Source: Actinoplanes oblitus | GTDB lineage: Bacteria > Actinomycetota > Actinomycetes > Mycobacteriales > Micromonosporaceae | DNA length: 64,000 nucleotides | Reading direction: 5' to 3' | Assembly: GCF_030252345.1 (NCBI RefSeq) | Contig: NZ_CP126980.1 | Span: forward strand, 7,331,501 to 7,395,500 | Shown here: piece after piece, positions 1-64,000 of the stretch | Layout of the letters: each line of letters begins with the position of its first letter | How positions within the stretch are numbered: position 1 is the first letter of the stretch | Program-made: the position numbers and the translations under genes | The notes under the pieces: model-generated | The model's input: the letters and a program-made list of their open reading frames with translations, nothing else | The model's database searches: none | Told to the model about the DNA's origin: nothing

Positions 1-2
1 CC

Positions 3-4658
<4,656 letters not shown>

Positions 4659-4678
4659 GAGAATCTCCTCTGCGTCGA

Positions 4679-6292
<1,614 letters not shown>

Positions 6293-6633
6293 GCGGACAC
6301 CAATCGCCGAATCAAGAAAGGGAATCGACTGCCCGCCGGGGCCTCCACATCCACCAAGAACGGTGGGCGGCCACGGCAGCGGGCTGGGTGCGTGTCAGTA
6401 GATCACGGAGCCACACTTACATGAATCGGACGTCCGGTCAACCGGTGCGATCTCAGAGACACGATCCGGGTACGCTCCGCGCGGTGTCTGCCCCGTTGTC
6501 GTACCGCCCGGATCCGCGCCTCGGCCGCCTCGACATGGCCACCGCGATCGCCGCCGTCCACGACCGCCCCCACTGACCCCGTTGACGAGCTCAGCGAGGG
6601 CCGAGCAGTGCGACGACACCGCCGCCTTCACCC
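6293..6633 (-). promoter_or_regulatory. Intergenic leader/promoter region of the ABC-F pair
   Basis: 341 bp with no convincing gene. Read on the minus strand there is a -35-like TTGACC (6441-6436), then a perfect 10-bp palindrome CGGACGTCCG (6427-6436), then a weak -10-like TAAGTG (6419-6414). The ~120 nt between this and the GTG at 6292 are long enough for an attenuator, the usual control for antibiotic-induced ABC-F genes, but I found no clear leader peptide or terminator/antiterminator pair. The promoter call is tentative. Confidence 0.3.
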
Positions 6634-7056
6634 CTAAGCGGGCGCGACAGTGCGGTTGTGGGGCACCAGCTCGTGCGGCGGGCGGTCCGGGTCGTCGATG
6701 CCGAAGCTGATGATCCGCCGCGGCCGGATCCGGATGATCGGCGCCGGCGTACCCCACGCGGAGTCGGCCGGCTGCTCGATCGCCTCGCCACGCCCGCGGA
6801 TCTCCAGGCAGCGCACCCGCCAGGGATCGGTGGAGTACAGGTCGTCCACCACGAACGCCACCTCCCCGGTCGCCGCGACGTTCCGGAACTTGCGGCTCGC
6901 CACCAGGTTGAACCCCACGATGTCGATCGTCTCGGTGGCCGCGTTGTACCGGAACCCGACCGGACTGTTCTGCAACGTGCCGTCCGGCCGCAACGTGGCC
7001 AGCCGCCCCAGCCGCTGCGTACCGAGGTAGGCGATCTCGAAGTCGGTAAACGTCAT
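6634..7056 (-). CDS. PPOX-class (pyridoxamine-phosphate-oxidase fold) F420/flavin-dependent protein
   Basis: 140 residues, the usual size of single-domain split-barrel proteins. The start MTFTDFEIAYLGTQRLGRLAT, the central FRYNAATETIDI and the C-terminal RIRPRRIISFGID resemble actinobacterial PPOX-class enzymes that bind F420 or FMN and reduce small molecules. There are no membrane segments or signal. It lies upstream of the ABC-F genes on the same strand but is separated by 341 bp, so co-transcription is uncertain. A perfect 12-bp palindrome 28 bp upstream of its start may be its operator. Substrate unknown. Confidence 0.75.
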   Translation of the reverse strand: MTFTDFEIAYLGTQRLGRLATLRPDGTLQNSPVGFRYNAATETIDIVGFNLVASRKFRNVAATGEVAFVVDDLYSTDPWRVRCLEIRGRGEAIEQPADSAWGTPAPIIRIRPRRIISFGIDDPDRPPHELVPHNRTVAPA

Positions 7057-7083
7057 ACCGAGAACTCTGCAACTTGAACCTGA

Positions 7084-7095
7084 GTTGACGTCAAC
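7084..7095. promoter_or_regulatory. 12-bp palindrome upstream of the PPOX gene
   Basis: GTTGACGTCAAC is a perfect 12-bp inverted repeat centred about 33 bp upstream of the PPOX start at 7056. It includes TTGACG, which could serve as a -35 hexamer, so a dimeric repressor bound here would block transcription. No regulator gene is adjacent. This is based on symmetry and position only. Confidence 0.3.
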
Positions 7096-7339
7096 ACCGC
7101 GGGCGGTCGGCGGGGGAAGGCGCCAGGGCCGGGGCCCCCGACACCGGGGCTCCGCCCGAGTTCTCCTTCTTGGTGGCGACCGTCCATTCCGGCCCGAGCA
7201 CCGCCATCAGCTTGGTCAGCAGGTTGTCGGCGGGCTGCCCGTCCACCGAGCAGCAGATCTCCCGCAGGAGCAGCGCGTTCAGGTCCCGAGTGTGCGCGAG
7301 ACCCGCGATGATCTCGGCCTTGCCCTGCTGCTGGTTGCG
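7091..7339 (-). pseudogene. Possible gene remnant (C-terminal ~80 residues of an unknown protein)
   Basis: On the minus strand this stretch is open for 82 codons between stops, without a good start. It reads like real protein (AEIIAGLAHTRDLNALLLREI, then DGQPADNLLTKLMAVLGPEW) before a Pro/Ala-rich tail. Codon third positions are G/C-rich, as in neighbouring genes. No family is recognised. It could be the end of a gene whose front was lost. The rest of 7057-7689, a 633-bp gap, shows no convincing gene on either strand. Confidence 0.3.
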
Positions 7340-7689
7340 TCACGGACAGAAGGCGTCGGCGCCGCGCGACCCGCCGGCCTCGTTGGCAGACATTCCCGCT
7401 CATCGCCCGGATGGATTCGATGCCAAGCGTGCAGGTCCGCGCACCGGCGCGCATACCGTGTGGCCCCTGTGCCGTCCCCACCGCAAGCCGAGCTGGCTCG
7501 AATCACCGCGATCTTGTGTTTCGCTATCTGCACGGCCGCCAGACGGATCCAACTGTGCCTTCGCCGCCCAGGCACGGCATCCTACATTGGTCAGCCCCGA
7601 TGAATGCGTGGCCAGCCGACGGTTGCCGGGCCGCCGAACGATCGAGACTGGCGGACACAACCTCGCGTGGCGTTTCGGGAGGGCAATCG

Positions 7690-8070
7690 ATGTTGGACAG
7701 CTCATCCTTGGACGAGTCGGAGAACTGGATCGATGACTGGCAGGAGGGGATTGAGGCACGGCTTGCTCGCACACGGGACTTCGCGAATCGATTGGGCGAG
7801 ATGAAGGGATCAGCTCGTTCCGGAGGCGGCCTGGTGGAGGTCACCGTGGACAGCTCGGGCGCCCTTAATGATCTATACCTCGACGACGGCGTGCGCCGAC
7901 ACTCAGGACGGTGGATTGCCGAGCAAGTGCTTTCGGCCACCCGATCGGCGCGGGCCGAACTGGTCCGGCAGGCCGATCTCGTGGCACAACAGTCCGGCGC
8001 CGCCGATACCGCGGAGGGCCGCGCTTTACTGACAGCCCTGACAGCTCGTCTTCGCGACGGCGGGCAATGA
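7690..8070 (+). CDS. YbaB/EbfC-like small protein of a type VII secretion-type cassette
   Basis: 126 residues. The ATG at 7690 is chosen over upstream in-frame codons because GGGAGGGC lies five bases before it and the upstream frame lacks protein character. The N-terminus is acidic; the centre (GGGLVEVTVDSSGALNDLYLDD) and the helical C-terminus match the YbaB/EbfC fold. In actinobacteria such proteins often precede WXG100/EspC genes in secreted-toxin loci. It overlaps the next gene by four bases (ATGA). Here it is probably a chaperone-like or structural partner rather than a nucleoid protein, but that is inferred from context. Confidence 0.65.
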   Translation: MLDSSSLDESENWIDDWQEGIEARLARTRDFANRLGEMKGSARSGGGLVEVTVDSSGALNDLYLDDGVRRHSGRWIAEQVLSATRSARAELVRQADLVAQQSGAADTAEGRALLTALTARLRDGGQ

Positions 8071-8381
8071 CCAGGCCGCTGAAGGTCCCTACAGAGGATT
8101 TGCGCCGGCATGCCGGCCATTTGGATCTCATCACTGACGGACTCAACATGGCCCGACGAGCCGGTAACGCGACCGATCCCGGTCCGGGATCGTACGGGCG
8201 ACTCTGCCTGATGGTGCCAATCATGTTGAGTCAGCTGCAGAGACCGCTGCTAGAGGCGATCGAAATAGCCTCGCGGTCAGTCCAGGGAAACGCTGACTTG
8301 ATCATCGAAGCCGCGGACCTCTACGAGGCTACCGACGACGCCCACGCGAATGAGATCCGGCACAGCGGAGGAGGCTGGTGA
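8067..8381 (+). CDS. EspC/WXG100-like type VII secretion partner
   Basis: 104 residues. It starts at ATG 8067, overlapping the previous stop, and ends overlapping the next start by four bases. The sequence is mainly helical: an N-terminal helix (VPTEDLRRHAGHLDLITDGL), a turn, and a second helix ending LYEATDDAHANEI. This fits the EspC/ESX-1-associated helical hairpin family. Such proteins pair with a larger substrate to form the four-helix bundle recognised by the EccC ATPase. The larger substrate is almost certainly the next gene. No ESX machinery lies in the window, so export would need a distant locus. Confidence 0.6.
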   Translation: MTRPLKVPTEDLRRHAGHLDLITDGLNMARRAGNATDPGPGSYGRLCLMVPIMLSQLQRPLLEAIEIASRSVQGNADLIIEAADLYEATDDAHANEIRHSGGGW

Positions 8382-9526
8382 GTAACCCGCTCATCGCACC
8401 GCGCACCGAAATACCCAAGGATTCCTGGGCCGGGGTCTGGATCGTCGAGGACATCGAGATGATCCGCCGCGGGATCGAAAACGGCAGCTGGATCGACGGC
8501 ACGCTCGGCGTCGTGGGAGCCAGTCTTGACGGCCTCGCCCTGATCAGCGACCCCCTCGGGGTCCTCCTTCAGTACGGCGCGTCTTGGATCATCGAGCACG
8601 TCAGGCCGCTCAGCGAGGCGCTGGACTGGCTCGCCGGCGACCCGGCGAGCATCGCCGCGAACGCAGAGACTTGGCGCAACGTCGCCAACGAGTTGCACCG
8701 GCAGGCCGAAGAACTCCGCGGGGCAGTCAGATTGGACTTGTCCGAATGGACGGGCGACTCGAGCACGGCATACCGCGATCGAACCGGCCAGCAGCAACAG
8801 GCCCTCGGCGCACTCGCCAAGGCATCGGAGACGATGGCGGTCATCACGGAAGGCGCCGGGTTTCTGATTGCGGCGGTCCGAGTACTGGTACGGGACGCAA
8901 TTGCGACCCTGGCCTCGCGGCTCGTCGTCTACGCCGCCGAAGAAGTCGCATCGCTGGGGATCGCGACGCCGCTCGTCGTCGAACAGGTCACTACGCTGAT
9001 TGGCTCCTGGACAGCCAGAATTGCCCGCTGGCTGAGGGGCCTCCTGGACAGCCTGCGCAAACTCCTGCCGGCCATCCGCCGGATCGGAGATCTTGTTGAC
9101 GAAATCAAAAAAGTTCTTAACCGTATCCACAGCGGCGAGGAAGGTGCCGAAGCCCTCAACCGAGTCAAGAAGCGAGGCGCCGGGCCGGTCCAGCTGTTCA
9201 GCCTGGAGTCGGTACGCGGCATCGCCGCGAAGTATGGCATCGACATCGCCGGCTTGAGCATCTCTCTTGGCAGCAAGACCACCCGGGGCATCTGCGGCCG
9301 CACTCTGCCGGACGGTTCCATCGTGCTGTTCCCGACCGGCTTCCGCAGCGAGGAGGATCTGGCCAAGACCCTGGCTCACGAGCGGTTCCACCACGACGAA
9401 CTGGCGGCCGGCAAGCCGTTCCCGAAGAACGCGGAGGAGTTCGACGCCTTCGAGGATCGGGCATACGCGCACGAGGAGCAGTGGTGGAACAATCAACCGA
9501 TCCGTCCCGAGCAGAGGAAGCGATGA
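8378..9526 (+). CDS. Type VII-type polymorphic toxin with C-terminal HExxH domain
   Basis: 382 residues, starting at GTG 8378 with GGAGGAG nearby. Residues ~1-200 are largely helical, with a WXG-like segment (LSEWTGDSSTAYRDR) typical of ESX substrates and hydrophobic helices at ~155-185. Arg/Lys-rich helices follow. The C-terminal ~100 residues change character and contain H334-E335-R-F-H338, an HExxH zinc-metallopeptidase signature within TLAHERFHHDEL, followed by acidic and aromatic residues (FEDRAYAHEEQWW) that could supply a third ligand. This delivery-region plus enzymatic-tip layout is that of polymorphic toxins. Whether the tip is a peptidase is inferred from the motif alone. The adjacent zinc-ribbon gene could be the antidote. 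Confidence 0.6.
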   Translation: MSNPLIAPRTEIPKDSWAGVWIVEDIEMIRRGIENGSWIDGTLGVVGASLDGLALISDPLGVLLQYGASWIIEHVRPLSEALDWLAGDPASIAANAETWRNVANELHRQAEELRGAVRLDLSEWTGDSSTAYRDRTGQQQQALGALAKASETMAVITEGAGFLIAAVRVLVRDAIATLASRLVVYAAEEVASLGIATPLVVEQVTTLIGSWTARIARWLRGLLDSLRKLLPAIRRIGDLVDEIKKVLNRIHSGEEGAEALNRVKKRGAGPVQLFSLESVRGIAAKYGIDIAGLSISLGSKTTRGICGRTLPDGSIVLFPTGFRSEEDLAKTLAHERFHHDELAAGKPFPKNAEEFDAFEDRAYAHEEQWWNNQPIRPEQRKR

Positions 9527-9810
9527 TGGCGGCGTACGACCAGTGGCTGGATTCCTACAGCGCCGCCTATGACACGGTGCCCGGGCCTCTGCTCCTGCCA
9601 TGTCCCAACTGCGGACACCAATGCCTTCAGCTGGTCTTCACCGGTGACCTCGACCGCATGGTTGGCTACGCTCACTTCTGGTGTGACCGCTGCCTACATG
9701 GCATTGGCATCTCACGCACGGCCATCCCGGAGCACGCCGTCGTTCAAGACATTCGGCAGCCCCGCGAGAGTCGGCGACCCGAGATTCCCAACTACCAACT
9801 GGTCCAATGA
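9523..9810 (+). CDS. Small zinc-ribbon protein, candidate partner or immunity protein
   Basis: 95 residues, translationally coupled to the toxin gene (ATGA overlap at 9523, with GAGGAAG upstream). Four cysteines form two CxxC knuckles: C27-P-N-C30 and C54-D-R-C57, spaced as in a zinc ribbon. No helix-turn-helix or membrane segment is seen. The place directly after a toxin gene is where immunity genes usually lie, so it is a candidate immunity protein, but a role as an accessory factor is equally possible. No named family is recognised. Confidence 0.5.
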   Translation: MMAAYDQWLDSYSAAYDTVPGPLLLPCPNCGHQCLQLVFTGDLDRMVGYAHFWCDRCLHGIGISRTAIPEHAVVQDIRQPRESRRPEIPNYQLVQ

Positions 9811-10448
9811 GCCTTTCTCATTCTGCGTAGCGGTTGGCTTCGACGTGGTGCATAACGAGGATGGCCGGCACAATCGGGGTCGCTCGGCGGGCCGGCAGCG
9901 CAGCTTTGTCACTAGCTTTCAGGTCTTCGAAGTCACGATGTCAATCCGCCAACCGCGGCCCCACCGCGCTGCGGCGCTGCGCGACCTGGCTGTCCAGCGC
10001 GCTCAACGAAGCCGTCCGCACCCGTCAGTCGCTTGTTATCGCTCTCGCGCGGCTTACGGGCACCCCCAGGTCCGGCCGGCCCACTGGCGAAATCGCCTTC
10101 GCCAACACCAGGTCCAGTGCTCGCAGGGTCGTAGGCGAGTAGCCGAATCCCTCCAGCTCCCGGTACCAGTCATCCGATCAATGGGCGATCAGCTCACCTG
10201 TTGTTACGCGAATAGGGCGGGTTAGCGCCAGCTGCAGACATAGACATCAGTCGTTTGACGTATGACGATGTGAACGTTAACTTCACCGACACATGGCGGC
10301 CGCTGCCGGCTGCCGGTGCGGCAGCCATCCACCGCGGTAGGCCCGGCGTTTGACGGCCGGACCAATGCCTCCACCGGCTCACCGGACGCGTCGCGCCGTG
10401 TGCGAAGCCTGTCCGCTGGGACTCGTCCTGTCCCGCAAGGAGGTCCTC
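9811..10448. other. 638-bp region without a convincing gene; promoter side of the GH54 operon
   Basis: Open frames here are short, lack ribosome-binding sites and read as low-complexity Arg/Pro/Ala sequence. The stretch around 9980-10180 has somewhat gene-like composition but no recognisable family, and may be decayed coding DNA. The last 200 bp have a lower G+C content and hold a LacI-type palindrome at 10270-10281, described separately. Confidence 0.4.
10270..10281. promoter_or_regulatory. LacI-type palindromic operator candidate upstream of GH54-CBM2
   Basis: GTGAACGTTAAC is an inverted repeat centred on CG, with five of six base pairs matching across the centre, in an A+T-richer patch about 170 bp before the ATG at 10449. 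Central CG and A/T-rich arms are typical of LacI-family sugar repressor sites in actinobacteria. No lacI gene is in the window, so the regulator would act in trans. Confidence 0.35.
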
Positions 10449-11885
10449 ATGAAAACTCGGTGGGTGGTGGCAGTCGCCGCCGCTTCGGTCCTGGCCGCCG
10501 GCGGAATCGTCACCGCGACCGCCGCGCACGCCGCGGCCGGATGCCACGTCGACTACACGATCAGCTCCCAGTGGCCCGGCGGTTTCGGGGCCGGCGTGAG
10601 CGTCAGCAATCTGGGCGATCCGGTCGACGGCTGGCGGTTGTCCTGGACGTTCGGAGCCGGGCAGACCGTGACGCAGCTGTGGAACGGCAGCTACACGCAA
10701 TCCGGCGCTGCGGTGACAGTCACCAACGCGACCTACAACGCCGGCATCCCGACCGGCGGGAGCGTGAATTTTGGGTTCAACGGCGCCTGGAACAACAGCA
10801 GCAACCCGATCCCGGCCGCGTTCACCCTCAACGGCGTCGCCTGCACCGGCACCGTGACCCCGTCGCCGAGCACCACGACGCCGAGCAGCGACCCGTCGAG
10901 CACACCGCCGCCCGCACAACAGTCATGTGACATCTACGCCGCCGGCGGCACGCCGTGCATCGGGGCGCACAGCACCACCCGGGCGCTGTTCGGGGCGTAC
11001 AACGGGCCGCTCTACCAGGTACAGCGGGCGTCGGACAAGGCGTACACCAATGTCGGTCTGTTGTCCGCCGGCGGGGTGGCGAACGCGGCCACGCAGGACT
11101 CGTTCTGCGCGAACACCACGTGCACCATCACCAAGATCTACGACCAGACCGCGAACCACAACGATCTGCCGATCTCGTGGGGCGGCCTCTGGAAGGGCCC
11201 CGGTCCCAACGGCGCCGACCTGGGCGCGGACGCCAAGGCCCTGCCGATCACCGTCGGCGGCCACAAGGCGTACGGCGTGAAGGTGACGCCTGGTGTCGGG
11301 TACCGGGTCGACAATGCCAAGAACGCGCCGACCGGCTCCCAGCCGGAGGGCATCTATATGATCACGTCGTCGAACTACGTGAACCAGTGGTGCTGCTTCG
11401 ACTACGGCAGCGGCGAGAACTCGCACACCGACACCGGTAACGCCACGATGAACGCCATCGAGTGGGGCACCGCCTGCTGGTTCGGTGACTGGGCGAACAA
11501 TCCGTGCGTCGGCACCGGCCCGTGGGTCGAGGCCGACCTCGAGAACGGCATGTACCACACCAACACCGGCTCCAACAAAGACCCGAACAACTCCGGCGTG
11601 CACTTCCCCTTCGTCTCGGCGTGGGAGAAGAACAACGGCACGTCCAACTTCACCCTCAAGTACGGCAACGCGACCAGTGGCGGGCTGACCACGCCGTACT
11701 CGGGTGCGCTGCCCAGGGGTTACTCGCCGATGAAGACCGAGAGCTCGCTGCTGCTGGGCACCGGCGGCGACAACAGCCACAGCGGCCAGGGCGAGTTCTT
11801 CGAGGGCGCCATCACCACCGGCTTCCCCACCGACGCCACCGAGAACGCGGTGCAGGCCAGCGTCGTGGCCGCCGCCTACCACTGA
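10449..11885 (+). CDS. Secreted CBM2-GH54 alpha-L-arabinofuranosidase
   Basis: 478 residues starting at ATG 10449, preceded by a strong AAGGAGG. A signal peptide (MKTRWVVAVAAASVLAAGG, cleavage near AHA-AAG) is followed by a CBM2 at ~33-135 (CHVDYTISSQWPGGF to NGVACTG), a Thr/Pro/Ser linker, and a GH54 catalytic domain from Cys160 ([11 protein letters not shown]). Conserved GH54 segments QDSFCANTTC, KIYDQTANHNDL, CCFDYGSGE and ACWFGDW are present. It cleaves arabinofuranosyl side chains while the CBM2 anchors it to cellulose or xylan. The catalytic domain is clearly paralogous to that at 1526-2995, but the binding module differs and sits N-terminal here too. It is followed 43 nt later by the esterase gene. 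Confidence 0.9.
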   Translation: MKTRWVVAVAAASVLAAGGIVTATAAHAAAGCHVDYTISSQWPGGFGAGVSVSNLGDPVDGWRLSWTFGAGQTVTQLWNGSYTQSGAAVTVTNATYNAGIPTGGSVNFGFNGAWNNSSNPIPAAFTLNGVACTGTVTPSPSTTTPSSDPSSTPPPAQQSCDIYAAGGTPCIGAHSTTRALFGAYNGPLYQVQRASDKAYTNVGLLSAGGVANAATQDSFCANTTCTITKIYDQTANHNDLPISWGGLWKGPGPNGADLGADAKALPITVGGHKAYGVKVTPGVGYRVDNAKNAPTGSQPEGIYMITSSNYVNQWCCFDYGSGENSHTDTGNATMNAIEWGTACWFGDWANNPCVGTGPWVEADLENGMYHTNTGSNKDPNNSGVHFPFVSAWEKNNGTSNFTLKYGNATSGGLTTPYSGALPRGYSPMKTESSLLLGTGGDNSHSGQGEFFEGAITTGFPTDATENAVQASVVAAAYH

Positions 11886-11928
11886 GAAGGCGCAGGCAAC
11901 CGGACATCCCCGATCCCTGGAGTTCCCC

Positions 11929-13164
11929 ATGCCCCGATCTTCCGCCGGCCGGCTCGTCGCCTGCCTCGTGATCGCCGTGCTGGCCGTCGCGGTGACCGTC
12001 ACCGCGATCCTGACCCCCCGGTCCGCGTACGCCGCCGACAACCCCTATCAGCGCGGGCCCGACCCGACCGTGGCCAGCGTGGCCGCCACCCGCGGCACCT
12101 TCGCCACCGCGCAACTGACCGTGCCGGCCGGCAACGGATTCGGCGGGGGATACATCTACTACCCGACCGACACCAGCCACGGCACCTGGGGCGCGGTGGC
12201 GATCGTGCCCGGCTACTCGGCGTTGTTCGCCAACGAGGAGGCGTGGATGGGGCCGTGGCTGGCCTCGTTCGGGTTCGTGGTCATCGGCGTCGAGACCATC
12301 ACCCGCTCGGACGGCGCCGACGCCCGCGCCACCCAACTGCTGGCCGCGCTGGACTACCTGACGCAGCGCAGCGCCGTCCGTGACCGGGTCGATGCCACCC
12401 GGCTGGCGGTGATGGGCCACTCGGCCGGTGGGGCCGGAACGATCCTCGCCGCCGAGCGACGTCCCTCGCTGAAGGCCGCCGTCGGGCTCGCACCGGGCAC
12501 GCCGGGCAGTCTCAGCATGGCCACCGACCGGGTACCCACGATGGTCATCGGTGGACAGACCGACCCGACCGTGACCCCGGCCTACCTGAACAACCTGTAC
12601 GCCGGCCTGCCCGCGGCGACACCCGGCGACTTCGTGCAGATCGCCGGCGCCGACCACCTGTTCTTCACCCGGGGGAACAACACGGAGATGAAAGTCCTGA
12701 TCCCGTGGCTGAAGATCTTCCTGGACAACGACACCCGGTACACCCCGTTCCTGTGCCCGGCGCCGGCCGACCCGAGCGGCATCTCGCTGTACCGCGGCAA
12801 ATGCCCCTACCTGCCGCCCGGCACGACGTCGCCGTCGCCGTCGCCGTCGTCCGTGAGTCCGTCCACCCCGGCCACCGGATGCACGGCCAGTTACCGGACG
12901 GCCGGCTGGTGGCCAGGCGGATTCCAGGGTGAGGTCACCGTCACCGCGGCCGGCGCGGCCATCAGCGGATGGGCCGTGAGCTGGACGCCAGGCAGCGGCC
13001 AGGCAATCACCCAGGTGTGGAACGGCACGCTGACCACGAGCGGCTCGGCGGTGACCGTCCGCAACGCCTCGTACAGCGGTTCGGTGCCGGCCGGCGGCTC
13101 GGTCACCTTCGGGTTCCTGGCCACCGGCACCCCGTCCGTCCCGGCACTCACCTGCGCCGGCTGA
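11929..13164 (+). CDS. Secreted PET-hydrolase/cutinase-like alpha/beta hydrolase with C-terminal CBM2
   Basis: 411 residues: signal peptide to ~35 (AYA-ADN), hydrolase domain ~38-295, Ser/Pro linker, CBM2 ~313-411. The hydrolase matches the actinobacterial cutinase/polyesterase family: NPYQRGPDPT start, oxyanion Tyr96 in PGYSA, nucleophile Ser165 in GHSAGG, Asp212 in GGQTDPT, His243 in GADHLF, and the C-terminal Cys276/Cys292 pair. Two residues that line the aromatic cleft in known PET hydrolases differ: the Met of GHSMGG is Ala, and the Trp of the LTPW segment is Gly (LAPG). It probably cleaves cutin or other wall-bound esters. The gene sits between a GH54 and a GH5-like gene, which points to plant-wall degradation. 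Confidence 0.85.
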   Translation: MPRSSAGRLVACLVIAVLAVAVTVTAILTPRSAYAADNPYQRGPDPTVASVAATRGTFATAQLTVPAGNGFGGGYIYYPTDTSHGTWGAVAIVPGYSALFANEEAWMGPWLASFGFVVIGVETITRSDGADARATQLLAALDYLTQRSAVRDRVDATRLAVMGHSAGGAGTILAAERRPSLKAAVGLAPGTPGSLSMATDRVPTMVIGGQTDPTVTPAYLNNLYAGLPAATPGDFVQIAGADHLFFTRGNNTEMKVLIPWLKIFLDNDTRYTPFLCPAPADPSGISLYRGKCPYLPPGTTSPSPSPSSVSPSTPATGCTASYRTAGWWPGGFQGEVTVTAAGAAISGWAVSWTPGSGQAITQVWNGTLTTSGSAVTVRNASYSGSVPAGGSVTFGFLATGTPSVPALTCAG

Positions 13165-13199
13165 CCACCCGAACCCGCGGATCCGTAGGGAGGAATCGA

Positions 13200-14609
13200 A
13201 TGCGCAGGATATTGCTCGCGGCCCTGCTCGGGCTCGCCGCAACCGTGGCGGTCCAGGAACCGGCGCGTGCCGACACCATGCAGTTCCACGGAGTCAACTG
13301 GGCCGACCAGCGGGACAATTTCGTCAACGGGGTGCTCTACGTGTCCGGCCTCGGTTCGGCTGACACGTACTCCTCCGCGTCCGTCGTCGCCGACCGCGTG
13401 GTCGGCCAACTGTACGCGGTCACGGGCGCCAACACCGTCCGCATGCCGATCAACGAGCCGACCGTCGCGTCGTACTGGAACACCTACACCGGCGCTATCG
13501 ACCAGGCGCTCGGCAAGGGCAAGGTCATCCTGGCGTACTGGGCTACCGCGAATGGCCGGCCGGCCGACGCCGGCGCCTACGACCGTATGTGGGACATCGT
13601 CGTGTCCCGGTACGCCGGCAACAGCAACGCCTACTTCGAGGTCATCAACGAGCCGTACGGGTATTCCACGACGGATCTGAACAACTTCTACAACTCCTGG
13701 CTGGCCCGGCACCCCGACGTGCCCCGTGGCCGGGTGATCCTGGACGGCGCCGGGCTCGCCCAGAACGTCGCCGCGGTCGGCCAGGACAGCCGGTTGAACT
13801 CGACCCTGCTCGCCGTCCACGACTACTCGTTCTTCGCCGGGTACGAGGACGAGACGTCGTGGGCGAACCACATCGCGAGCTCCATCGGCGGGTACGCCTC
13901 GCGGACGGTGGCCACCGAGTGGGGCGGCCCGATGAGTCCCGGCAGCAAGAACGGCGTCTCCTACGGCAGCATCGACTACAACATCCCGAGCGGCTCGTTC
14001 TTCGCCGACTACCTCCGCGGGGTCAGCAGCAAGCTGCGCGAGCTCGGCGTCGGTGGGGTCTACTGGCCCGGCCTGCGCGACGGCGACTGGTACAGCCTGA
14101 CCCAGCGCACCGGCAGCGGCGCCAACATCAACCTGACGCTGACCAACGCGTCCGGGCTGAACCGGCTGCACTATTCGTGGGGCATCGGCACCGGCGGCAC
14201 CACTACGGTCCGCATCGTGAACGCCGCCACCGGCCGGTACGCCGACGGACTGGGCCGCACCACGGCCGGTACCGACCTCGCCCAGGGGACCGACGGCACG
14301 AGCCCGGACCAGCAATGGGTGGTCGAGAACTCCGGAACCTACGTCCGGATCAGGAACGTGCACACCGGCCTGTACTTCGACGGCATGGGCCGCGCCACCA
14401 ACGGCAGCGCGGCCGGGCAGTACAGCGGCTCTACCAGCGCCAACCAGCAGTGGAGCGTACTCACCGACGCGAACAACGTGCGGCTGCGCAACCGGGCCAC
14501 CGGGCTGTACCTGGACGGGATGGGGCGGACGGCGAACGGCGCGAGCGCCGGTCAGTACGGCGACTCCACGAGCGCCAACCAGCGCTGGCGCATCGTCGCC
14601 GCGGGATGA
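13200..14609 (+). CDS. Secreted GH5-like glycoside hydrolase with ricin-type trefoil
   Basis: 469 residues starting at ATG 13200 behind AGGGAGGAA. A signal peptide (MRRILLAALLGLAATVA, cleavage near ARA-DT) precedes a TIM barrel at ~26-330 with the two GH5/clan-A glutamates: acid/base E151 in VINEPYG and nucleophile E240 in TEWGGP. The C-terminal ~125 residues are a trefoil of three related units, each with Y.DG.GR and NQQW-like motifs. This degenerate ricin-type repeat carries DGMGR in place of the usual CLD. Probable role: endo-acting hydrolysis of beta-linked plant polysaccharide; exact GH5 subfamily unknown. It lies 35 nt after the esterase gene, probably in the same operon. Confidence 0.8.
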   Translation: MRRILLAALLGLAATVAVQEPARADTMQFHGVNWADQRDNFVNGVLYVSGLGSADTYSSASVVADRVVGQLYAVTGANTVRMPINEPTVASYWNTYTGAIDQALGKGKVILAYWATANGRPADAGAYDRMWDIVVSRYAGNSNAYFEVINEPYGYSTTDLNNFYNSWLARHPDVPRGRVILDGAGLAQNVAAVGQDSRLNSTLLAVHDYSFFAGYEDETSWANHIASSIGGYASRTVATEWGGPMSPGSKNGVSYGSIDYNIPSGSFFADYLRGVSSKLRELGVGGVYWPGLRDGDWYSLTQRTGSGANINLTLTNASGLNRLHYSWGIGTGGTTTVRIVNAATGRYADGLGRTTAGTDLAQGTDGTSPDQQWVVENSGTYVRIRNVHTGLYFDGMGRATNGSAAGQYSGSTSANQQWSVLTDANNVRLRNRATGLYLDGMGRTANGASAGQYGDSTSANQRWRIVAAG

Positions 14610-15126
14610 GGTGAACTCGCGCCACTCCCGCATGACCTCGCCCCCGGCTAGCGTCTCATCGTCGCGTGCGCGGCGGTTACGAGACATCCCTCAGCTTGAT
14701 TTTCAACCTGTGCGGCGTGGTCTGGGGCTGGTCGATTCTGGTGGCCGTGTTGGTGCTGGTGACGGTGTGGACGTCATGGCGGATCGGCGGGTGGCTGTCG
14801 CGGCGCCCGGATGGTCGTCCGGGGTCTGGCCGGGAGGGTTTTGCTCAAGGTCAGCGACCGGTTTCGGAAAGTCGCCCCGTGAGGTGTTCTGGTAGACGCG
14901 CTGCCGGGACACCCCGCCGAGGCGGCCACGGGTCTCATGGGCGCCATCAGGCGCAGCAGCTTCGATGGCACACCCGTGAGCGCCCATCAGGTGGTTCTGA
15001 CGGCCATGACCCCGACCCCGCCGGGATCGGCTCCCTGGCCGATGACGCTGACTGCGCGTCCTTGGAGCCGCGCGCTTTGCCGCGGCGATTCGTCAACCTT
15101 TCGGCCCTCGACTACGTCTAACGATC
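14610..15126. other. Intergenic region with a possible small membrane protein ORF
   Basis: 517 bp. A GTG-started frame at 14666 encodes one convincing hydrophobic helix (SLIFNLCGVVWGWSILVAVL) followed by a basic tail, and then decays into Arg/Gly-rich sequence until 15121. The first ~50 codons could be a small membrane protein, but there is no clear ribosome-binding site and the rest looks non-coding. The promoter of the sigma-factor gene at 15127 must lie in the last 100-150 bp. Confidence 0.3.
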
Positions 15127-15666
15127 ATGAAGATCAGACGGCGCCGCCACACCGACGAGACGTTCATCGAGTTCGTGGCAACGCGCTCGGGTCGGCTGAT
15201 CGCACACGCAGAGCTTCTCTGCGGCCATCATGAGCAGGCGCGCGACATCGTGCAAACCGTGTTGATCCGCGCTTACCGGCGTTGGCGGCACATCGAGCAA
15301 GACGACCCGTACGGCTATCTACACCGCGCGGTGACCAACGCGGTCACCGACTGGTGGCGCACCGCGCACCAGCGTCACGAACAACCAGTCGACGTGGTGC
15401 CCGACCAGCCGGCCACCCCCGAGAACACCTTCGAGGACCGCCGGGAGCTGCTCGCCGCCCTCGGTCACCTCACCCATCGGGAGCGCGCCGTCGTCGCGTT
15501 GCGCTACCTGGACGACTGCTCCGAACGGGAGACAGCCGACCTGCTCGGCGTCAGTCTCGGCACGGTGAAGTCCACCTGTTCACGAGCACTCCGCAAGCTA
15601 CGAGTCACTCTCGCCGACGAGGAACCGCCTCCGCACCACACTGACGCCAACCCGATCACGGCCTGA
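15127..15666 (+). CDS. ECF RNA polymerase sigma factor (SigE-type family)
   Basis: 179 residues, the usual size for this group. The sigma-2 region (FIEFVATRSGRLIAHAELLC, then ARDIVQTVLIRAYRRW) contacts the -10 element and core polymerase. A short linker leads to sigma-4 (LTHRERAVVALRYLDDCSE, DLLGVSLGTVKSTCSRALRKL), whose helix-turn-helix reads -35. It matches the actinobacterial SigE-like ECF factors. The next gene starts 11 nt later and encodes a membrane-anchored protein, the usual arrangement for a sigma factor and a regulator or target. Its regulon is unknown. Confidence 0.9.
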   Translation: MKIRRRRHTDETFIEFVATRSGRLIAHAELLCGHHEQARDIVQTVLIRAYRRWRHIEQDDPYGYLHRAVTNAVTDWWRTAHQRHEQPVDVVPDQPATPENTFEDRRELLAALGHLTHRERAVVALRYLDDCSERETADLLGVSLGTVKSTCSRALRKLRVTLADEEPPPHHTDANPITA

Positions 15667-15677
15667 CGGAGCCCCTG

Positions 15678-16688
15678 ATGCCTACCCAAGACCACCTGAG
15701 GAACGCTATGAACGAGATGGCCCGCTCCACTGATCCGTTGTCGCCCGCGGCGGTGCTGCAGTCCGCCCGGCGCCGCCAGACACAGCGGCGTCTCCTGGCC
15801 GCCGTGGCAACCGCAACGGCGGTCGTGGCGGTGTCCGTCGGAGTCGCCGCGCTCAACCCCGCCCGCCCGCTCGACAACCAGACCACCACGGACACCGGTG
15901 ACGCCGGGCAGACACTGCGGAACTCCGTGACCGCGCTGCGTGCCGGCAACTACACCTTCACCCGAACCGGCGCCGGTTCGGTCGCCGACATTCAGCGTGG
16001 TGCGGTTCACCTGCCGGACAGCGTGCTGATCCAACACTCTGACACGTTCGCGGTGCTACGCACCGGCTCCGGCACGTACCTTCGTTACCTGCTCCACGTG
16101 CGACCCGAGGCACGGGACGAGTACCGGCAATACTTCCGGAAGCATCTCAAGGGCGCCCAAGCGGAGAAGGTCGAAAAGATCTATGCCCAGCTGGACGGCG
16201 AACACTGGACGCGCGCCGACGAGAAGAAGCTGGCGGACGCCGCCACCGTCGACGAGCAGAGCGGGCTGGACTCCATGGCGCGCCTGCCCACGTCCGGGCA
16301 ACCCGACGCCACCGGCGCCGACGCCCTGATCGCCGCGGTGACCAGCGCTGAACGTTCCGGCAACACGATCACCGGCACGCTGGACGCCACCAAGCCGAAC
16401 CCGCTCCTGGAGCAGCTGTTCAATGACCCGACCTACCTGTACGGCGTGGGCGCCACGACAATGCCTTACCGGGCGACCCTCGACGATCAGGGCCGGCTCA
16501 CCGACTTCACCGTCACGATGCCCGATCATCAGATGGCCTCCCAGCCGGCCGGACCGGTCGATCCCGAGCCGCCACTGATCATCCAAATCTCGGAGTACGG
16601 CCGGACCGAAGCGCAGAATCCCCCGGCGCAGGTAAGCGGCGAGCTGACCACCGACGCCTACGATCTGCTCGCCCGCGACACGGACTGA
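15678..16688 (+). CDS. Membrane-anchored extracytoplasmic protein co-transcribed with the sigma factor
   Basis: 336 residues. A short cytoplasmic N-terminus (~40 residues, Arg-rich RRRQTQRRLL) is followed by one transmembrane helix at ~40-60 (AAVATATAVVAVSVGVAAL) and a ~270-residue extracytoplasmic domain. That domain is soluble, rich in Thr, Asp and Gln, and has no recognisable catalytic motif. Its position directly after an ECF sigma gene suggests an anti-sigma or signal-sensing partner. However, the cytoplasmic part lacks the zinc-binding HxxxCxxC motif of ZAS anti-sigma factors, so this may be a target rather than an inhibitor. A second in-frame ATG at 15708 would shorten the N-terminus. 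Confidence 0.55.
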   Translation: MPTQDHLRNAMNEMARSTDPLSPAAVLQSARRRQTQRRLLAAVATATAVVAVSVGVAALNPARPLDNQTTTDTGDAGQTLRNSVTALRAGNYTFTRTGAGSVADIQRGAVHLPDSVLIQHSDTFAVLRTGSGTYLRYLLHVRPEARDEYRQYFRKHLKGAQAEKVEKIYAQLDGEHWTRADEKKLADAATVDEQSGLDSMARLPTSGQPDATGADALIAAVTSAERSGNTITGTLDATKPNPLLEQLFNDPTYLYGVGATTMPYRATLDDQGRLTDFTVTMPDHQMASQPAGPVDPEPPLIIQISEYGRTEAQNPPAQVSGELTTDAYDLLARDTD

Positions 16689-16876
16689 GGACAGTCCGGG
16701 AGCCGGTCACCCGCGACCGCCGCCAGCCGCAGCCGGCGCTCTGGTACTACTCGACGCCGAAGAACGAGCACCTGCGCTGACGCTGATCCGCCCCCTGGTC
16801 ACCGGCCCCCGCGGCGTTTTCAGCCGGACTGCATCCGAGCCCTTGTTCGACTGATGACCGGACGAGGACGCGGGTT

Positions 16877-18019
16877 TCAGCGGTTGCGGAGAGTGCGGCC
16901 CAGCATGCCCATCGCCGAGGTCACGACGATCAGGATGGACATCGCCGCGTGCAGGGAGGTCAGCGTGATCAAGGCGCCCATCAGGGGCGGGCCGGCGAGG
17001 AAGCCCAGGTAACCGATCGCGGAGACGGTCGCGACGGCGCCGGCCGTGGTCATCGGATCGTCCGCGGCGCGGCTGAACGCCACCGGTGCGACGGGGGCGA
17101 TTCCCAGGCCGACCAGCGCGTATGCGACCAAGCCGGCCGCGGGGACCGGCACCGCGACGGCGAGGGCGGCGCCGGTGGCGGAGACCAGGGCACAGCCGGC
17201 CAACAGCCGGTGCGAGGGGAACCGGGACCGCAGCGGGTCGGTGGCCAGCCGCCCCACCACCATGCCCGCCGAGAAGGCGGCGAAGCCGGCCGCGGCCACC
17301 TCGCTCGGGGCGTTCCCGGCGTCATGGAGGAACACCGCACCCCAATCGTTGATCACGCCTTCGCCGAGCAGGGCGCAGAAGGCGATCAGGCCGAGCAGCC
17401 AGAGGAGTCGGGACGGCGTGGCCGGCCGGGTCCGCCCGGCTCGTCGCGCCGGCGCATCGGGCAGCAGCGCGACCGCCGCGACCGCGCACACTCCGGCCAG
17501 CACCGCGGAGGTCGCGGCGAAGTGTGCTGCCGGGCCGATTCCGGCACCGGCCGCCAGCGCTCCCACCGTGGCGCCGGCGATACCGCCGGCGCTGAGCATG
17601 GCGTGCTGACGGCCGAGCACGGGCCGGCCGACGGCACGCTCGATCAGCAGCCCCTGGGTGTTCATGGCGACGTCGACCGTGCTGTTGGCGAACGCGAACA
17701 ACGCCAGCGCGCCGGTCAGCACGGGCAGGGTCGGTGCCACCCCGATCAGGGGCAGCGCGGCGAGATAGACGCCGGTGGCGGCCAGCAGCGCGCGCCGGCT
17801 CCCCCAGCGGGCGACGATCACGCCGGCCGCGGGCAGGCCGGCCACTGCACCGGCGGTGAGCCCGAACAGGGCGACGGTGAGACCGGCCACCGAGAGTCCC
17901 AAGCGCTCCTGCACGGCCGGGACCCGGGTGGCCCAGGTTGCGAACACCGCACCGGTGACCAGGAAGAAGGTGCCGACCGCCGGGCGTACGGGCGTCGTGA
18001 CCCGGGCCACCGCGTTCAT
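16877..18019 (-). CDS. MFS transporter (12 TM), cluster exporter candidate
   Basis: 380 residues, nearly all hydrophobic helices with short basic loops; VTGAVFATWATRVPAVQERLG begins helix 1, and a typical MFS loop motif (ARWGSRRALL) follows helix 2. The fold resembles the YbjJ/fucose-type MFS group. The ATG at 18019 overlaps the preceding aminotransferase stop by four bases (ATGA), so the two are translationally coupled. This places the transporter at the end of the minus-strand arm of the biosynthetic cluster, where it may export the product or provide self-protection. Substrate not predictable. The 188 bp between it and the sigma operon hold nothing notable. Confidence 0.85.
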   Translation of the reverse strand: MNAVARVTTPVRPAVGTFFLVTGAVFATWATRVPAVQERLGLSVAGLTVALFGLTAGAVAGLPAAGVIVARWGSRRALLAATGVYLAALPLIGVAPTLPVLTGALALFAFANSTVDVAMNTQGLLIERAVGRPVLGRQHAMLSAGGIAGATVGALAAGAGIGPAAHFAATSAVLAGVCAVAAVALLPDAPARRAGRTRPATPSRLLWLLGLIAFCALLGEGVINDWGAVFLHDAGNAPSEVAAAGFAAFSAGMVVGRLATDPLRSRFPSHRLLAGCALVSATGAALAVAVPVPAAGLVAYALVGLGIAPVAPVAFSRAADDPMTTAGAVATVSAIGYLGFLAGPPLMGALITLTSLHAAMSILIVVTSAMGMLGRTLRNR

Positions 18020-19326
18020 CGGCCGGCCGTCACCGTGTCGGCCCGGGCCATGGACAGCAGGGCGTCCCGCTCGTCGACCAGGACCTTGTGGAAGACCTCG
18101 GCGACCCGCAGCATGACGGCCTCGTCGTTCGGCGGGCCGAGCGAGCTGAACGTCTGCCCGAGAACCAGCCGCCGCGCGCAGATCTCCTCGGCGACCGGGT
18201 ACTCCTCCGGCCGGTACCGGTGCGGACCGTCCGCGTGCCCGCACGTCCAAGGGCAGCCCCGGCCGTACCCCCGCATCTCCTGGAAGAGGGTCTGCGCCGG
18301 GACAGGCTGCGGCTGCCACCGCATGATGCCCAGGCCCTCGGCCCGAACCGCGCGCTCGACCGCGTCGCGGAACACCGGCACCGGGATGTCGGCGGCACCG
18401 AGGTCCTCGGGGCGCACCAGCAACGGATAGAAGAAATACACATGGGTACGGTCGGGCGGCACCACCGGCGGCCGGATGCCGGGCACTCCGTCGAGCGCGG
18501 CGGTAAGAGCGGCGCCATTCGCGATCCGCTGCCGGGTCATCTCCCCCAACCGGCTCAGCTGCGAGCCGGCGAACGCGGCGGCGAGAACGTCGATGCGGTA
18601 GTTCCAGCCCATCATCCGGGCGTTGTAGTCACGCCCCTGGCCGTCCAGTTCCTCCCCGAACATCATCACCCGGCGGGCCAGCCGCCACTGGTACTCGTCG
18701 CGGGTGGCGAACAGGCCGCCCTCGCCGAGAGCGGACAGGCATTTCGAGCCGTTCAGGCTGGAACCGCTGAGATCACCGAGGCCACCGGCGGGCCGGCCCC
18801 GGTAGGTGGCACCGTGCGACTGGGCGGCGTCCTCGATGAGGACGAGACCGTGCCGGCGGGCCACCTCGGCCAGCGCGTCGTAGTCGGCGGGTAGACCGTT
18901 CAGGTCGACCGCGATGATCGCCCGGGTCCGTGCGGTGATCCGCTCCTCGATCCGGGCCGGGTCCATGGCGAAGGTGGCGAGATCGGTGTCGACGAACACG
19001 GGGATGGCGTTGGCCTGCAGCACACACGAGGCCGACGCCAGGAAGGTGTCGGCCGGCACCAGCACCTCGTCGCCGGGGCCCACGCCGGCGGCCGCCACGG
19101 CCATGTGCAGCGCCGCGGTGCCGGAGTTCGCCGCGACGACGTACGGCATGTCACAGGCCTCGCCCCACGCCTGCTCGAGTTCCCGCACCGCCGTCATCGG
19201 CCAGTGCCACGGCACGGCCTCGTCCATCGCCCGCAGCACGGCCCGGCGGTCCTCCTCGACGACGTGCGGCCACGGCGCGAGGGCGCCCGGCGCCAGCACC
19301 GGAGTCCCTCCGTGTACGGCTAGCAT
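18016..19326 (-). CDS. DegT/DnrJ/EryC1/StrS-family PLP aminotransferase
   Basis: 436 residues. The family pattern is clear: NSGTAALHMAV cofactor loop, EDAAQSHGA, the Schiff-base lysine K195 in LNGSKCLSALGEGG, and YNARMMGWNYRIDVLAAAF. These enzymes aminate keto-sugars or cyclitols, using glutamate or glutamine as amino donor; AHBA synthase is an aromatic-forming relative. The start (ATG 19326) overlaps the epimerase stop by seven bases, and the end overlaps the MFS start. Pairing with a sugar epimerase suggests an aminosugar or aminocyclitol unit, but no glycosyltransferase or dTDP-sugar synthase lies nearby, so the substrate is open. Confidence 0.88.
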   Translation of the reverse strand: MLAVHGGTPVLAPGALAPWPHVVEEDRRAVLRAMDEAVPWHWPMTAVRELEQAWGEACDMPYVVAANSGTAALHMAVAAAGVGPGDEVLVPADTFLASASCVLQANAIPVFVDTDLATFAMDPARIEERITARTRAIIAVDLNGLPADYDALAEVARRHGLVLIEDAAQSHGATYRGRPAGGLGDLSGSSLNGSKCLSALGEGGLFATRDEYQWRLARRVMMFGEELDGQGRDYNARMMGWNYRIDVLAAAFAGSQLSRLGEMTRQRIANGAALTAALDGVPGIRPPVVPPDRTHVYFFYPLLVRPEDLGAADIPVPVFRDAVERAVRAEGLGIMRWQPQPVPAQTLFQEMRGYGRGCPWTCGHADGPHRYRPEEYPVAEEICARRLVLGQTFSSLGPPNDEAVMLRVAEVFHKVLVDERDALLSMARADTVTAGR

Positions 19327-20372
19327 GCGTCCGCTCCGGCGCCCGCGGTCTGCGGCACCGCGCGTACGGTGACGGCCGGTGTCCGGTGGAAGATCGCCGC
19401 GACGGTGGGCAGCTCGGGGTTCTCGCCGAGCAGGCCGGCGAGTTCCCGGATGCCGTCTGCCAGCGGCACCCTGGCCCGGAACCCGATTCCGGCCAGCTTC
19501 GAAACGTCGGCGACCAGCCGGTACGTGTCGCTGAGCACGGTGCGGTCGGGAACCAGCTCGGCCGGCCGCCCGGTTGCCGACTCGACCGCGTCGGCGAGCT
19601 GCCGCATCGACACCTCCTCCCCGGAGCCGAGGTTGTAGACCTCGCCCTCGGTGCCGGACTCGGCGAGCGCGACGAGACTGTCGCAGAGGTCCCGCACGTG
19701 GATGAAGTCGCGTGTCTTGCCGTCGACGTCTCCGACGACGGGAATGGCCCGCCGGTTGAGATGCCAGCGGAGGAATTGGGAGACCTCGCCACCGGCACGG
19801 CGCGGATCCTCACCGGGGCCGTAGACGACGAAGGACCGGCCGATCACCACGGGCAGTCCGATCGTCCGGTGCAGGCTGCGCAGCACGAGTTCGCCGGAGA
19901 GTTTGGAGGCGCCGTACGGCAGGAACGGCATCGTGCTGTGGTTCTCGGTCATCGGCGACTGCTCCGGTACGCCGTACACGATCGCCGACGACAGGTAGAC
20001 CAGCCGGCGTACCCCCAGCTCGGCGCACGCGTTGCCGACGTTGCAGGTACCGAGCCCGTTGGTCTCGAAATCGAACCGGGGGTTCTCCACCGACACCGTT
20101 CCGCTGGCGTTGCCGGCCAGGTGGAAGACCGTGTCGACGCCGTTCAGGGCGGCGCGTACCTGGGCGTGGTCGCGCAGGTCGGCCCGCCGCAGGGTCACCC
20201 CGTCGAGTTCGGACAACTCGGGCGGCAGGTCGGACAGGTCCACCACGTGCACCCGCAGCCCCCGTTCGGCCAGGGCTCGCACCAGGTGCCGGCCGATGAA
20301 TCCGGACCCACCGGTCACGGCCACGTCCGAGACGCCGGGCGGGACCAGCCTGGTCGCTGTCAGCTGGATCAT
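19320..20372 (-). CDS. NAD-dependent epimerase/dehydratase (extended SDR)
   Basis: 350 residues. Rossmann motif TGGSGFIG at ~20-27, then the acidic VVDLSD that selects NAD, the HLAGNASG stretch, and the YGASK active site with the upstream Ser (LSSAIVYG). The C-terminal half has the GSGEEVSMRQL pattern of the GalE/GDP-mannose dehydratase group. It probably oxidises and isomerises a nucleotide sugar or related alcohol, supplying a ketone to the DegT aminotransferase encoded next to it. Translation is coupled to that gene by a seven-base overlap. The substrate cannot be deduced. Confidence 0.85.
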   Translation of the reverse strand: MIQLTATRLVPPGVSDVAVTGGSGFIGRHLVRALAERGLRVHVVDLSDLPPELSELDGVTLRRADLRDHAQVRAALNGVDTVFHLAGNASGTVSVENPRFDFETNGLGTCNVGNACAELGVRRLVYLSSAIVYGVPEQSPMTENHSTMPFLPYGASKLSGELVLRSLHRTIGLPVVIGRSFVVYGPGEDPRRAGGEVSQFLRWHLNRRAIPVVGDVDGKTRDFIHVRDLCDSLVALAESGTEGEVYNLGSGEEVSMRQLADAVESATGRPAELVPDRTVLSDTYRLVADVSKLAGIGFRARVPLADGIRELAGLLGENPELPTVAAIFHRTPAVTVRAVPQTAGAGADAC

Positions 20373-20400
20373 GTCGTACTTCCCTTCGTGGTGTTCGAGG

Positions 20401-21726
20401 TCAGTGGGCGGCGACCGCGATGTTCTGCAGGCCGCCGTGGCGTTCGACGCTGATCACGCCGTCGGCGCCGTCGGGGAAGAACCGGGCCAGGCAGCCGCCG
20501 GGCCGTCCGCCGATGACGAACGGGCCGAGGACCGGGGCGACCAGCCCGGTGGTGACCGAGCCGTCCTCGGCGCGGACCGACATGGGATAGCGCAGCGACT
20601 CCACCCGCTCCTGCGCGATGCTGTCGCCGGCGTGCACCGCGGCGCCGACTGCCGCACGCCAGGTCGCGGTGTCGGTGTCCCGGCCCATCAGCACCTTCTC
20701 CCCCTTCATGCCGATGGCGCCCTTGAGCAGGAACCGCTCCGGGCACGCCAGCAGCAGCTCGTCCAGCCGGTGCAGGGCGCCCTGGTAGCGGACCTGCTGG
20801 GTGCCGACGACGCGCGTCCAGGGCAGGTACCGCTGGACGAGTTCCCGGTCCTGGGCGCTCATGCCCGGCTGCCCGGCCGAGGCGACGGCCAGCAGCTTCT
20901 TGTTGGACAGCAGCGCCGAGGTCTGCGAGGCCAGCAACTGGCATCCGGCCGCGAGCGCCTCGCCCAGCGGCGACCAGTCCAGGCCCATCTCGCCCCACTC
21001 CTGCACGGTGAAATGCCGCAGCCCGAGCGGGTAACTCAACCGGCCGTCCCGGGTGAACAGGCCGTCCATGAGATCGGTCGGTTCGAAGAACTCGGCCCGC
21101 AGGCCGCGCCGGCGCAGATAGTCGACCTCTGAGTCGAAGTACCGGGTGCTGGTCACGCCCCGGACGAGGTCGGCGACACTGCCCACCAGGGCGACGGCAC
21201 GGTCGGTGCCCTCACGTGCGGCGGTCTCTTCGAACAGGTCGGCGCGGGCGGCGTACGGCCGGTACGCCGACAGTCCCCGGCCGGCGTAGATGTCGTCCAC
21301 CCAGGTGTCGCCGAGCAGCTGGGTCTGCACGGCCGCGCCGACACCACCGCCGACGTTGTACTCGATGAGTTTGACGCCGTCCGGGGTGACGAACGCGTCG
21401 GGGCGGGCGATGCACGCGGCGTACCGCCATTCCCACTCGTCGTCGCCGGTGAACAGCGGCGCGGTGACCGGATCGATGCCGAGGGCGGCGAGCCGCTCGC
21501 CGCGGTCGTTGCCGAGCCGGCGTGCCGCACGGAACAGCACGCCGAGGACGGCGGCTGCGGCGCTGTGCAGTTCCTCGTACGTGGCGGCCGGTAACAGCAC
21601 CGGATGCAGTGGTACCGGATTCGGCGGAAAGGGCACGTCGCGCATCCCGTGGCGCAGCCGGTCGCGAATCTCCTCGGGTTCGCCGGCCAGCAGGGGCGCG
21701 GGGGCCAGGATCTCACTGGACGTCAT
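20401..21726 (-). CDS. Glutathionylspermidine-synthase-like (ATP-grasp-type) ligase
   Basis: 441 residues. I set the start at ATG 21726 (MTSSEILAPAP) rather than the longer frame from 21810, because the extra residues look non-coding and would overlap the divergent gene. Two segments point to an ATP-grasp enzyme of the glutathionylspermidine-synthase/circularly permuted type: KLIEYNVGGGVGA resembles the LEYN metal/substrate motif, and FLLKGAIGMKGEKVLMG resembles the nucleotide-gripping Lys/Gly loop. Such ligases activate a carboxylate as acyl phosphate and form an amide with an amine. It lies 28 nt upstream of the epimerase on the same strand. The family assignment is by motif only. Confidence 0.55.
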   Translation of the reverse strand: MTSSEILAPAPLLAGEPEEIRDRLRHGMRDVPFPPNPVPLHPVLLPAATYEELHSAAAAVLGVLFRAARRLGNDRGERLAALGIDPVTAPLFTGDDEWEWRYAACIARPDAFVTPDGVKLIEYNVGGGVGAAVQTQLLGDTWVDDIYAGRGLSAYRPYAARADLFEETAAREGTDRAVALVGSVADLVRGVTSTRYFDSEVDYLRRRGLRAEFFEPTDLMDGLFTRDGRLSYPLGLRHFTVQEWGEMGLDWSPLGEALAAGCQLLASQTSALLSNKKLLAVASAGQPGMSAQDRELVQRYLPWTRVVGTQQVRYQGALHRLDELLLACPERFLLKGAIGMKGEKVLMGRDTDTATWRAAVGAAVHAGDSIAQERVESLRYPMSVRAEDGSVTTGLVAPVLGPFVIGGRPGGCLARFFPDGADGVISVERHGGLQNIAVAAH

Positions 21727-21803
21727 GGATCGATCGTGTCCGCGGTGCGTGCAGCTGCCGTGTAGCGCCGATGTAGCCGCCGGATTTGTTAGGGTGCGTG
21801 ACC

Positions 21804-22511
21804 ATGTCAACGCTTTTCGCCGACGTCGCCGCGCTACGGGCGAGCGTCGCCCGGTTCCAGGAGTCGGTGTCGGCGTTGCCCGACGCGGCGCTGTCCGAAC
21901 CGTCGCTGTTGCCCGGCTGGAGCCGCGGGCACGTGCTCACCCATGTGGCCAGGTCGGCGGATTCCCGCCGACGGCTGCTGGAGGCGGCCCGGCACGGCGA
22001 GGTCGGCCGGCAGTACGCCGATGAGGAGCACCGCGCTCGTGAGATCGAGGAGGGTGCCCGGCGACTGCCCGGGCAGATCCGCCGCGACGCCGTGGAGTCG
22101 CTGGATCGGCTGCTGACCGTGGTGACCGAGCAGCCCGCCGACCGGTGGGACACACCCGGCGTCTGGCTGGGTGTTGGTCCCCGGCCGGTGCGCCGGGTGG
22201 TGCCCAGCATGCGCCGCGAGGTGGAGTACCACCACGTCGACCTGGCAGCCGAGTACGGCCCGGACGACTGGCCGGCCGACTTCGTCGAGGCACAGCTCGA
22301 CCGGGTGACCGCGTCGTTCGGCGAGCGAGCCGACGCCGGGGCGTTCACCGTACGGCTGCCCGGCCGGGATCTGCGGGTGGGCGACGGCGGGGACCTCGTC
22401 GTGGCCGGTGAACCGGCGCCGATGCTGGCCTGGCTGACCGGCCGTGGCGACGGCTCGGGACTGCGCACCTCGCCACCGGGGCCGCTGCCAGCGCTACCCC
22501 CGCTGTCCTGA
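21804..22511 (+). CDS. DinB-fold maleylpyruvate-isomerase-type protein, probably mycothiol-dependent
   Basis: 235 residues, start ATG 21804 (MSTLFADVAALRASVARF). The N-terminal four-helix DinB-like bundle has the metal-ligand pattern GWSRGHVLTHVARSAD, and the C-terminal part matches the maleylpyruvate isomerase accessory domain. The family uses mycothiol as cofactor in actinobacteria, for isomerisation or thiol transfer. It is divergent from the ATP-grasp gene (77 bp between starts) and overlaps the 3' end of the LanB gene by 18 bp. It is the only plus-strand gene inside the minus-strand arm. It may open a thiol adduct or act in detoxification. Confidence 0.75.
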   Translation: MSTLFADVAALRASVARFQESVSALPDAALSEPSLLPGWSRGHVLTHVARSADSRRRLLEAARHGEVGRQYADEEHRAREIEEGARRLPGQIRRDAVESLDRLLTVVTEQPADRWDTPGVWLGVGPRPVRRVVPSMRREVEYHHVDLAAEYGPDDWPADFVEAQLDRVTASFGERADAGAFTVRLPGRDLRVGDGGDLVVAGEPAPMLAWLTGRGDGSGLRTSPPGPLPALPPLS

Positions 22512-25034
22512 ATCGGGCGTGGTGAAGACGGCGTAGCGGATCTCCGCGGTGCGGCCGCCGGCCCCGTCGTCGAGCCACAGCTCGTCCGGGCCGGGGAGCA
22601 TCTCGCCGAAGGTCAGCGGTTCCTCCGGCGGCAGGCCGGCCGCGGTCCGGGTGACCTGGCGCACCAGCAGCGGCGAGTCGAGATCGCAGTAGACCGGCTT
22701 CGGTTCGCCGGAACAGCGCAGATACAGGTGCCGGGGCAGACCCAGCCGCGCACGCAGCCCTTGCACGCGGGCGAACGCCTCCGGTTCCTCGGCCACCGAG
22801 GCCGCGGCGACCGCACCGGCGTCGATCCGCCAGGACTCGCGGCGCAGGACGACGTCACCGACCTGAATACGCGGGATGTGCCGCCGGCCGGTGCCGTGCA
22901 CGGCCGCACCGGCGGTGTCGGTGGGGAATCCGAAGACGCTGAACGGGTTGCGCCCGAGCATCGGCCAGGCGTGCGGCGGCGCGATCAGGCGCAGCGCCGG
23001 GCCGGTGGGTGGGCGCAACCGCAACCGCTCACCGTCGTGGCAGACGTCCAGGTCGGCAAGCCGCAGCCGTTCGGCGGGCGGCCGGCCGGACCGGTCGAAC
23101 GCCTCGACGTCGCGGCACTCGAGGTCGAGCCGTGGGTACGTCTTGTTGCGGTGGTGCTGGGTCACATCGGCCAGCTGCTCGCCCGGCGCCAGCAGACCGG
23201 CGTAGTGCCGCAGCGCCTCGGCGCGGTACTCGGGGAAGGCGGACCCCACGAACGGCGCGACGGAGCCGTGGCTCAGGTGGTCCTCCATCGCGTGCAGGTC
23301 GCCGACGACCAGGCGGAACCGCCCGCCGGCCAGGTCCTGTGCGGATCTTGCCGCGATCATCAGGTCGGGGTTGCAGACGGCCGGCTCGTTCAGCCCGTAC
23401 CGTTCGACGAGTCGCCGTACCGTGGCCCGCTGCACCACGTGGACCCGCCGGTCGTCGGTCGCCGCGGGCAGCAGGGCCGCCTCCAGCGCGTCGCCCATCT
23501 CGGCGACCGTGTCGTCGATGCGCTGGTAACCCTCTGCCAGCTCGCCGAGGTCGTCGAGGTAGGCGGCGACGTAGTCGGGAACGGGCACGGCCCGCCCGGC
23601 GCCGAACCGCCGGGTGAACCAGCCGGCCAGCAGGTCCCGCTCCAGCTTCAGCCGCCACCGCGGCCGCAGCAGGAACATGTCGTAGAGCAGGGCGAGATCT
23701 CCGCTCATCCGGTCGGACAGGGGCCGGCCGATGGTCAGTTCGCGCGGGGTGCAGACGCAGTGCTCGTGAAAGACGCTACGGTCGCTGTAGAAGCCACTCC
23801 CACCGTGCGCCGCGGGCAGGCCGGTGGCCCTGGTGAATTCCGCCTTGAGGCGGGCGAGCGCCTCCGGGCGGCCGGGCGGCGGTGCTTCTTGAAGATTGTG
23901 TACGGCCGCGACGAGCCCGGCACAGATCGCGTGGGCCGGGTGCCCGGGATCCACGCCGGCCAGCATCTCGCGCACCCCGGCCAAGGAGTCATCGGCACCA
24001 TACGGCAGCTCGGCCTCGAGGTGGACCGCCCCGGCGTCCGCCAGATGCCGCAGGGCCGGCCACGGATCACCGGTCAGCAGATCCGACATCCGCCGTACGC
24101 TCGTGGCCCCGTCACAGAGCTCGAAGACAGCCGCCTGATGCGGGGTGAGATCGATCGGCGGGTCCACCCGCAGCGCCGTCCGCGCGTCGGTGCTGCGTCG
24201 GCCCTGGTCGATGCTCAGCACCCGCAGCCTGCCCTCGTTCACCCGCGCACCCGGCACCGGCCGCGGGCACAGGTGCTCGCGCAGCAGCGGGTCGCCGAAG
24301 ATCGTCCGGGCCACCGCCTCGGCGGCCCAGCGCGCTAGCCGCGTGTGCCGTTCCAGCCCGGCCGGGACCCAGCTGACACCGGTGTCACCGGTGGTCACCC
24401 GGGCCGTGGCGAGCGGCCCGAAGTGGCTGGTCGTGTCGTTCTTCGCGCAGACCCGCTGAAGGTAGCGGACCAGGGTCGCGATGTTGTTGCGGTCGTTCTT
24501 GCGGGCCGGCCGGCGACCCAGCTCCGGGTCATCCAGCCAGCCGATCAGCCGCGGGTAGGCCTGGTCGTTGGAGACCAGCAGCATGTCGCGCAGCTCCGGG
24601 GTGTTCCGGAACCGGTCGATCACCTTCTGTCCGGTGCGGTCGCAGCTTTCGGCGTACACCCGCTCAAGTTCCTGCTCCGCGTCCGCACGCCGCCGCAAGG
24701 CGGTCTCGAACTGCTCCAGAAGCGTCTGGAACCGGGGTGTCGGCGCCTCCGGGCGCGGGGTGTAGGCGCGGCGGCGGTGCATCGCGCGCAGGATGTGCCG
24801 GTCGGCGGTGTTGCCGGCGGACTGGCGCAGCAGTGGGTCGCCCGCCCGGCCGGCGAGTTCGTCCAGGGCCGCGTCGGCGGCGAGCCGTTCAGCGGCCGCG
24901 TCGGTGACGGCCTCGTCCCGCAGCCGGGTGAGCCAGTGGAAGGGGAAGCCGGCCAGGCGCATCACCGCCACCGACGCGGGCCGCCACGACAGCGAACCGG
25001 CCGGAGCCGAGGTCATGGTCATGGTCGTGGTCAT
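22494..25034 (-). CDS. LanB-type lantibiotic dehydratase (tRNA-dependent), elimination domain absent
   Basis: 846 residues. AAGGAGACCTG precedes ATG 25034, fixing the start; this ATG overlaps the MFS stop by one base. The protein matches the N-terminal LanB family, which transfers an amino acid from aminoacyl-tRNA to a Ser/Thr side chain or peptide C-terminus. Recognisable segments are the Arg/Asn-rich RKNDRNNIATLVRYLQRVCAKNDTTSHFGPL, and the later NPDLMIAA and LVVGDLHAMEDHLSHGS. The ~300-residue C-terminal elimination (SpaB_C) domain of full-length LanBs is missing, and no separate gene for it lies nearby. A stand-alone LanB of this length is typical of peptide aminoacyl-tRNA ligases. No precursor peptide gene was found. 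Confidence 0.75.
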   Translation of the reverse strand: MTTTMTMTSAPAGSLSWRPASVAVMRLAGFPFHWLTRLRDEAVTDAAAERLAADAALDELAGRAGDPLLRQSAGNTADRHILRAMHRRRAYTPRPEAPTPRFQTLLEQFETALRRRADAEQELERVYAESCDRTGQKVIDRFRNTPELRDMLLVSNDQAYPRLIGWLDDPELGRRPARKNDRNNIATLVRYLQRVCAKNDTTSHFGPLATARVTTGDTGVSWVPAGLERHTRLARWAAEAVARTIFGDPLLREHLCPRPVPGARVNEGRLRVLSIDQGRRSTDARTALRVDPPIDLTPHQAAVFELCDGATSVRRMSDLLTGDPWPALRHLADAGAVHLEAELPYGADDSLAGVREMLAGVDPGHPAHAICAGLVAAVHNLQEAPPPGRPEALARLKAEFTRATGLPAAHGGSGFYSDRSVFHEHCVCTPRELTIGRPLSDRMSGDLALLYDMFLLRPRWRLKLERDLLAGWFTRRFGAGRAVPVPDYVAAYLDDLGELAEGYQRIDDTVAEMGDALEAALLPAATDDRRVHVVQRATVRRLVERYGLNEPAVCNPDLMIAARSAQDLAGGRFRLVVGDLHAMEDHLSHGSVAPFVGSAFPEYRAEALRHYAGLLAPGEQLADVTQHHRNKTYPRLDLECRDVEAFDRSGRPPAERLRLADLDVCHDGERLRLRPPTGPALRLIAPPHAWPMLGRNPFSVFGFPTDTAGAAVHGTGRRHIPRIQVGDVVLRRESWRIDAGAVAAASVAEEPEAFARVQGLRARLGLPRHLYLRCSGEPKPVYCDLDSPLLVRQVTRTAAGLPPEEPLTFGEMLPGPDELWLDDGAGGRTAEIRYAVFTTPDSGQRG

Positions 25035-26281
25035 CAGGTCTCCTTAAGGGCGGGTTCGCGGCCGGCCTCGTCCCGGGCGGCGGCGGCCGCCACCCGTTCC
25101 GGGTTTCGCATGGTCCGGGCGGCGAGGACGCGCAGCGGTGCGACCGCGACGACAAGGATGGCGCCGAGCACCAGCCATCCGACGCCGGCCATCCCGGTCA
25201 CCAGGCCGGTCACGACGGCCGGGCCGACGGCCACCGCGATCGCCTCGGTGCTGGCCTGTACGCCCTGGTACTGCCCTTCGGCGTCACGCATCATCAGCCC
25301 GAGCGACAGCGCCCAGCGGGAGGCCACGTAGTACAGCTCGCCGACCACGTTGGCGCAGACGCCGAGCAGGATGACGACGGTGGCCAGCACCGGGTTCGAG
25401 GGCAGCGCAGCCAGGGCGAAGACGGCGCAGCTCGCCGCCAGCAGCAGGCCGGCGAAGCGGGCCGCACCGACGGCGCGCGGGATGCCGGTGACGCCCCGGG
25501 TCACCCGGACCTGGAAGGCGGCGATGAGGATCGAGCTGAGGGCCACCGCCACGGCGGCGACCCAGGCGCCGGCCGTGGTGTGCGTGGTGATCCACAGCGG
25601 CAGGCCGCTGGAGAGCATCGACCAGCAGAACGCCAGGACCGCCGTGGCCAGCATGATCGAGACGTACGGGAAGTCGCGGACCGCCTGGGTGCTGCCGTGC
25701 CGCCGGTCGGCCGGGACCGCCGGTACCCGCGGCACCCGCACGGTGAAGTAGGCCGTCACCAGGAACGTCGCCGCGTTGATCAGGACCGCCGCGAGATAGA
25801 TCCATTCCCGGTCGACCGCCAGCACGATGGCACCGCCGGCCGCGCCGACGGCGTACGCGATGTGCTGCACCACCCGTGACTGGGCCAGCACCCGCAGCCG
25901 CTGCTCCTCGGGCATCAGCCCGTAGATGAGCGCCACCCGGATCCCGGCACCGGAGCTGCGGACCGCGTGGAAGCAGATGGTCACCAGCAGCAGTGACCAG
26001 AAGCCGGTGACGAAGACGTAGGCGGCCATGGCGAGCCCGCGGAGGACGATGACGACGCCCAGCACCTCGCGGGAGCCGTGCCGGTCGGCGAGTACGCCCA
26101 TCGGGACGGCGGCCAGCAGGCCGACGGCTCCGCCGAGACCGACGGCGAGACCCATCTGCCCGGCGGGGATGTGCTGGACGTGGGTGAAGAAGATGGCCCA
26201 GATGCTGAACCAGAGACCGTCTCCGAATCCGTTGATCGCCTGTGCGGTGAGCAAGTGTGCGACCACTCGTGCGGGCTTCAC
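25034..26281 (-). CDS. MFS transporter
   Basis: 415 residues with 12 predicted helices. It starts at GTG 26281 behind AGGAGG (9 nt after the YbaK stop), and its stop overlaps the LanB start. The N-terminus VVAHLLTAQAINGFGDGLWFSI and the loop LADRHGSREVLGVVIV are typical MFS motif A positions. The gene is in the same polycistron as the aminoacyl-tRNA deacylase and LanB, so export of the product or an intermediate is likely. It is different in sequence from the MFS gene at 16877; the cluster therefore has two exporters. Confidence 0.85.
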   Translation of the reverse strand: MKPARVVAHLLTAQAINGFGDGLWFSIWAIFFTHVQHIPAGQMGLAVGLGGAVGLLAAVPMGVLADRHGSREVLGVVIVLRGLAMAAYVFVTGFWSLLLVTICFHAVRSSGAGIRVALIYGLMPEEQRLRVLAQSRVVQHIAYAVGAAGGAIVLAVDREWIYLAAVLINAATFLVTAYFTVRVPRVPAVPADRRHGSTQAVRDFPYVSIMLATAVLAFCWSMLSSGLPLWITTHTTAGAWVAAVAVALSSILIAAFQVRVTRGVTGIPRAVGAARFAGLLLAASCAVFALAALPSNPVLATVVILLGVCANVVGELYYVASRWALSLGLMMRDAEGQYQGVQASTEAIAVAVGPAVVTGLVTGMAGVGWLVLGAILVVAVAPLRVLAARTMRNPERVAAAAARDEAGREPALKET

Positions 26282-26290
26282 GCGAGCCTC

Positions 26291-26791
26291 CTAGACGTCT
26301 TGGGCGACCGTTTCCAGCCGGGGCCGCATCACGCGGACGTAGTCGTCGGTACGGAGGGCGTAGGAGCGGTCGAGTGTCCCCGCGTTGAAGAAGATCTCGT
26401 CGTGGTGCAGCAGCGCGGGGTCGACGACCAGGTCGAGGTCGGGGTGGAAGGTGAACGGCGGGATCGCGCCGGACACGCTGCCGGTGAGCTGCTCGGCCAC
26501 GTCCAGCGGGGCCACCGTGGCGCTGCGGCAACCGTAGAGATCCCGCACGGCGGCGATGTCGACCCGGCGGTCACCCGGCACGACGACGAGCACGTGCTGG
26601 CGGGTCTTGCCGGTGCGGACCCGTACGACGAGGCATTTCGCGGCGGCGTCGAGCGGGTGGCCGCGCAGCCGGGACGCCTTCTCGGTGTTCCCTTCGGGCG
26701 GGTGGTCGATCACCCGGTATCGGGCTTCGTGCTCGTCGAGCAGCGTGGTCAGCGATGAGGCCGAGGCGAAAGTCGAGTTCACCGTTTTCAC
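26291..26791 (-). CDS. YbaK/EbsC-type aminoacyl-tRNA deacylase
   Basis: 166 residues, the size of stand-alone YbaK/ProX editing proteins. It has the EHEARYRVIDHP start, the conserved lysine segment AAKCLVVRV, and the GSVSGAIPPF loop. These enzymes hydrolyse mischarged tRNA in trans (Cys- or Ala-tRNA-Pro, for example). It starts a polycistron with an MFS exporter and a LanB that itself would consume aminoacyl-tRNA. That context makes a link to tRNA chemistry or self-resistance attractive, but general translational quality control remains possible. It begins at GTG; a second GTG three codons later is an alternative start. Confidence 0.8.
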   Translation of the reverse strand: MKTVNSTFASASSLTTLLDEHEARYRVIDHPPEGNTEKASRLRGHPLDAAAKCLVVRVRTGKTRQHVLVVVPGDRRVDIAAVRDLYGCRSATVAPLDVAEQLTGSVSGAIPPFTFHPDLDLVVDPALLHHDEIFFNAGTLDRSYALRTDDYVRVMRPRLETVAQDV

Positions 26792-26990
26792 TCTGCCGGG
26801 CGGCCGGGCGATCAGCTTCCGACGGAAGCGACAGTCGACTACGACTTTGGTAACAGTGCCTCCCCCGCCTTAGTGATAAATCAGCCGAATGATTGATGGT
26901 GATCTTTGTGATGGCTCTTCGGGCACCTAATGTCGGCCTTGGCGCCCGGCACCAGTACCTGATCAATCATCACCCCACGGGAGAACCATC
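26792..26990. promoter_or_regulatory. Divergent promoter region between tRNA deacylase and AfsR-type regulator
   Basis: 199 bp, clearly more A+T-rich than its surroundings. It contains a 9-bp inverted repeat, ATGATTGAT at 26889-26897 and ATCAATCAT at 26962-26970, with 64 bp between the arms, flanking the region where both promoters should lie. This is a plausible site for cluster-level control by the neighbouring regulator. Single binding sites cannot be assigned with confidence. Confidence 0.45.
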
Positions 26991-28820
26991 GTGCGATTCC
27001 TCACCCTCGGTCCGCTCTCCATAAGCGACGAGAAGGCATACCCGATCAGCGCCGCGAAACACCGCGGGCTGCTCGCGATCCTGCTGATCAACGTGAACCG
27101 GGCCGTCACGGTCGCTCACCTCGTGGACGAGCTATGGCCCGACGATCCGCCGGTCACCGCACAGAACCTGGTGCGGCAGTACGTCTCGCACCTGCGCCGG
27201 TTCCTCACCGACGCGCTCGGCGACACGGTCGCCCTGCAGACGCACGCCGCCGGATACATGCTGGTCGTCGACCGGTCCACCCTCGACGTGGCGGAGTTCG
27301 AACGGCTCGGCCACGCGGCCCGCACCGAACTCGCGGCGGGCCGTCCCGACGAGGCGAAGTCGCTAATCGGCGCCGCCCTGCGGCTGTGGCGCGGCCAGGC
27401 CTACAGCGACGTCCCCGACGGCCCGTCGGTGACCGCCGAACGGGTACGCCTCGAGGAGTTGTACGCCGGGATGCTGGAACTCGAGGCCGAGTCCGATCTC
27501 GCGGCCGGCCGGGTCAGCCAGTCGATCAGTGAACTGACCTCGCTCACCGTCCGTTTCCCGCTGCACGAACGTCTGTACGTGCTGTTGATGCGAGCGCTGA
27601 CCCGAGCCGGCCGCAAAGCCGACGCGCTGGCGGTCTACCGCGACGCCCGCGCCGTCCTGGTCGGCGAGGTGGGCCTGGAACCCGGACCCGAACTGCGCCG
27701 AGCCGAGCAGGAGGTCTTCGACGAACGGCCCGCCGCGGACACTGCGCCGGCCGGACCGCTGACGGTCCAGCCCGCCGTCGTACCGGCCCAGCTGCCCGCC
27801 CCGCTGCCCGACTTCGTCGGGCGTACCGACCTCATCGGCGCGGTGACCGGCACGGTCGAGGCCGGCCTGCGGGCCGAGAACGCCCCGGTGATCGTCCTGT
27901 CCGGACTCGGCGGGGTGGGCAAGACGGCCCTCGCCGTCCGGCTGGGCCACCAGCTGCGCGAGTCGTTCCCGGACGGCCAGATCTTCCTGCGGCTCACCGG
28001 CGCGCACCGCGAGCCGGTCGACCCGGCCGGTGCGCTCGGCCGGCTGCTCGAGGTCCTCGGCTGTCCACCGGCCGACCAGCCGGCCGGCCTGTGGGGCCGC
28101 CAGGACCGGTTCCGCAGCATCCTCGCCACCCGGCGGATCCTGCTGATCCTGGACGACGCCGCGGACGCCGACCAGGTCGGCAAGCTGCTGCCCGGCCGTA
28201 CACCCGGCGCCGTGATGGTGACCAGCCGCGGCGGCATGGCCGAACTCGACGGCGCCCACCACATCCGGATCCCCGCCTTCGGTCCCGGCGAGGCGCTGTC
28301 GCTGCTGGGCAGGCTCGCCGGTCCGAACCGGACCGGCGCCGAGCCGACCGCGGCCCGGGCCATCGCCGACGCCTGCGGTCACCTTCCGCTGGCGGTCCGC
28401 GTCGCCGGCCTGCTCGCCGCCATGTCCCCCGGCCTCGCCCTGCGACATCTGGAGCAGCGGCTCAGCGGGGGCGCCGCGCTGGACGAACTGGTACTCGGCA
28501 ACCTCGACGTGAAGCAGGTGGTCGGCGCCGCCTACGACCAGCTGCGTCCCGGCGACCGGCAGGTGCTGCGGCAACTGGCCTGTGACACCGCGGACGGCAC
28601 GGGCAGGCCGGCCCCCACGAGCGGCTGGCGGCACGCCGTCGACCGGCTGGTCGACTCCGGCATGCTCGAGATGGTCCCGGCCGGTCACACCGGCTTCGGG
28701 TTCCGTTGTCCCGAGCTGCTGCGCCGCTACGTCCAGCGCTGCACCGAACCGTCGATGCGTTACACCAGCGGCGTGCCCGCCCCGGCCGCGGCACCCACCC
28801 GGCTGCGAATGGCCGTCTGA
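26991..28820 (+). CDS. AfsR/SARP-family regulator with NB-ARC ATPase domain
   Basis: 609 residues, GTG start behind GGGAGAA. An OmpR-like winged helix (~1-95; PISAAKHRGLLAILL, LVDELWPDDPP) is followed by a bacterial transcriptional activator domain (~96-245; EVGLEPGPELRRAEQEVF) and an NB-ARC ATPase from ~270 with P-loop GLGGVGKTALA near residue 305. The C-terminal TPR domain of full-length AfsR is missing, so this is a medium-length variant. Such activators bind direct heptamer repeats near the -35 element and switch on antibiotic clusters. It sits between the two divergent arms, so it is the most likely pathway-specific activator. A rho-independent terminator follows. Confidence 0.9.
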   Translation: MRFLTLGPLSISDEKAYPISAAKHRGLLAILLINVNRAVTVAHLVDELWPDDPPVTAQNLVRQYVSHLRRFLTDALGDTVALQTHAAGYMLVVDRSTLDVAEFERLGHAARTELAAGRPDEAKSLIGAALRLWRGQAYSDVPDGPSVTAERVRLEELYAGMLELEAESDLAAGRVSQSISELTSLTVRFPLHERLYVLLMRALTRAGRKADALAVYRDARAVLVGEVGLEPGPELRRAEQEVFDERPAADTAPAGPLTVQPAVVPAQLPAPLPDFVGRTDLIGAVTGTVEAGLRAENAPVIVLSGLGGVGKTALAVRLGHQLRESFPDGQIFLRLTGAHREPVDPAGALGRLLEVLGCPPADQPAGLWGRQDRFRSILATRRILLILDDAADADQVGKLLPGRTPGAVMVTSRGGMAELDGAHHIRIPAFGPGEALSLLGRLAGPNRTGAEPTAARAIADACGHLPLAVRVAGLLAAMSPGLALRHLEQRLSGGAALDELVLGNLDVKQVVGAAYDQLRPGDRQVLRQLACDTADGTGRPAPTSGWRHAVDRLVDSGMLEMVPAGHTGFGFRCPELLRRYVQRCTEPSMRYTSGVPAPAAAPTRLRMAV

Positions 28821-28841
28821 GCACGCCTCCCCCGGCATCAC

Positions 28842-28874
28842 GCCCGCCACCGGACCGACCGGCGGCGGGCTTTT
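28842..28874 (+). terminator. Rho-independent terminator after the AfsR-type gene
   Basis: GCCCGCC (28842-28848) and GGCGGGC (28864-28870) form a 7-bp stem with a 15-nt loop, followed at once by TTTT. It begins 22 nt after the regulator stop, so transcription of the downstream biosynthetic genes probably restarts from its own promoter in the ~115 bp before 28989. Confidence 0.75.
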
Positions 28875-28988
28875 CGCGTCATCGGCCCGGCGACAACTAC
28901 ATCGCGGCTACAACGCCGTTCCGGTACGGCTAAAGGCGCCACTGACAGCGTGAGGAAGGACGTACTCCACGACGAGAGGCGGCAGCAC

Positions 28989-29411
28989 ATGTTCCGGGAA
29001 ATGCTCAAATCGAAGATCCACCGGGCCACCGTGACCCAGGCCGATCTGCACTACGTGGGATCGGTGACGATCAGCGCCGAGCTGATGGAGGCGGCCGGCC
29101 TGCTTCCGAACGAGAAGGTGGACATCGTCGACATCAACAATGGCAACCGCCTGTCGACATACACCATCGAGGGACCGCGGGGCTCCGGCGTGATCGGCAT
29201 CAACGGGGCGGCTGCCCGGCTGATCAGCCCCGGCGATCTGGTGATCGTCATCGGTTACGCCACCGTGCCGGACGCCGAGGCCGCCGATCTGAAGCCCAAC
29301 ATCGTCTTCGTCAACCAGGACAACCGCATCATCGGCCGCGGTCACGACCCGGCCGAGACCATCCCCGGGACCGAGACGATCCGCGGCGACCAGCTCGCGG
29401 GCCGGTACTGA
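28989..29411 (+). CDS. panD: Aspartate 1-decarboxylase
   Basis: 140 residues from ATG 28989. I prefer this to the GTG at 28950 because [20 protein letters not shown] is the canonical PanD start and GAGAGG lies upstream. The self-cleavage site is intact: HYVGSVTI, with Gly24-Ser25 in the standard position, so the pyruvoyl cofactor can form from Ser25. PanD converts L-aspartate to beta-alanine and CO2, normally for pantothenate. Here it opens a biosynthetic operon (next gene starts after one base) without panB or panC, so it probably supplies beta-alanine, or decarboxylates a related aspartate, for the product. Confidence 0.93.
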
Positions 29412-29412
29412 G

Positions 29413-30792
29413 ATGGCCGCCGTCGCCCAACCGCGGACCGGGTCCGCGAACGTGCTCACGCACTACTACGACGAACTAGGGCAGATCATGGGGTCGGTCC
29501 GGGCCGGCCGGGCCCCGCTGCCCACCGCCGGCGCCGGATTCGCCCCGGACTTCGCGCTGCCGCCGCTCACGTCCCGGCTCGAGCGGTACTTCTCCGCCGG
29601 CTCGATCACCACCGGCGACCTCGGCGAGTACCGCGGTGTCCGGTTGAGCCTGCTGAACCTGATGGGCAATCCGGGCACCCGTACCACCAAGACGCTGGCG
29701 TCGCTGCTGATGGTGGCGCGCGCGGTCGGCCACATCCAGCGGACCGGCGAGAACGTCATGATCGTCACCCCGTCCTCGGCGAACAAGGCCACCGCCCTGC
29801 GCGACGCCGTGCTGGGTGCGATCCGCAGCGGCCTGGTCACGCCCGACCAGCTGCGGATCGCCGTCGTGGTCCCGGAGGCGTCCCGGCCGAAGCTGTGGTC
29901 GTCGCCGCTGTCCACCGATCCGGAACTGGCCGCCCGCAACCCAGTCCTGGTGCTGCCCGGCGCCGACCGTTCGGCGGTCAAGACGCTGGCCGCGGGCCTG
30001 GTCGAACAGCACGCCGACACGGTGTACGCGCTGACCGGCACCCGCCTGTGGTACTCGCTGGACCTGGACAACTACCGCACCGCCGACGCGGCACGGGCCC
30101 TCTACGAGCGCGACTTCTGCCCGGCGCGGCCCGGCGAACGGCGACTGCACGCACACGCCGTGTCCAGCGCGTACGGCCTGCTCGGGCACCACCTGGGACA
30201 CACCGCGATCGGGGCGGACGGCGATCCCCGCTACTTCCTGGTACAGCATCTCGACACCCCGGACATGGTGCTGAACCTGTACTTCGGGTCGGCCGAACGC
30301 GACCACCTGCCGGCCTATCGTTACGACGCCGCCGACGGCCTCTACCGGCAGGACGGCGACCTGCGGTTCCCGGTCACCACGTACCACCCCGACGAGATCC
30401 TCGACCCGACCTTCTACACACACCGGCCGCCGACCTCGGCCCGGATGAACGAACTGATCCGCACCGGCGGTGGCGGCGGAATCGTGGTGTCACTGCACGA
30501 ATGCCTCCAGCGGTACCCGCTGCTGCGGTCCCGGCTCGGCGAGGCCGGCGTCCACCTGCCGGCGGACCCGCGCCGGCTGCGGGAGTGGTCGCTGGTCATG
30601 GCGGCGACCGGCGTGCTGAACGCGATCGACCGCGGCCTGATCAGCGACGACGAGGTGCTGCTGCACGGTTCGGGCAGCTACGGGCTGGACGACTACGTGC
30701 CCCTGCGCGACGACGCGGCGCGGACCGTCGAGCAGGCCTGCGACCTGCGTAAGGCCGTCTTCCACGCGGTCCTCGTCGGGGACGGGGACTAG
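29413..30792 (+). CDS. Unrecognised protein with PLP fold-type-II-like features
   Basis: 459 residues; no family is recognised with certainty. The stretch LLNLMGNPGTRTTKTLASLL, followed by VMIVTPSSANKATALRDAV, recalls the lysine-bearing NPTGSFKDR and the phosphate-cradling TSSGNTG segments of threonine-synthase/cysteine-synthase enzymes, in the same order and spacing. A Gly/Ser-rich HGSGSYGLDDY sits near the C-terminus, where this fold often has a cofactor-contacting loop. If the reading is right, the enzyme would do beta- or gamma-replacement/elimination on an amino acid. Proximity to PanD (1-bp gap) and an oxidoreductase supports a role in amino-acid modification. The protein has no signal or membrane segment. 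Confidence 0.45.
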   Translation: MAAVAQPRTGSANVLTHYYDELGQIMGSVRAGRAPLPTAGAGFAPDFALPPLTSRLERYFSAGSITTGDLGEYRGVRLSLLNLMGNPGTRTTKTLASLLMVARAVGHIQRTGENVMIVTPSSANKATALRDAVLGAIRSGLVTPDQLRIAVVVPEASRPKLWSSPLSTDPELAARNPVLVLPGADRSAVKTLAAGLVEQHADTVYALTGTRLWYSLDLDNYRTADAARALYERDFCPARPGERRLHAHAVSSAYGLLGHHLGHTAIGADGDPRYFLVQHLDTPDMVLNLYFGSAERDHLPAYRYDAADGLYRQDGDLRFPVTTYHPDEILDPTFYTHRPPTSARMNELIRTGGGGGIVVSLHECLQRYPLLRSRLGEAGVHLPADPRRLREWSLVMAATGVLNAIDRGLISDDEVLLHGSGSYGLDDYVPLRDDAARTVEQACDLRKAVFHAVLVGDGD

Positions 30793-30801
30793 GGCCCGGC
30801 G

Positions 30802-31869
30802 ATGACTGAGCGAAGACGGGCGATCGTGGTCATCGGCACCGGCGCGTTCTCGCGGGCCCTGTGCCGGGCGCTGGCGGGGCTGACCCTGCCGCCCGGCACC
30901 GAGGTGCACGTCGTGGGACGTACCCCGGGGGCCGCGGTCGCCGTGTGCGAGGCGGCCCACGCGGCCTGGCCGGAGCCGGGCGCGCCGGCCTTCTACCCGG
31001 TCGACCTGCCGCTCAGCCCGGACATCGACGTTCGGTGGCTGCTGCGCGCGGTCCGCCCGCACACCGTGGTCGTGTGTGCCTCGCTCCAGTCACCGGCCGA
31101 GTTCCGGGCGTCGGACAGCGGCTGGGCGCGCCTGGTGCGTACCGCCGGTTTCGCCGTCACCCTGCCTCTGCAGGCGGCCCTGGCCGCGCCGATCGCGACC
31201 GCCTGCGCCGACGCGGACCCGCCGGTGACCATGGTGAACGCCTGCTTCCCCGACGCGGTCAACCCGACTCTGCGAGCCCGCGGCCTGCCGGTGCTGTGCG
31301 GGCTGGGCAACGTCGGCTCGCTGGCCGAGGCCGTCTACACCGGGCTCGGCGTCACCGATCCGGGCCGGGTGAAACTGTTCGCCCACCATGCGCACCTGCA
31401 CGAACCGGCTGATCCCGAGCTGGAGGCCCGGTGCTGGCTCGACGACGAGCCGTACCCCGACGTCGGGGGCCTGTTGCGCCCGGTCCGCACCGGCTCGCGC
31501 ACGGCCGTGAACGACGCCGGCGCGACCGTGTCGGCGGAGGTGGTCCGCACTCTCGCCGACGGCGGCCGGTGGATCGGGCATCTGCCCGGACCGCTGGGGC
31601 TGCCCGGCGGCTTCCCGGTCCAGTTGGAGGGCACCGCGCTGACCCTGCGGCTGCCGCCGGGCCCGTCCCTCGACGCCCACCTGTCCTGGACGCACCGGGT
31701 CGCCGTCCTCGACGGCGCCGACGTGGGTGTCGACGGCACCGTGCGGTTCGCGCCGCAGGCCACCGTCGCGCTCCGCGAGCATCTGCCCGACCTGCCCGCG
31801 ACCTTGATGCCGCAAGAACTGCCGGAGATCTGCCGGCGCCTGCTCGACCTGCGCCACCGGCTCCGCTGA
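30802..31869 (+). CDS. NAD(P)-binding oxidoreductase, saccharopine-dehydrogenase-like
   Basis: 355 residues. An N-terminal Rossmann motif (AIVVIGTGAFSRALCRALAG) is followed by HVVGRTPGAA, which suggests an NADP-preferring loop (Arg after the second strand). The rest of the N-domain (VRPHTVVVCASLQSP) fits the saccharopine/homoserine-dehydrogenase type of fold. The C-terminal half has no clear motif. It may form or reduce a C=N or C=O bond of an amino-acid intermediate. It starts 9 nt after the previous gene and ends 27 nt before the class III aminotransferase, so it is certainly part of the same operon. The reaction cannot be assigned. Confidence 0.55.
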   Translation: MTERRRAIVVIGTGAFSRALCRALAGLTLPPGTEVHVVGRTPGAAVAVCEAAHAAWPEPGAPAFYPVDLPLSPDIDVRWLLRAVRPHTVVVCASLQSPAEFRASDSGWARLVRTAGFAVTLPLQAALAAPIATACADADPPVTMVNACFPDAVNPTLRARGLPVLCGLGNVGSLAEAVYTGLGVTDPGRVKLFAHHAHLHEPADPELEARCWLDDEPYPDVGGLLRPVRTGSRTAVNDAGATVSAEVVRTLADGGRWIGHLPGPLGLPGGFPVQLEGTALTLRLPPGPSLDAHLSWTHRVAVLDGADVGVDGTVRFAPQATVALREHLPDLPATLMPQELPEICRRLLDLRHRLR

Positions 31870-31896
31870 CGACCGAGACCTTCCCGAGGAGACCTG

Positions 31897-33210
31897 ATGT
31901 CCGCACCGACTCTGGCCGCTCGGCAGCGCGCGGCGCTGCCCGGCTGGGTGACCACCTACTACGACGATCCACTCACGATCCAGCGCGGCGAGGGCCGGCA
32001 TGTCATCGACGCGGACGGCCGCCGCTACCTCGACTTCTTCGGTGGCATCCTGACCACCTCGGTGGGCTACGACGTGCCCGCGATCAGCGCCGCCGTACGC
32101 GCCCAGCTCGACACCGGCGTCGTGCACACCTCCACGCTGTACCTCATAGAATCCCAGGTACGCCTGGCCGAACGGGTGATCCGGCTCGCCGGGCTGCCGG
32201 ACTCGGTGGCGTGTTTCGTCAACTCCGGCTCCGAGGCGAACGAGACGGCGCTGCTCGCGGCGCTGTGCCGCAACGGCAGCAACCACGTCGTGACGCTGGC
32301 GGACGGCTACCACGGGCGCACCATCGCGACCGGCGCCGTGTCGTCGCTGCCGGGCTGGCAGCCGACCCCGCACGGGCCGTTCCGGGTGACGGTGGCCGCC
32401 AACGGGCGCCCCGGCCCGGACGGGCGGGTGCCGGCGGTGGGTGACTGCGTCGCCGACCTCGAACGGCGGCTCGACCAGGCCGGCGGCCCGGTCGCGGCGC
32501 TCATCGTCGAGCCGGTGCAGGGCCTGGCCGGTTTCCACGCCCCACCGCCGGGCCTGCTGCACAGATATCAGCAGGTGGTAGCCGCCCGGGGCGGGGTGTT
32601 GATCTGCGACGAGGTGCAGACCGGCTGGGGGCGTACCGGGCGGCACTGGTGGGGATACGAGGCGCACGGTGTGGTGCCGGACGCCGTCACCTTCGCCAAA
32701 GGGCTCGGCAACGGTTTCGCGATCGGCGGCGTGGTCGGCTCCCGTTCGCTGCTGGACAGCCTCGCCGGGCGGTCGATCTCGACGTTCGGCGGCAATCCGC
32801 TGGCCACCACCGCGGCCCTGGCCACCGTCGACCACCTGCTCGAACGGGACCTGCGCCGGTGCGCCGGCGAGATGGGCGCCCGGCTGCTCGACGGCCTGCG
32901 CGTACTGGCGCGCTCGCACGACATGGTTGGGGCGGTCCGCGGGCACGGGCTGATGCTCGCCGTGGAGATCACCGACCCGGTCACCGGCCGCCCGGACGCC
33001 GCGTCGGCCCGGCGAGTCCTCGCCGCCGCCCGCGACGCCGGCCTGCTCGTCGGCCTGGGCGGCGCCGCCGGGAACGTGCTGCGGCTGGCACCGCCGATGA
33101 CGGTCACCGCCGAGGAGGCGGACACCGCGATCGGCCTGCTCGACGCCGCGCTGAACGCCGCCGGCACCCGGGTCCCGTTCGCATCACACGCCGTGCCCGC
33201 GGGCGCATGA
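31897..33210 (+). CDS. Class III PLP-dependent aminotransferase
   Basis: 437 residues with all family marks: FCVNSGSEANETALLAA-type cofactor loop, Gly-rich DGYHGRTIATGAVSS, the aspartate of LICDEVQTGWGRTG that binds the pyridine nitrogen, and Schiff-base Lys268 in TFAKGLGNGF. Family members use omega-amino groups (ornithine, GABA, beta-alanine, diaminobutyrate). Because panD lies in the same operon, beta-alanine is one possible substrate or product; direction unknown. RBS GAGGAG lies seven bases before ATG 31897. Confidence 0.9.
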   Translation: MSAPTLAARQRAALPGWVTTYYDDPLTIQRGEGRHVIDADGRRYLDFFGGILTTSVGYDVPAISAAVRAQLDTGVVHTSTLYLIESQVRLAERVIRLAGLPDSVACFVNSGSEANETALLAALCRNGSNHVVTLADGYHGRTIATGAVSSLPGWQPTPHGPFRVTVAANGRPGPDGRVPAVGDCVADLERRLDQAGGPVAALIVEPVQGLAGFHAPPPGLLHRYQQVVAARGGVLICDEVQTGWGRTGRHWWGYEAHGVVPDAVTFAKGLGNGFAIGGVVGSRSLLDSLAGRSISTFGGNPLATTAALATVDHLLERDLRRCAGEMGARLLDGLRVLARSHDMVGAVRGHGLMLAVEITDPVTGRPDAASARRVLAAARDAGLLVGLGGAAGNVLRLAPPMTVTAEEADTAIGLLDAALNAAGTRVPFASHAVPAGA

Positions 33211-33227
33211 GACACCGAGGACGTGCC

Positions 33228-34700
33228 ATGTCGAACGACCGCGCGGAGAGGCTCGGCGACATGCTGAGCAGACTCTCCGAAGCAGATCGCACCAGTCTCC
33301 AGCGCTGCGCGGAGCGGCTGCTCGCCGCCCTGCCCAAGCCGCATCTACCCGACAACGTGGTCCTGGTCGCCTTCGGCGGCGGCAAGGACAGCTCCTACAG
33401 CGTGTTCTTCGTCCGTGCCATGCAGCTGTGGCTGTGGCGTCAGCACGGTGCCACCTTCGCCCTGCGCGTGGTGACCAACCGGCAGGCCGGGATGCCCGCC
33501 GCCGTGATGGCCAACATCGACCGTGTCTACCAGGCCCTGGGTCTGCACGACGACCCGGACTGCCAGCTACTGCTGGTCGACGCCGACGACATCCGCGGCT
33601 TCACCGCGGACGCGCCGCACTCCGCGGCGATGCTGGACCGCAACCGGCTCGACGTCCTGCTCACCGGCCACCGGACGGCGGCGGACGCACGGCCCACGTT
33701 CTGCAACGCCTGCAACCTGAGCATGGTCAACGCCTTCGGCCTGGCCGCGGGCCACGACGGCGGGGTCGACGTGATCATCACTGGGGACTCGCGGCAGGAG
33801 CAGCGGGCGTACGCGGTGTGGGTCAACCGGCTGGCACGACGGTTCGGCGGCGCGCGCCGCGGCGGGGGCGGTACGGGCTTCGGTGGCTTCCTGACCTCAC
33901 TCGACGCCGTCTCGCAGGTCTACTTCGCGGAGATCCACGGCCCCGGGCCGGCCGTCGAGGAACGGCGGATCACTTCGGCCGTACCCCCGGCCCTGTTGTT
34001 CTTCTCCATCTATGACGAGACCGAGTACGCGTCGGGCAGCCACTGGCAGCTGCTGACCGAGTTCCTCGGCTTCCGCTTCGACGAGCTGGCCTTCAGCTTC
34101 ACCGAGTCGGACTGCGCCAACCCCGCCCTGATGGCCCACCTGCGTGGCCTCAAGGCGGAACGGATGTTCGGGCGCGACTACGCCGAAGGGCTGGCCGAGT
34201 ACGCCGAGTTCGCCGTCGGCCTGATGCGCCGCAAGGAGTTCCCGGACCTGCTGGTCGACATGATGACCGAGCGGTATCACGGCGACGGGGCGGCCGCCCG
34301 GCTGCGGCGCCGGATCAACGAGTTCGCCTGGGAGTCCTACCGGCTGCGCGAAGAACAGCTCGTGTGCATGGTGTACGCGCCGTTCGCCGGGTGCGGGGCC
34401 GGGCTGGACCGGTTCGTCACGCGGGAGCACCCGGCGTTCGCCGGGCGCCTGGCCCGGCTGCACGAGGTGCTGGCCGGGACCGGCGACGGCACCGCCGCGG
34501 ACCGCGACTTCCTCACCGAGGTCAGCGGCCTGCCCCTGGACCGGCTGCGGCTGCTCTACCACGGCCCGGCTCCGGCGGCCGGCGATACCGGCGGCTCGAT
34601 CCTCGCGGCGGTCCTGGACGGCGACCCGCACAAGGCCGTCATCACGACCCGTCACGCGTCGGCCGGGCCTCAGCTCACCGAGCTGATCTCGGGCCGGTGA
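33228..34700 (+). CDS. PP-loop ATP pyrophosphatase, amidotransferase synthetase half
   Basis: 490 residues. The PP-loop FGGGKDSS (G50-S56) binds and adenylates, as in asparagine synthetase, beta-lactam synthetase and ATP-sulfurylase-like enzymes; the family lacks its own glutaminase here. A later segment (NRLDVLLTGHRTAADARPTF, plus CNACN) suggests a nearby carboxylate-binding site and a Cys pair. The next gene encodes a class II glutaminase, so the two together look like an asparagine-synthetase-type enzyme split into two chains. Start ATG 33228 has CGAGGA upstream; ATG 33207, overlapping the previous stop, is an in-frame alternative adding seven residues. Confidence 0.7.
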   Translation: MSNDRAERLGDMLSRLSEADRTSLQRCAERLLAALPKPHLPDNVVLVAFGGGKDSSYSVFFVRAMQLWLWRQHGATFALRVVTNRQAGMPAAVMANIDRVYQALGLHDDPDCQLLLVDADDIRGFTADAPHSAAMLDRNRLDVLLTGHRTAADARPTFCNACNLSMVNAFGLAAGHDGGVDVIITGDSRQEQRAYAVWVNRLARRFGGARRGGGGTGFGGFLTSLDAVSQVYFAEIHGPGPAVEERRITSAVPPALLFFSIYDETEYASGSHWQLLTEFLGFRFDELAFSFTESDCANPALMAHLRGLKAERMFGRDYAEGLAEYAEFAVGLMRRKEFPDLLVDMMTERYHGDGAAARLRRRINEFAWESYRLREEQLVCMVYAPFAGCGAGLDRFVTREHPAFAGRLARLHEVLAGTGDGTAADRDFLTEVSGLPLDRLRLLYHGPAPAAGDTGGSILAAVLDGDPHKAVITTRHASAGPQLTELISGR

Positions 34701-34709
34701 GGGGCCGTC

Positions 34710-35432
34710 ATGTGCCGCTTGATCGTGGCCACGGGTGACGTGCCGGTGCCGCGGATCGTGCGGGCGGCGGTCGCCATGAGCACCGGCCGTACCGCCGACC
34801 ACGACGGCCCGATCACCCGCCACCCCAACGGCTGGGGCGCGGTGTGGGCCGATCCCGGCTCCCCCACCGGCCTGCGCAGTCACCGTGACGTACGGCCGAT
34901 GGCCGACAGCTGGCACGAGGCGCCGTTCGCCGGCCTGCGTACCCCGGTGCTCGCCATCCACGTGCGGCACGCCACGCTGCCGCACAATCTGGGCGAGCCG
35001 TTCACCCATCCGCTGCACCGCCCGGACGGCCCGGTGCCCTGGTACTTCATGCACAACGGCTTCCTGCCGACGGTGTACCGCCACCTCGGCCTGGCCGCCT
35101 CGCGGTTCGACTCGGCGGAGTACTTCGACTACCTCGTACCGGCCGGCGCCACCGAACTCGTCGAGAGCGAGGCGCTGGCCCGGCTGCGGGCCATCGCGCC
35201 CGGTGGAAGCTCCGGCAACGCCATCGCGATGACGCCGACCCGGTCCTACGTGGTGCATTGGACCGCCGCCGGCAACGCGTACCCCCGCTATTTCGGCATG
35301 CACCGCCTGCGCCGGCCGGGCCTCGACGTCGTGTCGTCCGAGGTCATCCCGTCGCTCGCCGCACGACACCGCTGGCAGCCGCTGCCCCCGAACGTCGTGC
35401 TCGACCTACACGGAAGGAATCGGGAATCATGA
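34710..35432 (+). CDS. Class II (Ntn) glutamine amidotransferase, glutaminase half
   Basis: 240 residues beginning MCRLIVATG: removal of Met exposes Cys2, the catalytic nucleophile of Ntn-type glutaminases. NGWGAVW, the Arg/His segment AIHVRHATLP and the MHNGFLP motif match class II amidotransferases of the YafJ/EgtC group. It would release ammonia from glutamine for the neighbouring PP-loop enzyme, which begins 9 nt upstream in the same operon. Its stop overlaps the next start by four bases. EgtC-like hydrolysis of another gamma-glutamyl substrate cannot be excluded. Confidence 0.78.
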   Translation: MCRLIVATGDVPVPRIVRAAVAMSTGRTADHDGPITRHPNGWGAVWADPGSPTGLRSHRDVRPMADSWHEAPFAGLRTPVLAIHVRHATLPHNLGEPFTHPLHRPDGPVPWYFMHNGFLPTVYRHLGLAASRFDSAEYFDYLVPAGATELVESEALARLRAIAPGGSSGNAIAMTPTRSYVVHWTAAGNAYPRYFGMHRLRRPGLDVVSSEVIPSLAARHRWQPLPPNVVLDLHGRNRES

Positions 35433-36238
35433 CCGAGAACGAGAACTGGACCCGCGTCGAGTGCGATGCCGGCGGCGGTCAGGCCGACCAGGACCTGCTG
35501 CGGCGGCTCATCGACGGCGACGTCGCGGTGGTGCGGTTGCGGGGCCTGCTGCCGGCCGCGGAGTTCGCCGCGAACCGGGAGCGGCTGCGCCGCATCTTCT
35601 CGGACGCCACCACGACGCGATACGTCAACGGCGCGCTCACCACGATCGGCCCCTACCTGGCGAAGTACCTGTCTCGCCCGGACGACTACTTCACCGCCGC
35701 GCGGGCCGCCGAGAACCGGCTCGACGAGGTCTCGTTCGACCTGAGCGCCCAGGTCCGGCAGGCCCTGACCAAGGAGTTCGGCCTGCACAGCCTGCGGCCC
35801 GCCGAGGAGCCGGACGGGCGCCGGTACGGCGACGCCGTGGTCCGTGTGCACGCCGACGGGGTGAGCAACCCCCTGCACAACGACAACATCATGCGCGACG
35901 CCCGGGACACCGGCCTGGCGCTGGCCGGTCTGCGTCACCAGCTGAGCTGCGTGGTCTGCGTAGAGGAGTGCGACGAAGGCGGTGAGCTGCGCATCTATCA
36001 GCGGTCATGGCGGCCCGAGGACGAGGCTTTCAAGATCGACGGCGGTCTCGGGTACGACGCCGGCGTGGTCGCCGGCGCACCGGTCCACACGTTCCGCCCG
36101 CGTGCCGAGGACGTCTACCTGATCAACCCGACCCATTACCACGAGATCGAACGCGTCCACGGCGCCGACCGGACCACTCTCGGCTTCTTCGTCGGCTTCC
36201 CCGGCGAGTCACTCACCGACGCCGTCGTCTGGGGGTGA
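35429..36238 (+). CDS. 2-oxoglutarate/Fe(II)-dependent oxygenase (prolyl-hydroxylase-like)
   Basis: 269 residues, translationally coupled to the glutaminase (ATGA at 35429, with GAAGGAA upstream). The iron triad is readable: a proximal HxD, most likely H150-N-D152 in NPLHNDN (H141-A-D143 is a second HxD), and distal His in THYHEIERV, followed ten residues later by the 2OG-binding Arg in DRTTLGFF. This is the double-stranded beta-helix oxygenase pattern. It should hydroxylate or otherwise oxidise an unactivated carbon of an amino acid or peptide. A second, unrelated 2OG oxygenase follows 97 nt later. Confidence 0.75.
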   Translation: MTENENWTRVECDAGGGQADQDLLRRLIDGDVAVVRLRGLLPAAEFAANRERLRRIFSDATTTRYVNGALTTIGPYLAKYLSRPDDYFTAARAAENRLDEVSFDLSAQVRQALTKEFGLHSLRPAEEPDGRRYGDAVVRVHADGVSNPLHNDNIMRDARDTGLALAGLRHQLSCVVCVEECDEGGELRIYQRSWRPEDEAFKIDGGLGYDAGVVAGAPVHTFRPRAEDVYLINPTHYHEIERVHGADRTTLGFFVGFPGESLTDAVVWG

Positions 36239-36335
36239 TCGGCGCACTACACCGGCACTGAACCGCGCGACCACACCGGCTGAACCGGCCGGCTCCAGAG
36301 TGGAACGCAAAGCCCCGTCAGACCTTGGAGGCCTC

Positions 36336-37076
36336 GTGTCATCGTCCCCGATCAGCATCCTGTCGCAGACCGACTTCAACGGCGACCCCCTCGACGAAGA
36401 GCTGCTGCAGCGCACCTTCCGGCAGCTCATGGACGAGCACGGCTACGTGCTCATGTGCAACGTGCCGGACTCCTTCGACCAGGTGAAGTTCTGCCGAGGG
36501 CTGGGCGGCTTCGTGCCCAACTACACCGGCGCCGTGGTCGGCGACGTGCGCCCCGAACCCGGCATGGACGACGTCTACCACGCCGGCAACACCCGCCCGC
36601 TCACCCCGCACAGCGAGGGCTACGACTTCACCGTCCTCCCGCCCCGCTACATCGCGCTGTGGTGCGTCACGCCCGCCAGCGGCCCGGGCGGCGAGACGAC
36701 GCTGGCCGACACCGCGCCGTGGGTGGCCGAACTCGACGAGCGCGAGCGCGAGCTGCTCGAGGGCACCGAGTTCGAGTGGAAGACCACCGAGGGCGTCAAC
36801 CGGCTCGGTCTCGACCTGCACACCAAGCACCCGGTGTTGGAACAGCACGCCGACGGCATGATCGTGCGGTTCTCCTGCAACAACCTGGTCCGGGCCGACG
36901 ACGACGAGGTGGTGCCGCTGCAGGAGCGGTGGAAGGAAAACTTCTACCGCGACCAGATCAGCATCGACTACCACCCCAACGACATGCTGGTCTGGGACAA
37001 CTGGCGGCTGCTGCACGCGCGTAACGCGTTCTCCGACCGGTCCCGGCACCTGCGCCGGATCCAGATCGCGAACTGA
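36336..37076 (+). CDS. TauD/TfdA-family 2-oxoglutarate/Fe(II) oxygenase (clavaminate-synthase-like)
   Basis: 246 residues. The start is GTG 36336, with TTGGAGG five bases upstream; the longer frame from 36300 has no such signal. The iron-binding motif H92-S-E94 lies in LTPHSEGYDF, where Glu replaces the usual Asp as in clavaminate synthase-like enzymes. The distal His and 2OG Arg are in LLHARNAFSDRSRHLRRIQI. The central GGETTLADTAPW matches the TauD core. It probably catalyses hydroxylation, cyclisation or desaturation on an amino-acid-derived substrate. It is eight nt from the ATP-grasp gene. Confidence 0.85.
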   Translation: MSSSPISILSQTDFNGDPLDEELLQRTFRQLMDEHGYVLMCNVPDSFDQVKFCRGLGGFVPNYTGAVVGDVRPEPGMDDVYHAGNTRPLTPHSEGYDFTVLPPRYIALWCVTPASGPGGETTLADTAPWVAELDERERELLEGTEFEWKTTEGVNRLGLDLHTKHPVLEQHADGMIVRFSCNNLVRADDDEVVPLQERWKENFYRDQISIDYHPNDMLVWDNWRLLHARNAFSDRSRHLRRIQIAN

Positions 37077-37084
37077 GGACCGGC

Positions 37085-38344
37085 GTGATGCGGATCGACG
37101 CATTCGTCCAGGTGGGTGCCACCCGTGACGGGCTGGACGCCTACCTGGACTGCGCCCGCCGCCGAGGGCTGCCGGCGGTCCTCGTCGAGACACCGGCGTA
37201 CCTGCGGTGGCGGCGGGTCCTCGGGCGCCGGCCGTTCGACCTGGAGGTCGGCGTGACCGAACCGGGTGATCCGGAGCACGTACGCGCCGCCCTCGCCGCC
37301 CAGGGCCTGGCGCCGGTGCTGCTGCTGGCCGGTTTCGAACGGTACGCGCCGAGCGCATTCGCGGCCGCCCGAAGCCTGGGTGTCGCGCCCTGGCCGGCCG
37401 TGGGCCGCGACTTCGCTCCGCTCGACAAGCTCGGGCAGCGTGCGGCGCTGGCCGGGCGGGCGCCGGAGGTCCGGCAACCACGGCACGTGCGGTGGAATCC
37501 GGTCGCCGGTCTCCCGGCGGCCGCGGCCGGCCTGCGATTCCCGCAGGTCGTGAAGCCGGCGGACGGTGGCGGCGGGCTCGGGGTGATGTTCGTCCGGGAC
37601 GCGCGGGAGCGGGACTCGGCCCTGCGGTCGGTGCTGCGGACGCCCAACTACGACGGCAGCCCGTTCTCCGCGATCCTGGTGGAGGAGTACGTCGAGGGTC
37701 CCGAGTTCTCGATCCAGGGGATCGCGCACGACGGCGTCGGCACGGTCCTGACGACGTGCGAGAAGTTGACGGCGCACGAGCCGGTGGGCACCGACCCGGG
37801 GCTGCGCGGGTTCCGGGAGCTGGGGCACATCGGCACGCACGGGGCGTACGCCGATCCGGCGTTCGTCGATCTGGTGTCCCGCTGCCTGGCCGCGACCGGA
37901 TACCGGGAGGGCCCCTTCCACGTCGATGTGATCCGCAGTGAGCGGGGGCCCGAGTTCGTCGAGATGGGATTCCGGCTCTCCGGCGGTGGCCTGGTCGGCC
38001 TGGTCGAGCGGATCACCGGTGCCGACTGGGCGGAGTGGACGTTCCGCGCCCATCTCGGGGAGGGTGTGCCGCCGCTGCCGGCGCCGCGGGCGATGGTGGT
38101 CGGACAGGCCAACCTCATCGACGAGCGTGAGTTTATGATCGCCGAGCTGCTGGGTAGCCAGAACCCCGACGTGCGGACCGTACGCGCCACCGCACCCGGC
38201 GACGAGGTGCCGGCCGAGGATGTCCCCCGGCTCGCCTCGGACCGCCAGCGTCACGTCGGCGTGGGCCGCGTGATCGTCGGCGGCCGCCTCGGTGACGTGC
38301 GGACCGCGTTGCACAGGTGTCTGGCCGGCCGGCTGGCCGCCTGA
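37085..38344 (+). CDS. ATP-grasp amino-acid/peptide ligase
   Basis: 419 residues, GTG start behind GAGGACC. The ATP-grasp signature is clear: VVKPADGGGGLGVMFV (Gly-rich loop), ILVEEYVEGPEFSI, the metal-binding EMGFRLSGGG and an N-terminal Rossmann-like domain. The organisation matches the L-amino-acid ligase/carnosine-synthase group, which joins an amino acid to another amine through an acyl phosphate. With panD in the operon, a beta-alanyl peptide bond is a reasonable guess. A second ATP-grasp-type gene lies in the minus-strand arm, so two ligation steps are possible. Confidence 0.85.
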   Translation: MMRIDAFVQVGATRDGLDAYLDCARRRGLPAVLVETPAYLRWRRVLGRRPFDLEVGVTEPGDPEHVRAALAAQGLAPVLLLAGFERYAPSAFAAARSLGVAPWPAVGRDFAPLDKLGQRAALAGRAPEVRQPRHVRWNPVAGLPAAAAGLRFPQVVKPADGGGGLGVMFVRDARERDSALRSVLRTPNYDGSPFSAILVEEYVEGPEFSIQGIAHDGVGTVLTTCEKLTAHEPVGTDPGLRGFRELGHIGTHGAYADPAFVDLVSRCLAATGYREGPFHVDVIRSERGPEFVEMGFRLSGGGLVGLVERITGADWAEWTFRAHLGEGVPPLPAPRAMVVGQANLIDEREFMIAELLGSQNPDVRTVRATAPGDEVPAEDVPRLASDRQRHVGVGRVIVGGRLGDVRTALHRCLAGRLAA

Positions 38345-38397
38345 CCCGCGACGTACCGGCCGGGCCACGGCCGGCGAGGAATCGAGGAGACCATGGC

Positions 38398-39330
38398 ATG
38401 ACGGTTCACGAGAGCGCCGTCCGCCAGCGCGTGCCCCGGCGCCCGCTGGCGGACGGCGCCGCTGCCCGGCTGGCCTGGCGCGAGACGCGGCCCTGCGTAC
38501 AGGTGATCTTCGCCCTGCGCTTCCTGGCGGGCGCCCTGCTCGCCGGCGGAACGGTCTCGGGCTGGCGGCTGCTCACCGCCGGGGTCGGCTGGTCGTGCGT
38601 GGTGGCGGCGATCTACCTGCACAACGGCACCACCGACGTCGTGGAGGACCGCCGCAACGGTTCGGCCCGGCCGCTGGCCACCGGGGAGCTGCCCCTGCCG
38701 GCAGCCCGGGCCATCGTCCGCGGCCTGGCGGTCGCGGGCCTCACCATCGCGGCGCTCGCCGATCCGCGGGAGGCGCTGCTCGCGCTGGCCATGCTGGCGC
38801 TCGGCTTCGCCTACTCCAGCGGCCGCGCGCCGCTGAAGGGGTCGATGCCCGGTTTCGCGCTGGTGGTGCTCGGCGGAGGAATGCTCACCTACACCGCCGG
38901 CGGTCTCACCACGTCGGGCGGCCCGACCCTCGAGTCGGCCGTTTTCGCCCTGTTCCTGTCGGCTTGGATGGCGGTAGCCGGGTCCTCGAAGGACCTGTCC
39001 GACACCGACGGCGACCGGTCCGCCGGACGCCGGACCCTGCCCGTCATGTTCGGCCAGGAATCGGCAGCCCGAATGATCGCCGCCGGGACCCTGACGGTGG
39101 GCGCGCTCTTCGTGGCGGTCGCGGTCCATGTCGGCGACAATCTGATCTGGTACGCGCTGCCACTCGCCGCCGGCGCCGCGGTCACCGCCGCGACGCTGCT
39201 CCGCACCCGCAGAGCGACGCTGCGCGCCGACCGGCGTCTCCCCTACCGATCCTTCATGGTCACCCAATTTCTGGTGCACGGCACGGTCCTCGCGGTGTAT
39301 GCCGCGACGGCCGGTCTGCTTGTCGCATGA
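38398..39330 (+). CDS. UbiA-family membrane prenyltransferase
   Basis: 310 residues starting at ATG 38398 after CGAGGAG. It is strongly hydrophobic with eight to nine predicted helices. Two Asp-rich loops for Mg-diphosphate binding are visible: NGTTDVVEDRRNG after the second helix, and SSKDLSDTDGDR before helix six. The family transfers polyprenyl groups to aromatic acceptors or lipids. It is the last gene of the biosynthetic operon and would prenylate a membrane-associated intermediate, unless it supplies a quinone. There is no terpene or aromatic synthase nearby, so donor and acceptor are unknown. Confidence 0.85.
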   Translation: MTVHESAVRQRVPRRPLADGAAARLAWRETRPCVQVIFALRFLAGALLAGGTVSGWRLLTAGVGWSCVVAAIYLHNGTTDVVEDRRNGSARPLATGELPLPAARAIVRGLAVAGLTIAALADPREALLALAMLALGFAYSSGRAPLKGSMPGFALVVLGGGMLTYTAGGLTTSGGPTLESAVFALFLSAWMAVAGSSKDLSDTDGDRSAGRRTLPVMFGQESAARMIAAGTLTVGALFVAVAVHVGDNLIWYALPLAAGAAVTAATLLRTRRATLRADRRLPYRSFMVTQFLVHGTVLAVYAATAGLLVA

Positions 39331-39395
39331 CAATGGAATTGGTAATCTCCGGCGGGGGGAGCGAGCGCGCACGGTAAAGCAGACGGGGACTCGGA

Positions 39396-40451
39396 ATGGC
39401 AGTGCACCACGACGAGGAACAGACGTCGAAACCTGAGGTCTCCGCCGGGCAGCGCCAGGAGATTTATGAGGCGATAGTCCGCGAGCTCAAGGCCGCCGAC
39501 AGCGCCCTTCTCCTCACCTGGGAGCGCAGCGAGCAGCTAAGACGGCAGGTGGACGCCGTGCTCGACGACGTGGACTCGCTGATCCGCGGCGGCGTCCCCG
39601 TCCCCGAGCCGCAGCTGAGCGCAGAGATCGGCCAGACCCGCAGCAGCGACGGCACGCACCCGCTCGACTCCTGGTTCGCCGCCGACGTCCTGTTCTCCTG
39701 CGCGCTTCGCGTCCTCACCCGCGACTGTGACGACCGTCGGCAGGTGGTCGGCATCGCCCTGCACCTGAACCGGTCGTTGATGAACCGGATGGGACATGCC
39801 GCCACCGCGTACGTCGACGCGCTGTTGCAGCGCAACCTGCGCGCCCAGCGCGAGGAACGCAAAAGGGTGGCCCGGGAGATGCACGATCGGGCCGCGCACA
39901 GCGTCGGCGTCGCCCTGCAGAGCCTCGAGCTGCACGAGCTGTACTCGACGTCCGGGCAACCGGGCCGGGCCGGCAACCAGCTGGCCACGGCACGCCAGAG
40001 CCTGCACGAGGCCATCGCCACCATCCGGGCCATCGCCACCGAGGTCCGCGACGCGCTCGGTGGCCGCGGCCTCGGCGAAGCCCTGACCGCGTACGTGGAG
40101 CGCTTCGCCGGCCCGCACATCAGGACCGGCGTGACCATCACCGGCGATCCCGGCCGGCTCGACCCCACCGTGGCCGAGGAGCTCTACCTGATCCTGCGGG
40201 AAGCCGTCTACAACACGTTCCTGCACGCCGACGCCGCCCAGCTCGACGTCCGGATCCGGGTCGACGAGGACACGGTGGTCGCCGAGGTGACCGACGACGG
40301 CGCCGGGTTCAGCCCGCGGCACGCCTCCGGGATCGGATTCGCCTCGATGCGGGAGCGGTTGAGCGCGCTCGGCGGCCGGCTGGAACTCGTCAGCCGCCCC
40401 GGCCGGGGCGCGAGCGTCCGCGCGATCGTCCCGCTGGGGTCGCGTCCGTGA
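39396..40451 (+). CDS. Cytosolic sensor histidine kinase (HisKA_3/NarL type)
   Basis: 351 residues without transmembrane helices. An N-terminal helical region of ~140 residues shows no known sensor family. The dimerisation segment EERKRVAREMHDRAAHSVG has the phospho-acceptor H163, followed by an HATPase domain with N-box (LREAVYNTFLHA), and Gly-rich GAGFSP and GIGFASMRERL. Because it is soluble, it must sense something inside the cell. It overlaps the response-regulator gene by four bases (GTGA), so the two are co-translated. It lies at the 3' end of the cluster and may control it. Confidence 0.9.
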   Translation: MAVHHDEEQTSKPEVSAGQRQEIYEAIVRELKAADSALLLTWERSEQLRRQVDAVLDDVDSLIRGGVPVPEPQLSAEIGQTRSSDGTHPLDSWFAADVLFSCALRVLTRDCDDRRQVVGIALHLNRSLMNRMGHAATAYVDALLQRNLRAQREERKRVAREMHDRAAHSVGVALQSLELHELYSTSGQPGRAGNQLATARQSLHEAIATIRAIATEVRDALGGRGLGEALTAYVERFAGPHIRTGVTITGDPGRLDPTVAEELYLILREAVYNTFLHADAAQLDVRIRVDEDTVVAEVTDDGAGFSPRHASGIGFASMRERLSALGGRLELVSRPGRGASVRAIVPLGSRP

Positions 40452-41089
40452 CCGACCTGTCGGCCGAGCAGATCAGCGTCATCCTGGTCGACGACCACGC
40501 CCTCTTCCGTGAGGGCCTGCGGCAGTTGATCACCCACCAGACCGAGATCGCCGTCCTGGCGGAGGGTGCGAGCGGTTCGGAAGCGGTCGCCCTGGCCCGC
40601 CGCCTGAACCCCGACCTGGTCCTGCTCGACGTGGAGCTGCCCGGCCAGGGCGCGGCCAAGACCGTCGAACAGATCCGGGAGGCGGTGCCGTCGGCCCGCA
40701 TCATCATCCTCACCATGCACGACGACCCGCGTCTGGTGCAGAAACTGCTCAGCTGCGGAGCGTCCGCGTTCCTCACCAAGACCATCGGCCGCGACCAGTT
40801 GCTCGCCGCGATCCGGTCGGTGCACCGCAACGCCGACACCGTGCTGGTGTCGGTGCAGCGCTCACCGTTCGCGGTACCGGCGCCGCCGCCGGGCACGGGT
40901 GTGCTGTCGGCCCGTGAGCTAGAGGTGCTGCGCCTGCTCGCCCAGGCCCTGTCGAACGCGCAGATCGCCGACCGGCTCTTCATCACCGAGGGCACCGTGA
41001 AAAGGCACCTCACCAACGTGTACGCGAAACTGCAGGCGGTGTCCCGGGTGGATGCGATCCGCAAGGCCACCGCCGCCGGCCTCATGTGA
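40448..41089 (+). CDS. NarL/LuxR-family response regulator
   Basis: 213 residues, GTG start overlapping the kinase stop. Receiver domain with acidic pocket VDDHALF (D15, D16) and phospho-accepting D61 in LVLLDVELPG, followed by conserved T/K positions (LTMHDD, LTKTIG). A linker leads to a LuxR-type helix-turn-helix at ~148-213 (LSARELEVLRLLAQALSNAQIADRL, TVKRHLTNVYAKL). It is the cognate partner of the upstream kinase. The end overlaps the convergent acyltransferase gene by eight bases. Confidence 0.93.
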   Translation: MTDLSAEQISVILVDDHALFREGLRQLITHQTEIAVLAEGASGSEAVALARRLNPDLVLLDVELPGQGAAKTVEQIREAVPSARIIILTMHDDPRLVQKLLSCGASAFLTKTIGRDQLLAAIRSVHRNADTVLVSVQRSPFAVPAPPPGTGVLSARELEVLRLLAQALSNAQIADRLFITEGTVKRHLTNVYAKLQAVSRVDAIRKATAAGLM

Positions 41090-42245
41090 CCGCCGTCGCC
41101 TCCCGGTGCGCCGACGCGCCCGGCAGCCCGGCCAGCATCCGGTCGAGATCCAGCTCGACCGGACCGCGCAGACCGGCGCAGTCCCCCGGCAGATCGGTGC
41201 GCGGTGGCCGCCCGGCGTCGTACGGATAGACGACCCCCAGCCTCCCGCCCGGATCCGCCGTGATGACCGGATGATCACGCAGGAACGAACGCACCGCCGG
41301 GGTGTCGCGGCGAGGCACGATGAGCAGCCGCTTGTCCCGGAAATGGGTGCCCGGCAGCACGATCTCCGGGCGGAACTTGCGTTTGAACGAGAACAACCCC
41401 TCGCTGATGAACGGCCGCGAACCCGACATCTCCGCGTACGGAATACGCTGCCCGGCGGCCCACTCCAGCAAGAGGTGGTACAGCAGCAGTTGAGCGCCGT
41501 CACGATAATGGCGGGAGTCCCCGTCGAGCACACCGGCGAGCCGCACGTTGAGCGTGTCCTCGTGCACCCGGCACAGCACCCCCGCGACCCGTTCGCCGTC
41601 ACGTCGCAGGAAGAACAGCCGGCCTCGCCGGAACAGGGGATGCAGGGCGACCGCTCGGCGCTCGCTGCGTACCCATCCGTGATGGCGGGCCGCCATGGTC
41701 GGCACATGCATCCGGTCGTAGAAGAACTCGAAATCGGACTCCCGCTCGCCGATCTCGAGCCTCCAGTCATGCCGTTTGAGCGCGCGCCTGATGTTCTCCC
41801 GGTCCTTGCGGCCGAACCGGGCCAGACAGTCCTCCGGCGCGTCCGGCAGCGGCACCCGGTAGTGCACCCGCAGCGGCGCCACGAGACACGCTCCAAGACC
41901 GAGCCCGCCGACCTGACCGGCATAGGCGCCGACCAGGAGCAGATCGGCCCGCTCCGGCGCGGCAGCCCACCGATGCGGCCGTAGCAGCCGGCCACCGGAG
42001 CGCCGCACCCGCGGCGCGCCCGCCCGCTCGCCCTGACGCCACATCTCGGCCGGCGCCAGCACATGGGAGCGGCCGTCGGCGACCCCCGCATAACTGATCG
42101 ACGGGCCGTCGTCGCCGTGACTGTCAAAACCCACCCCCGAGCCCGGCAGTACGTCATAGGCGCGCCGCACACCTCGCGCGGCCGCGGAGGTCCCGTTGTT
42201 CCACCAATAGTCGACGTCCGCGAGAATGCGCTCGAAACGGAACAC
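41082..42245 (-). CDS. GNAT/FemAB-like acyltransferase (CelD/BcsL type)
   Basis: 387 residues, GTG start at 42245 with GGGAGGT four bases upstream. The protein has the two-lobed GNAT arrangement of FemAB/CelD-like transferases: CLARFGRKDRENIRRALKR in the first lobe, and an acyl-donor-binding stretch LLLYHLLLEWAAGQRIPYAEM in the second, followed by FSFKRKFRPEI. Relatives transfer amino acids from aminoacyl-tRNA or acyl groups from CoA. Given a LanB and a tRNA deacylase in the cluster, tRNA-dependent transfer is conceivable but not shown. A truncated IS5-type transposase begins 104 bp upstream, so this gene may be the cluster edge. Confidence 0.7.
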   Translation of the reverse strand: MFRFERILADVDYWWNNGTSAAARGVRRAYDVLPGSGVGFDSHGDDGPSISYAGVADGRSHVLAPAEMWRQGERAGAPRVRRSGGRLLRPHRWAAAPERADLLLVGAYAGQVGGLGLGACLVAPLRVHYRVPLPDAPEDCLARFGRKDRENIRRALKRHDWRLEIGERESDFEFFYDRMHVPTMAARHHGWVRSERRAVALHPLFRRGRLFFLRRDGERVAGVLCRVHEDTLNVRLAGVLDGDSRHYRDGAQLLLYHLLLEWAAGQRIPYAEMSGSRPFISEGLFSFKRKFRPEIVLPGTHFRDKRLLIVPRRDTPAVRSFLRDHPVITADPGGRLGVVYPYDAGRPPRTDLPGDCAGLRGPVELDLDRMLAGLPGASAHREATAVT

Positions 42246-42348
42246 TGGTACCTCCCATTGACGACAGCTCCATCAGTTCTACGATGGCGCGATGTGATTC
42301 CGGTTTATTCTCGGAATACCGTTGCGTGTCGCCACCGTCATGACCCGC

Positions 42349-42669
42349 CCGGTCGATCGGGATCAGCGTGCCGTCGAGGATCGCGTACGCCAACTGCCGG
42401 ATGCGCCGCATCGCGCCGGTGAGGTCATCGGCAGCCACGCTGAGCAGAGCGATCGCTTCCTGCACGTAGCGCCAGGCGGTAGTGATCCCGAAGCCGGACG
42501 CAAGGCGAGTGTAGGTGTCGCCATTGCGCAGGTGGGCCAGGGCGAGCAGGGCCTGACGGCACAGGGCCAGTCGCCGCCATCGCGATCCGCGGTGCTGACG
42601 GTGGTCGCGGATGCGCTCGGTCGGGTCTTGGTCGATTCGCTGCCCTACCTGGAGCCTCGCGCTCTTCGA
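42349..42669 (-). pseudogene. Remnant of an IS5-type transposase (N-terminal half)
   Basis: On the minus strand an open frame reads like the front of an IS5-family DDE transposase: SRWRRLALCRQALLALAHLR, then NGDTYTRLASGFGI, RYVQEAIALL, and it ends at the first catalytic block YAILDGTLIPIDR. The homology stops abruptly and the frame runs on into unrelated sequence upstream of the acyltransferase. The C-terminal catalytic Asp and Glu are missing, so it is dead. It marks a recombination point between the biosynthetic cluster and the mobile region. Confidence 0.7.
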
Positions 42670-42743
42670 TCACCACCCCCGACCAGCCCGCCCTGACTTG
42701 CAAGATCAGGTTGAAGAGGCTTACTGATCAACCTCGATCGTCG

Positions 42744-42902
42744 TCACACACCACTCAACGATGAGGGCTTTCGGCGCTGGCCGGCTGCGGCGCGTCCGCG
42801 GTCTCGCCAGTGGCGGGCGCGGCATCGTGCCGAGCAGAACTCGGCCGAGGGATCTCGGTCGTCGCTTCCCCAGCATCGATCGCACCCCCGGCAGCGGATC
42901 AT
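42744..42902 (-). CDS. Small cysteine-rich protein, possible zinc finger or fragment
   Basis: 52 residues from ATG 42902. Two cysteine pairs, C4xxC7 and C23xxxC27 (CRGCDRC and FCSARCRARHW), followed by Arg-rich sequence, resemble the short CxxC...CxxxCR zinc fingers common in actinobacterial mobile DNA. No RBS is obvious, and a longer in-frame start at 43070 gives low-complexity residues. It lies between transposase remnants, so it may be a fragment. Confidence 0.35.
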   Translation of the reverse strand: MIRCRGCDRCWGSDDRDPSAEFCSARCRARHWRDRGRAAAGQRRKPSSLSGV

Positions 42903-42905
42903 GAA

Positions 42906-43688
42906 ATCCGATGAGGTCGGTCTTTCAGAGTCGCTCGGCGGCTGCGGTAGTCCCTTGTTCGGCATTTCGGCGAGCAGTAGACGGCGTCCCTGCGCTTTCG
43001 AAGAGGCATGGGACCGCCGCATTGAGGGCACACCACCACCGCCACCAACCGGAAGTATTCGAACGAGCACCTTATGTCACCATCGCGATTGCGGTGACAT
43101 CGCGTCGGCGGGCAAGAGCCCCGCTCCTGACCTCACAACGCCGGACTCGCCCCGAGGTCCTGCGCTGCCGGCGGCGTCAGCCGTTCGAGGACTGGCTCTA
43201 TCGGTCATCTCACTTACGCAGACAGAATCAGGGGACTGACGCCCTCACAGCGGACACCAAGGGCCGCCGAAAACGGGCAAGCCCTGCCCATGGCTTCGAC
43301 CGAATTGCGTAAGACATCGTTGCGCGTCCGCTGGCGGACAGGCCGAGCCGGCCGACGGCAGTCCTGCACGTTCCGCGGGCCGGGGCAGATATGGCGCTCG
43401 CGGCGAAGACGCTCGCCGAGTCCCGGCATCACCGGATCACCAGCAGCGAGGTCTACGCCGCGCTCGATCCGACCATGATCGTTCAGCCGCCTCCCCGTCG
43501 ATGACGCCGACGCTGCGGGAGCGGGTCGAGCGGTGGCTCGTGCTCGAGATCGACGTGGCGGCGAGCGTCCAGAAACACTGGACCGTGCTGAGCATGGTGA
43601 TGCGCGATGTTGTCCCCCCGGTACCGATCTGACTGATCAGAACGTCAGCCGATACCCTGTCCGTCGAAACGGGTCAAGCCCTTTGAGC
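42906..43688. other. Decayed region with no convincing intact gene
   Basis: Several short plus-strand frames look like leftovers: one at ~43389-43504 reads MALAAKTLAESRHHRITSSE up to a stop, and a 43-codon ORF at 43501-43632 (MTPTLRERVERWLVLEID) has no recognisable family. Longer overlapping frames are Arg-rich shadows. The stretch probably represents broken genes between the transposase remnant and the defence-like system. Confidence 0.4.
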
Positions 43689-43895
43689 ATGCTGTGGCGC
43701 GACGCCGCCGGTGACCCCCACCAGCGGGAGTTGGCTCACCACCTACGCCACCCCGTCGCCAAAATCCTCGGCTGGGCCGAAATCCTGCACGACGACCACA
43801 CAATGCCCGACACCCAAGCTCAGCAACTACAGGTCATCTACCAATCCGCCCAGGACCTGCAACGACAACTCGACCAGGCAGCTTGCCCGTTGTAA
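43689..43895 (+). CDS. 68-residue protein resembling an isolated HisKA dimerisation domain
   Basis: Starts at ATG 43689 (MLWRDAAGDPHQREL). The segment LAHHLRHPVAKILGWAEILH has the H-x-L-R-x-P pattern of histidine-kinase H-boxes, and the rest (DTQAQQLQVIYQSAQDLQRQL) is a second amphipathic helix, so the whole is a plausible two-helix DHp hairpin without kinase core. It may be a fragment of a larger kinase or a small partner protein. A hairpin, CCGGCAC-GTG-GTGCCGG, directly follows its stop at 43897-43913. No neighbour explains its function. Confidence 0.35.
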   Translation: MLWRDAAGDPHQRELAHHLRHPVAKILGWAEILHDDHTMPDTQAQQLQVIYQSAQDLQRQLDQAACPL

Positions 43896-44167
43896 CCGGC
43901 ACGTGGTGCCGGCACCGTAGCGCTCCCTCACCGACCGAGCACTTGTCCCACGTGCCGGAACGACGGAAACCACAAAGTGGTGAGCTTGTCGAAGAAGTCC
44001 GGACCAGCGAGCGCAGCGCCCCAGACGCAGCAGCCGTAGCTACTCGACGAGATCAGCGACAGTGCGGATCGCGAGTAAGTTCGGGCGTTGAGCTGATCGA
44101 CTAATATCGCTGATTTGCCCTTGCCCGCTACGATTCGTATTCGGCAAGATTCGATCCGTGATGTTGG
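43896..44167 (+). promoter_or_regulatory. Upstream region of the NACHT system
   Basis: 272 bp without a gene. It begins with an inverted repeat CCGGCAC/GTGCCGG (43897-43913), overlapped by the perfect 12-bp palindrome GGTGCCGGCACC (43905-43916). The last 70 bp are A+T-richer (ACTAATATCGCTG, ATTCGTATTCGG) and are the natural place for the promoter of the two downstream genes. No canonical -35/-10 pair is clear. Confidence 0.3.
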
Positions 44168-44659
44168 GTGGGGCTTGTGGACCCGTTCGGTCTTGTATTT
44201 GATCCGCAGTCCGCGTCGCAGGTTGCTGCAGCGTTGGTGCCGTATGTGGTGGCAGCGGCGAAGTCTTTGGGCAAGCGACTGTGGTCACAGGCTGAGGATG
44301 TCGCAGCGCAGGAGGCGGCCGGCTGGGGTCGCCGGCTGGTGGAGCGGCTGCAAGGCTCGGCGCAGGGTGATGCGGTTGCCGGTGCAGTCGAAGAATTGGT
44401 TGCGGATCCCGATGACATGGACACCCATGCAGCGCTGCGGCTAAGAGTCGGCAAGGCCTTGGCCGGGTCGCCGGAACTGCTGGCTGACGTTGCTCACCTG
44501 TTGCGGCAGGCACAGCAGGCGACGGCGTCAGGTTCCCGCTCGGTGGCCGGTTCGGTCAGTGACAGCATCGTGGTGACCGGCGACCGCTCGGTGGGTTCCG
44601 CGGGAGGCTCGGTGATCACCGGCGATAACAACACCATGGGTCACGGTAGTCTGCAGTGA
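44168..44659 (+). CDS. Small partner protein of the DUF4062-NACHT-HEAT system
   Basis: 163 residues from GTG 44168; a GTG at 44177 would also fit, and neither has a strong RBS. Residues ~15-115 are alpha-helical and alanine-rich (AAALVPYVVAAAKSLGKRLW, ADPDDMDTHAALRLRVGKAL). The C-terminal ~40 residues switch to a Ser/Gly/Val repeat with alternating beta pattern (SIVVTGDRSVGSAGGSVITG, DNNTMGHGS). The same motif opens the next protein. Its stop overlaps the next start by four bases (GTGA), so the two are made together. No family name is recognised. It may bind the giant partner through the shared repeat. Confidence 0.6.
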   Translation: MGLVDPFGLVFDPQSASQVAAALVPYVVAAAKSLGKRLWSQAEDVAAQEAAGWGRRLVERLQGSAQGDAVAGAVEELVADPDDMDTHAALRLRVGKALAGSPELLADVAHLLRQAQQATASGSRSVAGSVSDSIVVTGDRSVGSAGGSVITGDNNTMGHGSLQ

Positions 44660-47600
44660 CAGAACCGGCAGGGCAGGTTCACGGTGACCGTTCGGTCGGC
44701 TCGGCGGCTGGCTGGGTGATCACCGGCGACCGCAACATCGTCGTCAGTATGGACGGCCACGTGCGCCCGGGGGCCGCAGACGGCTCCGATGCTGAAACTG
44801 GATCAGCACGACCGCGAGTCTATCTGTCATCCACCGTTTCTGACCTGCGAGAGTGCCGCGCCGAGATCCGTGTAGCTCTGCAGCAGATGGGTCTCGACGA
44901 AGCCATCATGGGCGCCTACGCGGAGCAGGAGGACCGGCCGCTAGACAGGTGCCTGGCCGACCTTTGCTCAGCGGATCTCTACATCGGTGTTCAGGCTTGG
45001 CGTTACGGCCCAATCCCGGACGGGCAGGAGCGGTCGGTCACCGAGCTTGAGTACGAGGCGGCCGGGGAAGCGGGCCTCACTCGGCTGATCTTCGTTCTGG
45101 ATGCAGAAGCGCATTGGGCTCCAGCGCTTATGGATCTTCATGCAATAGGTCCGGTCACCGAGTTCCGGGAGCGACTCCAGCGGGAGCACTCATGCGTTCA
45201 ATTTTCCTCGGCTAGTGATCTACGAGCCAAGGCGTCCGAAGCGGTCGCCGTCTGGCTGCGCTCCCGGAGCGTGTCCTGGCAGAGCCCGTATCCGAGTGCG
45301 GTCGGCGAGTGGAACGCTTACGCAGCCCGATTGATTCAGCAGTACCGCAGGCTCGATCTGGAGGCTCTGACGCCGCCGGATCGTGACGAGAATCTGCAGA
45401 TCGCGCTTCGCGACGTGTTCGTCGAGCCGGATGTGCGTGAGGAGATCCCTACAGCTGAGCTGCCCAAGGAAATCCAGCGACGGCTGGAGGTCGCTGCCGA
45501 GACGGACATCCCAGATCTGCCCCGCGGACTCGACCGCGCGCTGCTCGAGCAGATGCGCGACTCCCGGCGCAAGGGCCGAGCGCGACCCGCTTTCGAGGCG
45601 CTGACTGCCCCCGTCACCCGTACCTGCGTTGTCCTGGGCGACCCAGGCGCCGGCAAGTCGACGCTTGCCCGGTATCTGGTCCTCGCCCTCGCCGAAGGCC
45701 GTACCGAGGGACCATTGCAGCATCTGGCGGGCTGGCGACCGATCCTCATCGAGCTACGCGACTACGCAGTTAACTCAGCTGAGTACGAAACCTTCCCTGC
45801 CTACCTCAACTATTTGAAGCGGACCGAGGAACTCGGACTCGACGAACGAACGATCGAATCGTATCTGCGCGACGACGGCCGGGTCCTGGTGCTCTTCGAC
45901 GGGCTCGACGAAGTGTTCAATCCGCGCCTGCGGGAAGTGGTGTGCCGTCGGATCGCCGGGTTCGCGGCCCGCTTCCCCAAAGCGCGAGTCATCGTCACTT
46001 CGCGCTCGGTGGGCTACCGGCAGCGAGTGCTCACCGACGCCGGCTTCGCGCACTACTCCGTGCAGGACCTCACACCCGTAAAGATTGATACATTCCTGCA
46101 GCGCTGGTACGAACTGGTGCTCGGCGACCGGCCTGCTGTTGCCGCTTCCCGGCGTGAACGTCTTGGTCAGGCCATCACCGAGTCGGCGCCGATTCGCGAA
46201 CTCGCCGGCAATCCCCTGCTTCTTACCATTCTGGCCATCATCGGCAAGCACCAAGAACTGCCCCGCGAGAGGTGGAAGGTCTACGACCACGCGGCGGGCG
46301 TCTTGGTGCAGCACTGGGACGTCAACAAACACCTGTTTGATCAGGACATTGAGGCGCTGGCCATGCGCGAGGATGACAAGAAGGATCTACTTCGTCGGCT
46401 CGCCATCCGGATGCAGGCGGGCAGCCACGGTTCCGCAGGCAACAACCTGACGGATTCGGATCTGGCAGCGGAGATTAAGGGCTACCTCCAGGACCGGTTC
46501 CTGTACGAGCCCGGCGCGGCAGACCGTATCGCCGACGCGATGATGCGTCAGCTCCGGGAGCGGAATTTCATCTTTGCCCGGTACGGTCCCCGGGTGTACG
46601 GCTTCGTCCACCGTGCCCTACTCGACTTCTTCGCGGCCAGTGAGATCGTCACCCGCTTCGAGAAATCCCGCAGCTTGTCCGAGAATGAGCTCATTGGCCA
46701 GGTCTTCGGCGAGCGCAAAGAAGATCCCGCTTGGACCGAGGTGCTCCGGCTGATAGCCGGGATGGTCGACGCAACGGTGGCTGGCCGTATCGTTGATAGT
46801 CTCCTGAACAGCCCCGGTTCATACCGTTCGTCGGCGCTTGACCGCCGACCCCCGGCCGCTGTTGCTCTCGCGGCGCAATGCATCGCCGAGATCCGCAACG
46901 TCAACGCGGCAGCCGGGCCAGCCGAGCGGACTCTGGAAGCGGTCATCGATCTGATCCGAACCCCGGACCGGTCGTTCGACGGTGATGGCCGGCTCAAACT
47001 CCTGGAAAAATCGATAGTGCCGTCCTTGAAATCGGTCGCTGGGTGGCCAGGCCGGGATCGCATACTCGACTGGTTCGTCGCACAAGGCCAGTTCACGATC
47101 GCCGCTCCAGCGGCAAAGGTCGCAGCGCGCCTAGTTTCTGCTCTCTTCCCTGAGGATCAACCGGTACGCGACCTGATGCACGCCAACGCCTACGGCAGCA
47201 TTCCGGAACAGCGAGAGGCCGCACTACACGCTCTGCACGCCGCATGGGAAAACGACGACGATACGGTCCGAGCGCTCGCCGACGCCCGCTACGACCCCTC
47301 ACCGTCCGTACGACGATCAAGCCTTGAGCTGCTGCTGACCCGTTGGCCTCAACGAGCCGAGACGCACATCGTCCTACAGCATGGACTCTACGATCATGAC
47401 TCCACGGTGCGGCGGGCGGCGATAGAAGGCTTGGCTCAATGTGGTGAGGCGTTTCCGGAGGCCTTCTCCACTGTGGCCCGCGCCCTGCGCTCAGACGCGG
47501 CGCACAACGTGCGCGTCGCGGCAGCATCGACGATCGCCTCGACCTGGCCCGCGGAGCCTGAGGTAACCCCGCTATTGAACTCGGCCTGTGATGATCCCGC

Positions 47601-50600
47601 ATGGCAGGTGCGGCAGAGCGCGTTGCGGCTGCTGGTGTCGTTGCCAGACCCGGACGATACCGTACTCGCCCTAGTGCACCGAGGCCTGCGTGACTTCGAC
47701 GAGGATGTCCGGCGCACCGCGCTCGAACTGTTAGCCAGCCGCTGGACGGAGCTTGATGGCACTGTCACGGCGGTCCGACTCGCGGCCCGTGACGTGGATG
47801 CCTCGGTTCGTCGGTTGGCGGTCACGACGATGGCTCTCCGGTGGTCCGATCATCCGGATACGGCCGCGGTCCTTGACCTGGCGTTGCGAGATCCGGACGG
47901 CGACGTGCGAGTCACCGCGCTGACTATTCGCAGTGATCCCATCTCAGCGCCGGAAGAGTTCGCGGCCTTGCTCGGTGGTGTGGTTACGAATGATCCCACA
48001 CCCGGCGTGCGACGAGCTGCTCTGCAGCGCATGGTCGCCGACGTCCCGGAAATCTGCGAGCCGGCCCTTCGGCGCGCTATGACCGATCCGCACCACACGG
48101 TCCGCCTTGCCGCAGTCACCGCGGTGAACTCCCTCGCGCATCGCATGCCCGACGTGCTGCCGCTTGCTATCCGGCTGTGCTCTGACATCGACGATGGCGT
48201 ACGCCTCGAGGCGGTGAAAGTCGCCGCACGATTCGGTGAGGATCGCTCTGGAGTAAAAGAGCTGCTTGCTCGAATGGCGCGCGTCGAAGACCGGAACCTT
48301 CGCAGAGTCGCGATCGAGTCTGTGGCCGCTCGCTGGCCGGATGATCCGCTCACCAGGAGTATTCTTAGCGAAGGCAGGCTGGATGCGGACGCATCTATCC
48401 GACATACCGCCTATTCGATCTCTCTTATGATCGCCGACAGTGAGGCCCGACGTGCCGAGCTGCTCACTCAGGCCTGGACCGAACCTCACCCGGAGATCAG
48501 GGCACTCGCCGCCACCTTGAACCTTGCAATGACGTGCGCGGTCAGCAATAGAAATGCATCGGAGGCGTCACCACGCGAGGCCACCGGAGCGCATCGGCGC
48601 GCGCTGCTGGAGTCGGTTCTCTTAGCCAGTCACGGGGCGCACGACAGTGCAACCCTTGCTGGGGTCCTCCGCCAGGCCTGCACCGACCTGGACGGCAGCG
48701 TCCGGCTGCTCGCATACTCCGGGCTCGCGCTGCGCCGAGACACCATTCCGGGAGTCGTTGAGGACATCACTGCAGCCTGCCGGGACATGAGTTGGGAGAT
48801 CCGTGCGGCAGCACTTGCCCAGCTGTTGGCGGCGTGGCCAGAACATCCGTTGACGGTAGCCGAGCGTGAACGAGGTGTGATCAGCATCCATGATGTCGTC
48901 CGCATGATAGCTCTGGAGTCATTGTTCGTGGATCCGACCACGGCTAGCTTTCAGAGAGCTGCCATTGCCAGCCGGACCAATGACTGGAGCATTCGCGGGC
49001 TTGGCTGGAGCACGCTATGCCGGCGACACATCAGCGACCCCGGATTGCCTCGCCACATCGCCGAGACGCTCATGCATCCGCAGCAGACGATTCGGCAGGC
49101 AGCGGCTGACGCAGTCTGCGCGAGCTGGCCAGATACGCCCGTAGCGCTCAGGGCGCTGTCCGGGTTGGCTGGGGATCAACAGACATTCGTACGGATCACT
49201 GCCCTCCAGAACCTAGCCGTAGCCTGGCCAAGCCATCGGGTGCCGGCTCAGACTGCGTTTGCCGATCTGGACGCCAGCGTCGCTAGAGTCGCCTGGGATC
49301 TGTCCCGGCCTGGACGGTGGCCAGAGCTGCGTGCGGGCCTTCCATGCGACCCATCCCGGACCCCGGATTCGCTGTACCGCCTCCTCGCACTGGAAAAGTC
49401 CGTCCTCGAAGACCCCACCTCGGCATCCGCCCACGATCTCATTATTCGCGGACTCACCGACTCTGACCCCGTCGTCCGGCAAACAGCCCATCGGGCACTT
49501 ACCGTCGCCGAACTCGACCCGGCGGCACACCAGGCGATCCTCACCAAAGCGGCGCTACATCCCAACAGCGACGTCCGCTCCGCCGCTATAGAAGCACGCG
49601 CGCGCCTGCTCGACGCCAGCGAGGATGATTACCAGTTTTTTGTCAATGCATTTGCCGATACCGATGCGACCGTGCGCCTCGCTGCCTTTACTGCACTGAT
49701 TGAGCTCGCACCCCACCGCCCTGAGGCCTTCACCATAGCGTCCCAGGCGGTTGCGGACCCGAGCTATCCGGTGCGCGTAGCCGCCCTCCGCCTGGTGGTT
49801 ACTTATTGGGGCGGCGGTCGCCGAACTGTTCCTATCCTCGAGCGCACTTGCTGCGACCCGGATGAGGACGTGCGGCGGGCATCACTTGAGGGACTCGTTT
49901 TACTTCAACCCTCGAGCGCTGCCACCACCGTCGCGGTCCGGGCCGCCCACACGGATCCAAACGTCACCGTACATTACTTCCTGCAAGACCTCGAGAAAAA
50001 GCTGCAGGTAGACGAACAGAAAATCTCTTCGCAAAGGTCGCCAACCGCGCCCGAAAGCCGTATCTCTCGAATCTTTGAATTGAGGCGGCTATGCAACACC
50101 AGCACGAACGACGCGAAGGCCCGCGAGTTCGTTCTGGTTACATTGAATCATGCAGACTGGTTAACGAGGCGAGTCGGACTTGATGCGCTCACTTGGCTTT
50201 GGCCGGACGCCCCTGAAACAGACGAACTTCTATCTAGTGCACTATCGGACGAGGAGGCATTGATTCGCCACGTAGCCTACGCAAGAATAGTCCAACGCAA
50301 TCCAGGCTCGGACACAACGCTAGAGATTCTGGGCGATGCGCTCAACGATCCCTCCGAGTGGATTCGCCGAGGCGCCATCTCATGGCTTGCCCTGTGGACA
50401 GCCCACGAACGAGTTCACGAGCTGCTGATTAGCGCCTCGAGAGATCCGGATTCATGGGCGGTAGTTCTAGCAACTAAGGCACTGGCTGCCAGGTGGCCGG
50501 ATGCGGACACCACACACGCAGCGGTATCACGCTGCGGCTGCTCCGTATTTGATATAGGCCAAGAAATTTTGACACGACTGGCATCTACAGATGCCAGTCT

Positions 50601-51177
50601 GAAGTACTTAACGAAGGACGGGCTTGCGGCCTTAGCCGTCAGCGGTTCAGACCGAGCAACGGTCGTGCTGGCGAATCAGTGGGCAGACAATCCAGCTATA
50701 GCCCACCTTCTCCGACGCCTGTGGGACCAAAAAGATCACGCCACTCGCGCGGCGATATTGCAGGTGATGGTCCAGCGCCAGCAGGACGACCCGCAAGCTC
50801 GCAGGCTTATCGATAAAGCATTGAGCGACCCATGCTCGGGCGTCAGAAGCATCGCATTCGAATCCCTCTGGGCTTCCAAGCAATTCAGCAAGGACAAAAT
50901 CCAGCTGGCTTTGCAGGACGATGAGCGGGAGATCCGCTATACTGCGCTAATCGCCAAAGCAATCTCTCAAAAATGGTCACTAACCCCGGCAGATGGCATT
51001 GCAGCAATGGCGCACGCAACTACGCCATACGAAGGCTACGATATCTTCTCATTCGTAGCACCCCAAGCTACCGCCGCCAACTGGAGCAAAAGCGAAATAC
51101 TCGAAGCCTGGGACGCGGCATCGATGGTAAACTCGTTTCAACGTTCTTGGCTGGATTGGTACCTGGAAAGAGCCTGA
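44656..51177 (+). CDS. DUF4062-NACHT-HEAT-repeat STAND NTPase (2173 residues), likely antiviral or conflict protein
   Basis: Single uninterrupted ORF, GTG start coupled to the small gene upstream. Residues 1-35 carry the GDRSVGSAAGWVITGDRN repeat. Residues ~54-150 are a DUF4062 domain (RVYLSSTVSDLRECRAEI, SADLYIGVQAWRYG, TELEYEAAG), a TIR/nucleotide-transferase-like fold seen at the front of NLR-like proteins. A NACHT ATPase follows: Walker A G328-DPGAGKST (K334), Walker B LFDGLDE (D415 to E419), sensor-like ARVIVTSRS. From ~835 to the end there are dozens of ~30-40-residue HEAT-type repeats with the pattern D..VRR.A...L...W. This is NLR-like: effector, switch, sensor. Similar bacterial NACHT proteins defend against phage. 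The last kilobase is A+T-richer than the rest. Confidence 0.85.
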   Translation: MTEPAGQVHGDRSVGSAAGWVITGDRNIVVSMDGHVRPGAADGSDAETGSARPRVYLSSTVSDLRECRAEIRVALQQMGLDEAIMGAYAEQEDRPLDRCLADLCSADLYIGVQAWRYGPIPDGQERSVTELEYEAAGEAGLTRLIFVLDAEAHWAPALMDLHAIGPVTEFRERLQREHSCVQFSSASDLRAKASEAVAVWLRSRSVSWQSPYPSAVGEWNAYAARLIQQYRRLDLEALTPPDRDENLQIALRDVFVEPDVREEIPTAELPKEIQRRLEVAAETDIPDLPRGLDRALLEQMRDSRRKGRARPAFEALTAPVTRTCVVLGDPGAGKSTLARYLVLALAEGRTEGPLQHLAGWRPILIELRDYAVNSAEYETFPAYLNYLKRTEELGLDERTIESYLRDDGRVLVLFDGLDEVFNPRLREVVCRRIAGFAARFPKARVIVTSRSVGYRQRVLTDAGFAHYSVQDLTPVKIDTFLQRWYELVLGDRPAVAASRRERLGQAITESAPIRELAGNPLLLTILAIIGKHQELPRERWKVYDHAAGVLVQHWDVNKHLFDQDIEALAMREDDKKDLLRRLAIRMQAGSHGSAGNNLTDSDLAAEIKGYLQDRFLYEPGAADRIADAMMRQLRERNFIFARYGPRVYGFVHRALLDFFAASEIVTRFEKSRSLSENELIGQVFGERKEDPAWTEVLRLIAGMVDATVAGRIVDSLLNSPGSYRSSALDRRPPAAVALAAQCIAEIRNVNAAAGPAERTLEAVIDLIRTPDRSFDGDGRLKLLEKSIVPSLKSVAGWPGRDRILDWFVAQGQFTIAAPAAKVAARLVSALFPEDQPVRDLMHANAYGSIPEQREAALHALHAAWENDDDTVRALADARYDPSPSVRRSSLELLLTRWPQRAETHIVLQHGLYDHDSTVRRAAIEGLAQCGEAFPEAFSTVARALRSDAAHNVRVAAASTIASTWPAEPEVTPLLNSACDDPAWQVRQSALRLLVSLPDPDDTVLALVHRGLRDFDEDVRRTALELLASRWTELDGTVTAVRLAARDVDASVRRLAVTTMALRWSDHPDTAAVLDLALRDPDGDVRVTALTIRSDPISAPEEFAALLGGVVTNDPTPGVRRAALQRMVADVPEICEPALRRAMTDPHHTVRLAAVTAVNSLAHRMPDVLPLAIRLCSDIDDGVRLEAVKVAARFGEDRSGVKELLARMARVEDRNLRRVAIESVAARWPDDPLTRSILSEGRLDADASIRHTAYSISLMIADSEARRAELLTQAWTEPHPEIRALAATLNLAMTCAVSNRNASEASPREATGAHRRALLESVLLASHGAHDSATLAGVLRQACTDLDGSVRLLAYSGLALRRDTIPGVVEDITAACRDMSWEIRAAALAQLLAAWPEHPLTVAERERGVISIHDVVRMIALESLFVDPTTASFQRAAIASRTNDWSIRGLGWSTLCRRHISDPGLPRHIAETLMHPQQTIRQAAADAVCASWPDTPVALRALSGLAGDQQTFVRITALQNLAVAWPSHRVPAQTAFADLDASVARVAWDLSRPGRWPELRAGLPCDPSRTPDSLYRLLALEKSVLEDPTSASAHDLIIRGLTDSDPVVRQTAHRALTVAELDPAAHQAILTKAALHPNSDVRSAAIEARARLLDASEDDYQFFVNAFADTDATVRLAAFTALIELAPHRPEAFTIASQAVADPSYPVRVAALRLVVTYWGGGRRTVPILERTCCDPDEDVRRASLEGLVLLQPSSAATTVAVRAAHTDPNVTVHYFLQDLEKKLQVDEQKISSQRSPTAPESRISRIFELRRLCNTSTNDAKAREFVLVTLNHADWLTRRVGLDALTWLWPDAPETDELLSSALSDEEALIRHVAYARIVQRNPGSDTTLEILGDALNDPSEWIRRGAISWLALWTAHERVHELLISASRDPDSWAVVLATKALAARWPDADTTHAAVSRCGCSVFDIGQEILTRLASTDASLKYLTKDGLAALAVSGSDRATVVLANQWADNPAIAHLLRRLWDQKDHATRAAILQVMVQRQQDDPQARRLIDKALSDPCSGVRSIAFESLWASKQFSKDKIQLALQDDEREIRYTALIAKAISQKWSLTPADGIAAMAHATTPYEGYDIFSFVAPQATAANWSKSEILEAWDAASMVNSFQRSWLDWYLERA

Positions 51178-51222
51178 ACCCTTGCAGTCGCTACAGAGGT
51201 TGAAAGGCTGAGGTTCGCGTCG

Positions 51223-52298
51223 TCACGGTAGTTCCGGGTCGAGGGTCATGCCGGTGTTGGCGAAGAACCCGGCGAGGAGATCGGTTTGTTGCTGACAGGC
51301 GCGTAGGCGTTGTCTGACCAGGTCAGCGAGGTGGTCGACGCCGTGGGCGGCGATGTTGGTCAGGCCGCGTTTCATCCAGCGCCAGACGCCTTCGGTGGGG
51401 TTGAGGTCGGGCGCGTAAGACGGCAGGCGGATCACGGTGAGCCATTTCCGGGCCGCGATCAGGGCGTGCATGCGGCGGCTGACATGCGTGTTGAGGTTGT
51501 CCCAGATCAGCACGATCGGCGCCTGCAGCCGTTGGTGGGCCTGGTCGAGGAAGGCGATGTAGTCGTCCTCGCTGAAGCTGCCGCGTTCGCCTTTGCGTCC
51601 ACGGTGCAGTTCGTGCGCCACATCAGCCGGCCGCGCTGTCCGGGCTGCGCAGGCATACCAGGCCGGCGGCCGAGATCCGGCCGGAGCCCTTGCCAGACAC
51701 CTCGACTACCGGTGTCCGGCCGCGCCGGGCCCAGGTCTGCTCACCGGCGGCCGCAGCACCTGGCCTGCCTCGTCCTGGAAGCAGATCCACGCGCCGCGGG
51801 CCGCGGGCCGCGGGCCGCCGCTAACCCCTTACCGACGGCCACCGCCTGCGGTACCAGCCGGCGATCGCCTCCGGGTCCCGCTCGATCGACCGGCGGGTCG
51901 GGACCTGCTGGCTGTAGCCCATCCGGTGCAGCAGGTACGACACACCGCGCAGCGTGTAGGTGACCGCGAAACGGCGTTCGATGACCTCGACGATCCGCGC
52001 GAGGGTCCAGCCAGCCATGGACCAAGGGACCTTCATCGAGGATGTCCGCGAGTTGTTTCTGCTGGCCAGTAGAGAGTTTGCAGTCGGAGCCGCCCGGGCC
52101 GGCCGACGTCAGGGCAGCGGTGCCGCCCGCCGCCCATTTCCGCCGCCACTGCCGAACGGACTTCTTAGAAACCCGCAGCTCAGCCGCGATCTGCGGGGTC
52201 GGTCGGGACTCTTCGAACAAGGACGCGGCCTGAATCCGGACCTTCTCACGCCGGACCCGGGCTGCCGCGTTCATGCCACCACCAGCCGGATACGTCAT
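51223..52298 (-). pseudogene. IS630-family transposase, frameshifted
   Basis: Pieces of one transposase are spread over several frames. The helix-turn-helix front (QAASLFEESRPTPQIAAELR, SVRQWRRKWAAGGTAAL) is in one frame from 52298 to ~52035. The middle (IVEVIERRFAVTYTLRGVSY, LLHRMGYSQQVPTRRSIER) is in a second frame. The catalytic block WICFQDEAGQVLRPP and the C-terminal LIWDNLNTHVSRRMHALIAA, SYAPDLNPTEGVWRWMKRG follow in further frames. DDE residues can still be seen, but at least two shifts separate them. One shift coincides with a 7-bp tandem repeat, CGCGGGC three times at 51795-51815. It is almost certainly inactive. Confidence 0.75.
51795..51815. repeat. 7-bp tandem repeat (CGCGGGC x3) inside the dead transposase
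   Basis: Three exact head-to-tail copies of CGCGGGC. The unit is not a multiple of three, so gain or loss of one copy changes the reading frame. It lies where the transposase frame breaks between the PSVRG segment and the WICFQDEAG segment. Confidence 0.8.
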
Positions 52299-52308
52299 AT
52301 CTCCGACC

Positions 52309-52482
52309 TACCGAACCGTCAAAGGCGTGACCTCCGCCTTCGACGCCGTGACCGCCGGACTGAGTTTGCCGTTCAGCTCCGGACCGGTCGAGGGCAACGT
52401 CAACCGGATCAAGGTGATCGAGCGACAGATGTACGGCCGAGCCGGCTTCGACCTACTCCGCAAACGAGTCCTGCTCGCCTAA
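52309..52482 (+). pseudogene. C-terminal fragment of an ISL3-family transposase
   Basis: About 57 residues ending in a stop read GLSLPFSSGPVEGNVNRIKV, IERQMYGRAGFDLLRKRVLL. This is the conserved C-terminal end of ISL3 (IS204/IS1001/IS1096) transposases, whose usual form is VEGNVNRIK...KRQMYGRA...LLR.R. Everything upstream of it is gone, cut by the IS630 remnant. It is a clear remnant. Confidence 0.8.
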
Positions 52483-52505
52483 TGAAACCTAGCTGATCAT
52501 GTTCA

Positions 52506-52883
52506 TCAATCGAAGGTGAGGCTCACGGACGGCTCAACAGACCGGAGGATGCCCCAGTCCCCGCTCATCTCCCAGGCGGGCTCGCCGTCCCAGACCACAT
52601 GGGCTACCACGTCAACGTTCCCGAAGTCCGAATCGCCCGAGGCGTCGGTCGCGGCCGGCAGCTCAGAACGATCCAGTCGGAGTTTCCTGCTGGAAACCGA
52701 GAGCCGCGCTGGTCGGTAGCAGTGCTGCTCACCAGGCGCAGGCGGCTGATACAGAGGATGACTCGGGGTCAGGACTGCGTCCAGTTGGAAGGCGACATCG
52801 CGCTCCGTGGACGCAATTCCCAGCACCCATGAGTCCTCGAGATAGACATCGGCGAGGTCTGGGAAGGCCTCTTGGTACTCCAT
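52506..52883 (-). CDS. Conserved-looking hypothetical protein, 125 residues
   Basis: I set the start at ATG 52883 (MEYQEAFPDLADVYLEDSWV); the frame extends to ATG 52907. The sequence alternates acidic, aromatic and hydrophobic residues, in beta-rich stretches (WVLGIASTERDVAFQLDAVL, DVVAHVVWDGEPAWEMSGDW), with no membrane segment or motif. It resembles small cytosolic proteins found as orphans or immunity proteins in actinobacterial accessory regions. It lies alone between transposon remnants. No function assigned. Confidence 0.55.
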   Translation of the reverse strand: MEYQEAFPDLADVYLEDSWVLGIASTERDVAFQLDAVLTPSHPLYQPPAPGEQHCYRPARLSVSSRKLRLDRSELPAATDASGDSDFGNVDVVAHVVWDGEPAWEMSGDWGILRSVEPSVSLTFD

Positions 52884-52997
52884 CACAGCAGTATGTCGCC
52901 CGGCCACCCGTTCACAGAACGCGCCTGGCGTTCATCAACTTGAAGATCGATCACTCTTCACGGGACAGAACCCGGAACTCGCGAACAAAACCACGGG

Positions 52998-53291
52998 GTC
53001 CACACCGCACTCGGAGACACCGGCGCCGCCCTGCAGTCCGCTGCGGCGGTCAACCCCGCCCAGCTGCCGACGGTCGAGCGGTACGGCCGGTACCTGGTCG
53101 ACACCGCCCGCGCGTGGGCGGCGCACGGCCGGGCTGACAAAGCCGCGAACGCGTTGCTCGCCGCGCACCGGCACGCCCCGGAAGAGGTCAACCGGGCCAG
53201 CGTCCGAGAACTCGTCACCACTTTGCTGTACTCGCCGACCCCAACGCCGGCGCCGCTGCGGCGCCTCGCCGGGCACATCGGCATTCGCTAA
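52998..53291 (+). pseudogene. C-terminal fragment of an XRE-type regulator with TPR-like tail
   Basis: The plus-strand frame reads GVHTALGDTGAALQSAAAVN, LPTVERYGRYLVDTARAWAA, HGRADKAANALLAAHRHAPE, ending with RRLAGHIGIR and a stop. This is the TPR-like end common to actinobacterial Xre-family regulators (ALxxTG-type helices, final LRRLAxxxG). A stop at 52941 and no start codon with RBS show the N-terminal DNA-binding part is missing. It is a gene remnant in the insertion-rich segment. Confidence 0.6.
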
Positions 53292-53555
53292 CCGCGCTAA
53301 GGCGTGTTTCAAAGGAACTTGGTGCAGGGGGCGGCCGCGGCCTGTCGGTTCACGCCTGCCGGCTGCGGTATCCGACTGCCCCACACCGACCGGTCACCGA
53401 GAGCGTCCAGCACCGGGCCGCTGAACCCAAGCGGCATTCAAGAGCCGGCCCGGCTCAACAGCTCGCCCAAGCGCGGCAACAGCCGGTCGAAATCATTCGG
53501 TCAGGTAGAGAACGTCAATGGGCGAAGCCTGCCGAAGTCCCTGCAAAAGGTCTTA

Positions 53556-54453
53556 AAGCTCCTAACACGATCTGCTGAATCGATGTTGATCAGCGTTGCG
53601 AGGTAAAGATCATTCTCGTTCGGTCGTCGTGAGCAAGGCGTGGGTCATCGGTGACGAGTTGTGGAAGCTGATCGAGCCGGTACTACCGCCGTGGCCGGCG
53701 AAGTCGCCGGGTCCGCGGCCGGTCCCGGACCGGCTGTGCCTGCAAGGCATCCTGTTCGTGCTGCACACCGGGAGCGGCTGGGAGGACCTGCCGCAGGAAC
53801 TCGGCTTCGGCTCCGGAATGACCTGCTGGCGACGGCTGCAACGCTGGACTGAGGCCGGGGTGTTCGACCAGGTCCACCGCATACTGCTCGCCAAGCTGAA
53901 CGCAGCGAACCGGATCGACTGGTCGAGAGCGGCGATGGACGCCAGTCACATCGACGCGAAAAAGGGGGTGCCGGGACAGGCCCGTCGCCGGTCAACCGCG
54001 GCAAACCCGGCTCGAAACACCACCTGATCTGTGACGGCAACGGCACCCCGATCTACGTGCTGACCAGCGGCGCGAACGTTCCCGACATCAAACGCGCCCT
54101 CGACCTGCTCGACTGCTACCCGCCGATCGCCGGACGCCCGGGCCGCCCTCGGCGGCGCTTCGCGACCCTGCTGGCCGACAAGGCCTACAGCAGCGCGGCA
54201 TTCCGTCAGGCCTGCCGCGAACGCGGCACCGAGCCGATCATCCCGAGGCCCAAAACCCCCGGGATCAAAGGTCTGGGCAGACTGCGCTACGTCGTCGAGC
54301 AGACCTTCGCCCTGCTCCACCAGTTCCGCCGGCTCGCCGTGCGCTGGGAACGCCGACTCGACATCCACGACGGCTTCGTCAGCCTCGCCTGCGTCCTGAT
54401 CTGCTGGCGCCGCCTGATCAACTGGACCCACTAAGAGATCGTGTTAGGGACTT
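53556..54453 (+). mobile_element. Complete IS5-type (IS427-like) insertion sequence, 898 bp
   Basis: 18-bp terminal inverted repeats: left AAGCTCCTAACACGATCT (53556-53573), right AGATCGTGTTAGGGACTT (54436-54453), matching at 16 of 18 positions. They are flanked by a TTA direct repeat (53553-53555 and 54454-54456), as expected for a TNA-type target duplication. The element is fully contained, has intact ends, and encodes a two-frame transposase. It is the only complete insertion sequence in the window and looks recent. Confidence 0.88.
53629..54434 (+). CDS. IS5-type transposase in two overlapping frames (probable -1 frameshift)
   Basis: Frame 1 runs to 54027, frame 2 to 54434. Frame 1 carries the N-terminal part (WVIGDELWKLIEPVLPPWPA, RLCLQGILFVLHTGSGWEDL, MTCWRRLQRWTEAGVFDQVH) and the first catalytic aspartate in AAMDASHIDAKK. 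Frame 2 carries the rest (GSKHHLICDGNGTPIYVLTS, LLADKAYSSAAFR, YVVEQTFALLHQFRRLAVRW with the catalytic Glu). They overlap at an A5G5 run (GCGAAAAAGGGGGTG, ~53958), where a -1 slip would fuse them. This layout is usual for IS427-group elements. The start is GTG 53629. Confidence 0.85.
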
Positions 54454-54456
54454 TTA

Positions 54457-54802
54457 GTGACGCAACTCTGTCATGCGCTTGTTGGGCTTGCAGCGACGCT
54501 CGAAGCTGCGCCAGCGGCGAATGGCCACGTCGGCAAGCTGGCCAGCCATCACTGGGTCCCACTCCAACTCGACAACAACTGCATCACGCAGCGCCGTGCG
54601 GACGTTACTGGCCGAATGGCCGCGGATGCTGGCGCCGGAGATCGCCCGGCGGGTCGGCGGGCCAAGTTCGCTGAGCCCGTTGAAAAAGTTGCTGACCCAG
54701 ATCCGGCCGGAGTGCTGGGGGCAGGCGATCTCTAATCAGGTTTCTACCGGGACCGACGAAGAACGCCGCCAGGTTCCTTGCCCCCAGCTTGCCCCCAAAC
54801 GC
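54457..54802 (+). pseudogene. Likely IS21-type transposase fragment between the IS5 element and tRNA-Pro
   Basis: Within this 346-bp stretch one plus-strand frame reads VRTLLAEWPRMLAPEIARRV, LSPLKKLLTQIRPE, which resembles the N-terminal helix-turn-helix part of IS21 IstA proteins (WPxMPATVIAERxG...LRP). Upstream and downstream of it the frame is uninformative. Similarity is partial, so the family is tentative. No intact gene lies here. Confidence 0.4.
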
Positions 54803-54842
54803 AAAACGGCACTTGCCCCGCGACTAGCGGAATAAGTGCCGT
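54803..54842 (-). terminator. Rho-independent terminator of tRNA-Pro
   Basis: A 9-bp perfect stem (ACGGCACTT at 54806-54814 with AAGTGCCGT at 54834-54842) with a 19-nt loop. Read on the minus strand it is followed directly by TTTT. It begins 8 nt after the 3' end of the tRNA gene and so ends the tRNA transcript. It is also the first sequence on the chromosomal side of the mobile region. Confidence 0.75.
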
Positions 54843-54850
54843 GACCTGCG

Positions 54851-54924
<74 letters not shown>

Positions 54925-54975
54925 ATCCCGCCCCGAACCTCAGCCCGGCGCGACATCTCCTACAGACTACCAACC

Positions 54976-56415
54976 TCACCCGTGAGCTTTTCCGCGGCCC
55001 CCCGGCCCGGTCTTCTTCCGCGGCTTCACCGACAGCTCGATCGGCGTCCCCTCGAAGCCGAACTCCTCCCGGAGCTTGCGCTCGATGAAGCGCAGGTACC
55101 CCGCGTCGAACGGCCCGGTCGTGAAGAGGACGAAGCGCGGCGGCGCCACGCCCGCCTGGGTCACGAACAGCGCCCGGGGGGCGCGGCCGCCCCGGACCGG
55201 GTGCGGTGTGGCCTGGGTGAGGGCGGTGAGCCACTGGTTGAGGGCACCGGTCGGGATCCGCTGCTCCCACGAGGCCAGGGCGCGACGGACCGCGGGGGCG
55301 ATCTTGTCCACCGCCCGGCCGGTCTTGGCCGAGATGTTGACGCGGACCGCCCAGGTCACCCGTTTGAGGTCGCGGTCGATCTCCTTGTCCAGGTAGAACC
55401 GGCGGTCGGCGTCGACCAGGTCCCACTTGTTGAAGGCGATCACCAGCGCGCGGCCCGACTCGATGACCTGGGTGATCACCCGCTGGTCCTGCTCGCTGAT
55501 CACCTCGCCGGAGTCGAGCAGCACGACCGCCACCTCGGCCGCCTCGACGGCGCCGGCGGTGCGCAGCGACGCGTAGTACTCGGTGCCGGACGCCTGGTGG
55601 ACGCGTTTGCGCAGGCCCGCCGTGTCGACCAGCTGCCAGATCTCGCCGTCCATCTCGACCAGGCTGTCCACCGGGTCGACGGTGGTGCCGGCGACCGAGT
55701 CGACGACCGCCCGCTCCTCGTTGGCGAGGCGGTTGAGCAGGCTGGACTTGCCCACGTTGGGGCGGCCGACCAGGGCGATCCGGCGGGGACCGCGCGGGCC
55801 GCCCTCGACCACCGGCGGGGTCGGCGGCAGCGCGTCCAGGATCAGGTCGAGCAGGTCGCCGGAGCCGCGGCCGTGCAGCGCGGAGATCGGGTGCGGTTCG
55901 CCGAGGCCGAGCGACCACAGCGACACCGCCTCGAGCTCGAGGTTCTGGTTGTCGGCCTTGTTGGCGATCAGGATGACCGGCTTGTGGCTGCGCCGCAGCA
56001 TCTTCACGGCGGCCTCGTCGACGTCGGTGGCGCCGACCGTCACGTCGACGACGAAGATCACCACGTCGGCGGTCTGCACCGCGATCTCGGCCTGTGCGGC
56101 GATGGCGGCGGCGCGATCCTTGGCGTCCGGTTCCCAGCCGCCGGTGTCGACGACGGTGAACCGCCGGCCGTTCCACTGGGCGTCGTAGGGCACCCGGTCA
56201 CGGGTCACCCCGGCGACGTCCTCGACCACCGCCTGGCGGCGGCCGATGATGCGGTTGACCAGCGTCGATTTGCCGACGTTGGGACGGCCCACGACGGCGA
56301 CAACCGGCGCCGGGCCAGAGAGGGAGTCCTCGGCGGAGGAGTCCTCTGACGAGGGGGCGAAGTCGAACCCGCCCTCGAAGTCGTTGATGTCGAGGCCGGC
56401 GGGAAACTCAGTCAC
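54976..56415 (-). CDS. der: Ribosome-assembly GTPase Der (EngA)
   Basis: 479 residues. Two tandem GTPase domains, each with GRPNVGKS(T/S) P-loop (first at ~42-50, second around residue 215), DTGG/DTAG G3 motifs, and NKAD/NKWD G4 motifs, followed by the KH-like C-terminal domain ([20 protein letters not shown]) and a basic tail. Der binds the 50S subunit and is essential for its assembly. The actinobacterial N-terminus is extended and acidic ([15 protein letters not shown]). The start is GTG, overlapping the cmk stop by four bases: the conserved cmk-der pair. Confidence 0.97.
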
Positions 56416-57092
56416 TTACTTACCTTGCTGTCGAGCAGACTCAGGAGGTGCCGCACGACCTCGTCGATGCCCATTCCGGTGGTGTCCACCTCGATGGCGT
56501 CGGAGGCCTGGCGCAGCGGGTCGGTGGCGCGGGTGCTGTCCAGCTTGTCGCGGCGGGCCAGGTCCGCCTCGGTGGCCGCCACCTCGGTGGCGTCCTCGGC
56601 GCTGCGCCGCGCGGCGCGGGCGGCGGCCGAGGCGGTCAGGTAGACCTTGAGGTCGGCGTCCGGGGCGACCACCGAGGCGATGTCGCGGCCCTCGACGATG
56701 ATCCTCGGGTGCGACGCGATGATCGCCTGCTGCAGGGCGACCAGGTGCTTGCGGACCGCCGGCACCGCGGCGACGGCGGAGACCGCGCCGGTCACCTCGG
56801 GGCCGCGGATCGGCGCGTCGACATTCGTCCCGTTCGCGGCGAAATGCGGCGCGGTGGGGTCGGTGCCGATCGACAGCTCGGTCTCCAGCACGATCTTCGC
56901 GATCGCGTCCTGGTCGGCCAGATCCACACCCGCCTGCAACACCGCCCAGGTCACCGCGCGGTACATCGCGCCGGTGTCCAGGTACACCCCGTCGACAGCG
57001 GTCGCCAGCCGCCGGGAAACAGTGGATTTGCCGGAGCCCGATGGGCCGTCGACCGCCACGACGCACTTCGTGGGCCGTACCTCTAGCGCCAC
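56412..57092 (-). CDS. cmk: Cytidylate kinase
   Basis: 226 residues. Start GTG 57092 has GGAGGA five bases upstream; the longer frame to 57203 adds unlikely sequence. P-loop GPSGSGKST in [31 protein letters not shown] nucleobase-binding segment, and GRDIASVV are typical of bacterial CMP kinases, which phosphorylate CMP and dCMP. Adjacent to der in a conserved order, so this is core chromosome. The promoter must lie within 57093-57200. Confidence 0.95.
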
Positions 57093-57276
57093 CGTTCCTC
57101 CAGATGTCCCCGGGCCAACAACCCTCCCATTGTGCCCGCCACCGCCCCGCCCGGCGAACCTGGGGCACCCCGGCGACCTGCGGGTGATCACCACCGATGC
57201 CAACCCTACCGCCGCCGGGTCCGCTGTCGCTTGCGACGCAGACGCTTCCGGTACGCCCCCGGCACGCCCCCGCCGA

Positions 57277-57336
57277 GCCGGGCGAAGCCCGCCCGGCCCG
57301 GTACCCGGCGGCCGGGCCCGGTCGAGCGGGCCCGGC
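57277..57336. terminator. Pair of strong GC-rich hairpins between cmk and the beta-helix gene
   Basis: Two hairpins: GCCGGGCG/CGCCCGGC (57277-57284 and 57290-57297, 5-nt loop) and GCCGGGCCCG/CGGGCCCGGC (57311-57320 and 57327-57336, 6-nt loop). They start 12 bases after the minus-strand gene ending at 57348 and would stop that transcript before cmk. No T run follows, as is common in high-GC actinobacterial terminators. Confidence 0.55.
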
Positions 57337-57347
57337 CACCTCGGCGC

Positions 57348-59549
57348 CTACGGGAAGTTGAGCAGGTAGGAGTTGGTGTTGCCGGAGTTCGCCGCGGCAC
57401 CGGTGTCGTTGATGACATGCGAGATGGTGCCCACACCACCGAGCGAGACCACCGCCATGTCGTGGAACTTCACGCCGGGAACCGCCGGCACCTCGAAGGC
57501 GCGCAGCGACGACACCGAGTTGTTGACGTTGAAGAAGCAGTAGCTGCCGAGCCCCCAGGCCTCGAACGTGCTGACACCGGACGCCACCTTGATCGCCGGG
57601 TAGCCGTTCTGCGAGCCGTTCATCCAGGCGGCCTGGTTGGGCGGGTCGTAGGGCATCTCGTTCTGGAAGAAGACGATCTTGCCGTTGGCGCCGTTCCAGA
57701 CCACCTCGTTCTTCTGGTAGTGCTCGACGAACAGGCCGGTGGCCAGCACGTTGTCGCCGTTGACGGTGAGCCCGTTGTCGGCGGTGTTCACCGTCCAGCC
57801 GATCCCGGCGCCGTGGTCGGCGCGCCAGGCCCAGGTGTGGTCGACGATCGTGTTGTTGGCGTTGACGACCAGGCTGTTGGTGGCCTTGCCGGCCACCATG
57901 CCGCCGATCCGGAAGAACACGTCCTGCACGGTGACCGGGTTGGCCGCGTGCGAGACGCCCGACTTGGCGAGGCCGACCTTGAGCAGCGTGTCACTGTTCG
58001 TGGTGCCGGCGTCGAAGAGCAGGCCCTTGAGGCGTACGCCGTCGACGTCGGCGACGTCCATCGCGTTCACGCCGTTGTCCGGGATGATCGTCGGGTAGCC
58101 GATGCCGAGCACCACGGTGTTCGCCTTGGTCACGTGCAGGGTCTGTGCCACGTGGTAGATGCCCGGGGTGAAGAAGACGTTGCACCCGTTGGCGAGCGCC
58201 GTGTTGATCGTCGCCGCCGAGTCACCGGGCCGCGCGACGAAGAACGTGCTCATCGGCAGGGAGCTGCCGGGGGTGCTGCCGCCCGCCCAGCTCGGCCCGC
58301 TGGCGTTGGTCCGCAGCGCGGGCAGGAAGACACGGTACTTGCCGGCCGCGTCGAGGTAGAGGTACGGCACGTCCCGCGACACCGGCGTGCTGGCCAGGGT
58401 GGTGTAGCGGGGCCCGCTCGCCGGGTTGGTGCTGAAGTTCGTGGCGGGGGCGCCGCTGGTGCCGGAGAACACCATGTTCCAGTTGGAGCCGCTCCACGAG
58501 CCCAGCATGCTGTCCTTGGTGTACCACTGCTGCTGGGAGGCGGACTCGGCGGTCCCGTCGATCTTCGAGTCGGAGATGTATCCGCCGCTGGCCCAGCCGT
58601 AGCTGGCCGGGAACAGGTTGAGCCCGCCGATCACGTGCATCCGGCGGTACGGCGCGGCCTGCGCGACCGCCCAGCGGTTGGTCCCGCCGTTCGTGTTCAC
58701 CGACAGGTTCTCGGCGGAGCGCCAGAAGTTCTGGGTCGCGTTGCCGGCGTCACTGGCGTTGAACGCGTCGACGGTGACCGCGCCGTTGATGCGTACGTCG
58801 TCGGGGTTCTGGCCGACGCCGAGGATCGACGTGTTGAACCCGATGTTCGCGCCGACGTTGTACGGCGTGCCGCTCGGCTTGAAGACCAGCGCGTCGCGCC
58901 GGGTGCCGAACTGCGCCGAGGCGGTGTCCTTCTGCGCGTTGAAGACGCTGTCCAGCGAGGCCTGGATCGCGGCGTCGGACATCGAGCGGTCGTAGATGTG
59001 CACGTTCGGCCCGAAGTCGGGATTGTCGGAGTACGCCGGGCAGGTTCCCGGGTTCGCCGGCGTGGTGACGGTGAACTTCTGCGCCGCGGTGCCGTTGCAG
59101 TCCCAGATCTGCAGCCGGGTCCCGTTGGCGGTGGCCCCGCTCGGCGAGTCCACGCACCGACCGGACTGCGGGTTCCGCAGGCTGCCGTCGCCCTGCTGCG
59201 TCCACTGCTGCGCGCCGGTGCCGTTGCAGTCCCAGAGCTGCAGCTTGGTGCCGTTGGCGGTGCCACCGCTGGTGATGTCGAGGCAGCGGCCGATGGTGGT
59301 CAGCGCGCTGCCGCTCCAGCTCCAGTGCTGGTCGGCGCTGGTCGCCTGGCAGTCCCAGAGCTGGACCGCGGTGCCGTTGACGCCGGTGTCGTCGCCGCTG
59401 ACGTCCACGCACTTGCCGCCCGGACCGGCGATCGGGTTGCCGGCGACGGCGGCCGCGGCGGCGACGCCGGGCACGCCGAGCGCCGCGATCACCAGCAGTG
59501 TCAGGGCCGCGACCAGGCCGCCACGGCGGCGGCGGTGGACAACTCTCAT
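57348..59549 (-). CDS. Secreted CBM13 protein with right-handed beta-helix domain (GH55-like, function unknown)
   Basis: 733 residues. Sec signal peptide (RRRRGGLVAALTLLVIAALG, cleavage near AAA-AVAG), then a ricin-type trefoil at ~40-165 with WDC...QQW repeats. The C-terminal ~560 residues read as a parallel beta-helix: repeated GVxLKGLLFD, NTIVDHTWAWRADHG and NGLTVNGDNV coils, Asn/Asp-rich turns. Similar actinobacterial proteins are secreted with carbohydrate modules, but their database names are unreliable. A carbohydrate-active role (GH55/polysaccharide-lyase-like) is inferred from fold and CBM13. A palindrome related to the CelR site lies 39 bp upstream of the start. Confidence 0.7.
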   Translation of the reverse strand: MRVVHRRRRGGLVAALTLLVIAALGVPGVAAAAAVAGNPIAGPGGKCVDVSGDDTGVNGTAVQLWDCQATSADQHWSWSGSALTTIGRCLDITSGGTANGTKLQLWDCNGTGAQQWTQQGDGSLRNPQSGRCVDSPSGATANGTRLQIWDCNGTAAQKFTVTTPANPGTCPAYSDNPDFGPNVHIYDRSMSDAAIQASLDSVFNAQKDTASAQFGTRRDALVFKPSGTPYNVGANIGFNTSILGVGQNPDDVRINGAVTVDAFNASDAGNATQNFWRSAENLSVNTNGGTNRWAVAQAAPYRRMHVIGGLNLFPASYGWASGGYISDSKIDGTAESASQQQWYTKDSMLGSWSGSNWNMVFSGTSGAPATNFSTNPASGPRYTTLASTPVSRDVPYLYLDAAGKYRVFLPALRTNASGPSWAGGSTPGSSLPMSTFFVARPGDSAATINTALANGCNVFFTPGIYHVAQTLHVTKANTVVLGIGYPTIIPDNGVNAMDVADVDGVRLKGLLFDAGTTNSDTLLKVGLAKSGVSHAANPVTVQDVFFRIGGMVAGKATNSLVVNANNTIVDHTWAWRADHGAGIGWTVNTADNGLTVNGDNVLATGLFVEHYQKNEVVWNGANGKIVFFQNEMPYDPPNQAAWMNGSQNGYPAIKVASGVSTFEAWGLGSYCFFNVNNSVSSLRAFEVPAVPGVKFHDMAVVSLGGVGTISHVINDTGAAANSGNTNSYLLNFP

Positions 59550-59587
59550 GGGCCGTCCTACTTCCTCGTGAAGTGCAGCAATGGCGA

Positions 59588-59599
59588 GAGAGCGCTCTC
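59588..59599. promoter_or_regulatory. CelR-like 12-bp palindrome upstream of the beta-helix gene
   Basis: GAGAGCGCTCTC is a perfect palindrome sharing the central GAGCGCTC with the CelR site at 60937. It lies 39-50 bp before the ATG at 59549 and about 100 bp before the divergent start at 59702, so one bound repressor could affect both genes. Confidence 0.5.
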
Positions 59600-59701
59600 A
59601 GGAAAGTTTCATCAATGTTTCATCGAGAAGAACGGATGTCAAGGAGCGTTCATCCCGCCCGGGTGGTCTCCGGCCACCCCCGCCCCGGGGACCCTTGCGG
59701 G

Positions 59702-60880
59702 ATGCGATGGCTTCGAGCGCTCACCGCGGCCGCCCTCGCGAGCGCCGTGGCCCTGGCGCCGGCACCGGCCGCCGCTTCCGGGACGATCGAGGGCCGTGGC
59801 CAGTACCGGGAGGCTGCCGCTTCCGGGGCGATCGAGGGCCGTGGCCAGTACCGGGAGGCTGCCGCTTTCGGGACCATCGAGGGCGGTGGCCAGCACCGCG
59901 AGCACGAACGGATCACCCGGGCCGCGATCGCCTGCCGGACCGGCGCCGGATTCCGCGCGGACTGCTTCGCCCCGCGTTCGACGGCCCAGCTCGCCGGCCA
60001 CGACCGGAAGTTCGGCGCCGTCGGGGCGCCGGACAGCACCGAGATAGCCGATCCGGCGGCACACTGCGACGACGCCGACTTCCTCGCCGGCGGCTACCCG
60101 CGGACCCGCGACCAGGCCACCGCGGCCCTGCTCCGATGCGTCGCCCACCTGCGCCGCCGCTTCGCCGAGGCGGTCACCAGCGCGGGCGGCGTGCTCGACG
60201 GCGACGGCCGGCTGGCCGGCGCGGAGGTGGCCCTCGATACCGACTGCGAGCTGGACCCGAAGAGCGAGCCGCGGGCGAAGTGCGAGGCGCTGGAGGCCTT
60301 CGGCCGGGCCCTGCACGGGGTGCAGGACTTCTACGCGCACAGCAACTGGGCCGACGACGCCGATCCCGCACTGCCGCCCGGCGCCGGCAATCCGCCGGGC
60401 CTGAACCGGCCGGCCCCGAGCCCGGTCCTCGATCTGCGGGGCACCGGCACCCCGGCGGTGCCCGGCGACCTGGCCACCGGGTGCTTCGTCCTGAAGGACA
60501 GCGTCCCGGGCACCGGGGCGTGCGCGGGGCGCGTCACCCACGCCGCGCTCAACAAGGACAACGGCCTCGTCGATCCGGACACCGGCGGCACGACGGCGCC
60601 GGCCACCCGGCGCGGCCTGGTGCTGACCAATTTCGCGAAGGCGGTGACCGGCGCGATCGTCGAGACCCGACATCAGTGGCAGGAGCTGCGGGCCGCGCTG
60701 AGGCAGACGTACGGCGCCGCGAAGGGTGAGCTCATCGCGTGCGCGCTCACCCGCGACGACCCGGCGACGGACTGCCGGCGGACGGGTTCGGGCGTGGCAC
60801 CGGCGGCGCTGGTCGCCGTGCTGATCGGCTTGATCGCGGCCGGCTACCTGTGGCGTCGCCGAGCGACGCGGCGCGGTTGA
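59702..60880 (+). CDS. HET-C/CinY-like secreted, membrane-anchored protein with internal tandem repeat
   Basis: 392 residues. Signal peptide (MRWLRALTAAALASAVALAP, cleavage near AAA-SGT). Residues 26-70 are three copies of a 15-residue unit (SGTIEGRGQYREAAA and variants) encoded by a 45-bp DNA repeat. The main domain has ALHGVQDFYAHSNW, the histidine-rich signature of the HET-C/CinY group, which shares the zinc phospholipase C/S1 nuclease-like fold, and scattered Cys pairs. A C-terminal hydrophobic helix (VAPAALVAVLIGLIAAGYLW) followed by RRRATRRG anchors it to the membrane. Exact activity unknown. Confidence 0.7.
   Translation: MRWLRALTAAALASAVALAPAPAAASGTIEGRGQYREAAASGAIEGRGQYREAAAFGTIEGGGQHREHERITRAAIACRTGAGFRADCFAPRSTAQLAGHDRKFGAVGAPDSTEIADPAAHCDDADFLAGGYPRTRDQATAALLRCVAHLRRRFAEAVTSAGGVLDGDGRLAGAEVALDTDCELDPKSEPRAKCEALEAFGRALHGVQDFYAHSNWADDADPALPPGAGNPPGLNRPAPSPVLDLRGTGTPAVPGDLATGCFVLKDSVPGTGACAGRVTHAALNKDNGLVDPDTGGTTAPATRRGLVLTNFAKAVTGAIVETRHQWQELRAALRQTYGAAKGELIACALTRDDPATDCRRTGSGVAPAALVAVLIGLIAAGYLWRRRATRRG
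59777..59911 (+). repeat. 45-bp tandem repeat, three copies, in frame
   Basis: Units at 59777-59821, 59822-59866 and 59867-59911. The first two are nearly identical; the third is diverged at its 3' end. Being a multiple of three, copy-number change would lengthen or shorten the N-terminus of the HET-C-like protein without a frameshift. Confidence 0.85.
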
Positions 60881-63307
<2,427 letters not shown>

Positions 63308-63453
63308 TGAACACCTGGTGGCCGGCGTTCGAGGAGAACCTGAACCGCCCTGCCCACCACCCGGTTGACGTGCGGATTCGCCGCCGATCGCGGGAAATCG
63401 ACGGCCGGTGCGGTCGGTTAGATTGCTCGGCGGCGATGCGTCACGGGGGATGA

Positions 63454-64000
63454 ATGGCAACGACGAACACCGTCACCGAGCGCGCGTCCACCGAGGACGC
63501 GTCCGCCGCTGAACGGGCGAGGGAACGCCGTCCATGGCTCGGCCTGACGCTGATCATGGTGCTGGCGGCGGGCGTGCGGCTCTACCGGTTTCCGGACGTG
63601 CCGCGCGGGTTGAACCAGGACGAGGTGTCGGCGGGGTACGAGACGCTCTCGCTGCTCACCGCCGGCACCGACCGCTGGGGCACCCGGTGGCCGGTCTACT
63701 TCACCGCGTTCGGCAGCGGGCAGAACGTGCTGCTGTCGTACCTGAACATGCCGTTCGTCGCGATCCTCGGGCCCACCCCGCTGGGCCTGCGGCTGCTGCC
63801 GGCGCTGCTCGGGGTGCTCACTGTAGCGGTCACCTACGCGCTCACCGCCCGGCTGGCTGGGCGCCGGGCCGGCCTGCTGGCGGCGCTGCTGCTGGCGGCC
63901 TGCCCGTGGCACGTGATGATGTCGCGCTGGTCGCTGGAGTCCAACCTGCTGCCGCCGGTCATGGTGATCGCGGTTTGGGTGCTGGTGGTGGCCTACCAGT
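63454..64000 (+). CDS. GT39/ArnT-like membrane glycosyltransferase, 3'-truncated
   Basis: Reads from ATG 63454 (GGGGGA upstream) to the window edge, 182 codons. The start has a cytoplasmic Glu/Arg-rich segment, then helix 1 (LGLTLIMVLAAGVRLYRF). The Asp/Glu pair of PRGLNQDEVSAGYE in the first extracytoplasmic loop is the metal/substrate-binding signature of PMT-type (GT39/GT83) polyprenyl-phosphate sugar transferases. Two or more helices follow (LRLLPALLGVLTVAVTYAL, AGLLAALLLAACPWHVMMSR). The rest lies outside the window, so the sugar donor and acceptor cannot be inferred. Confidence 0.8.
   Translation, partial: MATTNTVTERASTEDASAAERARERRPWLGLTLIMVLAAGVRLYRFPDVPRGLNQDEVSAGYETLSLLTAGTDRWGTRWPVYFTAFGSGQNVLLSYLNMPFVAILGPTPLGLRLLPALLGVLTVAVTYALTARLAGRRAGLLAALLLAACPWHVMMSRWSLESNLLPPVMVIAVWVLVVAYQ

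Follow-up and report, generated by a model that had tools for sequence, protein, structure and literature searches.

A gene cluster of Actinoplanes oblitus that unites two gene sets recurring separately in other bacteria

Gene content of the locus

The analysed window (64,000 nt of Actinoplanes oblitus, GCF_030252345.1; NZ_CP126980.1 positions 7,331,501 to 7,395,500, forward strand) contains at positions 16877-42245 a cluster of 22 genes, organized in two divergent arms with an AfsR-type regulator gene between them (Table 1). The encoded families include a LanB protein, PanD, ATP-grasp enzymes, a class II amidotransferase and a PP-loop enzyme, UbiA, two 2OG oxygenases and two MFS exporters; the gene families and coordinates of the original prediction were confirmed, for most of the genes by Pfam/NCBIfam matches. 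All 22 reading frames are open; a gene call by codon-position GC recovered 20 of them, the exceptions being MFS1 (16877-18019), whose gene status is based on Pfam, and the PP-loop gene (33207-34700), for which it is based on homologues. Between 28950 and 41089, the genes are densely packed (overlapping or at most 65 nt apart).

Table 1. Genes of the cluster: position in the window, strand, assignment and family match.
Position	Strand	Assignment	Match
16877..18019	-	MFS transporter 1 (MFS1), last gene of left arm	PF07690, 68.9 bits
18016..19326	-	DegT/DnrJ aminotransferase (sugar-type PLP)	PF01041, 253 bits
19320..20372	-	NAD-dependent epimerase/dehydratase (SDR)	PF01370, 174 bits
20401..21729	-	ATPgraspL, probable circularly permuted ATP-grasp ligase, module A	PF14403, weak, via family members
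21804..22511	+	Mycothiol-dependent maleylpyruvate isomerase-like (MDMPI)	PF11716/PF07398
22494..25034	-	LanB, 846 aa	PF04738 N-domain, 103 bits, residues 146-791
25034..26281	-	MFS transporter 2 (MFS2), module A	PF07690; at 18/80 DUF6002 loci
26291..26791	-	YbaK/ProX-type aminoacyl-tRNA deacylase (tRNA_edit)	PF04073, 86.7 bits
26991..28820	+	AfsR-like SARP/NB-ARC regulator	PF03704, PF00931
28950..29411	+	PanD-type aspartate 1-decarboxylase	TIGR00223, 166.4 bits (cut-off 106)
29413..30792	+	DUF6002, PLP fold-type II enzyme, threonine/cysteate-synthase-like	PF19465, 661 bits
30802..31869	+	P355, NAD(P) oxidoreductase, module A core	malate/lactate dehydrogenase fold
31897..33210	+	Class III aminotransferase	PF00202, 278 bits
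33207..34700	+	PP-loop ATP pyrophosphatase family	homologues; no Pfam match
34710..35432	+	Class II glutamine amidotransferase (GATase), N-terminal Cys	PF13230, E 0.00088, under curated cut-off
35429..36238	+	WelO5-related Fe/2OG oxygenase	PF22814, 62 bits
36300..37076	+	TauD/clavaminate-synthase-like Fe/2OG oxygenase	PF02668, 99 bits
37085..38344	+	ATPgraspR carboxylate-amine ligase	PF13535
38341..39330	+	UbiA prenyltransferase	PF01040, 106 bits
39396..40451	+	Sensor histidine kinase	PF07730, PF02518
40448..41089	+	LuxR-type response regulator	PF00072, PF00196
41082..42245	-	GNAT6, GNAT/FemAB-type acyl or aminoacyl transferase	PF13480

As originally predicted, the cluster is free of NRPS/PKS: Pfam matches to the C, A, T or KS domains that define such clusters (condensation, AMP-binding, PP-binding, KS) are lacking throughout the 22 genes. 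A class I lanthipeptide cluster was likewise not indicated (LanB with PF04738 alone; no LANC_like or SpaB_C match among the 22 genes). The cluster could be linked to none of the described pathways; the literature search yielded no paper that pairs DUF6002 with biosynthesis and nothing on the combinations PanD plus LanB, cysteate synthase plus cluster, or PanD plus AsnB.

Distribution of module A and cassette B

According to the comparison with 80 named DUF6002 loci (stretches of up to 21 kb each), the cluster is a join of two gene sets, designated module A and cassette B. Module A consists of TauD, PanD, DUF6002, GNAT/FemAB, P355 and the class III aminotransferase, often accompanied by the left-arm ATP-grasp and MFS genes, and is recurrent across actinobacteria: PanD, DUF6002, GNAT6, P355 and TauD co-occur beyond chance at 7 of the 80 loci. 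The TauD-like oxygenase was detected at 10/80 loci (60-77% identity), GNAT6 at 28/80 (including 14/14 loci holding AsnB) and ATPgraspL at 12/80; the class III aminotransferase is 62% identical in L036 and 50-58% in L058, L064, L069 and L080. In the four other DUF6002-positive genomes holding ATPgraspL, its start lies 2.5-12.2 kb from that of DUF6002 (control set of 36 genomes, of which 16 may also carry DUF6002). Cassette B comprises the PP-loop, ATP-grasp and amidotransferase genes together with those for the WelO5-like hydroxylase and the YbaK-like tRNA deacylase. In one relative, G291, it forms a five-gene operon in the absence of module A; there, the homologues of tRNA_edit, GATase and ATPgraspR are 55%, 61-62% and 52% identical, respectively (ATPgraspR also 47% in L054, adjoining a PP-loop gene). 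None of the cassette B genes was found within the stretches of the 80 DUF6002 loci.

The two arms had been predicted to belong together, and the test came out against their independence: L036, L069 and L062 have ATP-grasp, MFS2 or LanB genes of the left arm in a single run together with genes of the right arm, G291 combines the left-arm tRNA_edit gene and four genes of the right arm in an operon, and the arms are not independent because both modules draw on genes of both arms in the window. None of the 80 DUF6002 loci yielded MFS1, which overlaps the DegT gene by 4 nt, the DegT gene itself (nearest NCBIfam model PseC, score under its cut-off), the MDMPI-like gene or UbiA (15 homologues, window copy counted); the epimerase/dehydratase is likewise absent there save for a single 28% match at L052. 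UbiA, DegT and MFS1 are without comparative support, and membership of the MDMPI-like gene, antisense within the left arm, is doubtful. Prenylation of the same product, as originally proposed, was not supported, UbiA being part of neither recurrent module.

The decarboxylase and the partner of DUF6002 vary among the loci. Neither PanD nor a ThDP enzyme is present within the available stretch at 44/80 loci, including 22/29 KS loci, so that decarboxylation is not a fixed step; neither P355 nor LLM is present at 13/80 loci, and P355 occurs together with ThDP at three. The ThDP subunits at related loci resemble the sulfopyruvate decarboxylase ComDE, with scores under the cut-off. Mutual exclusion of PanD and ThDP gave p 0.053 (loci of at least 15 kb), kinship among the loci inflating the exclusion p-values of both PanD/ThDP and P355/LLM; on a tree lacking two of the loci, the phylogenetically independent informative pairs (about two for P355/LLM, one for PanD/ThDP) all point in the expected direction, none significantly and with too little power.

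Enzymes of the two modules and LanB

DUF6002 and P355, the core pair of module A, had been unnamed in the original prediction. The AF2 model of DUF6002 (pLDDT 86.6) matched PDB structures of the threonine/cysteate-synthase fold, and fold and candidate PLP lysine place the enzyme in the PLP fold-type II/threonine synthase superfamily; threonine synthases outscored CapA2 among the structural matches, one threonine synthase alignment being longer (348 residues). Sequence searches of PDB gave nothing useful, and no NCBIfam model matched at E<=0.01, the cysteate synthase model TIGR03844 included. DUF6002 thus resembles cysteate synthase (CapA2) in fold but not in sequence match to the curated model, and the curated cysteate synthase call was rejected; the one TIGR03844 match in the genome, under the cut-off, is a different gene. 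P355 exhibits the fold of the LDH/MDH superfamily, with weak Rossmann-domain matches only in a sequence search of PDB; the carboxylate-binding Arg171 motif of this superfamily was not readily evident by eye in the P355 alignment. Its only NCBIfam match, to the pyrroline-2-carboxylate-reductase family, was under the cut-off; in consequence, neither protein was assigned to the SbnA/SbnB (L-Dap synthase) family. NRPS adenylation domains adjoining DUF6002 were tried as substrate readout and discarded, as their motif stretches yielded no confident code.

Among the other enzymes of module A, PanD belongs to the aspartate decarboxylase equivalog family (TIGR00223) and retains the residues that we take to be catalytic; a second PanD, 64% identical, is encoded elsewhere in the genome. 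The H[S/T]E motif is present in 12/12 alignment rows of the TauD-like oxygenases. The GNAT6 profile found no match in PDB. GNAT-fold enzymes in small-molecule clusters, possibly tRNA-dependent, are represented by the FemABX-type VlmA, DhpH, PacB and Orf11 (extracts of PMC12945691); GNAT6 differs in matching the broad Acetyltransf_6 family only, and its tRNA use is putative. Of the two ATP-grasp enzymes originally predicted, the right one stood (PF13535), whereas the left one was weakly indicated: ATPgraspL has no Pfam match of its own, and CP_ATPgrasp_2 (PF14403) matched 3 of 15 aligned family members (best E 0.0058). PDB matches of its profile, mostly designed repeat proteins, were taken as artefacts.

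In cassette B, tRNA_edit falls into the PF04073 superfamily but not into the Cys-tRNA(Pro) deacylase YbaK family TIGR00011 (56.7 bits versus a cut-off of 153.25). Of 7996 candidates scored, 649 matched the PP-loop family at a threshold of E<=0.001, the window protein counted, and GGGKDS and CxxC are invariant over 25 rows; the family has no relative in Pfam, none in PDB by profile and no PHROG. A first search of genome contigs with the PP-loop protein gave no relative, and a plasmid search one Methylobacter match (43%). PP-loop relatives adjoin glutamate-mutase-like, aaRS-like or HMGL-like genes (named by eye) in L137, L138 and L155-L157. The amidotransferase starts with MCR in the window and G291 copies, as in N-terminal Cys class II GATases. 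The original assumption of a split amidotransferase held insofar as a class II GATase lies beside the PP-loop protein, but not as an asparagine-synthase-type pair: hhalign gave a probability of 2% for the PP-loop protein versus 13 aligned AsnB proteins, and the GATase also lacked an AsnB profile match. In the WelO5 halogenase, HxG replaces HxD; the WelO5-like enzymes of the window and the G291 operon contain HND, so that halogenation was rejected and the enzyme is probably a hydroxylase. ATPgraspR weakly matched the dapdiamide synthase DdaF (NF041595, 35.7 bits versus a cut-off of 840).

LanB, with the PF04738 N-domain and no elimination domain, corresponds to the PEARL type and is a probable tRNA-dependent amide ligase. 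Its homologue in the L062 module is 35-37% identical; identity to 13 other LanB proteins of DUF6002 loci was 26-30% (14 of 34 available aligned, L062 included), and a single-sequence search of PDB gave no match below E 0.07. In the sna/threopeptin cluster of Stackebrandtia nassauensis, a LanB-type protein without identified precursor peptide forms an amide bond (PMC10769383); the window shares a LanB-type protein, here of probable ligase function, and differs in having neither the NRPS nor the PKS of sna.

Proposed pathway and alternatives

The reading that we favor, at about even confidence, is a single NRPS-independent pathway, controlled by an AfsR-type regulator and composed of two recurrent modules, in which stand-alone ligases would couple amino-acid units; substrates, reactions and self-protection are predicted from the observed modules, folds, motifs, co-occurrence and P355-DUF6002 fusions. 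The product would probably be small and peptide-like, with unusual amino acids as precursors and no assembly-line enzymes involved; its building block may be cysteate/taurine, beta-alanine or diaminopropionate. Acting on O-phosphoserine or a homologue, DUF6002 would probably eliminate phosphate and add a nucleophile, so that a beta-substituted alanine results (L-cysteate as first guess), and P355 would perform a redox step on the DUF6002 substrate or product; PanD would decarboxylate next, the class III aminotransferase would convert the amine to an aldehyde and the TauD-like enzyme would hydroxylate. A taurine-making step next to a TauD-like enzyme would be odd, which counts against this reading. 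So do the loci lacking PanD/ThDP or P355/LLM and those with both P355 and ThDP, the missing match of DUF6002 to the cysteate synthase model, the higher scores of threonine synthases relative to CapA2, the lack of cassette B genes in the stretches of the 80 DUF6002 loci, and UbiA, DegT and MFS1 with their lack of comparative support. Cassette B would make or activate a second amino-acid unit: the PP-loop and ATP-grasp enzymes would activate carboxylates, the amidotransferase would give ammonia and the WelO5-like enzyme would hydroxylate, while the YbaK-like deacylase might remove the second unit from mischarged tRNA as self-protection. The PEARL-like LanB and the FemAB-like enzyme would couple units via aminoacyl-tRNA, the ATP-grasps via ATP, and the MFS proteins would export the product. 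The original expectation of an amino-acid-derived, probably amide-forming product with two oxygenases, two exporters and tRNA-linked chemistry was supported; beta-alanine as building block was not established, as PanD may act on another acid.

A more speculative and rather unlikely extension would make DUF6002 the founder of a large undescribed actinobacterial pathway class that starts from a phosphoserine-derived beta-substituted alanine (e.g. cysteate), with PanD and a sulfopyruvate-decarboxylase-like enzyme interchangeable for decarboxylation, as P355 and LLM would be at the redox step, and the window a composite in which LanB joins small molecules without NRPS or scaffold peptide and a YbaK-type deacylase shields the strain from the amino-acid mimic that it makes. 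Cluster detection often relies on assembly-line domains; if true, DUF6002 and its alternating partners would be a handle for NRPS-free peptide-like metabolites made without them, LanB-type tRNA-dependent ligation would reach beyond ribosomal peptides and NRPS hybrids to small molecules in free form, and the tRNA deacylase would be a candidate self-resistance marker for amino-acid-mimic antibiotics.

Possible, if on the whole doubtful, is that PanD gives plain beta-alanine (or malonate semialdehyde via the aminotransferase), as KirD/AurD, and that DUF6002 and P355 make another block, e.g. L-2,3-diaminopropionate like SbnA/SbnB, for a dapdiamide-like peptide amide. The dapdiamide pathway leads to a small peptide and includes an ATP-grasp ligase, an amidotransferase, a 2OG enzyme and an MFS exporter. 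All four are shared by the window, which differs in the missing SbnA/SbnB match and in its extra PanD, LanB, FemAB-like, PP-loop and YbaK-like genes. The equivalog-level score of PanD with its presumably catalytic residues and the weak DdaF match of ATPgraspR agree with this alternative. Furthermore, P355 accompanies DUF6002 at 29/29 KS loci (22 without decarboxylase) and both form a single fused protein at 2/80 loci (L086, L109), from which the pair looks like a two-enzyme synthase; fusions and decarboxylase-free loci favor the alternative a little. Cluster-borne PanD supplying beta-alanine has precedent (extracts of PMC9361827 and PMC10779116), and SbnA/SbnB homologues mark Dap-containing products, dapdiamides included (extract of PMC3179956). 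The kirromycin/aurodox clusters, like the window, possess their own PanD (KirD/AurD), which there feeds an NRPS module that the window lacks (extract of PMC9361827).

It is improbable that the arms (or, alternatively, module A and cassette B) represent neighboring but separate clusters with different products: the isolated cassette B of G291, the many loci with module A alone and the lack of cassette B genes at all 80 DUF6002 loci would fit, but in the window the genes of both modules are interleaved in one packed run, the fifth cassette B gene (tRNA_edit) heads the other arm before MFS2 and LanB, and the nearest named LanB and PP-loop proteins both derive from Dactylosporangium sp. NPDC050688, though from different contigs. 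Also improbable is a pearlin pathway in which LanB acts on a scaffold peptide like known PEARLs (extract of PMC12945691), as its PF04738-only architecture would allow; no scaffold-like ORF was seen by eye in the one gap examined, between the arms (26780-27000). The composite favored here may exist elsewhere, as this Dactylosporangium strain holds the closest named relatives of both LanB and the PP-loop protein.

Layout and novelty of the cluster

In the Actinoplanes oblitus genome, a single contig of 9.81 Mb, the 22 genes of the cluster form two divergent arms with an AfsR-like regulator gene between them; the right arm is closely packed from PanD to the response regulator (neighbouring genes overlap by 4 nt or stand no more than 65 nt apart), and 20 of the 22 genes were detected by the codon-position GC call (MFS1 and the PP-loop gene were missed). 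Family searches of the 22 proteins confirmed nearly all enzymes named in the original prediction, and its description of the cluster as NRPS/PKS-free was borne out by zero NRPS or PKS domain matches among them. Its title and reasoning had passed over DUF6002 (a PLP fold-type II enzyme), P355 (a malate/lactate dehydrogenase-fold protein without Pfam match in the family search), the class III aminotransferase AT3, DegT, the epimerase/dehydratase SDR and a GNAT/FemAB-type protein at the right end. The enzymes belong nearly all to known families; new are how they are combined and the DUF6002 module with the alternations and the fusion seen in it, and no published account was found in an open-access paper library.

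Features of the cluster, its flank and the compared loci
Feature	Location	Position	Strand	Remarks
Cluster	window	16877-42245		two divergent arms
MDMPI-like (mycothiol-dependent maleylpyruvate isomerase-like) gene	window	21804-22511	+	antisense, interrupts left arm; 18-nt overlap with LanB 3' end
STAND/NLR-like gene (DUF4062-NACHT-HEAT-repeat)	window	44656-51177	+	2173 aa; PADLOC HEAT-ARM_XIII match
tRNA-Pro(GGG) gene	window	54850-54924	-	outside cluster
P355-DUF6002 fusion	L086, Microtetraspora sp. NBRC 16547	8846-11335		single ORF, 829 codons
P355-DUF6002 fusion	L109, Virgisporangium aurantiacum	8714-11341		single ORF, 875 codons
Second WelO5-like gene	L150, genome G291	162-947		HxD motif lost; about 14 kb from cassette B
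Two-LanB locus	L166	8762-18410
Two-LanB locus	L168	9362-18140

The DUF6002 module and its alternations

DUF6002 was present in 37 of 350 genomes of the A. oblitus family, the window's genome counted. A profile search of genome contigs confirmed 120 DUF6002 loci, of which the best 80 (66 of them at least 15 kb long) were used for counts and compared with all 22 window proteins by tblastn (E≤1e-8). At these 80 loci, matches were found to P355 (50), LanB (29), GNAT6 (the GNAT/FemAB-type protein, 28), PanD (21), MFS2 (18), ATPgraspL (the ATP-grasp gene of the left arm, 12), TauD (10), AfsR (8), AT3 (6), the response regulator (4) and the histidine kinase (1), and none to PP-loop, GATase, WelO5-like, ATPgraspR, tRNA_edit, UbiA, DegT, SDR, MFS1 or MDMPI. 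Four of the six AT3 matches lie close to DUF6002 and reached at least 50% identity (L058, L064, L069, L080); the remaining two (30% and 39%) are doubtful. PanD, DUF6002, GNAT6, P355 and TauD occurred jointly at 7/80 loci (L058, L061, L064, L069, L080, L082, L111), and L069 and L036 each show these five plus ATPgraspL and AT3. A fused asparagine synthase gene (AsnB) was found at 14 of the 80, all with GNAT6.

GNAT6 (28/80) and the PKS ketosynthase (29/80) shared no locus, and LanB was present at 26 of the 29 ketosynthase loci; DUF6002 loci thus fall into an NRPS-free and an NRPS-PKS-LanB type, and the window is of the NRPS-free type, yet with LanB. LanB and GNAT6 are also paired at L062 and, with about 5 kb between the two genes, at L059. 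A further recurrent cluster type is seen at L039, L049, L102, L113 and L126, where DUF6002 is accompanied by P450 and amidinotransferase-, KSIII- and O-methyltransferase-like genes (named by eye), partly with ThDP decarboxylase.

PanD (21) never co-occurred with a two-subunit ThDP decarboxylase (15; Fisher p 0.008 for 80 loci, 0.053 for the 66 long loci), nor P355 (50) with a luciferase-like oxidoreductase (17; p 1e-9 and 5e-10, respectively). Since the DUF6002 loci are kin, the exclusions are weaker than these p-values suggest. In a quick DUF6002 tree with 79 rows (the window and 78 loci; both fusions were dropped, presumably by the clustering length filter), only about 2 of 8 (P355/luciferase-like) and 1 of 7 (PanD/ThDP) phylogenetically independent pairs were informative, all toward exclusion. 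Against a strict alternation scheme count the loci with neither decarboxylase (44/80, including 22 of 29 ketosynthase and 10 of 28 GNAT6 loci), those with neither redox enzyme (13/80) and those combining P355 with ThDP (3/80). In the tree, the window DUF6002 clusters with L069 and L073 at a support of only 82%.

At 2 of the 80 loci P355 and DUF6002 are fused, the C-terminal half being DUF6002 (Pfam 632 bits in L086, 618 bits in L109) and the N-terminal half aligning with the window P355 (41% and 40%, respectively). This argues that P355 and DUF6002 work one after the other, and for the order in which they do so the fusions are the best clue.

Cassette B and the association of the two arms

Cassette B (PP-loop, ATPgraspR of the right arm, the class II amidotransferase GATase, a WelO5-like, probable hydroxylase and the YbaK-like tRNA deacylase tRNA_edit) forms one operon in G291, a family genome outside the 37 DUF6002 positives, with identities to the window of 57%, 52%, 61%, 60% and 55%, respectively; in the window, the right arm has four of its genes, and the fifth, tRNA_edit, is the first gene of the left arm. 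Because the deacylase travels with amino-acid-activating genes, it may serve to clear mischarged tRNA. GATase is rare (2/350 family genomes, the window's own counted), as is the PP-loop family in the genomes drawn (3/394 of the class and 8/397 of the order, own counted in both; 7/160 of the genus of G291). Among eight PP-loop contexts examined outside the window and G291 (a sample leaving out the matches G255, G377 and G388), an ATPgraspR homologue adjoins in L054 only, and the other seven have no cassette gene besides PP-loop at that place. Another use of this unassigned PP-loop family is seen in L155, L156 and L157, where its genes adjoin those for subunits resembling cobalamin-dependent glutamate mutase and for ATP-grasp- or aaRS-like proteins (by eye).

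Independence of the two arms would speak against the original prediction; three lines of evidence point to their belonging together. Firstly, cassette B genes sit in both arms. Secondly, a search for ATPgraspL covered 73 genomes: the window's own, the other 36 DUF6002-positive genomes of the family and 36 from the same genus (20 listed as DUF6002-negative, 16 not among the positives). It was found in 4/36 positive genomes versus 1/36 of the same-genus others (a listed negative), and each of the four has a copy with 2.5-12.2 kb between its start and that of DUF6002, an extra copy in G031 lying about 1.1 Mb away. Thirdly, L062/L170 joins LanB, a luciferase-like oxidoreductase, ATPgraspL, GNAT6, MFS2, DUF6002, PanD and AsnB in a single run. 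Dactylosporangium sp. NPDC050688 holds, on separate short contigs, the closest named PP-loop (70%) and LanB (60%) homologues among the matches listed; since it is absent from the 15 UbiA matches, UbiA may be an addition to the cluster.

LanB relatives and the right flank

The LanB search gave 32 matches including the window, 22 of the others at 33% identity or more (among 7993 candidates scored). Of 34 LanBs available from DUF6002 loci, 14 were aligned with that of the window: 13 showed 26-30% identity and L062 37%. A LanB in an NRPS-PKS cluster is reported to form an amide bond in the absence of any identified scaffold peptide (PMC10769383). In the genus of S. griseosporeus, 2 of the 164 genomes drawn carry a locus of two LanBs (each 34-36%) that are not separated by any NRPS gene. 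L166 and L168, from two genomes, represent a separate LanB cluster type, in which two LanBs surround ureohydrolase- and PHP-like genes (by eye), followed by an MFS gene.

To the right of the cluster, in a stretch of lower GC content (61-66%), lies the STAND/NLR-like gene, which is possibly a defence gene.
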